40,513 bases of DNA from Prochlorococcus sp. AG-347-O22 (GTDB taxonomy: Bacteria > Cyanobacteriota > Cyanobacteriia > PCC-6307 > Cyanobiaceae). A program made the translations under genes and the position numbers. Of this stretch, positions 1-40,513 are shown in pieces (position 1 is the stretch's first letter; every line of letters begins with the position of its first letter). The notes under the pieces are model-generated. The model did no database searches. It had not been told where the DNA came from and worked only from the letters and a program-made list of their open reading frames with translations. The DNA lies in NCBI GenBank assembly GCA_003278845.1, contig QCCX01000009.1, positions 1 to 40,513 on the forward strand, in the 5' to 3' direction.

Positions 1-70
1 TTGTAAGCGCTAAATAAAGAGAAATTAACGAACTTTTTACAAAAAAAAGAGTTTTAAACGTTTCTATCAT
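1..70 (-). CDS. Possible 5' end of a gene running off the window
   Basis: An open frame starts with ATG at 68-70 on the minus strand and reads MIETFKTLFFVKSSLISLY... to the window edge without a stop. It begins 15 nt after the crtH stop and is preceded by CCTCCTGA, which is not a good ribosome binding site. Too little is visible to name a family. It could be a chance frame. Confidence 0.35.
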   Translation of the reverse strand, partial: MIETFKTLFFVKSSLISLYLALT

Positions 71-85
71 TTCAGGAGGATTATT

Positions 86-1630
86 TTAGTCTGGCAATTT
101 AAAACTGTTTATGTTTAACTTTGCACCTATTTTGTGAGCGCATGCGTATCCACTAAAAGCAACTGCATTTAGGCCTTGGCCAGGGAAGCATGAATCACCT
201 ACGCAATAAAGATTTTGAATTTTTGTGGTATTGAAAGGCATTGGTAAAAGTCCAAGCAACTTTTTACTAGGAATTGGTCCATAACTACCTTCGTATCTTC
301 CAAGAAACTTTTTATGAGTTTTGGGAGTACCAATTTCTTTGTGATCAATATTTTGTTCAAGATTAGGAATAATAGTTGATATTTTTTCAACAAGAAATAA
401 AAAATATTTTTCTTTCTTTTGCAAATATTCTTTCCTAGATAGGCCTTCCCATTCACTCATTGATGAAGGAGTAAATGCATGCACTATATGTTTACCTTCC
501 GGAGCCAAAGACGCGTCAAGCAGTGTAGGTATAGAAACAAAAATTACTCCCTTTTCATTTTCTAATTCATCCCAATTTTCAACGATTATATGATGGCAAT
601 TAAGATTATCGGATATTAGATTTTTTTCTACTCCAAGGTGAATGGAAACAAATGAGGGAGAGGGTTTATAAGTTTCTGACCACTTATATTCACTTTTTGG
701 GACGTTTTTACTCGAAATTAATCCCTTAGTTTTTCCTTTTAATCCAAATGTATCCCATCTAGTGGAATTGGATACAATAATGTTTGAATATAATTCTTCC
801 CCATTTGAAAGCTTTACTCCTACCGCTTTCTCATCCTTTAAAAGGATTTCTTTCACATTGGCTTTATATCGAATTTCGCCACCTAATTTTTCGATTCCAG
901 AGACCAATTTTTCAGCTATCGTTCCTACTCCTCCTTTTGGATAATTTATTCCTCCAGCATGCCTATCTGTAAAAACCATTCCTGCATTAATCATAGGAGT
1001 TTTTAGAGCTGGCATTACTGACCAACAAAAACATTCAATATCAATAAATTTTAAAAGTTCAGGGTCTTTTATAAACTTTCTAGCAACATCTCCTGCATTT
1101 ACTGGCAACCATCTAGCTAACCCTAAACAGGATAATGGAGATTTAAAGAAGACTTTAAAAAGATAAATGGGATCCTCTATTGATAAAAGAGGCATTGAAT
1201 CTAAACATTTAAATACACTTGCACAAGTATCGTAAAATTTTTTGATTCCTTTTTTTTCCTTGGGAAAACTAGCTGATAATTTACTTATAAATTGCTCATA
1301 ATTTTTATCTACAGAAATAGTAAAGTTATTTGGGAGGTGATATTCAAGTTGCACGGGGTCAGGAACAGTTTCACATTTTTCATTAACATCTTTTAGAGCA
1401 CGAGTTAATAAATTAGTATAACCTTTATCACCAAATCCAAATATCATTGAAGCACCAACATCAAAGGTATATCCTTTTCTCTTGAAAGAGCCACCACTTC
1501 CCCCTGGAATAATATATTTCTCAAGGACTAGGACTTTAGCTCCCTTAGCCGATAATTGTGATGCCGTTACTAACCCCCCTATTCCAGAGCCAATTACAAT
1601 TGCGTCGAAATTCCTTGAATTAGTTTTCAT
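86..1630 (-). CDS. crtH: Carotene (prolycopene) isomerase CrtH/CRTISO
   Basis: FAD-dependent isomerase that converts poly-cis-lycopene to all-trans-lycopene in carotenoid synthesis at the thylakoid membrane. The protein is 514 aa, the usual length for CrtH. The N-terminus has the dinucleotide-binding fold GSGIGGLVTASQLSAKGAKV (residues about 13-32), followed by the family motif ILEKY-like LVLEKYIIPGGSGG. The C-terminus has the FAD-closing motif YCVGDSCFPGQGLNAVAFSG. It lies 24 nt downstream of trmFO on the same strand and may be cotranscribed with it. CrtI-type desaturases are related, but the GGSGGSF signature and length favour the isomerase. Confidence 0.9.
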   Translation of the reverse strand: MKTNSRNFDAIVIGSGIGGLVTASQLSAKGAKVLVLEKYIIPGGSGGSFKRKGYTFDVGASMIFGFGDKGYTNLLTRALKDVNEKCETVPDPVQLEYHLPNNFTISVDKNYEQFISKLSASFPKEKKGIKKFYDTCASVFKCLDSMPLLSIEDPIYLFKVFFKSPLSCLGLARWLPVNAGDVARKFIKDPELLKFIDIECFCWSVMPALKTPMINAGMVFTDRHAGGINYPKGGVGTIAEKLVSGIEKLGGEIRYKANVKEILLKDEKAVGVKLSNGEELYSNIIVSNSTRWDTFGLKGKTKGLISSKNVPKSEYKWSETYKPSPSFVSIHLGVEKNLISDNLNCHHIIVENWDELENEKGVIFVSIPTLLDASLAPEGKHIVHAFTPSSMSEWEGLSRKEYLQKKEKYFLFLVEKISTIIPNLEQNIDHKEIGTPKTHKKFLGRYEGSYGPIPSKKLLGLLPMPFNTTKIQNLYCVGDSCFPGQGLNAVAFSGYACAHKIGAKLNINSFKLPD

Positions 1631-1654
1631 TTTCTAGAGTGTTAGTTGCTTATT

Positions 1655-3067
1655 TTAATAAATCTCGACAAGTGTGTGGTCTTTTTCAAAATATGAATCT
1701 AATATTTTTTTAAACCCATTTAAGGCTTCTTTAGATCTCTGTTGATAAGCTTTATACCTTAATCTTTTATCATTTATTCTGTTAGCTAGTTCTGGGACCA
1801 AACCAAATGAAGCAGGCATTGGCTGAAATTTGTTTTTCTTCTGATTAGACATTATTTTATTTCTATTACTGATGAAATTCATAAGAGAGCCAATCATTGA
1901 TTCACTTGGAAAACTTACAGTTTTTTTCCCCTTAGCCAATAAGGATGCATTTATTCCTGCAAGCAATCCACCAGCAGCTGCAGCTGCATAACCTTCCGTT
2001 CCTGTTAGTTGACCAGCAGCGAAAAGATTTTCTCTTTTAATAAATTGCAATGTTGGTAAAAGTAATTTTGGAGACTCTAAAAAAGTATTTCTATGCATTA
2101 CTCCAAAACGTACAAACTCAGCCTTTTCCAAACCTGGAATCATTCTAAATATTCTTTTTTGCTCTGACCATTTAAGGTTAGTTTGAAAACCAACCATATT
2201 AAGTAATTTTCCTTCTAAATCCTCTTTCCTTAATTGGACAATTGCATGGGGTCTCTTTTGCAATCTATTTTCCTTATCGTATAAATCACCCCATTTTGGA
2301 TTCCACAACCCAATAGATTTCAAGGGTCCGAACCTCATTGTATCAACTCCCCTTCTAGCAATTTCTTCAATTGGCAAACAAGCTTCAAAGAAATTAGCAG
2401 ATTCTTTATCAAAGTCTTTTAAATTAGCTTGCTCTCCTTCAATCAATTCTCTTCTAAAGGTCATATAGTCATCCTTATTTAAAGGACAATTCAAATATGC
2501 TGGATCACCTTTATCATACCTACTTGCTTTAAAGACAATCTCTTGGTTAATAGTATCACCATAAATTATTGGACTAGCGGCATCAAAAAAATGACAGGCA
2601 TCAATACCCGTAAAATCACGAATCTTATATGATAACTCATCTGAAGTTAATGGACCCGTAGCGAGGATAGTAATATTTTCTTTGTTTGGGAAGTCCAACT
2701 GTTCAAACCTCTTGATTTCAATTAAAGGATGATTAGATAAAACTTCAGTCAAAGCGTTACTAAATTTTGATCTATCAACCGCCAAGGCACCTCCAGCTGG
2801 AACAGCAAATTTATCTGCAGTATTAACTATCAATGAATTAAAACCTCTTAGCTCTTGCTGCAATAAACCTGCAGCTCTATCTGGACTTAAAGCTCCAAAA
2901 CTATTGCTACAAACTAATTCTGCAAATGCACCCGTATGATGAGCAGGAGTTGATTTGATAGGTCTCATTTCAACTAATTTAACTGGCACACCAGCGTTTG
3001 CCAATTGCCAAGCAGCTTCAGAACCTGCGAGGCCTGCTCCAATTACTATTACTTCTTTCTCTATCAA
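1655..3067 (-). CDS. trmFO: Methylenetetrahydrofolate--tRNA-(uracil-5-)-methyltransferase TrmFO
   Basis: Folate- and FAD-dependent enzyme that makes 5-methyluridine at position 54 in the tRNA T loop (formerly Gid). The protein is 470 aa, typical of the family. Residues 6-25 hold the FAD motif [20 protein letters not shown], followed by the TrmFO-specific stretch [15 protein letters not shown] and [14 protein letters not shown], which contains the conserved Cys. The C-terminal [22 protein letters not shown] is the second family signature. It lies head-to-tail between psbY (6 nt upstream) and crtH, suggesting one minus-strand transcript. Confidence 0.95.
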
Positions 3068-3073
3068 ATCGAA

Positions 3074-3190
3074 TTAATCCTTACCCAAAAAGTCTCTATT
3101 GAATTGCTCTCTTGCAGGCTTTTGAATGTTAAATACTACCCAAGCTAGAGCAGCAATAATTGGAGCAAAAACGACAATAGTTCTTAACAT
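3074..3190 (-). CDS. psbY: Photosystem II protein Y
   Basis: A 38-aa protein reading [20 protein letters not shown] then [18 protein letters not shown]. It has one N-terminal transmembrane helix and a short charged tail. PsbY is a small peripheral subunit of photosystem II in the thylakoid. The helix with the WVVFNI turn and the arginine-rich tail fit the Prochlorococcus PsbY family as I know it. The gene is upstream of trmFO by 6 nt. Confidence 0.8.
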
Positions 3191-3366
3191 CTTTTTAATT
3201 TGATTACTAACTAAATATATTAGCTTTTTAACGCAAATAGGGAGAGAATTATTAATTTTTTATCTAATAAGTTAAAAATTGTATTGCAATTGTTTAAGTA
3301 AGGATATTAAGTTGTTTTTTTTACCTTAAAAAGGGATAATTCAATATGTATTCTTTTTAACATTAT

Positions 3367-3438
3367 GGGTCGCTAGCTCAGCGGTAGAGCATCCGGCTTT
3401 TAACCGGCTGGTCCTGAGTTCGAATCTCAGGCGACCCA
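3367..3438 (+). tRNA. tRNA-Lys (anticodon TTT)
   Basis: Acceptor arms GGGTCGC and GCGACCC pair perfectly over 7 bp with discriminator A. The D arm is GCTCAGCGGTAGAGC. The anticodon loop CTTTTAA holds TTT, and the T arm is CTGAGTTCGAATCTCAG. CCA is not fully encoded (the acceptor is followed by CA). No repeated fragments of this tRNA are seen, unlike tRNA-Pro. Confidence 0.95.
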
Positions 3439-3953
3439 CATTTAAATTAATTGAATTCATTGATCATAAATAAATTAAAATAACTTAAAATTAGCTTTAA
3501 AAAAATACTTCTATTAACAAAATAATAAATATTGATTACCTATAAAGAATAAAGTTAATCATATTCGAAAGGTTAATTTTAAGACCAATTAATCAATAAA
3601 GTAATTAGGAAATTTCTAGTTTAGTTTTCAATTATGACTGGCATATAAAAAATAACATTGCGTTAATGATTTAAAAGATAAAAATTTCACAATGATTAAT
3701 CTTTGCAAAACATAAAAAAATAATAGAATTTTAACTGAATTTAAAACGGCATTATATCCATAGAGAAAAACAATACATCCAATAAATATCATTCAGGGAA
3801 AAGCTAAGCCTCTTGCATCAACTATGTAACATTGTTGTAACGCTCAATTAAATCGCAAAAAAAAAAGCAAGAATTAATTAATTTCAGATAATTTACTTTA
3901 CAAACCTTTACATTTACTGTTACAATGATTTACATAAATTCACTTTTTTTATC
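3439..3953. other. 515-nt AT-rich intergenic region upstream of the HLI gene
   Basis: I see no credible gene here. The last 130 nt hold several TTACA/TGTAA elements: TGTAAC and TTGTAAC near 3825-3840 and three TTTACA/GTTACA copies at 3907, 3919 and 3929. A dense set of these next to an HLI gene suggests a light- or stress-responsive promoter. Confidence 0.5.
3919..3934 (+). promoter_or_regulatory. Candidate HLR1 (RpaB) box
   Basis: GTTACAATGATTTACA matches the cyanobacterial HLR1 consensus (G/T)TTACA(T/A)(T/A)NN(T/A)TTACA at every defined position. HLR1 is bound by the response regulator RpaB and commonly controls high-light genes including hli. It ends 19 nt before the ATG, close for a promoter element, so it could repress by overlapping the core promoter or 5' leader. 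Confidence 0.55.
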
Positions 3954-4061
3954 ATGACTCCTGAAGCAGAACGTTTTAATGGTTGGGCAGCAATGTTAGG
4001 TTTTGTAGCAGCTGTAGGTGCCTACGTAACAACTGGTCAAATCATTCCTGGTTGGTTTTAA
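3954..4061 (+). CDS. hli: High-light-inducible protein, short form
   Basis: A 35-aa protein, MTPEAERFNGWAAMLGFVAA then VGAYVTTGQIIPGWF. The segment ERFNGWAAMLGFVAA is the chlorophyll-binding ELIP/HLIP helix motif (ExxNGxxAMxGF) followed by the usual IIPGWF end. HLI proteins bind chlorophyll and carotenoid in the thylakoid and protect photosystem assembly under strong light. At 35 aa it is the minimal Prochlorococcus form, too short for automatic gene callers. An HLR1-like box lies just upstream and a strong terminator follows. Confidence 0.92.
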   Translation: MTPEAERFNGWAAMLGFVAAVGAYVTTGQIIPGWF

Positions 4062-4063
4062 AT

Positions 4064-4089
4064 TTCAGAAGTAATTTTCATCTTCTGAA
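4064..4089 (+). terminator. Hairpin directly after hli
   Basis: TTCAGAAG (4064-4071) pairs perfectly with CTTCTGAA (4082-4089) just after the hli stop. There is no long T-run, so it may be a 3' end stabiliser rather than the terminator itself. Confidence 0.5.
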
Positions 4090-4140
4090 AATCGTTTGAG
4101 ATAACATTCTTAAACTAAAATCAAATACGACAAAACTTTT

Positions 4141-4185
4141 AACATTTCTTCTATTCAATTATTTGAAGAAATGTTATTTTTTTTT
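4141..4185 (+). terminator. Rho-independent terminator of hli
   Basis: AACATTTCTTC (4141-4151) pairs over 11 bp with GAAGAAATGTT (4165-4175) and is followed by a T-run to 4185. This gives hli a 120-nt 3' UTR. Confidence 0.85.
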
Positions 4186-4403
4186 ACTTCCTTTTATTTT
4201 ATATTTCCAAAAATTATTGTTTTATTCATAGAAACAGCCAAGAAAAATCTGGCAATGACTGATTCTGTATCCTGTCTTTATAAATTAAGTTTTATTCATT
4301 AAATTACATTAGGGAATTTTTAATTTACAAGAAAATAAATAAGACTAATTTTAAATATTTTTAATTGAATTAGAATTTATGTTGTAAAAATGCATCATAA
4401 GGC

Positions 4404-4529
4404 TTATTTATTTTTTTCAATATTGTCTAGACATGTTGAGCACAAAAGATGTCCCTTTTTTTTCCAAAATGTCTTTGTAGATCTTTCTATATCTTTTCTA
4501 CAAATTAGACATTTAAATATCGGAGTCAT
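4404..4529 (-). CDS. Small zinc-ribbon-like protein, 41 aa
   Basis: The minus strand encodes MTPIFKCLICRKDIERSTKT then FWKKKGHLLCSTCLDNIEKNK. Two CxxC pairs (CLIC at 7-10 and CSTC at 30-33) are placed as in a zinc ribbon, so it probably binds one zinc. It is shorter than most zinc-ribbon proteins and has no other domain. It sits alone between the hli terminator and the porin terminator. Function unknown; an RNA polymerase- or protein-binding accessory is possible but not shown. An opposite-strand frame covers the same DNA and is treated as a shadow. Confidence 0.6.
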   Translation of the reverse strand: MTPIFKCLICRKDIERSTKTFWKKKGHLLCSTCLDNIEKNK

Positions 4530-4582
4530 TAAAATTTATTCTCTAATTATTAATTTAACCAAGTTTCCAAATTTAGCTTATC

Positions 4583-4618
4583 AAAAAAAAAGACCTGCAC
4601 ATAGGCAGGTCTCTTTTT
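4583..4618 (-). terminator. Bidirectional terminator of downstream porin gene
   Basis: AGACCTGC (4591-4598) pairs with GCAGGTCT (4605-4612), with A-rich sequence on the left and T-rich on the right, so it can end transcription on either strand. It lies 36 nt past the porin stop. An identical copy follows the second porin gene. Confidence 0.85.
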
Positions 4619-5578
4619 AATTAAAAAGTTAATTTAAAATTATTTAAATAAACTTAGAAGCTAAAGCTTGTTGTAACAACCATTCCAAAAGCGTTGTCAT
4701 CAGCGTCTTCAATCATGAATACACCTGGTGTGACTGTCATGCCATCATTTACATCATATGAATATGCAAGCTCATACATGTAGTTGTCTTGATGATCTGC
4801 AGCTAGACCTTGTGTTGATGCACCAAGACTTAATGATCCAGGACCAATCTCAGATGTAAGACCTAAGAAAAGACTGTCAGCATCATCATCATCAAATTCG
4901 TATCCAGCACTTACTGAATAAGGTGCATCAGGTGTGTATGCAGCTTGGATACTATAGAATGATGTGTCTCCACCAGTTTCATCATCATCTGTGTAAGCAA
5001 CCGCTACACCGTAAACATCAGTAGTGTATGCGAGTTCTAAACCAACAGTACTTGAATCTTCAGCAGTTAAAACACCAGCAGCTTCAGTACCAAAACCAAT
5101 TCCACCAGCTGCTGTGAATCCATTACCGAAGTCATAAGATGCAGCTACTGCTGAATCAGCCGATCCACCAATGCTTGGAGTACCACAATTACTTAAAGTG
5201 TCTGTAAATGCGCTGTAAGCACAAGCTCCAGAGTTAAGATCATCAACTCCAGTACCGTCTCCAGCAGTTACTGTGAAACCACCAAGTGGGAAAGTATAGG
5301 CAATACCATCAAGGGCTAGATAGTCAGGAGTACCTACTTCAAGAGCAACTTCTTCACCATCAACGTCAAGAGTATCGCTAATAGAAGCCATGGAACCATC
5401 CATAATGGCGTCAACAGCGGTTGTACTTGCGTTACCACCGATGATAGCTACGGAAAGTGAATCTTCACCAGTGAATGATGTGCTCAAATCCATTGAGTAA
5501 TCATAGGTGAATGTTGTTATTCCATCATCAGCACCTTCATTAATAGAACCTACATAGAATGTAGTTCCGAATGATGCA
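4585..5578. repeat. Left copy of a 994-bp direct duplication (porin C-terminal part plus terminator)
   Basis: From about 4585 to 5578 the sequence appears identical, base for base, to 5897-6890 (offset 1312). It covers the last ~310 codons of the porin, its 3' UTR and its terminator. Identity stops abruptly at GAATGATGCA, in codons near the end of the diverging N-terminal part. This is the pattern of recent duplication or ongoing gene conversion. Confidence 0.9.
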
Positions 5579-5808
5579 GTTGTTGTAGATGAAAAAGAGT
5601 CAGCTGGAGCATCTACTAGGCCTTCACCACCAGCTAGTAAAAGACTCTCTGTCTGTTCGTCATTATTGAAAGAATTAGCTAAATCAATTCTTTCTGAATC
5701 AGAATAGTTTGAAATTTCGTTGAGGTTAACCTCATTTGCGTTAGCAGAAAAAGGAGCTAAAAGTCCTAAAGCTGCTGGAGCTACCAGCAAACGCTGAAAA
5801 AGCTTCAT
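4654..5808 (-). CDS. Outer-membrane porin, Prochlorococcus type (copy 1)
   Basis: 384-aa secreted beta-barrel protein. It starts with a signal peptide (MKLFQRLLVAPAALGLLAPF, cleavage near SANA) and ends in aromatic F (TTSFSF), as outer-membrane porins do. The body is Asp/Gly/Ser-rich with alternating hydrophobic strands and a carboxylate-terminated FDDDDADS segment. GAGGA lies 8 nt before the ATG, supporting this start. It probably mediates solute diffusion across the outer membrane. From ASFGTTFYVGS to the end it is identical to the next gene; only the mature N-terminal ~50 residues differ, here NEVNLNEISNYSDSERIDLA with no coiled-coil segment. Confidence 0.85.
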   Translation of the reverse strand: MKLFQRLLVAPAALGLLAPFSANANEVNLNEISNYSDSERIDLANSFNNDEQTESLLLAGGEGLVDAPADSFSSTTTASFGTTFYVGSINEGADDGITTFTYDYSMDLSTSFTGEDSLSVAIIGGNASTTAVDAIMDGSMASISDTLDVDGEEVALEVGTPDYLALDGIAYTFPLGGFTVTAGDGTGVDDLNSGACAYSAFTDTLSNCGTPSIGGSADSAVAASYDFGNGFTAAGGIGFGTEAAGVLTAEDSSTVGLELAYTTDVYGVAVAYTDDDETGGDTSFYSIQAAYTPDAPYSVSAGYEFDDDDADSLFLGLTSEIGPGSLSLGASTQGLAADHQDNYMYELAYSYDVNDGMTVTPGVFMIEDADDNAFGMVVTTSFSF

Positions 5809-5896
5809 TTTTTGTCCTCACACAGGAATACAATTATTATAATAGTACGTTATTTTTTTTTTGGTAGAGGTAAAGAGACAAAATAAAAAGAGTCAT

Positions 5897-5930
5897 AAAA
5901 AAAGACCTGCACATAGGCAGGTCTCTTTTT
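5897..5930 (-). terminator. Terminator of porin copy 2
   Basis: AGACCTGC (5903-5910) and GCAGGTCT (5917-5924) with a T-run to 5930: the duplicate of the structure at 4583-4618. It separates the two porin genes, so each probably has its own transcript. Confidence 0.85.
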
Positions 5931-6890
5931 AATTAAAAAGTTAATTTAAAATTATTTAAATAAACTTAGAAGCTAAAGCTTGTTGTAACAACCATTCCAA
6001 AAGCGTTGTCATCAGCGTCTTCAATCATGAATACACCTGGTGTGACTGTCATGCCATCATTTACATCATATGAATATGCAAGCTCATACATGTAGTTGTC
6101 TTGATGATCTGCAGCTAGACCTTGTGTTGATGCACCAAGACTTAATGATCCAGGACCAATCTCAGATGTAAGACCTAAGAAAAGACTGTCAGCATCATCA
6201 TCATCAAATTCGTATCCAGCACTTACTGAATAAGGTGCATCAGGTGTGTATGCAGCTTGGATACTATAGAATGATGTGTCTCCACCAGTTTCATCATCAT
6301 CTGTGTAAGCAACCGCTACACCGTAAACATCAGTAGTGTATGCGAGTTCTAAACCAACAGTACTTGAATCTTCAGCAGTTAAAACACCAGCAGCTTCAGT
6401 ACCAAAACCAATTCCACCAGCTGCTGTGAATCCATTACCGAAGTCATAAGATGCAGCTACTGCTGAATCAGCCGATCCACCAATGCTTGGAGTACCACAA
6501 TTACTTAAAGTGTCTGTAAATGCGCTGTAAGCACAAGCTCCAGAGTTAAGATCATCAACTCCAGTACCGTCTCCAGCAGTTACTGTGAAACCACCAAGTG
6601 GGAAAGTATAGGCAATACCATCAAGGGCTAGATAGTCAGGAGTACCTACTTCAAGAGCAACTTCTTCACCATCAACGTCAAGAGTATCGCTAATAGAAGC
6701 CATGGAACCATCCATAATGGCGTCAACAGCGGTTGTACTTGCGTTACCACCGATGATAGCTACGGAAAGTGAATCTTCACCAGTGAATGATGTGCTCAAA
6801 TCCATTGAGTAATCATAGGTGAATGTTGTTATTCCATCATCAGCACCTTCATTAATAGAACCTACATAGAATGTAGTTCCGAATGATGCA
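5897..6890. repeat. Right copy of the 994-bp porin duplication
   Basis: Identical to 4585-5578 as far as I can compare by eye. Upstream of it (6891-7084) the two porin genes differ in sequence and length of the N-terminal region, and the promoters are different too. Confidence 0.9.
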
Positions 6891-7084
6891 GATGTTGTTT
6901 CGGAGAATGAACCAGCTTCAAGATTGTTGAATCTAGCTTCTAGACCGTCTACACGGCTATTTGTAACTGCGATTTCTTCAGCAGCGTTGAAGTCATTAAT
7001 TGTGACTTCATTTGCAGTAGCAGACATAGGAGCAAGTAAGCCTAATGTCGCAGGTGCTACTAGCAAGCTTTTAAAAAGCTTCAT
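5966..7084 (-). CDS. Outer-membrane porin, Prochlorococcus type (copy 2)
   Basis: I place the start at 7084, where GAGG lies 7 nt before the ATG and a signal peptide (MKLFKSLLVAPATLGLLAPM, cleavage near SATA) begins; the longer frame to 7147 adds 21 residues with no secretion signal. The mature N-terminus NEVTINDFNAAEEIAVTNSR then VDGLEARFNNLEAGSF looks like the short helical/coiled-coil stalk seen before the barrel in cyanobacterial Som-type porins. The rest is identical to copy 1. The pair may offer two N-terminal anchors for one barrel, kept uniform by gene conversion. Confidence 0.85.
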   Translation of the reverse strand: MKLFKSLLVAPATLGLLAPMSATANEVTINDFNAAEEIAVTNSRVDGLEARFNNLEAGSFSETTSASFGTTFYVGSINEGADDGITTFTYDYSMDLSTSFTGEDSLSVAIIGGNASTTAVDAIMDGSMASISDTLDVDGEEVALEVGTPDYLALDGIAYTFPLGGFTVTAGDGTGVDDLNSGACAYSAFTDTLSNCGTPSIGGSADSAVAASYDFGNGFTAAGGIGFGTEAAGVLTAEDSSTVGLELAYTTDVYGVAVAYTDDDETGGDTSFYSIQAAYTPDAPYSVSAGYEFDDDDADSLFLGLTSEIGPGSLSLGASTQGLAADHQDNYMYELAYSYDVNDGMTVTPGVFMIEDADDNAFGMVVTTSFSF

Positions 7085-7262
7085 AAATTTCCTCACACGA
7101 AATTTAAAGTACACCTCAAGATAGTGTATTGAGGCATACAAAATCAAGTATCAACGAATACATTTTTGAATAATTTGTGCCACTTTCTAAAGTTATACAA
7201 TCAGTTTTCCTGTAATTTCTATTTATTTATTTTTGTATTGTCTTAATTATTGATAATGTAAG

Positions 7263-7427
7263 TTAAATTTTTTTGGAAATTTTGAAGGAAACTTTTTCCG
7301 TTTTGTATTTTTTCTTTTTTTTATTATCAACTGCATCAACATACCATCCAGAAGCCAATCTAGTATCAATTTCTTCGTAACTTTCTTTTTGATTTAATTT
7401 ATTTAGGGATTTCTTTTTATAGTCCAT
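7263..7427 (-). CDS. Small hypothetical protein, 54 aa
   Basis: The minus strand reads MDYKKKSLNKLNQKESYEEI then DTRLASGWYVDAVDNKKKKK and a basic tail. The protein is very lysine-rich at both ends, with one conserved-looking core LASGWYVDAVD. No membrane segment or signal peptide. The coding look (balanced codons, intact frame in very AT-rich DNA) supports it, but I do not recognise a family with certainty. Confidence 0.5.
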   Translation of the reverse strand: MDYKKKSLNKLNQKESYEEIDTRLASGWYVDAVDNKKKKKYKTEKVSFKISKKI

Positions 7428-7653
7428 ATAAATGTCAAAGTTTTTACTTTAATAAAAAAAATATAGCATTTAAATAAAACTTGAGCAGTAAATTAATTTG
7501 TTTAAAAGTTTTTTAATGGGATTTTGAAATTATTTTTTTGGGTTTGACTTTCCTGAAATCTTTAGAAAAAAGAAAAAAAACTTTTATTTCCCTCGACGGA
7601 AAAAATAATTAGTTATATTTTTTAAAAATTAAACCTGAGGAGCACAAGGTCAA

Positions 7654-7758
7654 ATGACTCAACTTAATCTTATAGTGAATTCTCTACCCAGAGATTTACT
7701 TGAATTTGTTTTCTTTCTTGCAGTTGGTTACACAGCAGGATCAGTCGGCATAATTTAA
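7654..7758 (+). CDS. Small single-pass membrane protein, 34 aa
   Basis: MTQLNLIVNSLPRDLLEFVF then FLAVGYTAGSVGII. One hydrophobic helix fills the C-terminal half. GAGGAG lies 14 nt before the ATG, longer than ideal. Size and shape resemble small thylakoid subunits, but I cannot match it to a named Psb/Pet/Psa/Ndh protein. It stands alone between the porin and apt regions. Confidence 0.5.
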   Translation: MTQLNLIVNSLPRDLLEFVFFLAVGYTAGSVGII

Positions 7759-7867
7759 GTCTAATCAACTCGAATTTTTACCTAATTTTTAAATTTAATT
7801 TAGGAAATATTTGATTAAAAATAAAAATTATTTAAAAAAATTTTTTTAAACTATTCAATTTTGTCTT

Positions 7868-8380
7868 TCAGAGAGAAATAATTGAATGTATGGGAAAATC
7901 AATTTTTGATCTGCCTTTCAATTTAGTTAATTCAACAACGGTTATTAAACCTATAATCTCTTTTTTTTGTTCTTGAAGCATCTTCGAGACACAATTAACT
8001 GTTCCACCTGTAGCTAACAAGTCATCTACGATTACAAAAGAATTAAATTTTTTCAGGGCATTTTTTTGTACTGAAAGAGAATTTTTTCCATATTCCAAAT
8101 CATAATCTCTTGTAAATACATGTCCTGGGAGCTTTCCCGGTTTTCGTGCAACAATCATGGGTTTTGATGATTCTAGAGCAACTGCAGAACCAAAAATAAA
8201 TCCCCTCGCATCTATGGAAATTATTGCTTCAGCATTTTTTAATAATTGATTTGAAGACATTTTTAAAATAAGGTCCTGAAAAATATCTGGATATTGAAGA
8301 ATTTCTAGAATGTCTTTAAAATCAATACCTTTTTTTGGAAAATCCTCATAAGTGAGAATCAAATCTTCTAATTTTTTCAT
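7868..8380 (-). CDS. apt: Adenine phosphoribosyltransferase
   Basis: Salvages adenine: adenine + PRPP gives AMP + pyrophosphate, in the cytoplasm. The PRPP-binding motif VIVDDLLATGGT sits in the C-terminal half, with the upstream SIDARGFIFGSAVAL and ARKPGKLPG motifs typical of Apt. I start at ATG 8380 (MKKLEDLILTYEDFPKKGI), giving 170 aa, the family norm; a TTG at 8401 would add seven residues with no family counterpart. It is the last core-type gene before the tRNA-Pro island. Confidence 0.93.
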   Translation of the reverse strand: MKKLEDLILTYEDFPKKGIDFKDILEILQYPDIFQDLILKMSSNQLLKNAEAIISIDARGFIFGSAVALESSKPMIVARKPGKLPGHVFTRDYDLEYGKNSLSVQKNALKKFNSFVIVDDLLATGGTVNCVSKMLQEQKKEIIGLITVVELTKLKGRSKIDFPIHSIISL

Positions 8381-8634
8381 ACTTCTAAGTCTCGGAAGCA
8401 ATTCAAATGGATATCCATTTGGATTTCAATTTATATTATAGATATGTCGTAATTAATGAAATTTGAAAGCCAACTTATTAGTAATTTATTGGTTTGGATA
8501 AATTAATTTAAAGAGTTAATAAAACTTTTTTTTGAAAATACTAAGATCATTTTCTGGCCTAAAAAGTTATTTTTTTGTCAACTTCATGAACTTAGTCTTT
8601 TAAAAATGACTTTTATGAACTAAAAACTATTGAG

Positions 8635-8673
8635 CGGGGAGTGGTGCAGCTTAATAGCGCGAGTTCTAAAACT
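8635..8673 (+). repeat. Oldest tRNA-Pro 5'-half relic
   Basis: CGGGGAGTGGTGCAGCTTAA then TAGCGCGAGT matches the first 30 nt of the intact tRNA-Pro with about five changes and then fades out in the anticodon arm. The 30 nt before it also resemble the sequence before the 9574 and 10211 copies. It marks the outer left edge of the island, just after apt. Confidence 0.7.
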
Positions 8674-8726
8674 AGAGCTATTTCCTTTTTTATTTGAATC
8701 ACATAAAGTGGACTTTTCTTAAATCA

Positions 8727-9404
8727 CTAGCCAACAAAATCTAACTTTTTGAAATTTTTATAGCAATGTAGAAAAATTCCTGTGGATAACAAAAATTCAA
8801 AAATCTCTTGATCATTTCTAATTTGTTGAGTAGTTGAAGCCCAAGATAAATCAAAGTAAAAATAAAAAAGTGCCACGAATAAAAAGTACAAAGATAAATC
8901 TTTACTTGGGAAAGCTTTTATATTTTTAAATTTCCTCCATCCAAACCAACCAAGAAATATACAGCTTATTTCAAAAATTGGATCCAATAAATAGTTGTGA
9001 AAAAAAGGTAAGTTATGAAAATTAGTTTCTCCTTGAACATTTATATCAGAAATAGAGTTGATTCCAATCCCAGTTATTCGCTCTCCCCAACTAATTTCTT
9101 CACCTGCTATGACAAATGATAATAAAGCTATTAAAAGCCAAATAATTGAATTTATATTTTTCTTTCTTTTTGTTCTTACATATATAAATAATGCCAGAAT
9201 AGAGGATATTGCATATTCAATAAACTGAATCCATTCTAGTGGGCCATCTTCACTTCTTAGCCAGTCAAACCAACTTATACCAATTAGATCTCTACCATAT
9301 GGAAGAATATAAACAAATCCATAAATAAATAGTAAATAAAGAATTGGGAAAAGGCTTACTTGAGGTAAAATAAATCCAAAAGGAGTTTTAATCTCTTTAT
9401 GCAT
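8727..9404 (-). CDS. Polytopic membrane protein of unknown function, 225 aa
   Basis: About six hydrophobic segments span residues 13-215. A central polar motif AGEEISWGERITG followed by NVQGETNFHNL is the recognisable feature; EEISWGxR...NxQxExNxHN occurs in a widespread family of uncharacterised bacterial membrane proteins and looks like an intramembrane polar site. It is the only gene between the 8635 and 9574 tRNA-Pro relics, so it was probably brought as cargo. No operon partner. I cannot assign a function. Confidence 0.75.
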   Translation of the reverse strand: MHKEIKTPFGFILPQVSLFPILYLLFIYGFVYILPYGRDLIGISWFDWLRSEDGPLEWIQFIEYAISSILALFIYVRTKRKKNINSIIWLLIALLSFVIAGEEISWGERITGIGINSISDINVQGETNFHNLPFFHNYLLDPIFEISCIFLGWFGWRKFKNIKAFPSKDLSLYFLFVALFYFYFDLSWASTTQQIRNDQEIFEFLLSTGIFLHCYKNFKKLDFVG

Positions 9405-9485
9405 TTAAGATATAGGTTAAAATAGTTTAAATTTAAATTTAATATAAGTTTAAAATAGTACAGGACCTCAAATGTCTTGGCTTTG

Positions 9486-9573
9486 GTAAATTTTTCTTAA
9501 AAAATCGTAGTTTTATCAATTTTTTAAAATTTGGCTTTTAACAGAAACATGTTATGGACTATGATCTTATGCG
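9486..9573 (+). repeat. Duplicated upstream region of tRNA-Pro (copy 1)
   Basis: The ~88 nt before the 9574 relic align with 10122-10210 before the 10211 fragment, sharing GTAAATTTT, CTTAAAAAATCGT, CTTTTAACAGA-like text and CATGTTATGGACT. It probably is the old tRNA-Pro promoter carried along with each displaced 5' half. The intact tRNA has a different upstream sequence. Confidence 0.75.
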
Positions 9574-9613
9574 CGGGGCGTGGCGCAGCTTGGTAGAGCG
9601 GGTGCTTTAGGAG
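9574..9613 (+). repeat. tRNA-Pro 5'-half relic, middle copy
   Basis: The first 40 nt of tRNA-Pro are present with two changes (TAGAGCGG for TAGCGCGG and TTTAGGAG for TTTGGGAG), then the match ends. The sequence after it (AAAGTATTACAATAACTAG, 9631-9649) is homologous to that after the 10211 fragment (10269-10287), so it is the left end of an older element of the same kind. Confidence 0.85.
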
Positions 9614-9675
9614 TTAACGATTATACAAACCAAAGTATTACAATAACTAGATCAAGGTAAAATATTACAATCTAT

Positions 9676-9692
9676 TTAGTGAAGGTTAGTGA
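9676..9692 (+). repeat. Direct repeat pair TTAGTGA x2, left end of a relic element
   Basis: TTAGTGA at 9676 and 9686 (period 10). It lies 102 nt from its tRNA fragment start. The GTACGCA pair of the intact element also has period 10 and lies 103 nt from its own fragment. Probably a recombinase arm site of different specificity. Confidence 0.55.
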
Positions 9693-9734
9693 GGAATTTT
9701 TTTAAGCGCGGTTGCTTTCACATACACCGAACTA

Positions 9735-9788
9735 CTAGTTAACTTTTATGCAGATTGCAACTATTAGTGGGAGTAGTAAGCGTTTCAT
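9735..9788 (-). other. Mini-ORF MKRLLLPLIVAICIKVN overlapping the preceding stop codon
   Basis: Its ATG overlaps the TGA of the 9785-10036 gene (ATGA). It resembles the signal-peptide-like start MKRLLLPL seen in many Prochlorococcus small proteins but stops after 17 codons. Similar short starts follow several other minus-strand genes in this window. Probably a remnant or a coupled leader peptide, not a functional protein. Confidence 0.35.
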
Positions 9789-10036
9789 TTAATCTTTTTT
9801 GTCAAATTTTTTTTGCCCCACCATATCCAATAAGTGAAAGACAAAATAGGTAAAATCAAAAATAAAATTTCTGTAAGTAATACTAGGAATGAGTCTTGAT
9901 TGAAAAACTCAAGTTCACCTATTGTTTTCCAAATTATTTCTACTATTAAACCTGCTAACTCCTCCCAAATAACTATAAAGGCAACATTAATTGCAACTTG
10001 AGCAACTTTATTTTTTGGGAGTAGTAAGTGTTTCAT
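9785..10036 (-). CDS. Small membrane protein, 83 aa
   Basis: Two hydrophobic segments (about residues 11-34 and 52-72) with an acidic hinge between them and a basic tail KKNLTKKIK. The first codons MKHLLLPKN repeat the recurrent MKxLLLP start found elsewhere in the island. It lies alone inside the relic unit between the 9574 and 10211 tRNA fragments. No family recognised. Confidence 0.5.
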   Translation of the reverse strand: MKHLLLPKNKVAQVAINVAFIVIWEELAGLIVEIIWKTIGELEFFNQDSFLVLLTEILFLILPILSFTYWIWWGKKNLTKKIK

Positions 10037-10121
10037 TTTTTGATATTTTTTAGTAAAGCAGGTGTCACCAAACTTCCCGCTTAATTGAAGAAAAACATTA
10101 TCGACAATTTAGCGAGGATTA

Positions 10122-10210
10122 GTAAATTTTCCTTAAAAAATCGTTCTTTTATCAATATTTTTAAAATTTGGTCTTTAACAGATGCATGTTATGGACTAAG
10201 ATCTTATGAA
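10122..10210 (+). repeat. Duplicated upstream region of tRNA-Pro (copy 2)
   Basis: Pair of 9486-9573. TTATGGACTAAGATCTTATG before the tRNA half contains a plausible -10 (TAAGAT). It was presumably the working tRNA-Pro promoter before the present element inserted. Confidence 0.7.
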
Positions 10211-10252
10211 CGGGGCGTGGCGCAGCTTGGTAGCGCGGGTGCTTTGGGAGCA
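10211..10252 (+). repeat. tRNA-Pro 5' half, left attachment site of the element
   Basis: 42 nt identical to the first 42 nt of the intact tRNA-Pro (18777-18818), ending just past the anticodon at GGGAGCA. Then the sequence changes to element DNA. Together with the intact tRNA it forms the direct repeat flanking the integrase-bearing element. The break point places strand exchange in or near the anticodon loop. Confidence 0.92.
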
Positions 10253-10276
10253 TCCACCCTCAGAACATAAAGTATT

Positions 10277-10330
10277 GCAGTAACTAGGATAAGCGTTTTC
10301 ATAATTCACCCTTGTACGCATATGTACGCA
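10277..10330 (+). promoter_or_regulatory. Left-end recombinase site cluster
   Basis: GCAGTAA (10277-10283) and AAGCGTTTT (10291-10299) recur in inverted order at the right end (18696-18715). GTACGCA occurs at 10314 and 10324 (period 10) and recurs at 18569 (inverted), 18589 and 18600. The segment 10313-10334 is nearly the reverse complement of 18564-18585. These are likely arm-type or accessory binding sites for the recombinase or its HTH partner. Confidence 0.65.
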
Positions 10331-11044
10331 AATTTATCAAAAACAATCAAAGAATTTGATGTTTCCTACCGCAAAGGTAGAGCCAAAATATCAGATCAAG
10401 AGTTTGACTCATTAGTAAGGAATTTAAAAAGGATTGATCCTAACAATTCCTACTTTCACCAAAACAAAGTATTGCCTTCAATGGGCAATGGTAACTATGA
10501 GGAGTTCTTAGAAACTCTTCTTCCAGACACAAGATTAATCCTTACACCAAAGATTGATGGTTGCGCTGTCGGTCTTATGTACACCAAAGGAAAGCTAGTT
10601 AAAGCAATTACTAGAAAAGGTAAGGACAAAACCGAAGCACTAAAAACAATAAAAAATATTCCTCATAAATTGCCTATTAATATAGACATCCAAATTAGAG
10701 GGGAACTATATGGGCATGGATTAATACCAACCAAGTCTCAAGCATTAGCGGGTGGTCATCTTAGAAAGAAAATTCCTACAGGTGATGGATTATCTTTTTG
10801 TAGTTTTGAAATTTTAAATTCAGAACTAAATAAGCACACTCAACTAATACAACTTAAGAAGTTAGGTTTTGAAGTTCCAGAACATAAATTCACTAATTAT
10901 TTAAGTGAAGTAGATATATATAGAAAGCTTTGGTTAGAAGGAAAGCTTTTTTCTTCATATCCAATGGATGGATTTGTATTAACTGTAAATAGTAGAAAAT
11001 TGCAGAAACAGCTTTATCAATATCAATATGCAATCAAATGTTGA
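10322..11044 (+). CDS. NAD-dependent DNA ligase-like adenylation domain protein, 240 aa
   Basis: Matches only the adenylation domain of LigA: catalytic motif I KIDG (Lys77), then YTKGKLVKAITRKGKDKTE, motif III RGELYGHG (126-133), and motif IV DGFVLTV near 216. It ends at QYQYAIKC, where LigA has the RWAIAYKF motif V lysine region. OB fold, zinc finger, HhH and BRCT domains are absent, about 430 residues shorter than LigA. An N-terminal Ia-like helical part seems present. It may adenylate DNA ends or work with host parts; whether it seals nicks is unclear. The start codon lies inside the left-end GTACGCA repeat. Confidence 0.75.
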   Translation: MYANLSKTIKEFDVSYRKGRAKISDQEFDSLVRNLKRIDPNNSYFHQNKVLPSMGNGNYEEFLETLLPDTRLILTPKIDGCAVGLMYTKGKLVKAITRKGKDKTEALKTIKNIPHKLPINIDIQIRGELYGHGLIPTKSQALAGGHLRKKIPTGDGLSFCSFEILNSELNKHTQLIQLKKLGFEVPEHKFTNYLSEVDIYRKLWLEGKLFSSYPMDGFVLTVNSRKLQKQLYQYQYAIKC

Positions 11045-11244
11045 TAGGTGTTGTCATAACAAAACCTCACACATGCCGATATATCTCTATTTAAGGGGTT
11101 GTCACTAGATCTAACTCTTCCTAACATGCCTACAACACTCAGTTGAGAACAGGCAGTATCGGCCTAATCACTAACACCGAGTTATACACCTTATCTTTAT
11201 CTATTTATGAAAACCTTTATACACGCACACCAAGGAGTAACTCA
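11045..11244 (+). promoter_or_regulatory. Leader/promoter region of the early operon
   Basis: 200 nt without a gene before the HTH gene. GTTGTCAT (11050) and GTTGTCAC (11098) occur here, and GTTGTCAC recurs at 13911 upstream of the capsid gene, so the two transcription units may share a regulator. AAGGAG at 11232 is the ribosome binding site of the next gene. Confidence 0.35.
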
Positions 11245-11478
11245 ATGTTCACCAAAAAATGGCTTACAGCCGCCGAAACTTCAGAACAACTTGCATTTTC
11301 TGAAGCAACACTAAGAAGACTTAGACAAAAAGGAGTCTTTAAAGCGGGAGTACATTACAGAAGGAAATTTGCGGGAAATCATAATAGCCCTATTCTCTAT
11401 AACTTAGAAATATGTGAAGAAGCACTCCTAGAGAGAGATGCGAGAGATGCAAGAAGCCTAGAACTAGCGAGGGGTTAA
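11245..11478 (+). CDS. Small HTH (AlpA/excisionase-like) DNA-binding protein
   Basis: 77 aa starting at ATG 11245, chosen because AAGGAG lies 8 nt upstream; the open frame extends further 5' but only from a TTG without such a site. WLTAAETSEQLAFSEATLRR then LRQKGVFKAGVHYRRK is a winged/MerR-type helix-turn-helix as in excisionases and AlpA regulators. The C-terminus is charged. First gene of a tight four-gene set (11245-13610). Likely a recombination directionality factor or operon regulator. Confidence 0.7.
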   Translation: MFTKKWLTAAETSEQLAFSEATLRRLRQKGVFKAGVHYRRKFAGNHNSPILYNLEICEEALLERDARDARSLELARG

Positions 11479-11480
11479 TA

Positions 11481-11864
11481 ATGACAAACAAAAAAAATGA
11501 CTCTCACGCCAATGAGAGCCAAAAAGATTTTGCTGCTTTCAATTTACCATTTAATCAAAGTGAATTTGCAAAACAATTAATATTGCATTGGTGCAGAGAA
11601 TTAGAAGGAAAAACCGAAGATGAAGCCATTGCGAATATTATTGAAAAAATTGCAATAAACTCCGCAGAAAATCAAACTCAAAAATTACAAATTAAGGCTT
11701 TTTCAGAAAAAATTGCTGAATTAGAAAAAGGTCATAATGATCTTTGCAAAGCTAATGATGCTAGAAAAGCTGAGTCAGTTGCTATAGGTCAAGAACAGCA
11801 GAAAATCCATAAATGGTATAGAGATCAATTTAAAAAGATCCAAGGTTGGAGATGGTGGCAATGA
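11481..11864 (+). CDS. Hypothetical coiled-coil protein, 127 aa
   Basis: Starts 3 nt after the HTH gene stop and ends in an ATGA overlap with the next gene. Residues about 60-115 (NQTQKLQIKAFSEKIAELEK onward) have heptad-like Leu/Ile/Ala spacing. A short helical region FNQSEFAKQLILHWCRELEG precedes it. The C-terminus is aromatic (WRWWQ). No family recognised. Its place before the helicase suggests a replication accessory or regulator. Confidence 0.7.
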   Translation: MTNKKNDSHANESQKDFAAFNLPFNQSEFAKQLILHWCRELEGKTEDEAIANIIEKIAINSAENQTQKLQIKAFSEKIAELEKGHNDLCKANDARKAESVAIGQEQQKIHKWYRDQFKKIQGWRWWQ

Positions 11865-12325
11865 CAAATATCAATGGTAAGTGGATACAGAGAGAACATT
11901 TTGATTCTGAAGAAGATAGAAAAAAGGCAATGAATGATTGGCGTAGAAGGTACTATGAAATCTTTCGATCAGACGATCAATTCTGTAATTGGCTTAAATT
12001 GCCTTGGAATGATAAACCAGTAACACCTAAGTATTTAAAAGAATACGAGCAACAAAAAGCAATTCTTGAAGAATTTTATAAATATGAAGGTGCTTATGAT
12101 GGGTTACCTGAGTGCCATAAATATCATGGCAATGATGGCAAATATCATGAAATCTTCTTTGAAGAACACCAGAAAGTTCTTGCTCAACATAGAAAAGAAA
12201 CTGATGAGTTCTTAAGAAAAATTAGAGGTGGCAGAGTAACTCAAGGACATACACCCGCGAAGAGAAAGCCTAATAGATCAATTACAAATAATCCACCTAG
12301 AAGGAAGACTATCTATCGTGACTAA
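11861..12325 (+). CDS. Hypothetical protein, 154 aa
   Basis: Start at ATG 11861, overlapping the previous TGA by 4 nt, rather than 11846, since MTNINGKWIQREHF follows normal operon coupling. Rich in Lys, Glu, Tyr and Trp, probably soluble and helical, with a basic, Arg-rich C-terminus (RRKTIYRD) suggesting nucleic-acid contact. It overlaps the helicase gene by 8 nt. Unknown function; perhaps primase- or loader-related by position only. Confidence 0.7.
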   Translation: MTNINGKWIQREHFDSEEDRKKAMNDWRRRYYEIFRSDDQFCNWLKLPWNDKPVTPKYLKEYEQQKAILEEFYKYEGAYDGLPECHKYHGNDGKYHEIFFEEHQKVLAQHRKETDEFLRKIRGGRVTQGHTPAKRKPNRSITNNPPRRKTIYRD

Positions 12326-13610
12326 ATTAACCAAAGATCAACCCTTATCAATATCGGTTGGTTTTTTAAAAGATTTTCCAGAAGGCTTCCAAGGTAATCA
12401 ACATCAAAAAATTAAATCTGGTGAATTATCAAGATTATTAGTTTCTCATTATGGAAAAAGATTAGCTTTTAATCTTCTTTCTTTAGAACCAGAAATTGAT
12501 AATCATTTTATTGATCTTGAATACTGTCAGTTGTTCTATAACTACCTATCAATAATGGGTTATGAAATAGGGAAAGAAGCTGCATTTGATGCACTACTTA
12601 CAGCTGCAAGAGATGGTCAATATCACCCGATTTGTAGATATTTAGAAAATATAGTTTCTAATCCATCAATCAAACCTATTAACTTGGATACTGTTGCAAG
12701 TGACTATCTTGGAACAAATTCTGAATTGTACAATCAGATCCTAAAAACTACTCTTCTAGCAGCTGTAGGAAGAGTTAAAGATAGAGGAATAAAGTTTGAT
12801 AATTGTTGTGTTTTGGTTGGTCGGCAAGGAACAGGAAAATCTACTTTTTGGAGATATTTAGCTTCTGATCCTTGGTTTTGTGATACATGGCAACCTAGAG
12901 AACAAGATCTATTTATGGCAATTCAATCAACATGGATATTTGAAATTGCAGAATTAGATAGGCTTAATCCTCATGGTGATAAAGCTGCAAAATTAAAAGC
13001 ACTTTTATCAAGTAGTGTTGATAAATTTAGACGACCCTATGGGAAGGCAGTTGGCATATTCCCAAGACCTTCAATATTAGTTTCATCATGTAATAGAAAA
13101 GATTTCTTAAACGATCCGACAGGTAATAGAAGATATTGGGTTATTGATTTAGGAGAAAAACAAATTAACAATAATAAGGTTCTTAGAGATAGAGACAGTA
13201 TTTGGAAAGCTGCTGCGTTGGCATATAAAAGTGGCATGGTTCTAGACCTTCCACAAGAATATGCGACTCAAAGTTTCTCTATAAATAATGAATATGAAGC
13301 TGAAGATCCATTCCTCGCGAGAATAGAAGAATGGGTAACAAAGCCACACAATAAATTTAGATTTACCACCGAGCAAGCTTTGGTGAATAGTGGTTGTAGA
13401 AGTGCAGAGAATGTAACACCAAATGACTTGAAGTTATGTGCAGACTGCTTAAGAAAACTTGGTTTTGATAAAGGAAATCAATCTAGATATAAAGACCCTA
13501 TTACAAATAAAAGTGTTAGAGCTAGGTATTGGAGTCACCCAGAATGGACAGAACAGCAGAAGACCCAACCACCAAGAAAATCTAATTTTGAACCTAGAGC
13601 ATTAATTTGA
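12318..13610 (+). CDS. VirE/D5-like superfamily 3-type ATPase (replicative helicase candidate)
   Basis: 430 aa, GTG start. The ATPase core has Walker A GRQGTGKST (168-176), Walker B-like WIFEIAELD (206-214), and the C motif/Arg-finger region SSCNRKDFLNDPTGNRRYW that marks the virulence-associated E / phage D5 family. The C-terminal ~110 residues form a likely winged-helix DNA-binding part (PHNKFRFTTEQALVNSGC). The N-terminal ~120 residues show no clear primase catalytic motif, so priming may come from elsewhere. Hexameric helicases of this kind start replication of phages and satellites. A terminator follows. Confidence 0.85.
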   Translation: MTKLTKDQPLSISVGFLKDFPEGFQGNQHQKIKSGELSRLLVSHYGKRLAFNLLSLEPEIDNHFIDLEYCQLFYNYLSIMGYEIGKEAAFDALLTAARDGQYHPICRYLENIVSNPSIKPINLDTVASDYLGTNSELYNQILKTTLLAAVGRVKDRGIKFDNCCVLVGRQGTGKSTFWRYLASDPWFCDTWQPREQDLFMAIQSTWIFEIAELDRLNPHGDKAAKLKALLSSSVDKFRRPYGKAVGIFPRPSILVSSCNRKDFLNDPTGNRRYWVIDLGEKQINNNKVLRDRDSIWKAAALAYKSGMVLDLPQEYATQSFSINNEYEAEDPFLARIEEWVTKPHNKFRFTTEQALVNSGCRSAENVTPNDLKLCADCLRKLGFDKGNQSRYKDPITNKSVRARYWSHPEWTEQQKTQPPRKSNFEPRALI

Positions 13611-13683
13611 CTCAAGTGACTCAATGCACCAAAAAGACATGAGTCAGCGCAAATCTAAGTTGGTGGAATAGGTTAAAAGGTTT

Positions 13684-13697
13684 TGTCTCATGTCTCA
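13684..13697 (+). repeat. Tandem TGTCTCA x2
   Basis: Two adjacent 7-nt copies in the 3' UTR of the helicase gene. Inverted partner TGACATGAGACAG lies at 13773-13785. Possibly an operator or an RNA switch between two stem forms. Confidence 0.4.
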
Positions 13698-13769
13698 TTG
13701 GAAATCTACAAAAAGTCTATTTTTTATATAAATATCTAATAATTAGATACAGCAAGTTTTCACAACCCC

Positions 13770-13793
13770 GCTGTGACATGAGACAGCTTTTTT
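13770..13793 (+). terminator. Terminator after the helicase gene
   Basis: GCTGT (13770-13774) pairs with ACAGC (13783-13787) followed by TTTTTT. The loop holds GACATGAG, which is also complementary to the tandem TGTCTCA repeats at 13684-13697, so an alternative longer stem could form. Confidence 0.6.
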
Positions 13794-13810
13794 ATTACGA
13801 AATAGACATA

Positions 13811-13861
13811 AAAAATTAAGCTAATTTAAGCAAAAATAAGCCAAATTAAGAGATTTTTAAG
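13811..13861 (+). repeat. AT-rich 10-bp phased repeats, candidate replication origin
   Basis: Four successive 10-mers end in TAAG at 13820, 13830, 13840 and 13850 (consensus cNAAATTAAG), with a fifth TTTTTAAG ending at 13861. The perfect helical phasing, AT richness and position right after a helicase gene fit iterons plus an unwinding element. No rep-protein site is known for this family, so this is inference. Confidence 0.45.
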
Positions 13862-13983
13862 GATAAATAATAATATTAGACACGTTTAATACTAACCAGA
13901 CTAAACCCGAGTTGTCACAATGGATTTCAGCTAAAACCTAACGCCTTTTTTCTTTAGAATATGGTAGTTGAACTCATTATTTT

Positions 13984-14127
13984 ATGAACAACATATATCA
14001 ACCAGATGACGACACTACCAAAATTTGTCGCCATCCCAAAGATGACACTCTCAGCAACCCTATGCGGAGACGTTATCTACAAACATTATTTCTAGAGAAA
14101 TCATGGAAAAAACAGATTTTGAATTAG
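13984..14127 (+). CDS. Possible small protein overlapping the capsid gene start, 47 aa
   Basis: MNNIYQPDDDTTKICRHPKD then DTLSNPMRRRYLQTLF; it ends inside the capsid gene (25-nt overlap, other frame). Acidic first half, basic second half. An overlap of this kind could couple translation to the capsid gene. No family recognised and no strong ribosome binding site, so it may be chance. Confidence 0.35.
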   Translation: MNNIYQPDDDTTKICRHPKDDTLSNPMRRRYLQTLFLEKSWKKQILN

Positions 14128-15716
14128 TAACTAGAAATCAATCCTTATCTGACTTAGAAGAGACATCTAATGAAGATGAACTGATATTTTCATTCAGTTC
14201 TGAAAAACCTGTTCAAAGGCATTTTGGACAAGAAGTATTAGGACATGATGTGGACAATATTGATTTTGAAAGATTGCATACTGGTGGTCTATTACTTTTT
14301 AATCATCATCCCGACAAAGTGTTAGGGCGTATTAATGACGCATGGATTGATGGAAAGAAAGCTAGAGCATCAGTTAAATGGGCAACTAATCCACTAGCTC
14401 AAGAAGTTAGAAAAGATGTTGAAAATGGCATCATAACTTCCGTTTCTGTGGGCTATTCCATTGATGAGATGGAAGAGCAAGAAAACGGAACTCTTAGGGC
14501 TACCAGATGGAGACCTCATGAAGTTTCGCTAGTAACAATCCCTGCGGATGACTCAGTTGGCGTAGGCCGAAGTATTCAATCAACAACTACTAAAACAATG
14601 ACGCAACACAACGTAGAACCAATTCAAACAATTAGAGATGAGTTCGCAAGAGAATCAGAAGAGTTCTCACTTATTAAAGCTGCACAATCAATTGCAAGCG
14701 GAAGAGGACTATCAGGAAGAGAAAGAGAAGTTACAGAAGAGATCGAGAGAAGAACTGGTCAAAGAACTTCTGGTTTTTATATGCCTAGCAATGGTTGGGG
14801 CAACCTAAAGCAAAGAGCTTACAAAGTTGGTACAGCAAGTCTCGGTGGTGATTTGGTGGCTACTAACAAAATGCCAGAAGAGTTCATTGACGTTGTTAGA
14901 AATCAGCTTGCTGTTAGTCAGCTTGGAGCAAGAACAATGGAAGGACTTCCTAAAGGTAATATCGAGATTCCTAAGAGAGATACAGGAGCAACCGCTTATT
15001 TCATTGCGGGTGATGGTGATGACTCAATTACTGAATCAACAGGTTCATTCAGTACTTTGGATCTTTCACCAAAAACAATTGGTTGTTTCTCTAAATATTC
15101 AAGATTAATGGAGATGCAAGCATTGCCAGAAGTGGAAGCTCTTCTAAGAATTGACATGATAGAAGCGATTGCTCAGAAGATAGATCAAACTGCAATTAAT
15201 GGTTCTGGAAGTTCTAACCAACCTACTGGAATTTTGCAGACTACTGGAATAGGTTCTGTTGCTTTAGCAACCAATGGTGCAGCCCCAACAATTGATAAGT
15301 TGATCGATTTAAAAGGTGAAGTTGCGATTGATTCTTTAGATGCAGATAATGCAGGATTTTTAATTAATTCCAAAACAGAAAAAACACTTTCCAAGCTAAA
15401 AGATGGAGATGGAAGATACCTTCTTGATCCATATGTTTCTTATGTAGGTGAAGCATCTTTATGCGGTAGAAGAGTCGTAACTTCTAACAACGTGCCTTCT
15501 AACTTAACTAAGGGCAGCGGGTCAAATCTTAGTGCAATTATCTATGGAGACTTCAGTCAATTAATGATTGCAATGTTTGCAAATATCGAAGTTCTAATTG
15601 ATCCATATTCTGATTTTGCATCTGGCAAAGTTGGTATAAGAGCTTTAGCTTCTTTCGATATTGGTATTAGACAAGCACCCGCTTTCGCAGCAATTAAAGA
15701 TTGTGTAACTGCATAA
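14103..15716 (+). CDS. HK97-type prohead protease-major capsid protein fusion
   Basis: 537 aa. Residues 1-160 resemble the HK97 prohead protease (peptidase family U35/S78): LLLFNHHPDKVLGRI carries the candidate His (68/69), ITSVSVGYSI the candidate Ser (113/115), then HEVSLVTIPAD. Residues about 165-220 form a charged helical linker like the scaffold (delta) domain. Residues 235-530 match the HK97 capsid fold (GGDLVATNKMPEEFIDVVRN; FSKYSRLMEMQALPEVEALL; QKIDQTAINGSGSSNQPTGI). The protease would cut off the linker during maturation. It is the only virion gene in the element, so portal, terminase and tail must come from a helper phage. Confidence 0.9.
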   Translation: MEKTDFELVTRNQSLSDLEETSNEDELIFSFSSEKPVQRHFGQEVLGHDVDNIDFERLHTGGLLLFNHHPDKVLGRINDAWIDGKKARASVKWATNPLAQEVRKDVENGIITSVSVGYSIDEMEEQENGTLRATRWRPHEVSLVTIPADDSVGVGRSIQSTTTKTMTQHNVEPIQTIRDEFARESEEFSLIKAAQSIASGRGLSGREREVTEEIERRTGQRTSGFYMPSNGWGNLKQRAYKVGTASLGGDLVATNKMPEEFIDVVRNQLAVSQLGARTMEGLPKGNIEIPKRDTGATAYFIAGDGDDSITESTGSFSTLDLSPKTIGCFSKYSRLMEMQALPEVEALLRIDMIEAIAQKIDQTAINGSGSSNQPTGILQTTGIGSVALATNGAAPTIDKLIDLKGEVAIDSLDADNAGFLINSKTEKTLSKLKDGDGRYLLDPYVSYVGEASLCGRRVVTSNNVPSNLTKGSGSNLSAIIYGDFSQLMIAMFANIEVLIDPYSDFASGKVGIRALASFDIGIRQAPAFAAIKDCVTA

Positions 15717-16047
15717 AAAACTTGTAGCGGGAGTTAAGCGAAGAAGGGTTTTCTAGCTTCTTGCCCCTTCTTCATTCTTCCATGGCATAGGGTGATGGGT
15801 CGTCTGTTTCTTCCGACTTGTTGTCAGCTTTTCTCCCGCTAACCCATTCTCAATAACAGACACCACATCTGTCATAACAGGTTCTTACTTTTGCTTAGGG
15901 TGGGAGTAACTTCACGGCGCAAAATTCCGCTAGGCACAAGGCACTAAATATGGACACACTTTTACACTATTGAGAAATAAAAAAAGCCTAGAATTATACC
16001 ACCGCAGTCAATCTCAAGCAATCACCTAACATGTAAATACTTGTAAG
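15717..16047. other. 331-nt non-coding region with strong predicted RNA structure
   Basis: No credible gene. It is more GC-rich than its surroundings and holds the nested stems described at 15725-15841. Its later part (15945-15980, ATATGGACACACTTTTACAC then ATTGAGAAATAA) resembles 32385-32420 in the outer island. Confidence 0.6.
15725..15841 (+). ncRNA. Candidate structured RNA or packaging-type site after the capsid gene
   Basis: TAGCGGGAG (15725-15733) pairs over 9 bp with CTCCCGCTA (15833-15841), enclosing a second perfect 8-bp stem AAGAAGGG (15741-15748)/CCCTTCTT (15765-15772). ATGGGT (15795-15800) could pair with ACCCAT (15842-15847) outside the outer stem, giving a pseudoknot. No T-run follows, so it is not an ordinary terminator. 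Position after capsid in a satellite suggests a regulatory RNA or DNA packaging site; neither is shown. Confidence 0.45.
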
Positions 16048-16299
16048 ATGAAACCAAAGCAATTTGATATTGAAGCCTATACGATTGCCGAAACCGCGAG
16101 AAGATTAGGCTACAAATCCACCAAAACAATCTATCGACTTCTCAACAAAGAAGTATTAGAAGACTATGTATATCTAGAACATTCTGGAAGAGTTTATCTA
16201 ATATTAGAACCACCAAATCTTCCAACTTTGGCGGAAAAAATTTCTGCAAATATTCAATATAGAAGAAAAAATATCATTAAAAAAGGGGCTAAGAAATAG
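16048..16299 (+). CDS. Small HTH protein, excisionase/MerR-like, 83 aa
   Basis: AYTIAETARRLGYKSTKTIY then RLLNKEVLEDYVYLEHSGRVY is a helix-turn-helix with a short wing. The C-terminus is strongly basic (RRKNIIKKGAKK). Second HTH protein of the element; candidates are recombination directionality factor or regulator. Its last codons overlap a minus-strand terminator hairpin serving the convergent gene at 16332-16667. Confidence 0.7.
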   Translation: MKPKQFDIEAYTIAETARRLGYKSTKTIYRLLNKEVLEDYVYLEHSGRVYLILEPPNLPTLAEKISANIQYRRKNIIKKGAKK

Positions 16300-16303
16300 C
16301 CCC
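16285..16303 (-). terminator. Terminator of the 16332-16667 gene
   Basis: GGGGCTA (16285-16291) pairs over 7 bp with TAGCCCC (16297-16303); on the minus strand it is followed by TTTTTT. Next to it (16308-16326) is GATCAACTGTCAATCGATC, a version of the motif found beside many minus-strand hairpins further right. Confidence 0.85.
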
Positions 16304-16331
16304 AAGCGATCAACTGTCAATCGATCTAATT

Positions 16332-16667
16332 TTACAAGTATCCTCGACTATCTAGAAAGTCAAAAATTTCTTGTTCTCTAGAAATTCCCGCTTTTTTTGG
16401 TTTTAGGAAATCTAATAAATCAGCAACACATTGAATTTCAAAAATTAAATGTTTAGCATCTAATTCATCCCTCATCCAACTTGGTGCGACTTTAGGAGAG
16501 AGACAATTCTCTCTATCTAAAACCCACATAGAATTGCGGAACTCAGATTCTAACCATGCAAGTTTTCTTCTAGATAACTTCTTGTCAGCAATCCAATCTT
16601 CAAAGACTGAACGAAAAGTCCAATCTTCTTGGCGTTCATAAACGCCAGCACCATTAGTGATGGTCAT
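16332..16667 (-). CDS. Hypothetical element protein, 111 aa
   Basis: Soluble, Trp-rich protein: EDWTFRSVFEDWIADKKLSR, then RKLAWLESEFRNSMWVLDR and a C-terminal FDFLDSRGYL. No membrane segment or recognised motif. It is transcribed away from a region with a 16-nt direct repeat (16707, 16748), which may regulate it. Function unknown; an anti-phage or helper-interference role is conceivable only from the satellite context. Confidence 0.65.
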   Translation of the reverse strand: MTITNGAGVYERQEDWTFRSVFEDWIADKKLSRRKLAWLESEFRNSMWVLDRENCLSPKVAPSWMRDELDAKHLIFEIQCVADLLDFLKPKKAGISREQEIFDFLDSRGYL

Positions 16668-16706
16668 AGTATTAAATAATTAAGGTTTACAGTTAAGGGT
16701 TAGAGA

Positions 16707-16763
16707 CACTCCGAAGAGGGATTTTTCTCTAGAAATTAAATTAAGCTCACTCCGAAGAGGGAT
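16707..16763. promoter_or_regulatory. Direct repeat CACTCCGAAGAGGGAT x2 in a divergent promoter
   Basis: Exact 16-nt copies at 16707-16722 and 16748-16763 (41 bp apart, four helical turns). They lie between the minus-strand 16332-16667 gene and the plus-strand 16862 gene. Candidate operator for an element regulator. Confidence 0.6.
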
Positions 16764-16861
16764 AAATCGCTTAATTAAATAATATAGTTTTTTTTATTTT
16801 GTGTCTATCTTTTTGAGGGCGGTTTATGCCACTAAAAAATTGGCATATTTATAATTAAATT

Positions 16862-17110
16862 ATGGAAAAATTTACGTTGATAAATAAGGATAGATCAAGA
16901 ATAAAAGTGTTTGAACCTTTTGAAGATGTATCTAAGCCTTCACCAAGTATTGATGCAATGATGATTTCTTATGGTTGTGTTTACAAGAGAAGTAGTAAGC
17001 CAGTTATGAAGGGTTCAAGAGTAGAAACTATAGAAGCTGCAAGAAAAGAATATAAACAATTACTAGAAGAAGGTTGGAAGAAGACTTCTATATTTAGAAG
17101 TTACTTTTAA
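16862..17110 (+). CDS. DUF1651-like small protein, 82 aa
   Basis: Starts ATLINKDRSR-like (MEKFTLINKDRSRIKVFEPF) and ends with the family's REexAxxxYxxLxxxGWxx pattern (AARKEYKQLLEEGWKKTSIF). The same architecture occurs at 36927-37187 and 38235-38480 in this window. DUF1651 proteins are common in marine picocyanobacteria and of unknown function. This copy is more diverged, and rides in the mobile element. Confidence 0.6.
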   Translation: MEKFTLINKDRSRIKVFEPFEDVSKPSPSIDAMMISYGCVYKRSSKPVMKGSRVETIEAARKEYKQLLEEGWKKTSIFRSYF

Positions 17111-17223
17111 ACTTCCCAATCAATATCAAAATCTTCATCTAGATCTTCTTCTTCCATCTCATCCTCTAAAGCGAGATCTTCATCTAGTTCTTCTTCCATA
17201 TAATTTTTCTTTTTATCAATCAT
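17107..17223 (-). CDS. Acidic 38-aa peptide downstream of the recombinase
   Basis: MIDKKKNYMEEELDEDLALE then DEMEEEDLDEDFDIDWEV: about half Asp/Glu. Its ATG lies 2 nt after the recombinase stop, so the two are translationally linked. The last six residues, DIDWEV, equal the C-terminus of the 61-aa protein at 33433-33618, showing common ancestry of the tail. A DNA mimic or recombinase partner is a possibility by charge and position only. Confidence 0.6.
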   Translation of the reverse strand: MIDKKKNYMEEELDEDLALEDEMEEEDLDEDFDIDWEV

Positions 17224-17225
17224 TT

Positions 17226-18563
17226 TTAAACCGCTTGAAGTTCTCTAGCTTTTATAAATGCTTTTTTAGTAGTTGTAGTTTTAGCGTAATCATATGATTC
17301 AAGATGTGTTCTTAATGTATGCCCCATTGCATCAGCAACACTTCCCGCATCAATTCCTAATTGATGACCTCTTAATGAATAAGAATGTCTAAAGCTATAA
17401 CAACCAAGACTTTCACCTCTTTTAGCCATTAATGCTTTAAGAGAAATCCAACCCGCTTTCTGTTTTAACCATTTACCCATCTGATCACCAACGCCCTCAA
17501 CAGTTTTGCAATCTGGCATACATTGATAGGGAAGTTCTAATAGACCCGCTTTGTACAATCTGACTACTTCTTCATAATGAACATTGCCATCATTATCAAC
17601 TAAATAAAGAGGTTCTAATATTCTTGGTTTTGTTACGCCCTGACCCGATCTTTTTTCATACATACACCAAAGTTCATCTTTTCTCTTTTTATAAACTAAG
17701 TGTCTTAACTCAATAGGTCTTAAACCAAAAACAGCACAAAGCTTCATTGCATTGACCCATTTTTTAGCAGCGATTATGTGATGCGGTTGCCCTGTTTCTG
17801 TTGGTAGAGAATTTATTAAATTAATAAACTCTTGATCTTCTATTGATGCTTTTTTATTTTTAGCTTTTTTAGCTTTTTCAGATGGTCTTCCAATGTATTC
17901 TCTTAAGTCATCTGGTGGAAGCCATTGATTAGGATAAGTTTTCTTAGTAACACAATATTTTAAAAAAGAAGCTAAATTTCTCACTCTTTGTTCTCTAGCT
18001 CTACCACCAAGTTCATAAGTTAATGGTTTTGGTGCAATATTATTTCTTTTCATATAGGCAGTAACCTTTTCAATTCCATTTTTTGCACAAATTTCTAATA
18101 ATTTATCTGCATTTATTGGAGCATCTTTGGTTTTTAATAAGTTAACTGCATAATCAATGACAGGTTCATACTCTTTAGTCCAAGTTATATCTTTAATACC
18201 AGTTCCCATCTCTTTTTTATATTTTTCAAAATCTTCTTTAGCACCAACCCAATCATGAGAATAAGTTAATTTAGGAGCTAATCCCGCACATACAGCAACA
18301 GCAGAATCAAAATCACCGCCATTATTAGCCATCTCTACATAGATATTCCTAACTCGCGTAATAATATCTCCCATGTCTTGGGCAGAGTAAGAAAAAGGAA
18401 TATTATTTTTCATTAGTTGTGCAGATCTCATCCCTTCACCAGTTCTCACCTCTAATCTTGCAAGTCCTCTATGTTCTCTAACAGTCCAACCCTTTGCAGT
18501 AGAAGACCTTATGGCCATCTTAAAACCATTTACCCATGCTTCATTATTTTTAAGTTTGGGCAT
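17226..18563 (-). CDS. Tyrosine recombinase (integrase) of the tycheposon type
   Basis: 445 aa from ATG 18563 (MPKLKNNEAWVNGFK); the open frame to 18614 would run through the GTACGCA repeats and lacks merit. The C-terminal catalytic domain shows the Arg in VFGLRPIELRHLVYK, the His-x-x-Arg box YSFRHSYSLRGH, and the nucleophile in THLESYDYAKTT. The region 210-240 (LASFLKYCVTK) looks like the core-binding domain. It is larger than most phage integrases. It sits 214 bp from the tRNA-Pro it targets, as expected for this family, and its promoter overlaps the right-end repeats, so it may regulate itself. Confidence 0.9.
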   Translation of the reverse strand: MPKLKNNEAWVNGFKMAIRSSTAKGWTVREHRGLARLEVRTGEGMRSAQLMKNNIPFSYSAQDMGDIITRVRNIYVEMANNGGDFDSAVAVCAGLAPKLTYSHDWVGAKEDFEKYKKEMGTGIKDITWTKEYEPVIDYAVNLLKTKDAPINADKLLEICAKNGIEKVTAYMKRNNIAPKPLTYELGGRAREQRVRNLASFLKYCVTKKTYPNQWLPPDDLREYIGRPSEKAKKAKNKKASIEDQEFINLINSLPTETGQPHHIIAAKKWVNAMKLCAVFGLRPIELRHLVYKKRKDELWCMYEKRSGQGVTKPRILEPLYLVDNDGNVHYEEVVRLYKAGLLELPYQCMPDCKTVEGVGDQMGKWLKQKAGWISLKALMAKRGESLGCYSFRHSYSLRGHQLGIDAGSVADAMGHTLRTHLESYDYAKTTTTKKAFIKARELQAV

Positions 18564-18568
18564 TAATT

Positions 18569-18606
18569 TGCGTACATATATGCACAATGTACGCAATTTG
18601 TACGCA
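18569..18606. promoter_or_regulatory. Right-end GTACGCA site cluster in the recombinase promoter
   Basis: TGCGTAC at 18569 (inverted), GTACGCA at 18589 and 18600 (period 11). The same heptamer is paired at the left end (10314, 10324). Overlap with the recombinase start region suggests coupling of site occupancy and expression. Confidence 0.65.
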
Positions 18607-18695
18607 AAATGCAACCACAGAGTGTCTTCGGGTTATAACAAAGGTTGACTAGATATTGCACTAAATCCATTGACACTATTATAATCTAAGTAAGT

Positions 18696-18715
18696 AAAAC
18701 GCTTGTTATTACTGC
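18696..18715. repeat. Right copy of the end inverted repeat
   Basis: AAAACGCTT (18696-18704) and TTACTGC (18709-18715) are the reverse complements of AAGCGTTTT and GCAGTAA at the left end, with spacing 4 instead of 7. Confidence 0.6.
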
Positions 18716-18776
18716 AAAAATTCTTTTTGTGACTATGTTTACTAACATCCCTGTCATAGATTAGAATGATGTTTAG

Positions 18777-18850
18777 CGGGGCGTGGCGCAGCTTGGTAGC
18801 GCGGGTGCTTTGGGAGCACTAGGTCGCAGGTTCGAATCCTGTCGCCCCGA
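18777..18850 (+). tRNA. tRNA-Pro (anticodon TGG), intact copy and integration target
   Basis: Acceptor CGGGGCG/CGCCCCG pairs over 7 bp, the anticodon stem GGTGC/GCACT encloses TTTGGGA (anticodon TGG at 18811-18813), T arm CGCAGGTTCGAATCCTGTCG, discriminator A, followed by an encoded CCA (18851-18853). It is the only complete copy in the window; the ten partial copies around it are insertion scars. Its 5' flank differs from that of the displaced 5' halves, so the present promoter probably came with the element. Confidence 0.97.
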
Positions 18851-18873
18851 CCATTTAAAAACCAAGTCATACT

Positions 18874-18898
18874 AGCGAGTCTCCCAACTCGCTTTTTT
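18874..18898 (+). terminator. Terminator of tRNA-Pro
   Basis: AGCGAGT (18874-18880), loop CTCCCA, ACTCGCT (18887-18893) and T-run. Most 3' tRNA fragments further right carry a version of this hairpin with changed stem bases on both sides but the same TCCCA loop. Confidence 0.9.
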
Positions 18899-18925
18899 AT
18901 TTCTCAGAAGTCTCAATAATTTAAA

Positions 18926-18984
18926 TAGCGATTAAATAGCGATTATTTGTATAGCCTCGTATAACTTTGTCCAGTTAATCGCTA
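18926..18984 (+). repeat. Unit 1 left end: TAGCGATT pair
   Basis: TAGCGATT at 18926 and 18937 (11-bp period; the full 11-mer AAATAGCGATT is repeated). An inverted copy AATCGCTA lies at 18977. Between them is TTTGTATAGCCTCGTATAAC, related to sequence after the pairs of other units. The matching pair is at 23031/23042. Confidence 0.75.
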
Positions 18985-19134
18985 ACCATCACTAGGTTCA
19001 TTAAACCTCTAAATAAATAAAATAATCAATAAAGTTCCAATACTGAAAATTAAACTCCAACCCTGAGAATTAATTTTCAATTTAAAAATTATTTATATGT
19101 AATGAGTAAAAAACCTAAATAGGTTAAAAACCAT

Positions 19135-19458
19135 TTATTCACAAGACCTTTTACTTGATGATGACTGAATTAAATTACCCATCCAATTTTTAATATCTGA
19201 TAATACTTCCAAATCTAATTTGTAGTAAACCCATCTACCTTCTTGTCTATCAGAGATAAGACCTGAATCCTTAAGGATTTTTATATGATAGGAAATTTTA
19301 GATTGAGATAATCCAGTTACTTTAACTATGTCGCAAACACATATCTCTCCACCCATCATTAATTCAAGAATATTTATTCTAATCGGATCTGAGAGGGACT
19401 CCATTATCCCAATAAATTGATCACTATCAATCTTTTTAAGTTGTTCTAACAAAATCAA
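19135..19458 (-). CDS. arsR: ArsR-family repressor
   Basis: 107 aa, winged helix typical of SmtB/ArsR: LSDPIRINILELMMGGEICV then CDIVKVTGLSQSKISYHIKI and the wing DRQEGRWVYYKL. The ELMMGGEICVCD stretch carries the Cys-Val-Cys metal-binding motif of arsenite-sensing ArsR (ELCVCD). It is divergent from gap-arsJ and the ATCAA-N6-TTGAT boxes in the gap promoter are its likely sites. A C-terminal Cys (SKRSCE) may be a third ligand. Confidence 0.92.
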   Translation of the reverse strand: MILLEQLKKIDSDQFIGIMESLSDPIRINILELMMGGEICVCDIVKVTGLSQSKISYHIKILKDSGLISDRQEGRWVYYKLDLEVLSDIKNWMGNLIQSSSSKRSCE

Positions 19459-19504
19459 AAGATCATTAACTTTTTAAATACTAACCTAAAAAATTTAATT
19501 ACAC

Positions 19505-19542
19505 ATATCAAGAATTATTGATATATCAATTATTTTTGATAT
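19505..19542. promoter_or_regulatory. Two ArsR operators upstream of gap
   Basis: ATATCAA-N6-TTGATAT occurs at 19505-19524 and again at 19523-19542, sharing two bases. ATCAA-N6-TTGAT is the form expected for cyanobacterial ArsR. They lie between arsR and gap and can control both. Confidence 0.8.
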
Positions 19543-19568
19543 ATATTATATTAGGTTTTGATATTTCT

Positions 19569-20597
19569 ATGAAAATTGGAATTAACGGATTTGGAAGAAT
19601 TGGTAGGTTAGTTTTAAGAATTTTATGGGAAAGAAAAGATATTGAAATAACTCATATAAATGAAATTAATGGGGATTCTTTAACTGCATCTCATTTACTA
19701 GAGTTTGATTCTGTTCATGGTAAATGGAATAAAAAAATAGCTTCGAATGACAACGAAATAATAATTGAAGATAAAAAAATTTCCTTTACATCAATAAAGA
19801 ACTATCTTGATGTTCCATGGAATAAATCTTCGGTTGATCTTGTTTTGGAATGTACAGGTAAAAACAAAGCTCCTAAAGAATTAAATCCATACTTTGATTC
19901 TCTTGGAATAAAAAAAGTAATAGTTGCTTGTCCTGTGAAAGGAATTGTGGGAGGGGAACAAGCACTTAATATTGTTTATGGAATTAATCAAGCCCTTTAT
20001 AAACCTGAAAAACATAAATTAATTACAGCAGCATCCTGTACTACAAATTGCTTGGCTCCCATCGTAAAAGTTGTTAATGAAAATTTCTCAATTAAACATG
20101 GGGTTATAACAACTATTCATGACGTTACAAATACACAATCTCCAGTAGATTTTTACAAAAGTGACTTAAGAAGAGCAAGAGGATGCATGCAAAGCTTAAT
20201 ACCTACTACAACTGGATCAGCTAATGCGATTGCTGAAATTTTCCCTGAATTAGAAGGAAAACTAAATGGTCATGCAGTAAGGGTTCCACTTCTAAACGCC
20301 TCATTAACCGATATAGTTTTTGAATTAAATAAGGAAGTAACTGAAGAGCAAGTAAATAATGAATTTAAAAAAGCATCTGAAACATACTTAAAAGGTATTC
20401 TTGGATACGAGGAGAGACCCTTAGTATCCGCTGATTACTTAAATGACTGTAGAAGTTCAATAATTGATGGACTTTCAACGATGGTTGTAAATTCTAATTT
20501 ATTAAAGATTTATGCCTGGTATGACAATGAATGGGGTTATAGTTGCAGGCTTGCAGATCTTACTTCTTATGTAATTGAGAAAGAAAATAAATTTTAG
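19569..20597 (+). CDS. gap: Glyceraldehyde-3-phosphate dehydrogenase of the arsenate-detoxification type
   Basis: 342 aa from ATG 19569 ([20 protein letters not shown], Rossmann fold). The catalytic Cys is in [11 protein letters not shown], and [15 protein letters not shown] is the usual C-terminal signature. The longer frame from 19518 only covers the operator region. Next to arsJ and under ArsR boxes, it probably uses arsenate in place of phosphate to make 1-arseno-3-phosphoglycerate, which ArsJ exports. A glycolytic role under phosphate stress is the alternative. Confidence 0.92.
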
Positions 20598-20602
20598 TTT
20601 TT

Positions 20603-21859
20603 ATGAAGTTATCTAGCCTTCAACAATATAGTGTCGTTACCGCAAACTATTGGGCATTTACTCTTACTGACGGTGCATTGAGAATACTAGTTGTTGGTCA
20701 TTTTCATGAACTTGGTTATTCAACTCTGCAAATTGCTTTACTTTTTCTTTTCTATGAATTTTTTGGAATAATTACAAATCTTTTTGGAGGATGGATAGGG
20801 GCAAGATATGGGTTGAGACTTACTTTATGGATAGGAACAATTCTGCAAATTCTTGCTCTTTTCATGCTGATTCCAGTCAAAGAGAATTGGTCAATAATCT
20901 TTAGCGTCTCATACGTTATGTTAGCCCAAGCACTTAGTGGGGTAGCAAAAGATTTAAATAAAATGAGTGCAAAAAGTGCCGTTAAATCAATAGTTCCAGA
21001 TTCAGAAGAGAATAATCAAAATAGTCAAAAACAATTATTTAAGTGGGTTTCAATTTTAACAGGATCTAAAAATGCACTTAAGGGTGTTGGTTTCTTCCTA
21101 GGGGGTCTCTTATACAAGCTATTGGGCTTTAATAATGCAGTTGGAATAATGGGTTTAGGTCTATGCTTCGCATTCTTTTTAACTTTATGTCTTCCTAAAG
21201 ATTCAGGGAAAATGAAAAGAAAGCCAATTTTTAAAGACCTTTATTCAAAGTCTAAAGGTATTAATATTCTTTCAAGTGCAAGGTTTTTCTTATTTGGTGC
21301 AAGAGATGTCTGGTTTGTAGTAGCTCTTCCAGTATTTTTAGACATTTCTTTTGGATGGGATTATTTAGAAATAGGACTGTTCTTGGGTGGATGGATAATA
21401 ATCTATGGTTTCTTTCAAGTATTAGCTCCATTACTTAGAAAAGTATGGGGGAAAAATAATAGCCCAACAAAAACTACCGTTCAATTTTGGGGACTTATCT
21501 TGACGGTTATTCCTTTATTTATTGCAGGAGCATTAAACGGTGATAAATCATTAGGTCCTGTAATTGTTATTGGATTAATAATATTCGGCTTTATTTTTGC
21601 AATGAATTCATCTACTCATTCCTACTTGATTTTGGCTTATTCAGATAATGAGAAAGTAAGTTTAAATGTTGGTTATTACTATATGGCTAATGCAGCGGGA
21701 AGATTATTTGGAACCCTACTATCGGGCTTATTATTTATGCTCGGTAAAAATGCCACTATTGGTATGCAGTATTGTTTATATACTTCATCTATTTTGATTT
21801 TTATTGCTTGGCTTACTAGTTCTAAATTACCTTCCTATTCTTCCAACAGCTTCAATTGA
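20603..21859 (+). CDS. arsJ: ArsJ-type major facilitator exporter of 1-arseno-3-phosphoglycerate
   Basis: 418 aa with about 11-12 hydrophobic helices. The N-terminus NYWAFTLTDGALRILVVGHF and GVAKDLNKMSAKSAVK are typical ArsJ signatures. It follows gap by 5 nt; together they form the known gap-arsJ arsenate efflux pathway in the inner membrane. Its 3' end overlaps the pstS-like gene tail-to-tail by 33 nt, so the stop regions of both genes constrain each other. Confidence 0.92.
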   Translation: MKLSSLQQYSVVTANYWAFTLTDGALRILVVGHFHELGYSTLQIALLFLFYEFFGIITNLFGGWIGARYGLRLTLWIGTILQILALFMLIPVKENWSIIFSVSYVMLAQALSGVAKDLNKMSAKSAVKSIVPDSEENNQNSQKQLFKWVSILTGSKNALKGVGFFLGGLLYKLLGFNNAVGIMGLGLCFAFFLTLCLPKDSGKMKRKPIFKDLYSKSKGINILSSARFFLFGARDVWFVVALPVFLDISFGWDYLEIGLFLGGWIIIYGFFQVLAPLLRKVWGKNNSPTKTTVQFWGLILTVIPLFIAGALNGDKSLGPVIVIGLIIFGFIFAMNSSTHSYLILAYSDNEKVSLNVGYYYMANAAGRLFGTLLSGLLFMLGKNATIGMQYCLYTSSILIFIAWLTSSKLPSYSSNSFN

Positions 21860-22798
21860 TTTTTTTAAAATTTCACCTTTCAAGGGAACGAAACCCAAGG
21901 CAGGAGCTTTATCTTGGTATTCATCGCTGAGCAATTTATAGAATGTATCTTGAATTGCCTTAGTATTCCTTCCATTACCTGTTTCATAAGCAAGTATCCA
22001 AGTCAAAGTTGCTATTGGATAAGCTCCTTTAGCAGTAGGATTTGGATTTTTACCAGCCAAGTTCTTATCAAGAGTTATTCCATTTAAAGCTATCGCGCCT
22101 GATTCAGTATTAGGGGTAACGAATTCACCAGATAGGTTTTGAAGTGCAGCAGCCTTAACATTACCTTTAATGTATGACTGGTTTACATAACCGATTGCGC
22201 CAGGAGTGTTTTGAATAACACCTGCAACACCAGAATTGCCTTTTGCTCCAACTCCCGAAGGCCATTTAACAGATTTACCAGTACCTAGATTCCAGGTTTT
22301 AGAGAAAGCCTCCATAGAATTTGTAAAAGCTTTAGTCGTGCCTGAGCCATCAGAACGATGGGCCCAAGTTAATTTACCTGACTTACATCCTAATTCCTTC
22401 CAATTTTTAATCATTCCCATTGCTACTTGAACAGCTTGTTCTTGTGTTAGTTTCAAGTCGCAATCGTAGTTATATCCAAACGCAATTGTTCCACCTACCA
22501 TCGGTATTTGCACAAGTCCTCTAGTAACTTTTTTTATATCAGAATCTTTCATTGGATCGTCAGAGGCTCCAAAATTAACAGTTTCATCTATGAAAGCTTT
22601 TCTTCCAGATCCAGAACCTACTGCTTGATAATTAACTCTAGGGCCTCCAGATTTAGCTAAGTCAAAAAACCACCTAGTATAAATCTTCGAAGGAAATGAT
22701 GCACCAGCACCACTCAATCTTTTTGAAGCCATCGCAGATGGAGAAAGTATCAATGAAATTGCAGAAGATAAAATGAGAGTTTTTTTGAAAATACTCAT
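21827..22798 (-). CDS. pstS: Phosphate-binding periplasmic protein PstS (SphX-like)
   Basis: 323 aa with a signal peptide (MSIFKKTLILSSAISLILSP then SAMA). The mature protein starts KRLSGAGASFPSKIYTRWF and has GSGSGRKAFI and RSDGSGTTKAF, phosphate-contacting loops of the PstS family. It delivers phosphate to the Pst ABC transporter, encoded elsewhere. Two ATCAA-N6-TTGAT boxes 70-110 nt upstream tie it to the ArsR regulon, which is unusual for a Pho gene and suggests a binding protein chosen for phosphate over arsenate. Confidence 0.92.
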   Translation of the reverse strand: MSIFKKTLILSSAISLILSPSAMASKRLSGAGASFPSKIYTRWFFDLAKSGGPRVNYQAVGSGSGRKAFIDETVNFGASDDPMKDSDIKKVTRGLVQIPMVGGTIAFGYNYDCDLKLTQEQAVQVAMGMIKNWKELGCKSGKLTWAHRSDGSGTTKAFTNSMEAFSKTWNLGTGKSVKWPSGVGAKGNSGVAGVIQNTPGAIGYVNQSYIKGNVKAAALQNLSGEFVTPNTESGAIALNGITLDKNLAGKNPNPTAKGAYPIATLTWILAYETGNGRNTKAIQDTFYKLLSDEYQDKAPALGFVPLKGEILKKSIEAVGRIGR

Positions 22799-22869
22799 TA
22801 GCCACTTAGATTGAAGACAATTTATTTATAGCATCAAACAAAAAGCGAAATACAAAGATTAAGAAATGC

Positions 22870-22904
22870 ATCAAAATATTTTGATATAATCAATAATTAT
22901 TGAT
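22870..22904. promoter_or_regulatory. Two ArsR-type operators upstream of pstS
   Basis: Perfect palindromes ATCAAAATATTTTGAT (22870-22885) and ATCAATAATTATTGAT (22889-22904), both ATCAA-N6-TTGAT like those at gap. Spacing is 19 bp, about two helical turns. Confidence 0.75.
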
Positions 22905-22952
22905 ATATACGACCTGTTCGCTCTTTTTAAAAGCTTATTACTTTCATAAAAA

Positions 22953-22990
22953 AGAGGGTTTTATCCCTCTATGTTGGATCGACTGTCAAT
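22953..22990 (-). terminator. Minus-strand hairpin plus TTGACAGTCGATC motif
   Basis: AGAGGG (22953-22958) pairs with CCCTCT (22965-22970), with TTTTTT on the minus strand; next to it GGATCGACTGTCAAT (22977-22990). It has the same layout as motifs at 30021, 33206 and 36201. No minus-strand gene lies directly upstream now, so it is likely a leftover. Confidence 0.65.
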
Positions 22991-23013
22991 CAATGATATT
23001 TTACAGCTCCTAA

Positions 23014-23049
23014 AGCACTAGGTCTTTGTTTAGCGATTATTTAGCGATT
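23014..23049 (+). repeat. Unit 1 right end: tRNA scrap plus TAGCGATT pair
   Basis: AGCACTAGGTC (23014-23024), identical to tRNA-Pro positions after the anticodon, then TAGCGATT at 23031 and 23042 (11-bp period). Same heptamer pair as at 18926/18937, in the same orientation, so unit 1 has matching ends around the arsenate cassette. Confidence 0.75.
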
Positions 23050-23175
23050 AATTGTATATCTAAGGATAATTTTGTATAACTTTGGCCTATTTTTAAGACT
23101 CGTAATTTTGTAGATATAGCAACTAACAAGCTATAGCCTGACTTGTTTATTTAACCCACTGTCTCAAATTGGAGG

Positions 23176-23225
23176 GCGGGTGCTTTGGGAGCACTAGGTC
23201 GCAGGTTCGAATCCTGTCGCCCCGA
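23176..23225 (+). repeat. tRNA-Pro 3'-half fragment 1
   Basis: GCGGGTGCTTTGGGAG onward to CGCCCCGA is identical to the 3' part of the intact tRNA (46 of 46 nt from GTGC). CCA is not encoded. A GCTATAGC motif lies 46 nt before it (23130). Confidence 0.95.
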
Positions 23226-23244
23226 CTCTAATAATCCAAGTCAT

Positions 23245-23271
23245 AGACAGGTTTCCCAGCCTGTCTTTTTT
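23245..23271 (+). terminator. tRNA-derived terminator after fragment 1
   Basis: AGACAGG/CCTGTCT around a TTTCCCAG loop with T-run. The stem differs from the intact tRNA's terminator on both strands while the loop is kept. Confidence 0.85.
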
Positions 23272-23283
23272 ATTGGTTGAGAT

Positions 23284-23318
23284 ATGACATATTTGTATTT
23301 ATGTCATATTTATGTCAT
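23284..23318 (+). repeat. Unit 2 left end: ATGTCAT pair
   Basis: ATGACAT (inverted) at 23284, ATGTCAT at 23301 and 23312 (11-bp period). The order inverted-direct-direct is the same as in the recombinase promoter cluster (18569, 18589, 18600). Confidence 0.75.
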
Positions 23319-23415
23319 ATGACTAAATATTGAAAATTCAATTTTTCAATTTATTGTTCATAAGTGAAATCTTGTGATTTTAAATGTACTATTTGGAATA
23401 ATTCAAATTTCTTGA

Positions 23416-23955
23416 ATGGATAAAGCTACAAAGTGGTTAATAAGAGGAGCAGCATCTGCAGTGATTCTTTTAGCAATAGGAACTCCAACTTATTTAATAA
23501 TTTCAAAAAACATAAATGAGGTTAATACCCAAAAAAGGGAAAAGAATGAAAAATTAACTTCATTAAAGAATGTGATGAAACAGGTGGCTTCAAGGCTCGA
23601 GAATGGAGTGTCTTTACAATCATCAACAGATGCGTTTAGACCTCTTGTAGATAAGTTAGCTGTTGTAAGAGAATTTTATCCAGAAGATCCAGCGGTAATC
23701 TCAGCCACAAAATCAGAATCTCTTTTCAATATTCTTCAAACATATTGGTATAACACAATTTATTACGATGGAATAGCATTGGGACTAAATCCAGAGATAT
23801 CAAAATTTAATAGAATAGCAGGTAAAACAGTTGCCACCCCCCTTCAAGAGAAAAGATTCTTTGGAGTTACAAGTGTTGATAAAGTTGAATCTAAAGTACA
23901 AAGAGCTGTGATGTATAACTATATAATTCGACTGCTTAAGGAAGGATCAATTTAA
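23416..23955 (+). CDS. Membrane-anchored hypothetical protein, 179 aa
   Basis: One N-terminal transmembrane helix (ASAVILLAIGTPTYLIISKN) followed by a charged, mostly helical domain with LVDKLAVVREFYPEDPAVIS and FNRIAGKTVATPLQEKRFFG. Not recognised. It is the only gene of unit 2 and is framed on both sides by the ATGTCAT pairs, so it is the whole cargo of a ~0.9-kb unit. Confidence 0.7.
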   Translation: MDKATKWLIRGAASAVILLAIGTPTYLIISKNINEVNTQKREKNEKLTSLKNVMKQVASRLENGVSLQSSTDAFRPLVDKLAVVREFYPEDPAVISATKSESLFNILQTYWYNTIYYDGIALGLNPEISKFNRIAGKTVATPLQEKRFFGVTSVDKVESKVQRAVMYNYIIRLLKEGSI

Positions 23956-23965
23956 TAAAAGATTT

Positions 23966-23983
23966 ATGTCATATTTATGTCAT
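23966..23983 (+). repeat. Unit 2 right end: ATGTCAT pair
   Basis: ATGTCAT at 23966 and 23977, 11-bp period, starting 11 nt after the stop of the 179-aa gene. Same orientation as the left pair. Confidence 0.75.
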
Positions 23984-24009
23984 ATAAGTCTTTATTTATC
24001 AGGGCAAAT

Positions 24010-24027
24010 CACGCAATTTTACGCAAA
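24010..24027 (+). repeat. ACGCAA pair next to fragment 2
   Basis: ACGCAA at 24011 and 24021 (period 10) closely resembles the recombinase-promoter sites at 18589-18606 (GTACGCAATTTGTACGCAAA). The homologous position in unit 6 (31190-31220) is altered. Confidence 0.55.
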
Positions 24028-24073
24028 AAATCAGTTATAGCTTGAAAACGTAGTGCTCATCTAGGGGTGTCCA

Positions 24074-24119
24074 GTGCTTTGGGAGCACTAGGTCGCAGGT
24101 TCGAATCCTGTCGCCCCGA
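24074..24119 (+). repeat. tRNA-Pro 3'-half fragment 2
   Basis: 46 nt, no mismatch to the intact tRNA. GTTATAGC lies 40 nt upstream. No tRNA-type terminator hairpin follows this copy; the GGGCGATC pair begins 31 nt later. Confidence 0.95.
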
Positions 24120-24149
24120 TTGACTTCTCAAGATTCTCAATTATCCTTT

Positions 24150-24208
24150 GGGCGATCTCTGGGCGATCATTTGCTATACCTTGCATAGCTTTGCATACTG
24201 CATCGCCC
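24150..24208 (+). repeat. Unit 3 left end: GGGCGATC pair
   Basis: GGGCGATC at 24150 and 24161 (period 11), inverted ATCGCCC at 24202, 41 nt after the second copy, as in unit 1 (40 nt). Between them CTATACCTTGCATAGCTTTG. Matching pair at 27194/27205. Confidence 0.8.
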
Positions 24209-24327
24209 GCTAAAACAACTAAATAAGCAATATTAAACAGACCATTGCTCCAATACTAAAAATTAAGATCTACCCTTGCGAGTTAATAGTCTTTCAAAAT
24301 AATCATTTTTTCATTTTAAATAGGTTT

Positions 24328-24660
24328 TTATTTATTAAATTTAAAACCCGAACCACAAGAACTTTTTGTCGCGCCTTTTGGAGTACTAATCAAGAATCCT
24401 CCTCCGGATAAATCCTGATAATGATCAAGTGATAGTTCATCTAGTAAACTTTTTTGAGATTCTGGAGCGTAGACAGTTAAGCCATCAGTTCTTGCAATCG
24501 GAATTCCTGATTTTTCCCAGATATTAACTCTCAGAAACATCCATCCATCATCAAGAATATCAGGTTGCAAATATAGGAATATTTCTCCAGGTGTACCACG
24601 ATAAATTGATTGCCTGAGCAATTCATTTGAAGCAGCCTTGGTAATAGTTAAAGAACTCAA
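24328..24660 (-). CDS. HesB/IscA-like protein, 110 aa
   Basis: Resembles A-type iron-sulfur carriers: SLTITKAASNELLRQSI start and a GGGFLISTPKGATKSSCGSG end in place of the usual NPNA...CGCG tail. Only one Cys is present (in SSCGSGF) and the internal Cys of IscA is absent, so canonical cluster binding by three Cys is unlikely; it may act in a dimer or have another role. It is divergent from the CobW-like operon. Confidence 0.7.
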   Translation of the reverse strand: MSSLTITKAASNELLRQSIYRGTPGEIFLYLQPDILDDGWMFLRVNIWEKSGIPIARTDGLTVYAPESQKSLLDELSLDHYQDLSGGGFLISTPKGATKSSCGSGFKFNK

Positions 24661-24800
24661 TTTTCAAATACACTTAGTACATAGATTAATTATTTTTTAA
24701 TTCAATAACAAGCATTCCATAATGTTCTCACTTTATTAGCTGCGTAATTTCTCTGAATTTTTTATTTCCTCTCATAAGAAATATCTAAAAACAAAAACAA

Positions 24801-24822
24801 AAATGATTATCATTTTCATTTT
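24801..24822. promoter_or_regulatory. Fur/Zur-like box
   Basis: AAATGATTATCATTTTCATT, a run of NATWAT-type hexamers as in Fur-family operators, lies 32 nt before the CobW-like start. Fur and Zur sites are too alike to separate by eye. It may also serve the divergent HesB/IscA-like gene. Confidence 0.6.
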
Positions 24823-24853
24823 GGTGTAAATTTTATACATCAGGTAGTTTTTT

Positions 24854-25636
24854 ATGAGTCAAACTTGGATAATATCAGGGCCTCCAGGATGCGGTAAGAC
24901 AAGTTGGATACTAAATACTTTTAAGAATCACTCTGGAAATTGTGGTTATGTACGTCTTGGCGGATATTCAGAAATTAATTTAGAGCAAGCAATAAATTCA
25001 AAAATTGATTTTGCTTTTTTGAAAGATCAAATTCCTAATTTATTAGATTTGTCAAGTTCAAAATTGCCCTTAGAGGTAGAGAAAGAGAATATTTTGATTA
25101 TTATTGAATTTCCTCAATTTTTCATACCTAAATTTCAGGGTATTAGTGGTATTGATTTGAGAGTTATAAAAGAGCTTGAAATATATAATCTTCAACCAAA
25201 TAAATATTTGCATTTTGGCAGAGATCTAGAATTACCAATAAAGGATACTTTAGATTTTAAAGCAATTGAATCATGTAGTATTGACCTCAAAAAAAATATT
25301 TGGGATCCTGCAAGTTTAAATACTTTTTGGTTCGAATTAGTGAACGGTGCTTATGGAGACGTATATAGAGCAAAAGCATTAATGAACTTACCAGATGGTC
25401 GTTATATCTTGTTTAACTGGATATTGACTCAGAAAGGTTCTCAATATCAAACCTTAAATCAAGTTGCTCCTCTTAATGGAAGACCAGAAAGACACTCTGA
25501 AATTGTCATACAGGGGAAAAACTTAAACTTCCAATTAATAAAATCAACTATCAATAATTGCCTTCTTAGTGATGCTGTTCTAGAGCATCATCAAGCCACA
25601 CTTAGAAATTCACAATTACAAACTTCTCGAAATTAA
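24854..25636 (+). CDS. CobW-like G3E GTPase / metallochaperone-type protein
   Basis: 260 aa. P-loop SGPPGCGKTSW at residues 8-18, and LLIIIEFPQFF-like NILIIIEFPQFF where G3E proteins have the Walker B. The CxCC zinc motif of COG0523 proteins is not visible, and the C-terminal half (YLPDGRYILFN-like NLPDGRYILFNWILTQKG, then GRPERHSEIVIQGKNL) matches the CobW C-terminal domain. Probably binds GTP and a metal or helps metal supply. It leads a three-gene operon under the Fur/Zur-like box. Confidence 0.75.
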   Translation: MSQTWIISGPPGCGKTSWILNTFKNHSGNCGYVRLGGYSEINLEQAINSKIDFAFLKDQIPNLLDLSSSKLPLEVEKENILIIIEFPQFFIPKFQGISGIDLRVIKELEIYNLQPNKYLHFGRDLELPIKDTLDFKAIESCSIDLKKNIWDPASLNTFWFELVNGAYGDVYRAKALMNLPDGRYILFNWILTQKGSQYQTLNQVAPLNGRPERHSEIVIQGKNLNFQLIKSTINNCLLSDAVLEHHQATLRNSQLQTSRN

Positions 25637-25642
25637 TTAAAA

Positions 25643-26458
25643 ATGAATCAAGCTGTTATTTCATGTTTACATGCAAATCTACCTGCAGTAGAAGCCGTAT
25701 TAAAAGATATTGAATTACAAGGGATTACGAATATTACCTGCCTTGGAGATTTAGTAGGTTATGGTCCTCAACCTAATGAGGTTATTGAGTTAATCAAAGA
25801 GAAAAAAATTGCCACTTGTCAGGGTTGTTGGGACGAAGATGTAGTTGATGGATTAGATGCCTGCGATTGTAGTTACCCTTCTCAGATCGCTGAAAGGAGA
25901 GGTCATTTCGCTCATCAATGGACTACGGAAAAATTAACAAAAGAAAATAAGGATTTTTTAGCTAATTTACCCTACTCAATTCGTAAAGATAAATGTCTTT
26001 TTGTTCATGGTAGTCCTAATAGTCAACATGAATATCTGCTGCCCGATATGGATGCATTCGCAGCTCTTGAGAGAGTTGAAAATGCCAAAGCTGAGATTCT
26101 ATTTTGTGGACATACTCATCAACCTTATATACGTGAACTAGCAAATGGTTCAATTGCCGTAAAGGTCAAAAACAGTGGTTCGAAAGATATTCAAAAGAAA
26201 GAAATGAATTTGCCGATGCGAAGAATAGTAAATGCAGGTTCAGTGGGAGAGCCACGGCATGGAGGAACTAAAGCTACTTATGTGGTTTATAACGACATCA
26301 CTAATGACGTAAAAATTAGAGAAGTTGAATATGATATCGAACTTACCTGCAAAGCAATAATAAATGCTGGTCTTCCTCCGATTTTTGCATGGCGTTTAAA
26401 AAACGGATTTGAATTTGCCGAACGAGCTGAAGATGCTTCTCATGTTTGTGAAAGATGA
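25643..26458 (+). CDS. Metallophosphoesterase (calcineurin-like), 271 aa
   Basis: Binuclear metal phosphoesterase with ISCLHANLPAVEAVL (DxH replaced by S-C-LH), CLGDLVGYGPQPNEV (GDxxGYG), CQGCWDEDV (in place of GNHD), FVHGSPN and FCGHTHQPY (GHTH). The GNHD Asn-His to CWD change and the CDCS insert are unusual for the family. Nucleotide or phosphoprotein substrates are possible. It starts 6 nt after the CobW-like gene and overlaps the next gene by 4 nt. Confidence 0.85.
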   Translation: MNQAVISCLHANLPAVEAVLKDIELQGITNITCLGDLVGYGPQPNEVIELIKEKKIATCQGCWDEDVVDGLDACDCSYPSQIAERRGHFAHQWTTEKLTKENKDFLANLPYSIRKDKCLFVHGSPNSQHEYLLPDMDAFAALERVENAKAEILFCGHTHQPYIRELANGSIAVKVKNSGSKDIQKKEMNLPMRRIVNAGSVGEPRHGGTKATYVVYNDITNDVKIREVEYDIELTCKAIINAGLPPIFAWRLKNGFEFAERAEDASHVCER

Positions 26459-27177
26459 TAGAACGCTGGGCACTTATAAGTGGGTTAAAAGGGGATCTAG
26501 ATACTTATGAACTTATTCAAAAAGATTTAAAAAAAACTCCTGGGAACATAACCCTCTTTGTTTTGGGGGATATGATAGGCCCTGAAAAAAACTGTAATAA
26601 ACTTCTACACAGATTAATTAATCCAAAAAGTAATGATTTACAACCATGGTGCATATATGGTTGGTGGGAAGAACAAATCCTCTTAGAAAGTGGTTACCGT
26701 GGCAATCAAAGAGCTGAAGCTTTGAGAATAAATAAAGGTGAAGAAGTGGTCAAATCTCTAATAAATGCTGTAGATAAATCATTTCTTGATTGGATAGCAG
26801 CACTTCAATTTGGATTTGTTGAACTTGATTGTGGTTTAATTCACGGGAGCTCAAAAGATGTTGGCGACGATTTAACATTAGATACCCCGCCATTAACACT
26901 CCTGGATAGACTTACACGTCTTCAAGTAAACAGATTATTTACTGCGAGAAGTACACAACAATTTCATTTGGAATTAACAGAGGGGATTCTTAATTCGGAA
27001 GTACACGATTTAACCGGAAATCATAAGAAGGAGCAGAAGGTTCCTCAAAAAGCTGTCATTGGTGTTGGAGCAGGCAAAAATTATACTCTCTATGATGTAG
27101 GGACTGATAATACTCAATTCGTAAGGGCTGGATATCAATCAGAAAAGAAAAAAAATGGATTTGGATTACATTTTTAA
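26455..27177 (+). CDS. Diverged metallophosphoesterase-like partner, 240 aa
   Basis: Parallels the gene before it: ALISGLKGDLDTYELI, VLGDMIGPEKN (GD motif), YGWWEEQIL where GNHD would be, LIHGSSKDV. The final GHTH motif is replaced by LFTARSTQQFH, so several metal ligands are missing and it may be inactive or bind differently. The ATGA overlap implies coupled translation and a heterodimer is plausible. The stop is directly followed by a tRNA-Pro scrap and the unit end. Confidence 0.75.
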   Translation: MIERWALISGLKGDLDTYELIQKDLKKTPGNITLFVLGDMIGPEKNCNKLLHRLINPKSNDLQPWCIYGWWEEQILLESGYRGNQRAEALRINKGEEVVKSLINAVDKSFLDWIAALQFGFVELDCGLIHGSSKDVGDDLTLDTPPLTLLDRLTRLQVNRLFTARSTQQFHLELTEGILNSEVHDLTGNHKKEQKVPQKAVIGVGAGKNYTLYDVGTDNTQFVRAGYQSEKKKNGFGLHF

Positions 27178-27178
27178 A

Positions 27179-27212
27179 CACTAGGTCGCAAGCGGGCGAT
27201 CCTCGGGCGATC
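27179..27212 (+). repeat. Unit 3 right end: tRNA scrap plus GGGCGATC pair
   Basis: CACTAGGTCGCA (27179-27190) equals tRNA-Pro sequence, then GGGCGATC at 27194 and 27205. It matches the left pair at 24150/24161 in sequence, period and orientation. Confidence 0.8.
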
Positions 27213-27342
27213 AAATGCTTAACTTTGCAACACTTTGCTGCATATAAGACAATTCTTGAGACTCATTTTGATAACAAATATTTCAAACTAAAGTCATAGC
27301 CTCACTTCGTTCTCATGGGTGCTGTCGCAATTTGCTGATCGA

Positions 27343-27388
27343 GTGCTTTGGGAGCACTAGGTCGCAGGTTCCAATCCTGTCGCCCCGA
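27343..27388 (+). repeat. tRNA-Pro 3'-half fragment 3
   Basis: 46 nt with one mismatch (T loop TTCCAAT for TTCGAAT). Its terminator AGAGGGT/ACTCTCT with TTCCCAG loop follows at 27412-27438. The preceding 65 nt resemble those before fragment 4. Confidence 0.95.
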
Positions 27389-27463
27389 CTCAATCAAATC
27401 CAAGTCATACTAGAGGGTTTCCCAGACTCTCTTTTTTATTGCCAACACTTAGAAAGATGAGAC

Positions 27464-27482
27464 TGAGCGAGCTTTGAGCGAG
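27464..27482 (+). repeat. Unit 4 left end: TGAGCGAG pair
   Basis: TGAGCGAG at 27464 and 27475 (period 11), followed by ATTTGCAATACCTTGCATAA, akin to unit 3. A single TGAGCGAG at 28424 marks the right end. Confidence 0.7.
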
Positions 27483-27674
27483 GATTTGCAATACCTTGCA
27501 TAAGTTTGCCTCTTAAAATAGTTCATTATTTTCATAATTATATTAAAAACATAGAATCTATGAAAAGAAATTCTTATTAAAAGTATTACTAATTTAAGAG
27601 AAGAGTTATCAAATATTAGTCGATAGATCCATTTAAGAATTAAGGTTAAGAACAGATTTAAATCGCAAAAAAAA

Positions 27675-28280
27675 ATGATTAAATTTCCAAATAAATTATT
27701 TTATATTTCGATATTACCTTCCACAATTTTATATCTAGCAATTTTATCTGTATCAAATCTTTATAACATCAAACTTAGTCTCGTAGTTCGAGACCTTGCT
27801 CAAACCTGTGGATATCCAATTGGAGTGGGAATGATTTCAAATATAGGAATTTTGTTTTGGGGAGCAGCTGCATCTATTTGTTTTTTTACAACATTCTTAG
27901 AGAGCATTAATAGAGAATCATCTAAATTACTTCTACTAGGGGCGATATTCTCAAGTCTGCTTTGTATTGATGATTTATTTCTACTACATGATCGTTACAT
28001 AGGCCCAGATTTTCTGAATTTAACATACTTAGCAATTTCTATTTTTTTATTGGTAAGATTTCGAAGGATATTAAAAAAAATTGGACTTTTTAACTTGATA
28101 ATTTCAATTTTATTTCTTGGCTTATCTGTTTTTTTTGATGGTGTAATACAACAGATTTTCAATCAAAATTATGAATTAACTCAGTTAATTGAAGAAGGGT
28201 TTAAATTTATAGGGATCGTATGTTGGTTGAATTTTTGGTGTAAAGCTTCATCTAATGCATTGAAATTTGGCAACTCTTAA
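27675..28280 (+). CDS. Polytopic membrane protein of unknown function, 201 aa
   Basis: About six hydrophobic segments. Conserved-looking polar residues lie inside or between helices: CIDDLFLLHDRYIGPD and TQLIEEGFKFIGIVCW, giving a D-D, H-D and E-E set that might form a metal or proton site. I do not recognise the family. Sole cargo of unit 4. Confidence 0.7.
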   Translation: MIKFPNKLFYISILPSTILYLAILSVSNLYNIKLSLVVRDLAQTCGYPIGVGMISNIGILFWGAAASICFFTTFLESINRESSKLLLLGAIFSSLLCIDDLFLLHDRYIGPDFLNLTYLAISIFLLVRFRRILKKIGLFNLIISILFLGLSVFFDGVIQQIFNQNYELTQLIEEGFKFIGIVCWLNFWCKASSNALKFGNS

Positions 28281-28423
28281 AGTAAAGCTATTTTGATCAA
28301 AAAAATCCTTCAGGAATTATAATCTTTTTACATAGATTTCTTAACAATAACGAAAAATTGTTTTTATCCAAAATTTTTAAAATCGTAAGACTGCATAAGT
28401 TTTTTGATCAAACTATTTTCTTT

Positions 28424-28431
28424 TGAGCGAG
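28424..28431 (+). repeat. Unit 4 right end: single TGAGCGAG
   Basis: One copy of the unit 4 octamer, followed by ATTGTGCTTATTTATGCACC, which resembles the sequence after the left pair. The first copy of the pair seems lost. Confidence 0.55.
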
Positions 28432-28557
28432 ATTGTGCTTATTTATGCACCACATTGCTATGTCTATCTACTTTTGAGACTCATAAAAATTCAAGTAGTA
28501 ATAATTTATAGTCTATGGCTTCACTTGTTTCTCATGGGGGCTTTCGCATTTTGCGTA

Positions 28558-28607
28558 GCGGGTGCTTTCGGAGCACTAGGTCGCAGGTTCGAATCCTGTC
28601 GGCCCGA
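28558..28607 (+). repeat. tRNA-Pro 3'-half fragment 4
   Basis: Two mismatches in 46 nt (anticodon loop TTTCGGA, acceptor CGGCCCG), so it could not be a functional acceptor. GTCTATGGC lies 47 nt upstream. Confidence 0.93.
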
Positions 28608-28638
28608 CTGGCTTTTCAGCGATTACCTAATTTGACTT

Positions 28639-28656
28639 AGGGAAAAATTAGGGAAA
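28639..28656 (+). repeat. Unit 5 left end: AGGGAAA pair
   Basis: AGGGAAA at 28639 and 28650 (period 11). Matching pair at 29434/29445. Confidence 0.75.
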
Positions 28657-28796
28657 ATGACCTCCTTTTTAGGGGGTTTTCTTATGGTTTTTCCTTATAC
28701 TTTATAGAATTTTATTAAATTTTTTAGGATATAAGCCTACCTTATATAAATAGATAGAGTTGGTTGCTATCCTCATTGGGTGAGAGTTATTAAGTA

Positions 28797-28919
28797 TTGA
28801 AGGAATTTTTAATCGACCTTTGGCAGAATCATCACGACCCATATCATGCAGCTTATGGCATAGGTGGAGTAATAGTTTTGTTGGTAATTTATAATCGCTT
28901 ACTCAATAAATATCAGTAA
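28797..28919 (+). CDS. Small single-pass membrane protein, 40 aa (TTG start)
   Basis: Reads (M)KEFLIDLWQNHHDPYHAAYG then IGGVIVLLVIYNRLLNKYQ. One hydrophobic helix in the second half. Layout (xEFLxxLW-N... then G-G-V-I-V helix) resembles the 37-aa protein at 30705-30818, so they may be distant paralogues. Start TTG at 28797 is chosen for the match to that protein; no ATG fits. Confidence 0.5.
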   Translation: MKEFLIDLWQNHHDPYHAAYGIGGVIVLLVIYNRLLNKYQ

Positions 28920-29053
28920 CAAGAAACCCTTCCAGAAATTCCAACTACTGAAAGGGTTATTAAATCGACACTCAACTATATAGGATCAATTTATGTCTTG
29001 CAGCAAATGTAGATTTTGCTGACGAGGTTTGGTCTCAATTAATTTATAGCAAT
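28918..29053 (-). terminator. Conserved 3' UTR/terminator element (copy 1)
   Basis: About 130 nt shared with 33276-33410. Read on the minus strand, downstream of the 29059-29274 gene, it contains TTGAGTGTCGATTTAATA and a hairpin of AACCCTTT with GGAAGGGTT ending in TTCTT. Stem bases differ from copy 2 while pairing is kept, so it acts as RNA. Confidence 0.6.
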
Positions 29054-29058
29054 AATTT

Positions 29059-29274
29059 TTAAACTCCCGCTATTTTTTGTTCCGCTAGACGTTTTTTTAG
29101 AATTGAATAATTTTGTGAAGCCCATTTTCGAGAAATATCTAATTCAGCATCTAAAAACTTTTGAAGCGATTTGATTATTTTAAATACTTCTAAGAAGCCT
29201 AGATAAATTATTACCAGCATCTTAGTTATGTTTACTGCAACACCCACTAACTTTTCAATTCTTTGATCTTGCAT
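29059..29274 (-). CDS. Small membrane-associated hypothetical protein, 71 aa
   Basis: One hydrophobic helix (VAVNITKMLVIIYLGFLEVF) followed by an amphipathic, basic C-terminus (ISRKWASQNYSILKKRLAEQ). Not recognised. It lies in unit 5 and ends at a conserved 3' UTR element. Confidence 0.6.
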   Translation of the reverse strand: MQDQRIEKLVGVAVNITKMLVIIYLGFLEVFKIIKSLQKFLDAELDISRKWASQNYSILKKRLAEQKIAGV

Positions 29275-29416
29275 TTGAACTTATTGAAGCTTACTAAAAT
29301 TATCAGTTCTAAGAAATTATGCAAATGTTTTTCAAATTAAAAATAACTTTTAAAAATGCTGGTTTTCTTCCTAGCTAAGACCCCCATCATATAGACAAAC
29401 TTTTAAAACCTTATGT

Positions 29417-29451
29417 AGCACTAGTTCAACTTTAGGGAAAATTTAGGGAAA
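29417..29451 (+). repeat. Unit 5 right end: tRNA scrap plus AGGGAAA pair
   Basis: AGCACTAG (29417-29424) then AGGGAAA at 29434 and 29445 (period 11). Same heptamer as the unit's left end. GCTATAGC follows at 29513. Confidence 0.75.
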
Positions 29452-29552
29452 AACCAATTAAGTATTAGAAAGTTTTATAAGTTTTTAGAAGAAAAAAGGG
29501 CTTATAACTGAAGCTATAGCTTCAAATCGTAGATATAGGGGCTTCTTAACTA

Positions 29553-29598
29553 GTGATTTGGGAGCACTAGGTCGCAGGTTCGAATCCTTTCGCCCCGA
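29553..29598 (+). repeat. tRNA-Pro 3'-half fragment 5
   Basis: Two mismatches in 46 nt (GTGATTT, CCTTTCG). A terminator AGAGAGT/ACTCTCT with TTCCCAG loop follows (29620-29647). Confidence 0.93.
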
Positions 29599-29671
29599 AT
29601 TTAAAAACCAAATTATAATAGAGAGTTTCCCAGACTCTCTTTTTTATTGTTTGCAATCTCAAATGAGAAAA

Positions 29672-29690
29672 GGGATCTCTAGGGGGATCT
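29672..29690 (+). repeat. Unit 6 left end: GGGATCT pair
   Basis: GGGATCT at 29672 and 29684 (period 12). I find no matching pair before fragment 6; the right end of this unit seems replaced. Confidence 0.55.
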
Positions 29691-29756
29691 AAATTGTTTA
29701 AACTTTCTCAAAAGGTGCTTAATTTGAAGCAGTGGTGACACTAATAAGTGTTTCAT

Positions 29757-30020
29757 TTACTCAACAAGTTCAAGATTATAAACAGTATCTACACAGTTGT
29801 TATCAATATCCCATTGTTTTAATTCTGGTTGTTCAAGCATTGCACCAAACTTTTCTAAATCAGAACAATTCATAAGAATCATTGCTTTATGTTCATTTAC
29901 TTTTACAATCTCCAACTCAGAACAAAAAACATATCCTTGTTCTTTATCAACTTTTTTTACCATCATTTCAAATTCAGAAAAAGGACAACCAAAGGTCGAA
30001 ACAACTAAAGTGTTAGGCAT
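29757..30020 (-). CDS. Hypothetical protein, 87 aa
   Basis: A mixed alpha/beta-looking small protein: MPNTLVVSTFGCPFSEFEMM, then VFCSELEIVKVNEHKAMILM and a terminal VDTVYNLELVE. Three Cys and no membrane segment; it has the ferredoxin-like size of DUF3303/DUF3764-type island proteins nearby but I do not match it. Its ATG follows directly after the T-run of a terminator-like hairpin at 30021-30043, an odd 5' end. A MKHLL mini-frame begins at its stop. Confidence 0.65.
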   Translation of the reverse strand: MPNTLVVSTFGCPFSEFEMMVKKVDKEQGYVFCSELEIVKVNEHKAMILMNCSDLEKFGAMLEQPELKQWDIDNNCVDTVYNLELVE

Positions 30021-30064
30021 AAAAAAAGGCGTGAATTTGCCTTATTTTAGATCGACTGTCAATC
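30021..30064 (-). terminator. TTGACAGTCGATC motif plus hairpin before the 87-aa gene
   Basis: Minus strand: GATTGACAGTCGATCTAAAA, then stem AAGGC/GCCTT (30039-30043 with 30026-30030) and seven Ts ending at the ATG. It looks like a terminator of an upstream transcript, or an attenuator controlling the gene. Confidence 0.6.
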
Positions 30065-30190
30065 TTAGTTAATATGGCGGTGCGAGTAGTAAGAGTTTCA
30101 TACTCTTCTATTTTTTAAATTTAAAAATAAGTTTGTGTAATTCGCAATAACTAATAACAGCAAAAGAAAAGTATTAATGGACATTAAATA

Positions 30191-30231
30191 AAAAGGGGTT
30201 TAATTCCCTCTAATATAGATAGGCTTTCAAT
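30191..30231 (-). terminator. TTGAAAG motif plus hairpin after the DUF3764-like gene
   Basis: Minus strand TTGAAAGCCTATCTATATTA then GAGGGAATTAAACCCC and TTTTT. It follows a 13-codon mini-frame (30227-30268, MKLLLFASLIVSN) whose stop is part of the motif. Confidence 0.6.
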
Positions 30232-30271
30232 TACTTACTATTAGCGAGGCAAATAGTAAAAGTTTCATTAA

Positions 30272-30577
30272 TTAATCACAACAATCGCCCTTTGTTAATG
30301 AAGCAGTCCAAGAGGATTCCTCCATTGTTGATAAGTCAACTCTATGAGTTGCCATCCAGTCACCATTTGCTTCCACAAACTTTTGAACATTACCTTCTGG
30401 AGCTTGATGAATAACAATTATTCTTTGAGGATCTTCCTTGCTTACTCCTCTGAAAAGTGGCTTAATATCAAATTCTGAATGCCTTTTATCTGCTTCTGTA
30501 CTATCAAATATTGCAGCCCATTCATCGAAAGTGCTTTCAATTTTAAAAGTAAACACTGAAGTAACTGAACAAGACAT
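30272..30577 (-). CDS. DUF3764-like protein, 101 aa
   Basis: VFTFKIESTFDEWAAIFDST then EADKRHSEFDIKPLFRGVSK and RIIVIHQAPEGNVQKFVEAN is the pattern of a small Prochlorococcus family I know as DUF3764, probably a dimeric ferredoxin-like fold. Function unknown. The C-terminus carries Cys-Cys (KGDCCD). A hairpin with AAGGAG (30581-30600) sits at its 5' end and may include the ribosome binding site. Confidence 0.65.
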   Translation of the reverse strand: MSCSVTSVFTFKIESTFDEWAAIFDSTEADKRHSEFDIKPLFRGVSKEDPQRIIVIHQAPEGNVQKFVEANGDWMATHRVDLSTMEESSWTASLTKGDCCD

Positions 30578-30580
30578 AAT

Positions 30581-30615
30581 AAAAAGGAACTAATTACTCC
30601 TTATTTTAGATCTAA
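30581..30615 (-). promoter_or_regulatory. Hairpin with embedded ribosome binding site
   Basis: Minus strand TTAGATCTAAAATAAGGAGT then AATTAGTTCCTTTTTATT before the ATG. AAGGA pairs with TTCCTT, so the likely ribosome binding site AAGGAG is in the stem. Confidence 0.45.
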
Positions 30616-30704
30616 TTTTTTAAAAAGCTTTGTTGTTAGTTGGCAAAAAGTAGCATTATTCTTTTTTTAAGCTGGTAAAGAGGTTAATTTCCTTTAATTT
30701 TTAT

Positions 30705-30818
30705 ATGGAATTTTTAAATAATCTTTGGAATAATCAACTAAATGTAATTATTGGTGTAGGGATAGCTACAGCAGTATTGTTGGGGATTTATATATTTTTG
30801 TTAGATATAATTAAGTAA
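30705..30818 (+). CDS. Small single-pass membrane protein, 37 aa
   Basis: MEFLNNLWNNQLNVIIGVGI then ATAVLLGIYIFLLDIIK. One C-terminal hydrophobic helix. Its stop overlaps the ATG region of the next gene (2-nt gap), so they form an operon. Similar in outline to 28797-28919. Function unknown. Confidence 0.55.
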   Translation: MEFLNNLWNNQLNVIIGVGIATAVLLGIYIFLLDIIK

Positions 30819-30819
30819 A

Positions 30820-31137
30820 ATGTTGCGACTGCTTCCTTTACCGATTTTTATTTGCATTTATTTATTCTCTTGGTGGAGATGTAAAAAAAATATTATCGCC
30901 AGTGATAAGCAACTAAAACCTTGCATTGATTGGGCATATGTAAAAAATTTACCGCTTCCAAAAAAACCATCTTTTGTCGAGTTTTATGTTGTTTATGTTT
31001 CTTCTTTTTTTAAATTCCCCTTTGGGATAATTATTCAACAACTACCTTTCGCAAAGAAAGTAAGATACTACGAAAGAGAAATGAAATTAATATTTGATAA
31101 ATGGAATTTAGAAAAAATAAAAAAAATAACTAACTAA
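30820..31137 (+). CDS. Hypothetical protein, 105 aa
   Basis: An N-terminal hydrophobic segment (LPLPIFICIYLFSWW) followed by a basic body with KPCIDWAYVKNLPLPKKPSF and an aromatic membrane-near stretch VEFYVVYVSSFFKFPFGIII. Probably membrane-associated. Not recognised. Second gene of a two-gene set in unit 6. Confidence 0.6.
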   Translation: MLRLLPLPIFICIYLFSWWRCKKNIIASDKQLKPCIDWAYVKNLPLPKKPSFVEFYVVYVSSFFKFPFGIIIQQLPFAKKVRYYEREMKLIFDKWNLEKIKKITN

Positions 31138-31264
31138 ATTATTATTTAATCGCCATTGTCCAATGCGGACAAATATTGCTTTGTTTGACAAGACAAATCA
31201 CACAGAACACAGCAAGAAATCAGCTATAGCTTAAAATCTAGTGCTGTACTAGCTCTGTGCGGTT

Positions 31265-31306
31265 TTTTGGGAGCACTAGGTGTAGGTTCGAATCCTGTCG
31301 CCCCGA
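31265..31306 (+). repeat. tRNA-Pro 3'-half fragment 6
   Basis: The match starts near TTTTGGGAGCACTAGG and has a deletion plus substitution in the variable region (GGTGTAGG for GGTCGCAGG) and two changes in the anticodon arm. GCTATAGC lies 42 nt upstream (31223). Confidence 0.9.
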
Positions 31307-31359
31307 TTAAGTTATAGCAGTAAGTCTCAGCTAATAATAATTTTTCCCTCTAAAATACC

Positions 31360-31377
31360 TTCCCTCAAAATTCCCTC
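31360..31377 (+). repeat. Unit 7 left end: TTCCCTC pair
   Basis: TTCCCTC at 31360 and 31371 (period 11), with a third copy at 31344. No matching right pair is visible before fragment 7. Confidence 0.55.
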
Positions 31378-31433
31378 AAATAGTTTTTTATTAGACTTAT
31401 TTTAATAATTTAATTTAAAATATTTTTTAAATT

Positions 31434-32045
31434 TTAGTATTCTTCATAGCTAAACTTTTGCCCTCCTATGCTTGCTTCATACATAAGGCCTCCTTTTGAA
31501 TATGTAAGAACTGCAACTCCATCACTGTAATCGGCAGATGCATTAGCTCCCTCTGAAATTAATGCTGCACTAGCTGATGCCCCAAATTCAAAATTACCTT
31601 CAGTAAATCTCTCAAGGGATTTCTTATCTTTGAAAAAGATAATTTGGCTAAATGCTTGTCCACCTAATTGAAAGCCGATTGATACTTGAGTTAACGTTGT
31701 TTTTCCAATAACATTCCCTTTTTCAAATACCTCACCACTACCTCTAGCACCTCCAATTCCAATTCCTCCTTTTCCTACATTTGGGAAAACCGCGTAACCT
31801 CTAGCTTTTTTAAAGTAGGGTTTCAAAGAGGATATGTTTTTAAACTTTTTTAATGCCTTTATTGTCTTATCACTAGCTTTTTTATCTTTAATATTTTTAT
31901 CTGATAATGGTTTCCAACCAGAAATTAATAATTCATCTGAAATTTTATTTAATTGAGATTCATTAAAAGCAGATGATTGAACTGAAGTTAAATATTGTGG
32001 AAAAATTAATAGTGCAACCAAAAAAACCTTTCTAGTCATTTTCAA
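31434..32045 (-). CDS. SYLF/Ysc84-type lipid-binding protein with signal peptide
   Basis: 203 aa. Signal peptide MTRKVFLVALLIFPQYLTS, then the SYLF core: ARGYAVFPNVGKGGIGIGGA, RGSGEVFEKGNVIGKTTLTQ, VSIGFQLGGQAFSQIIFFKD and AVLTYSKGGLMYEASIGGQK. SYLF domains bind phosphoinositides or other lipids in eukaryotes; bacterial secreted versions are of unknown role, probably at the outer membrane or envelope. Sole gene of unit 7. Confidence 0.85.
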   Translation of the reverse strand: MKMTRKVFLVALLIFPQYLTSVQSSAFNESQLNKISDELLISGWKPLSDKNIKDKKASDKTIKALKKFKNISSLKPYFKKARGYAVFPNVGKGGIGIGGARGSGEVFEKGNVIGKTTLTQVSIGFQLGGQAFSQIIFFKDKKSLERFTEGNFEFGASASAALISEGANASADYSDGVAVLTYSKGGLMYEASIGGQKFSYEEY

Positions 32046-32106
32046 ATTGATAATTACTTGTTAGATAAGAAATAATATACCCTAATCAAGAAATTTTACA
32101 TTTCAT

Positions 32107-32152
32107 GGTGCTTTGGGAGTACTAGGTCGGAGGTTCGAATCCTATCGCCCCA
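32107..32152 (+). repeat. tRNA-Pro 3'-half fragment 7
   Basis: Recognisable over 46 nt with about four changes (GTACTAGG, GTCGGAGG, CCTATCG, CGCCCCA). Followed by a worn terminator hairpin (GAGTT...AACTC, T-run). The most decayed long fragment and the farthest from the intact tRNA. Confidence 0.9.
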
Positions 32153-32459
32153 CTCTTAAAAACCAAGTCATACCTAGGAGTTATCTAAACTCTCTTTTTT
32201 TTGTTTATGTCTCAAATTGAAAAAGGGGCACCCTAGGGAGCACTTGTTTCAAGTACTTTGATCTAAAGTGTGCCTATTATTTTTATTTAATTAATTAATT
32301 TCTTTTATTAAAAACAGGTTCTTTCCGGCTAAGTGTGCGTAGGTAATTTCGAGCCCTAAAAATCCACTAGTCAGAGGGAACTATATATGGACACAAACTT
32401 ACACTTAATGAGAAGTAATATAACCTCTCAAAGGGAAAGCAGGAGTAGTAAGCGTTTCA
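32153..32459. other. 307-nt gene-free stretch at the start of unit 8
   Basis: Holds the fragment 7 terminator, the GCAC pair, and at 32385-32420 a segment resembling 15948-15980 of the satellite element (ATATGGACACAAACTTACAC). It ends with a 10-codon mini-frame MKRLLLLLSL on the minus strand (32428-32460) that overlaps the next gene's stop. Confidence 0.5.
32225..32243 (+). repeat. Unit 8 left end: GCAC pair
   Basis: GGGGCAC at 32225 and GGGAGCAC at 32236; GCAC repeats with period 12. The right pair at 34834-34854 has the same core and the same period 12. Confidence 0.55.
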
Positions 32460-32741
32460 TTAACAATATAGAGCTACTGTTTGATCTAAATCTGCACAAG
32501 GTTCAATAGTAAATTCCAATAATTCTCTCCAAGGACTCCACTGTTTCCAAATAGTTTCTAAAGAATCAGCATCTACAACTGAGTAACCATTGCCATGTTG
32601 AGGTAAGAAAATCCAAGATTTAACGTCATAACCCTCTGGTCTATTTTGTGGCCCTCCTTTGTCGTACCATTCCTTTAGCATTTTTGCTCCCTTGTCTTGA
32701 GCATTTGCATCAGTAAATTTATAAGAAATTAGAAACAACAT
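32460..32741 (-). CDS. DUF3303-like small protein, 93 aa
   Basis: LFLISYKFTDANAQDKGAKM then a central RPEGYDVKSWIFLPQHGNGY and LEFTIEPCADLDQTVALY; this fits the short ferredoxin-like family DUF3303, frequent in marine picocyanobacteria. Function unknown. Its TAA overlaps an ATG that opens MKRLLLLLSL. Confidence 0.6.
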   Translation of the reverse strand: MLFLISYKFTDANAQDKGAKMLKEWYDKGGPQNRPEGYDVKSWIFLPQHGNGYSVVDADSLETIWKQWSPWRELLEFTIEPCADLDQTVALYC

Positions 32742-32809
32742 AAATTAAAAGCTAATTGCAATCTATCTTAAAGTGTTTTTATTTAAAAGACGTCTAAGTA
32801 GTAAGTGTT

Positions 32810-33205
32810 TCAATTTTTATTGTTAACTAATCCATAAATACATAAAAGAGGATTCACTATTAAAACAATCCAAAAAGGAGGAGGAGGTCCTCCATCAACA
32901 ATTATCCCAGCGTTAAAAGTATTGAATAGAGCTACTGCTAAAAAACAAAACATCAAAGCTAATTCACCTGATAAAACTTTTCTCAAAGAGGCTTTATCTT
33001 TTATAGAACTACAAATAAACAATAAACAACCAATTCCAAAATTACTAGCTGCTACAACATTTGCAGTACCTCTAACAAGAAGCAATGTTTCACTTGAGGC
33101 ATCGCCTGCAATAGTTTCCACTGAAAAGATAAGTAGGGAAATAATTAACGCTCCCAACAGGATATGCAGCGCTCCAGTAGTTTTTAAAATATTTTTTAAC
33201 TTCAT
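32810..33205 (-). CDS. Four-helix membrane protein, 131 aa
   Basis: Four hydrophobic segments: LKTTGALHILLGALIISLLI, residues 44-66, 78-98, and FWIVLIVNPLLCIYGLV. A GGPPPPF loop precedes the last helix. It resembles DUF4345-like small membrane proteins but I am not sure. A TTGACAGTCGAT motif (33206-33249) precedes the ATG. Confidence 0.65.
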   Translation of the reverse strand: MKLKNILKTTGALHILLGALIISLLIFSVETIAGDASSETLLLVRGTANVVAASNFGIGCLLFICSSIKDKASLRKVLSGELALMFCFLAVALFNTFNAGIIVDGGPPPPFWIVLIVNPLLCIYGLVNNKN

Positions 33206-33249
33206 AAAAAAGGAGTTTGTTGCTATTTATTTTATATCGACTGTCAATC
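33206..33249 (-). promoter_or_regulatory. TTGACAGTCGAT motif before the four-helix gene
   Basis: Minus strand GATTGACAGTCGATATAAAA, then AACTCCTTTTTT up to the ATG. The T-run is kept but the hairpin is weak here, unlike 30021 and 36201. Confidence 0.5.
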
Positions 33250-33275
33250 GTTAATAAGCATAGGCCGACAATAAA

Positions 33276-33410
33276 AACAAGAAACCCCTCCAGAAATTCC
33301 AACTACCAGAGAGGTTATTAAATTGACCCGTACTATATAAAGTCAATCTATGTCTTGGAGTAAACGAAGAGTGTACTCATAGAGGTTTGGCCTCATTTAA
33401 TTTATAGCAA
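33276..33410 (-). terminator. Conserved 3' UTR/terminator element (copy 2)
   Basis: Homologue of 28918-29053, lying downstream of the 33433-33618 gene. Minus strand stem AACCTCTC/GAGGGGTT. It includes a 17-codon frame MRPNLYEYTLRLLQDID (33343-33396) only partly preserved in copy 1. Confidence 0.6.
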
Positions 33411-33432
33411 AAATAATATCAAATAAACTTAT

Positions 33433-33618
33433 TTAAACTTCCCAATCTATGTCATAATCGTCCTCAATGTCTTTTTCATAAACCCTCGCAAGTTCTCTAA
33501 GTAAAGTTTTTACTTCCATATCTGTAGCACCAGATTCGTCTTGGTACTTTGTGCAAATTGCCTTAAGTTCTTCATAAGCTTGCTCAAGCAATATTGTTTT
33601 TTGTTCTGAATTAGCCAT
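33433..33618 (-). CDS. Acidic hypothetical protein, 61 aa
   Basis: MANSEQKTILLEQAYEELKA, then two more helices and an acidic end KDIEDDYDIDWEV. The last residues DIDWEV match the peptide next to the recombinase (17107-17223). Starts directly after the stop of the gene upstream (TAAATG), so the two are coupled. Unknown function. Confidence 0.65.
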   Translation of the reverse strand: MANSEQKTILLEQAYEELKAICTKYQDESGATDMEVKTLLRELARVYEKDIEDDYDIDWEV

Positions 33619-33768
33619 TTAGTTTTTATTCACTACTTCTCCTCCATATTCTCTTGCTATTACATCTAAACATCTAAGAATATCTTTGTTTTTCAATAGA
33701 TCTGTTTGCTCTAAATAATTAAGAAGAGTTCTTATTTGTTCAATAGTATTTTCTTCTAATTCCTTCAT
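33619..33768 (-). CDS. Small helical protein, 49 aa
   Basis: MKELEENTIEQIRTLLNYLE then QTDLLKNKDILRCLDVIARE. All-helical, no membrane segment. Forms a two-gene unit with the acidic 61-aa gene (TAA-ATG overlap). Together they might be a small regulatory or toxin-antitoxin-like pair, but nothing in the sequence proves it. Confidence 0.55.
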   Translation of the reverse strand: MKELEENTIEQIRTLLNYLEQTDLLKNKDILRCLDVIAREYGGEVVNKN

Positions 33769-33821
33769 TTATTTTCCACAGTGGTTAATTATTATAATAA
33801 TATTGAATCTATTAGTATGTT

Positions 33822-34781
33822 TTGACTAAAGATAAAAAATTACTGAGTTCTTTTCAATTAATTACGAGATACTGCAAAATAGAGGCTCCTTATTGGAGGT
33901 ATTTTTTAGAGCATTATAAAAGTTTAGGAATATCTCTTTTTCATATATGTGTGCAAACAGAAGATGATTTGGATGATTTTAATAATCAGTTTAAAGGTTT
34001 GTGCACTAACCACATAATTCATAAACTTAATTCTAATCTAACTCCAGATGTGGCTATGAAAAATTTTAATTTTAAACTAATAAATCCTGATTTGAAATAT
34101 ACGATATTTCTAGATTCAGATGAATTTTTTAATTTCACAGGTAATATCAATGATTTAAATGAGTGTATTGATGAATTTACGCAAATAAGAATTCCATGGG
34201 TGATGAATATTTTGGAAAATATTTATGATGATAAATGTCAAGGATATTACGGACATACAGGAAAGCCAATAAGCCTAACAAGCCAAATTACATCTTTACA
34301 TGGTGATCATGCATTTAAATTAAGAGGTTTCAGAAAAAAGGTAGAACACTTTATTGGGAAAAGAAGCGAACATAGAATACCTTTACTAATCAATGCAATA
34401 TTAATTCATTACTGGTCAAGGGGTATTAAGGATGTAATTCTGAGAACAATTTTTAGTAGATTCAAAAGTTTCAAACAATCTGATCAGTCGCAATTTTTCG
34501 AAATAATAAAGTCTGGATCTCTACCTAATAGATTAAAAATGATGGCTTTTCTGAGTATTCAGAAAAACTATCTTTTTTTTGAAAGTAAATTTATCAGTAA
34601 TTATTATGATGCTGAAATAGAAAATTCATTACTAAGATCTTTTGGAATTTCAGAAATTTTGGTAGATGATATTCAAGAAAATTACTTTAATTACAAAGAA
34701 CAATTGATTAAAAATAATATTTTTCCAAGATATCCATCAATATCTATACCTACAATGCAAAAAATAAAGAAATTCATTTAA
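33822..34781 (+). CDS. Putative glycosyltransferase (GT92/GT2-like), 319 aa
   Basis: FQLITRYCKIEAPYWRYFLE HYKSLGIS-type start (written here with a break) fits glycosyltransferases that act as stem-less GT2/GT92 relatives: a nucleotide-sugar fold ending in YTIFLDSDEFF, whose DSD is the metal-binding DxD. Later HAFKLRGFRKKVEHF and LIHYWSRGIKDVILRT fit acceptor-side helices. The start is TTG 33822 or a later codon. Would modify cell-surface glycans, a common island cargo. It is the last gene of unit 8. Confidence 0.7.
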   Translation: MTKDKKLLSSFQLITRYCKIEAPYWRYFLEHYKSLGISLFHICVQTEDDLDDFNNQFKGLCTNHIIHKLNSNLTPDVAMKNFNFKLINPDLKYTIFLDSDEFFNFTGNINDLNECIDEFTQIRIPWVMNILENIYDDKCQGYYGHTGKPISLTSQITSLHGDHAFKLRGFRKKVEHFIGKRSEHRIPLLINAILIHYWSRGIKDVILRTIFSRFKSFKQSDQSQFFEIIKSGSLPNRLKMMAFLSIQKNYLFFESKFISNYYDAEIENSLLRSFGISEILVDDIQENYFNYKEQLIKNNIFPRYPSISIPTMQKIKKFI

Positions 34782-34818
34782 ATCAAATTTAAGAATTATT
34801 CTATCTCCCTGTCATGTG

Positions 34819-34854
34819 GCACTAGGTCGCAAAGGGGCGCACAAAAGGAGGCAC
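34819..34854 (+). repeat. Unit 8 right end: tRNA scrap plus GCAC pair
   Basis: GCACTAGGTCGCA (34819-34831) equals tRNA-Pro sequence; then GGGGCGCAC (34834) and GGAGGCAC (34847), GCAC period 12. The last trace of tRNA-Pro in the window, taken as the right border of the island. Confidence 0.65.
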
Positions 34855-35268
34855 TTAGCGCATGTATTTAGCGTATGATGCTATGTACAATTACATGAAA
34901 AGTATCCTTAAAGATATAAGTCCTGTTTCATTATTCAATTTTGATAAAAAATATTCGAAAATAAATTCAAGATATTGGCAAATTATTGCTTCTTCATCAA
35001 GTAACTTCAGATCGTGATATTGGCATAATTGAACAATCAATCTCTTTTGAAAAAAATTGAAATTTAGTTAGGATTAAATTTTGGAATCAGATAGGAAACA
35101 TAACACCTTAATACACTCGAGAACGGTATAAGTAAATTTAATCAAAAAATTATTCAATAATTTAGTGAACTCAATATACAAATACCTTATCCAAAAAAGA
35201 GAAAAATATAAACTTTATTTTAAATAGGTACTTTAATTTAGAGAATAATTTGAACCTTTAAAAAATAA
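34855..35268. other. 414-nt region without a convincing gene
   Basis: Contains a short repeated TTAGCG(C/T)ATG (34855, 34868) and a 40-codon plus-strand frame from 34895 (MKSILKDISPVSLFNFDKKY...), which may be a gene remnant. Otherwise AT-rich with nothing recognised. Confidence 0.4.
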
Positions 35269-35607
35269 TTAACCTGAGAATCCCATTTTCTGCTCTGCTG
35301 CCATTAAGGAACCAACAAGCTTATGCTCAGCAACTTTTTCTTCGTCATTCATAACTGGCTTGATATCAAAATCTATATCAAACTTAACTTTCCAGGGAGC
35401 AAAATGTTCTGTCATTTTTATACCTGCTGAAGCTTGAACAATAATATAAACATTATTTGAGTAAGAGGCATGATACCTTCCCAAAACTTTGAACCCTTCA
35501 AACTCATCATTCAAAGTTCCATCTTCAACAACCTTTAAAAAAAGATCGTAAGCTGCACCCATTAGAGCAACATTTTTAAAAGTTGCAGTTACAAAATAAG
35601 TATTCAT
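35269..35607 (-). CDS. Hypothetical small protein, 112 aa
   Basis: MNTYFVTATFKNVALMGAAY, YHASYSNNVYIIVQASAGIK and HFAPWKVKFDIDFDIKPVMN. Size, beta-alpha-beta look and the APWKVKFD...F.I.PV pattern resemble DUF3303-type proteins (compare SPWRELLEFTIEPC at 32460-32741). Function unknown. Confidence 0.6.
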   Translation of the reverse strand: MNTYFVTATFKNVALMGAAYDLFLKVVEDGTLNDEFEGFKVLGRYHASYSNNVYIIVQASAGIKMTEHFAPWKVKFDIDFDIKPVMNDEEKVAEHKLVGSLMAAEQKMGFSG

Positions 35608-35731
35608 TTGATTAATAAATCTAAAATTATTTCTAGGTTATATTATTTAAAATTGGGTTAAGAATCTTGAAATGAATACTTAGGCTTAAGAGATTATTCT
35701 AGAGCTAATGTCAATTTCTAATACCAACTAG

Positions 35732-36121
35732 CTAATCCCATAAGGATAACTCCGAATCTCCTGAAGATCTTTGCATCCAATGAATTTTCCAAATCCCATC
35801 AATCTTTTTGAAAATAGAAGTGACAGTTGGTAAATCATCATTAGGAGTTCCTTTATAAGAGAATTTTGCCCCAAGTGTAAAAACACACATTGCTACATCA
35901 GAAGAAAGAAATTCAAACTTATGAATTTTTGTAATTTCCGATTTTTCCTGGACCACATCTCCAGAATTCATCATTTCCTCGAATCCCTTCGCACTTATTG
36001 GATTACCACTAGGTCTGATAAGTAAAAAATCTGAAGTGGCATTATTTACAAAAAATGAGCCCATTTTTTTAGGGGTAGCCAGCTCATACAACATTGACTC
36101 AATTGTTTCTTTGTCAGTCAT
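35732..36121 (-). CDS. NTF2-like (SnoaL/DUF4440-type) protein, 129 aa
   Basis: Cone-shaped NTF2 fold by pattern: N-terminal helices, FVNNATSDFLLIRPSGNPIS, then KIHKFEFLSSDVAMCVFTLG, FKKIDGIWKIHWMQRSS as the last two strands. Such proteins bind small molecules or act as enzymes; no catalytic set can be assigned here. Confidence 0.7.
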   Translation of the reverse strand: MTDKETIESMLYELATPKKMGSFFVNNATSDFLLIRPSGNPISAKGFEEMMNSGDVVQEKSEITKIHKFEFLSSDVAMCVFTLGAKFSYKGTPNDDLPTVTSIFKKIDGIWKIHWMQRSSGDSELSLWD

Positions 36122-36200
36122 AAAAAAATATTCGAAAAATTAAATAGTAACCTACTTCAAATATTTAAAGGCAAGATTAATTTATTTTGAATTGCTAAAT

Positions 36201-36244
36201 AAAAAAGGAGCTAATTGCTCCTCATTTTAGATCGTCTTTCAATC
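36201..36244 (-). terminator. Strong minus-strand terminator with TTGAAAG motif
   Basis: GGAGC (36207-36211) pairs with GCTCC (36217-36221), six Ts on the minus strand, preceded by GATTGAAAGACGATCTAAAA. It follows the remnant at 36252-36308. Confidence 0.8.
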
Positions 36245-36251
36245 AATTAAA

Positions 36252-36308
36252 TTACCCCATCGCTGCGACATCTTCAGCAAGTTTTTTATTTCTAGAATAA
36301 CCTCTGAA
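36252..36308 (-). pseudogene. C-terminal remnant of a small gene
   Basis: The minus strand reads FRGYSRNKKLAEDVAAMG and stop, directly before a good terminator, but no start or upstream part can be found in frame. Probably the tail of a decayed gene. Confidence 0.45.
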
Positions 36309-36437
36309 TCATTAAAAACGGGAAGAAAATTCGATTTAACACCAAATTTGACAAAAAATTTGGTTGATTAAATAAAAGTTGAACCTATTTAGCATTTTTT
36401 GTTTTTAAGATAAATATAAAATTAAGTTTCTAAAAAA

Positions 36438-36692
36438 ATGAGTAAATTTAAAGATAATTTTTCAAGCGAAAGCTTTTACCCAGATAGTAATTATTATCTT
36501 GACAAGGAAAACAATTCTGAAGAGGACCCAATTTCAGAAGATCAAAAATCCAACAAGGAGGGGGATTTTGAATGGCCAAATACCTATTGGTTTATTGCTG
36601 AGAGAACAAATGGAAGGCTTGCAATGATAGGTTTTATGGCTGTCATTATTAATTACACCTTATTTGGATGGATAGCTTATCCAATCCTTTAA
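36438..36692 (+). CDS. hli: High-light-inducible-like chlorophyll-binding protein, 84 aa
   Basis: An acidic N-terminal half (NNSEEDPISEDQKSNKEGDF) is followed by the HLI helix AERTNGRLAMIGFMAVIINY, with the ExxNGRxAMxGF chlorophyll-binding motif. Long-form HLI proteins of this kind are conserved in cyanobacteria; they bind pigment in the thylakoid. It starts a three-gene set with the next two genes (TAAATG junction). Confidence 0.9.
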   Translation: MSKFKDNFSSESFYPDSNYYLDKENNSEEDPISEDQKSNKEGDFEWPNTYWFIAERTNGRLAMIGFMAVIINYTLFGWIAYPIL

Positions 36693-36920
36693 ATGAGATA
36701 CTCTAATTTTGACAAAAATGGTGTAGATAAGTCTGGAACACATTGGCTTCAATATGCTGCGTTTGTTGTAACTGCATTTGCTATTTATTTTGGCTGGGCA
36801 TTTTTTAATGATGCCAATTTTCATCAATTCTTTGTAAAAATATTCAAGTTCTGGAATTGTAATGGATATAACCCATTAAGTTATTGTGTGATGCGTTGGA
36901 AAGTAGACTTTTATCCTTAA
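36693..36920 (+). CDS. Small membrane protein after hli, 75 aa
   Basis: Residues 1-60 look coding: SGTHWLQYAAFVVTAFAIYF is one transmembrane helix. The last ~25 residues (FWNCNGYNPLSYCVMRWKVD) are less protein-like, so the end may be a recent readthrough or frameshift. It begins right after the hli stop. Function unknown. Confidence 0.5.
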   Translation: MRYSNFDKNGVDKSGTHWLQYAAFVVTAFAIYFGWAFFNDANFHQFFVKIFKFWNCNGYNPLSYCVMRWKVDFYP

Positions 36921-36926
36921 AAAATA

Positions 36927-37187
36927 ATGGCTACTAGGTCTTACTGGTTAGTTAATTCAAATAGATCAAGGGTAAAAAGGTTTATCGAAAATACAAATAA
37001 TAAAGATCAATTTTTTAAATATATGTTTATTGATTCTGGGAAGGTTGCTTCTACATGGGGTAAAGAACCACCTGTCATGACAACCAGAGAAGAATTAAAG
37101 AAAGATGCAGCTAGAGAAGAATGGAAAAAATTAATTGCTCAGGGGTGGAGAAGAACTGAGGAAGTTTGGACAAATAAAAAGAGCTAG
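36927..37187 (+). CDS. DUF1651 protein, 86 aa
   Basis: SYWLVNSNRSRVKRFIENTN, FIDSGKVASTWGKEPPVMTT and AAREEWKKLIAQGWRRTEEV W: the full DUF1651 pattern. Very similar to 38235-38480 (SYWLINSNRSEVKRF...). Possibly regulated with the HLI gene upstream. Function unknown. Confidence 0.85.
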   Translation: MATRSYWLVNSNRSRVKRFIENTNNKDQFFKYMFIDSGKVASTWGKEPPVMTTREELKKDAAREEWKKLIAQGWRRTEEVWTNKKS

Positions 37188-37221
37188 GGCTACTAATCCC
37201 TAATAGGTGGTCAAATAATAT

Positions 37222-37263
37222 TCAATTACTAACTAATAACGTTACCACTAATAAATGTTTCAT
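37222..37263 (-). other. Mini-ORF MKHLLVVTLLVSN
   Basis: Shares start and end (MKxLL...LLVSN, stop) with the one at 30227-30268 (MKLLLFASLIVSN). Not attached to a gene here. Probably a remnant of a once larger signal-peptide-bearing gene. Confidence 0.35.
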
Positions 37264-37361
37264 ACTATGTAAGTTTTTTCAACCAAAGTCGAAAAGTATA
37301 AATCTTTCATTTTTGATAACCAATTTACTTTAACTTCCCAATTACTTTTAATGATTTTTAA

Positions 37362-38084
37362 TTAGTCATATGTTTTTGAAGAGTTTTCAAGTAATCCATG
37401 TAATTCTAGGAGTTCTTCTTTACTAAGTTCTCTATATTCTCCTGTTGGCACGTCTAACTTAATATTCATAATTCTTACACGCTTTAATGATCGTACTCTA
37501 TATCCTAAGGCCTCACACATTCTTCTAATCTGGCGGTTAAGTCCCTGTGTAAGTATAATTTTAAAATTTCTTGAACCCAATTGTTTTACGAAACAATTTT
37601 TAGTTATTGTGTCTAATATTTCAACTCCATTACTCATGCTTTGAATAAAGTCGCTATTAATCGGACGATTAACTTTTACAATATATTCTTTTTCATGATT
37701 ATTTCTTGCTCTGAGTATTTTATTTACGATATCTCCATCATTAGTTAAAAAAATCAATCCCTCACTGAGCTTATCTAATCTTCCGATAGGGAAAATTCTT
37801 TTAGGATATTTAATGAAATCTATGACATTATTGGGTTCCACTTTTCTATCTGTTGTACAAACAATTCCTACAGGTTTATTAAAGGCTAAGTATATGCTTT
37901 TTTGTCTCTTTGCTTTTTCTATTCTTTGACCTTCAACTTCTACTTGATCACTATCCTCTACTTTGGTTCCAATTTCTGGAATTTTGCCATTAATGGTTAC
38001 CTTTCCTTCTAGAATTAATCTATCTGCTTCTCTTCTAGAACAATAACCGACTTCACTTAGATATTTATTTATTCTGGTAGCCAT
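37362..38084 (-). CDS. rluF: 23S rRNA pseudouridine synthase, RluF/RsuA family
   Basis: 240 aa. An N-terminal S4 RNA-binding domain (RINKYLSEVGYCSRREADRL) is followed by the RsuA-family catalytic domain: FNKPVGIVCTTD, FPIGRLDKLSEGLIFLTNDG with catalytic Asp in GRLD, and LTQGLNRQIRRMCEALGY. The NRQIRRMCEALGYRV sequence favours RluF (U2604) over RluB/RsuA. Confidence 0.9.
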   Translation of the reverse strand: MATRINKYLSEVGYCSRREADRLILEGKVTINGKIPEIGTKVEDSDQVEVEGQRIEKAKRQKSIYLAFNKPVGIVCTTDRKVEPNNVIDFIKYPKRIFPIGRLDKLSEGLIFLTNDGDIVNKILRARNNHEKEYIVKVNRPINSDFIQSMSNGVEILDTITKNCFVKQLGSRNFKIILTQGLNRQIRRMCEALGYRVRSLKRVRIMNIKLDVPTGEYRELSKEELLELHGLLENSSKTYD

Positions 38085-38234
38085 TTTTGATGTTTCATTT
38101 TTATCTGCACTAAATAAAATAATTTACTAATCTCCTTATATTTTAGATCGGCTGTCAATTTTAGTTATTATCTAATAATTGAATTTCTGATTATTTTCAT
38201 TAGTAATTTGTATCGCACAGATCTAACTCTCTCT

Positions 38235-38480
38235 TTAATTCCAATTTTTTTCAATTTTCCTCCATCCCTTTGAAAGTAATCTTTCATAAATTTCTCTAGC
38301 TAAATCTATTTCAACAGACACTGTATTTGTCATTACTGGTGGTTTGTTTCCTAGTCCCCCCACTATTTTTCCAGTATCTATAAACATATATTCAAAAACT
38401 CCATCAATACTCTTATCGTTTTTCATAAATCTTTTAACTTCTGACCTATTTGAATTAATCAACCAATAAGATTTAGCCAT
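38235..38480 (-). CDS. DUF1651 protein, 81 aa
   Basis: I start at ATG 38480 (MAKSYWLINSNRSEVKRFMK), because the 29 extra upstream residues overlap the SRAP gene in another frame and have no family match. FIDTGKIVGGLGNKPPVMTN and AREIYERLLSKGWRKIEKNW complete the DUF1651 pattern. Lies 32 nt downstream of the SRAP gene. Confidence 0.8.
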   Translation of the reverse strand: MAKSYWLINSNRSEVKRFMKNDKSIDGVFEYMFIDTGKIVGGLGNKPPVMTNTVSVEIDLAREIYERLLSKGWRKIEKNWN

Positions 38481-38512
38481 TAATTTAACCTTGGAATTAG
38501 TATGCGTTCCAT

Positions 38513-39151
38513 TTAAAACAAACTCATTTGACCAATTTCTTTTTTCTTTACATCCTCTACTAGCCAATCATCAGGGGACCAACTCATCATGATTGCAAAT
38601 AATCCTCTTAATTCATCTGCATCTTTAACTTGCTCTGTCCATTGTTCCTCATATCCATCAGGAACGATCACAGGCATGCGATGATGTAAAGGTTTAATTA
38701 AATCATTTGGTTCAGTTGTCAAAACACAGCAACTCTCAAGTTCTGCTCCATCTGGTGAAGTCCATTTACTCCAAATTCCGCCCAACCAAAAAGTCTCATA
38801 ATTCAATTTTCGAACACGATATTTTTTTTCAAAAAAACCGCTGGCAGGTATCAGGCACCTTTTATGTTTCCAACTTCCACTAAATAATTTTTTTTCTTCT
38901 ATGGTTTCTGATCTTGCATTAAATGGTCTTGGTCTCTCTTTATCAAATGGGTCTCTGGCCCAAGGAGAAATAAAGCCCCATGTCATAAAAGTAGTTTTAA
39001 TTCTTCCTTCGTTTTTAATTACAAGAACAGGATCATTAGGTCTTATTAGACTTTGAGTATCATATTTAGAATCAAGTCCACTTGGATAGTCTTGTTTCAA
39101 AACCTTTGGCAACTTCTCAAATTTAGTTTTCAGCTCAAATCTTCCGCACAT
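38513..39151 (-). CDS. SRAP (YedK/HMCES) abasic-site-processing protein
   Basis: 212 aa. Starts MCGRFE, with catalytic Cys2 that forms a thiazolidine crosslink to abasic sites in single-stranded DNA. RPFNARSETI (Asn, Arg contacts), LIPASGFFEKK (active-site Glu) and HHRMPVIVP (His) complete the SRAP set. It protects forks from abasic damage; often near or in SOS regulons. Slightly shorter than the E. coli protein. Confidence 0.93.
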   Translation of the reverse strand: MCGRFELKTKFEKLPKVLKQDYPSGLDSKYDTQSLIRPNDPVLVIKNEGRIKTTFMTWGFISPWARDPFDKERPRPFNARSETIEEKKLFSGSWKHKRCLIPASGFFEKKYRVRKLNYETFWLGGIWSKWTSPDGAELESCCVLTTEPNDLIKPLHHRMPVIVPDGYEEQWTEQVKDADELRGLFAIMMSWSPDDWLVEDVKKKEIGQMSLF

Positions 39152-39340
39152 TGATTTTCAAAATATTTTTAAAACTCACTAAATAAGACAGTAACTTTTT
39201 TTATTTTAGATCTACTTTCAGTTTTCTCAAATAAAAAACAATTTTTTGATCATAGAAAGTTTTTTATCCAAATAATTAAAAGAAAATATAGATATTGAAA
39301 AGCTTCCTCAAATTTAATTTGAATGCTTCAAAATTGAATT

Positions 39341-39487
39341 ATGACTGATCCTAGTTTTTATTTATCTATGTTATTAGGACTTGGAGGAGTTTATGTATTA
39401 ATCTCTTCCTTCCATGATGATGACGATGGTGATGATGATGGAGAAAAATATGTTTATAATCTCGAACAAGCTAATTTAGCAAGATAG
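39341..39487 (+). CDS. Small membrane protein with Asp/Gly tail, 48 aa
   Basis: MTDPSFYLSMLLGLGGVYVL then ISSFHDDDDGDDDGEKYVYN. One helix, then an acidic cluster that could bind cations. Not recognised. Confidence 0.55.
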   Translation: MTDPSFYLSMLLGLGGVYVLISSFHDDDDGDDDGEKYVYNLEQANLAR

Positions 39488-39733
39488 TTGATTTGTTTAT
39501 AAAAACACATTATCTACAAAAAGTTTCTAGCAAAAACAGCTCGCCATTGAAAAAGTTATATAGGAGTACAGGGTATATTGTTTTTTTTCCAAAACTACTT
39601 ATTCATTATATTAATTTTTAAATTAAGTTGTTGGTCCTCTATCCGTATATGTTTGTGCCTTAAACCGTACATTTTTATTAGTCGATTGATAAGCATGCCT
39701 AGTTAGAACTTAGTGGTAACGAAGAAAAATCAA

Positions 39734-39919
39734 ATGCCTTCAACACCAATAAAATCTTGTAATAAATATGTGTTGAGTTACAAAGATTCAACAAATAAGA
39801 CGCATGAAGTTGGCTTCTATGCTCGCGATGCATATGATTGCCTAATGCTTGCGAGAGAATTCAACACTTACGTACATGATAACCCAGGATCTGTAATCAG
39901 AATCCAACAAAAATTTTGA
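39734..39919 (+). CDS. Conserved small picocyanobacterial protein, 61 aa
   Basis: MPSTPIKSCNKYVLSYKDST then HEVGFYARDAYDCLMLAREF and a terminal VIRIQQKF. I recognise it as a widespread Prochlorococcus/Synechococcus hypothetical protein. ATG 39734 preferred over GTG 39713. A GAGG-like site sits at the junction to the next gene (39918-39923). Confidence 0.75.
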   Translation: MPSTPIKSCNKYVLSYKDSTNKTHEVGFYARDAYDCLMLAREFNTYVHDNPGSVIRIQQKF

Positions 39920-39930
39920 GGAAATTAATT

Positions 39931-40095
39931 ATGAATTTAAAAAGATCACCATTCGCAATTCAAGATAAAAATGCAAGAGATCTTGATAATGCAAAAGATT
40001 ATCCAACAATTGCAGATTTAATGAGAGAACAGAAAGTTCCACAAGAGTACGCAAGTACAGTTCACCATCGGAGAGATTTAGACTCTCTCGGTTAG
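39931..40095 (+). CDS. Small hypothetical protein, 54 aa
   Basis: MNLKRSPFAIQDKNARDLDN then AKDYPTIADLMREQKVPQEY. GAGGAAATTA lies before the ATG, 11 nt after the previous stop, so it is in an operon with it. Hydrophilic. Not recognised. GAGAG/CTCTC near the end may form a small hairpin. Confidence 0.65.
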   Translation: MNLKRSPFAIQDKNARDLDNAKDYPTIADLMREQKVPQEYASTVHHRRDLDSLG

Positions 40096-40163
40096 TTTAC
40101 GAGCTTGGCTATTTGCTAAATTTTAAAAATTAACGATTGTGATTAACGCGATTTGCGACTCAT

Positions 40164-40331
40164 TCAAAAGATAATATTTTCTTCCTCAAGTTTTTTTTTA
40201 AGCTCTATAGGCATATAATCAATATCTTTTTTTATTGCATTAATAGCTTCTCTATACTTTTCAGGCTCAGCTAAAAGCATTTTTATTAAATTGTATTGAC
40301 TTTCAATTTCTTCAGAAGAAAATTTTCCCAT
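40164..40331 (-). CDS. Small helical protein, 55 aa
   Basis: MGKFSSEEIESQYNLIKMLL then AEPEKYREAINAIKKDIDYM. All-helical and charged. AAAAGGATAG lies upstream; a TTGACTGTTGATT relative of the recurring minus-strand motif is at 40360-40373. Unknown function. Confidence 0.6.
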   Translation of the reverse strand: MGKFSSEEIESQYNLIKMLLAEPEKYREAINAIKKDIDYMPIELKKKLEEENIIF

Positions 40332-40388
40332 AAAAAATATCTACTATCCTTTTATATTAAATCAACAGTCAAACATACAACAGGTTAA

Positions 40389-40513
40389 CTATTTGTTAGA
40401 GGCTGCTGCAATTTCTTTATGGACGGAAAGAAATTCTTTATCCGTTAGAACTGGTGTAACTTCAATTTCTACGCCAAAATTATCGACCCAGATACTACTC
40501 CATTTCCAAATGT
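40389..40513 (-). CDS. C-terminal part of a gene running off the window
   Basis: The minus strand reads IWKWSSIWVDNFGVEIEVTP then VLTDKEFLSVHKEIAAASNK and TAG. The start lies beyond the window. Soluble, mixed composition. No family assigned. Confidence 0.6.
   Translation of the reverse strand, partial: IWKWSSIWVDNFGVEIEVTPVLTDKEFLSVHKEIAAASNK

Follow-up and report, generated by a model that had tools for sequence, protein, structure and literature searches.

Among the closest described systems are the tycheposons of Prochlorococcus, reportedly described by Hackl and others in 2023. According to the available part of one account, tycheposons use a tRNA gene as their insertion site and are bounded by tRNA fragments, and they share with the locus described here the tRNA anchor, the tyrosine recombinase, the nutrient-gene cargo, the genus and the kind of island (PMC10872708). 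Stacks at one attachment gene are also formed by the tandem accretion of ICEs and IMEs, in which decayed, integrase-less members (CIMEs) retain attL and attR and are moved in cis with a neighbour; unlike for the Prochlorococcus units, no address code for CIMEs is described in the accessible text (PMC5704250). The ssrA islands of Dehalococcoides are likewise many, tandem and bounded by the repeats of one RNA gene, with several lacking an integrase, but they use a serine recombinase, and the available portion of that report describes no arm pairs (PMC3146451). In the KplE1 prophage, the promoter of the integrase gene intS overlaps attL and the arm sites, and in the integrase-bearing Prochlorococcus units the putative arms similarly coincide with the integrase start or precede it closely; however, KplE1 is a single prophage, for which the accessible text describes neither an array nor word diversity (PMC2951348). 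As is proposed for the Prochlorococcus integrases, that of phage lambda is two-handed, with arms flanking its core site left and right, and its small N-terminal domain acts on the arm sites and its catalytic domain on the core, as stated in the part of the source available (PMC4880445). Integron cassette arrays rely on folded attC sites and IntI, whereas the recombinase at the Prochlorococcus locus is of the putatively arm-binding kind and the boundaries are made of tRNA halves. Unlike in lambda, one core in Prochlorococcus is common to many elements in a row while the arm words differ. Lambda and HK022 represent the reverse case, in which the arms are the same and the core is different. Neither private arm words nor a link of such words to the integrase N-terminal domain (N-domain) was found in the accessible parts of the literature searched, which did not include the main tycheposon paper.

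We analysed a window of 40,513 nucleotides, contig QCCX01000009.1 of Prochlorococcus sp. AG-347-O22 (Table 1). A tRNA gene is the insertion site and tRNA fragments mark the boundaries, as in tycheposons. The element at 10213-18776 carries its own tyrosine recombinase and seems to supply the tRNA at 18777 with its 5' half and promoter. No integrase frame is present in the window units that follow the tRNA on its right. The preliminary description had held that successive units open with two copies of a short word in a constant geometry and close with the same word. Paired words do lie where it had located them in the TAGCGATT, ATGTCAT, GGGCGATC, TGAGCGAG and AGGGAAA units, and GTACGCA is, as it had stated, present at either end of the recombinase element; its list of units was incomplete, having overlooked 29588-31265 and 31296-32111, in neither of which a closing pair was found. 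An opening 7-mer pair with a period of 11 or 12 was present in 7/7 window units between consecutive tRNA-Pro 3' halves, compared with a mean of 0.26 and a maximum of 2 in 1000 shuffles of the seven units. The closing pair was the opening pair in 4/7 units, which was seen in 0 of 1000 shuffles, so the claim that the same word closes the unit holds for these four but not for the 3/7 units without a matched closing pair. The geometry is not uniform: the period is 11 in most units but 12 in one class, and the distances fall into discrete classes. The last unit (GCAC) has a pair at both ends, but only in degenerate form, with a period of 12. Period-10 repeats (TTGCATA, ACTTTGC) were observed just inside some arms.

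Table 1. Features of the window. Arm pairs are putative; paired numbers in brackets are the start positions of the two word copies.
Feature	Position	Strand	Remark
tRNA-Pro 5' half cut at core	10213..10252	+	left end of recombinase element
Left arm pair GTACGCA of recombinase element	10314..10330	+	spacing 10 (10314/10324)
Tyrosine integrase, 462 aa	17226..18614	-	predicted N-terminal arm-binding domain
Inverted GTACGCA copy in recombinase element	18569		
Right arm pair GTACGCA of recombinase element	18589..18606	+	spacing 11 (18589/18600), ~223 bp before core
Intact tRNA-Pro(TGG)	18777..18853	+	ARAGORN
Shared core TGCTTTGGGAGCAC	inside anticodon arm of intact tRNA-Pro 18777..18853	+	core matches
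Unit 1 opening arm pair TAGCGATT	18921..18945	+	period 11 (18926/18937)
Unit 1 closing arm pair TAGCGATT	23029..23050	+	(23031/23042)
tRNA-Pro 3' half	23182..23225	+	separates units 1 and 2
Unit 2 opening arm pair ATGTCAT	23296..23320	+	(23301/23312)
Unit 2 closing arm pair ATGTCAT	23962..23985	+	(23966/23977)
Unit 3 opening arm pair GGGCGATC	24149..24168	+	(24150/24161)
Second core-like tract CACTAGGTCGCA	27179..27190	+	immediately before unit 3 closing arms
Unit 3 closing arm pair GGGCGATC	27193..27212	+	(27194/27205)
Unit 4 opening arm pair TGAGCGAG	27464..27482	+	(27464/27475); word also adjoins integrase L220 of another genome
Unit 4 closing word TGAGCGAG	28424..28431	+	one copy only
Unit 5 opening arm pair AGGGAAA	28637..28657	+	(28639/28650)
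Unit 5 closing arm pair AGGGAAA	29431..29452	+	(29434/29445)
Unit 6 (29588-31265) opening pair GGGATCT	29672..29690	+	period 12 (29672/29684); word adjoins integrase L218 elsewhere
Unit 7 (31296-32111) opening pair TTCCCTCAAA	31360..31380	+	(31360/31371); word adjoins integrase L096 elsewhere
Unit 8 opening pair (GCAC)	32225..32243	+	degenerate, period 12 (32228/32240)
Second core-like tract GGCACTAGGTCGCA and unit 8 closing pair	34818..34854	+	tract at 34818-34831, then degenerate pair (34839/34851)

The tRNA-Pro 3' half pattern occurs in 228 of 266 genomes of the genus. Because the loci were hand-picked among the matches listed, the counts that follow are not population frequencies. At periods 11 and 12, the two ends matched in 75/161 units of the window and its relatives (176 before duplicates and short flanks were removed), whereas permutation of the ends gave a mean of 3.83 and a maximum of 12 (2000 permutations); not one of the 161 units had matching ends at period 8, 9, 10, 13, 14, 15, 16 or 17. 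By clusters (249 rows, 221 without duplicates, 169 after merging those that shared >15% of their 14-mers), one word stood at both ends in 75/169, compared with 3.5 when ends were permuted, and 15 of the 90 clusters paired at both ends had different words there. Shuffled sequence, named beforehand in the preliminary description as a refuting control, thus gave no comparable frequency of matched pairs, and neither did end permutation. No integrase frame was present in 156/169 clusters, and 69 of these 156 had one word at both ends, that is, like CIMEs they are without an integrase and keep putative attL and attR. Among integrase-bearing units paired at both ends, the same word recurred kilobases apart in 7/9 (6/7 by clusters), the mismatched ones being L005 and L229.

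The window integrase matched no Pfam family at 0.001. Its structure model matches Tn1549 Int (Foldseek E 1.4e-5) and lambda Int, and R299, K321, R409, H432 and Y441, which we take to be the catalytic set of a tyrosine recombinase, are invariant across 50 aligned integrase sequences. The N-domain of the model has a helix at 26-38 and strands at 43-48, 51-58 and 61-66, with W43-R58 forming a beta hairpin. When the N-domain was modelled by itself, the helix and strands reappeared, but with low confidence (mean pLDDT 62.5), and a fold search at E 0.001 gave no match. An arm-binding N-terminal domain made up of one helix and three strands is likewise given in the available part of a published description (PMC8138268).

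Across the related genomes, word distance and period track the integrase clade in a tree in which L223 is a very long branch and for which the software flagged possible joining of long branches. The letters of the word follow the N-terminal and not the catalytic domain (partial rho 0.50 vs -0.02; n=36, classes B and F only, one of 37 integrases being dropped for a truncated N-domain, with GCCAACAAAT words aligned on their CAA anchor). Natural swaps are also found, in which integrases 97% identical outside the N-domain and 33% identical inside it have different words, and examples of the word following the N-domain occur in class C as well. Column mutual information gave only a weak N-domain excess (z >4 in 16/258 pairs vs 28/714 and 32/828) because it is confounded by relatedness, and partial correlations with positional control were therefore relied on. 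The absence of any relation between word and recombinase across genomes had been named as refuting; a relation was found, of geometry with clade and of letters with N-domain. Both lend support to the earlier suggestion that the words are putative arm sites of tyrosine recombinases with diverged specificities.

Such a relation could arise by hitchhiking, since the left arm lies at or beside the integrase start and might be co-inherited with its 5' end without being recognized, and flank blocks on the integrase side do have a faint relation to the N-domain (0.02-0.09; 3/5 blocks weakly above permutation, with 17, 24 and 30 of 500). The two word copies, however, each covary with it far more strongly (0.50 and 0.46), the relation is 0.558 for word given flank distance against 0.184 for flank given word, and the same word stands kilobases off at the other end in 7 of the 9 integrase-bearing units that have pairs at both ends. 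Since integrase-side flanks barely follow the N-domain, linkage does not explain the relation, and we consider hitchhiking very unlikely. Two core-side blocks were also above permutation (0.18, 0 of 500; 0.10, 13 of 500). That the pairs serve a different protein (for example a nucleoid protein or an excisionase), or that they are low-complexity repeats, is also very unlikely: the period-10 repeats inside some arms may be sites of that sort, but the word letters follow the integrase N-domain, and nothing comparable came from composition-matched shuffles or other periods.

A weightier alternative, which we nevertheless regard as somewhat unlikely, is that the words, although genuine arm sites, are fossils, the integrase-less units having decayed and lost their integrase, the matched words only recording the inserter and homologous recombination shuffling units among genomes. 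Tandem islands are known to pass through a stage in which decayed elements retain attL and attR, according to the accessible text of one report (PMC5704250), the closing pair is missing from three of the seven window units, and no cognate integrase was seen in the window's assembly (89% complete). Yet the ends are still matched in 69 of the 156 integrase-less clusters, and a single word is reused with many cargo clusters, with identity in class B down to ~0.3 by 20 bases inward of the opening word, a drop that class A shows only after 50-100 bases. Moreover, a cargo unit 98.6-99.5% identical to window unit 3 occurs in L003, L076, L079 and L085, each time with different neighbours, and in L003 and L076 the match begins at the core and stops in the next 3' half.

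Taken together, the sequence comparisons suggest that the paired words are quite probably arm-type sites of lambda-like (two-handed) tyrosine integrases, which would serve as private addresses among elements that share the tRNA-Pro core. Because the tag letters track one small integrase domain across related genomes, each block likely keeps the address of its potential mover. The N-domain, with its one helix and three strands, is predicted to bind the words and the catalytic domain the common core, and strand exchange would then be set up only where the two cores have matching words beside them. We infer that the words single out one unit among shared cores; a single unit in the stack could be excised with its neighbours left in place. 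Any integrase with an N-domain that recognizes the word of an integrase-less unit may move that unit in trans, and an address would change when N-domain and arm blocks are exchanged together. More tentatively, cargo may be addressed population-wide, with N-domain and arm word swapped jointly, same-word cassettes delivered by an arriving integrase and units re-addressed at the second core. The second core site would adjoin the left arm, the cargo there would have replaced the integrase gene, and the integrases that swap N-domain and arm word would share one tRNA core.

Arm-type addressing offers a possible answer to how, in an abundant marine phototroph, cargo islands without an integrase could be moved and stay distinct despite one insertion core. 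If it is correct, the address is in the arms and not in the core, the integrase able to move a given cargo is predictable from sequence alone, and the specificity of integrases in tandem islands changes in evolution through the swapping of a small domain, with catalytic part and target left as they are. The 36 integrases with aligned words provide naturally occurring protein and DNA variants from which a recognition code of arm-binding domains could be derived.

As to the integrases that could serve the integrase-less units, 218 hits were reduced to 117 by removing duplicates and 380-400-aa frames without an adjoining tRNA. A pair at period 11/12 was readable in 67 of 93 core-adjacent integrases (82 after near-identical ones were collapsed) and was not detected in the other 26. 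Of the integrase-less units whose two ends carry one word, 52/69 shared that word with an integrase elsewhere, compared with 6/69 for reversed words; some of the 52 matches owe part of their agreement to the half of the word that is constant. The 17 misses were AGCGATT (4), ATGTCAT (5), GGCGATC (2), TAGGGAA (2) and four others, and they include all four integrase-less window units with the same word at both ends; indeed, TAGCGATT, ATGTCAT, GGGCGATC and AGGGAAA had no exact partner among those 67 integrases. Three window words were found next to integrases of other genomes: TGAGCGAG (L220), GGGGGATCT (L218) and TTCCCTCAAAT (L096). In the window's own assembly, the only recombinases seen were the integrase of the recombinase element and one 389-aa PF00589 frame, a putative Xer recombinase, and the cargo is thus without a known resident mover. 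Integrases of this kind are poorly detected with PF00589: among the 71 matches listed for 40 genomes, 39 are 389-398-aa frames, which we took for putative Xer recombinases. The search of viral contigs with the window integrase gave no relative, and by word pattern TAGCGATT was found in 0 and TGAGCGAG in 2. The class E integrases (12 rows) pair at period 10; in the class E units seen whole (L110, L252) this word is not at the other end, and the true arm of class E may be TCCGTGGA.

The preliminary description had claimed that private paired words bound the cargo units, and the pairs that it listed were present where it had placed them. Here a unit is the DNA between consecutive tRNA-Pro 3' halves, a word is a ~7-mer that we read as an arm-type site of a lambda-like tyrosine integrase, and the period is the spacing of its two copies. 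All seven window units opened with a 7-mer pair (period 11 or 12), but the same pair closed only four of the seven. Composition-matched shuffling (1000 rounds) gave on average 0.26 units with an opening pair and 0.0 with the same pair at both ends, as compared with 7 and 4 of 7. Two units omitted from that description had an opening pair and no closing pair.

Of 266 genomes of the genus, 228 contained the 3' half (≤2 mismatches). Loci around arrays and integrases were picked among the matches listed, so that the following counts are not population frequencies: 74 loci yielded 161 units once duplicates and short flanks were dropped, with an opening pair in 118, a closing pair in 104 and the same word at both ends in 75. 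When the closing ends were permuted, same-word units numbered 3.83 on average and 12 at most, and each of the other periods (8, 9, 10 and 13 to 17) gave 0 same-word matches among the 161 units. A larger set with more loci, reduced to a single unit for each cargo cluster (169 clusters), had an opening pair in 122, a closing pair in 112, both in 90 and the same word in 75, as against a mean of 3.50 and a maximum of 11 in 2000 permutations; the two ends carried different words in 15 of the 90 clusters paired at both ends. Private words stand at both ends of many units, and the core, a short tract in the tRNA-Pro anticodon arm, is common to all.

Pairs of the 75 matched clusters lay at discrete distances: opening pairs (period 11) at about 29, 51 or 73 bases, while closing pairs stood about 115, 127 or 155 bases (period 11) or about 152 bases (period 12) before the core; window-type integrases have the pair at 223. 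These combinations of distance and period, each with its own geometry, were named classes A to F. By reading, one half of the word was more constant and the other more variable in every class (A, xxGCGAxx; B, xxxxxCAAAT; C, GGxxxxCTAG, period 12; D, ending in GGAAAA or CGAA). From unit to unit, opening arms of one word (R flanks) were displaced by roughly 22 or 44 bases, as for TGAGCGAG at 28 and 72-74 and GGTAGCTAG at 51 and 73, and such displacements would preserve helical phase. In the window, the longer version of this flank contains, by reading, a hairpin and T run that is perhaps the tRNA terminator. Period-10 repeats just inside class A arms are perhaps excisionase sites.

After duplicates and Xer-sized frames were dropped, 117 integrase frames were left, 93 of them adjoining the tRNA-Pro core. 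A 7-mer pair of period 11 or 12 was found in the closing region of 67 of these 93, at the integrase start or between start and core. On a tree of 82 integrases (N-domain left out; 65 rows class-labelled; a quick search with one very long branch and long-branch warnings), the classes need 7 changes, the least possible being 5, as against a shuffled mean of 30.6 (0 of 200 as low). Nine of 16 listed integrase-bearing units had period 11/12 pairs at both ends, seven of the nine with the same word; integrase-bearing units with differing words occur at L005 and L229 (L-numbers are loci from other genomes). Near the tRNA, related integrases at tRNA-Gly and tRNA-Thr (L171, L172, L253, L255) have candidate paired words of period 10 or 12, and at a tRNA-Ala integrase locus (L169) just a 6-mer pair was seen.

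The proposed relation between word and recombinase was borne out across genomes in classes B and F, where the letters follow the N-domain, the predicted arm-binding domain at the integrase N-terminus. In the combined set of class B and F integrases (n=36), the distance between words correlated at 0.558 with N-domain distance and at 0.287 with catalytic-domain distance, and the partial correlations were 0.500 (0 of 2000 permutations) and -0.017 (1137 of 2000), respectively. The partial values were 0.384 (0 of 2000) and 0.074 (309) for class B alone (n=31), and 0.428 (0) and 0.025 (783) once the set was restricted to integrases whose catalytic domains differ by more than 25% (n=22). The positional control, in which word copies were set against flanking blocks, argues against linkage: the six letters correlated with the N-domain at 0.50 (copy 1) and 0.46 (copy 2) and the constant letters at 0.00 (copy 1) and 0.42 (copy 2), while five integrase-side blocks gave 0.02 to 0.09 (equalled or exceeded in 17 to 135 of 500 permutations) and the six core-side blocks -0.12 to 0.18 (0 of 500 for the block at 0.18, 13 of 500 for the block at 0.10). 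Word given flank distance was 0.558, and flank given word 0.184. Since the core-side blocks correlated with the catalytic domain at 0.30 to 0.46, the words track the N-domain, and DNA closer to the core tracks mainly the catalytic part.

Natural swaps were also found. Between the integrases of L075 and L237, identity is 33% within the N-domain and 97% in the rest of the protein, and their words are TTCCGTCAAA and TGCGGACAAA. Those of L086, L114 and L224 show 95-96% identity outside the N-domain, with hairpins 64-77% identical and differing words; L114 and L219 have the hairpin (22/22) and the word in common, with only 46% identity in the rest. From the sequences, the words are predicted to be bound by the N-domain.

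Words are common to integrase-less and integrase-bearing units. Among 69 integrase-less same-word clusters, 52 had the paired 7-mer in common with an integrase of another locus, as compared with 6 for reversed words and 0 for reverse complements. The four same-word window units (TAGCGATT, ATGTCAT, GGGCGATC and AGGGAAA) were among the 17 misses, with no exact match to them among the 67 integrases that have a readable pair. Of the remaining window words, three that belong to units lacking a full closing pair adjoin integrases elsewhere: TGAGCGAG (L220, in an 8.4-kb integrase-bearing unit with this word at both ends), GGGGGATCT (L218) and TTCCCTCAAAT (L096). Many cargo clusters occur per single word. 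Identity between them drops to about 0.3, immediately at the opening ends of class B and within some 50-100 bases for class A. Window unit 3 has 98.6-99.5% copies with differing neighbours in L003, L076, L079 and L085. The phosphate cargo of window unit 1 has a 95% match in L217 (7182-11146), where the opening pair is GGGCGATC and not TAGCGATT and the closing end is off the contig; it is likely a re-addressed cargo.

If the words act as addresses, cores carrying matching arms would synapse selectively, single units could be excised from the stack, and units could be moved in trans. The window integrase word TGTACGCA differs from the adjacent cargo words, so on this address reading the integrase would not move that cargo. 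Lambda-type integrases, tRNA islands and elements having lost the integrase are known parts; the limited literature searched, the main tycheposon paper aside, gave no match for an address layer or for its exchange in step with the N-domain.

Of 169 clusters, 61 had a second core-like tract (GCACTAGGTC, ≤2 mismatches) in the stretch 100-300 bases ahead of the core, in most cases separated from the closing arms by 10-30 bases. The shuffles, run for exact 9-mers only, gave 0.8 as against 44 of 169 clusters (cargo interiors, 0.78 of 162). By eye, the tract is directly at the start codon in 7 of the 8 integrase-bearing clusters that have it, and TGAGCGAG units diverge at it from the integrase-bearing one; averaged identity around the tract is less abrupt (0.92, 0.63, 0.60 and 0.36 outward). 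Its outer half CTAGTGC at 7-base spacing was found in 19 of 53 units without integrase vs 0 of 8 with integrase (chance 1%, 34 of 3340). We infer from these sequences that the integrase gene may have been replaced by cargo at this tract. The tract was also seen in L220, L219, L243, L244, L245 and L250. In class A, C and D units it immediately precedes the closing arms, lying at the integrase start codon in units that have the gene and at the cargo junction in those that lack it.

Positions of features in the window
Feature	Position	Remark
tRNA-Pro 5' half	9575-9615	left of intact tRNA-Pro
tRNA-Pro 5' half	10213-10252	far end of 8.5-kb recombinase element, left of intact tRNA-Pro
Part of integrase element	10322-17110	protease-capsid protein, VapE-like protein, ligase-like adenylation domain
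Intact tRNA-Pro(TGG)	18777-18853	
tRNA-Pro 3' halves (seven)	23181, 24075, 27345, 28563, 29554, 31265, 32111	right of tRNA
Second core-like tracts	23015-23024, 27179-27190, 29418-29424, 34818-34831	last by reading
Period-10 repeats TTGCATA, ACTTTGC	24181, 27222	examples
Small RNA Yfr13 (two copies)	28939-29036, 33297-33394	minus strand; two different cargo units

All seven 3' halves of the window begin at the core TGCTTTGGGAGCAC or a variant. The host genome is Prochlorococcus-type (1.41 Mb, 42 contigs, 89% complete), and a near-identical integrase was found in 13 loci (12 Prochlorococcus, 1 Synechococcaceae). The recombinase element encodes the integrase, a capsid protein and a VapE-like protein, and resembles a satellite that has a capsid gene of its own; the other frames scanned gave no clear phage family. 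Two tRNA-Pro 5' halves lie to the left, and stacking may occur on the 5' side too, each element bringing a new 5' half with promoter.
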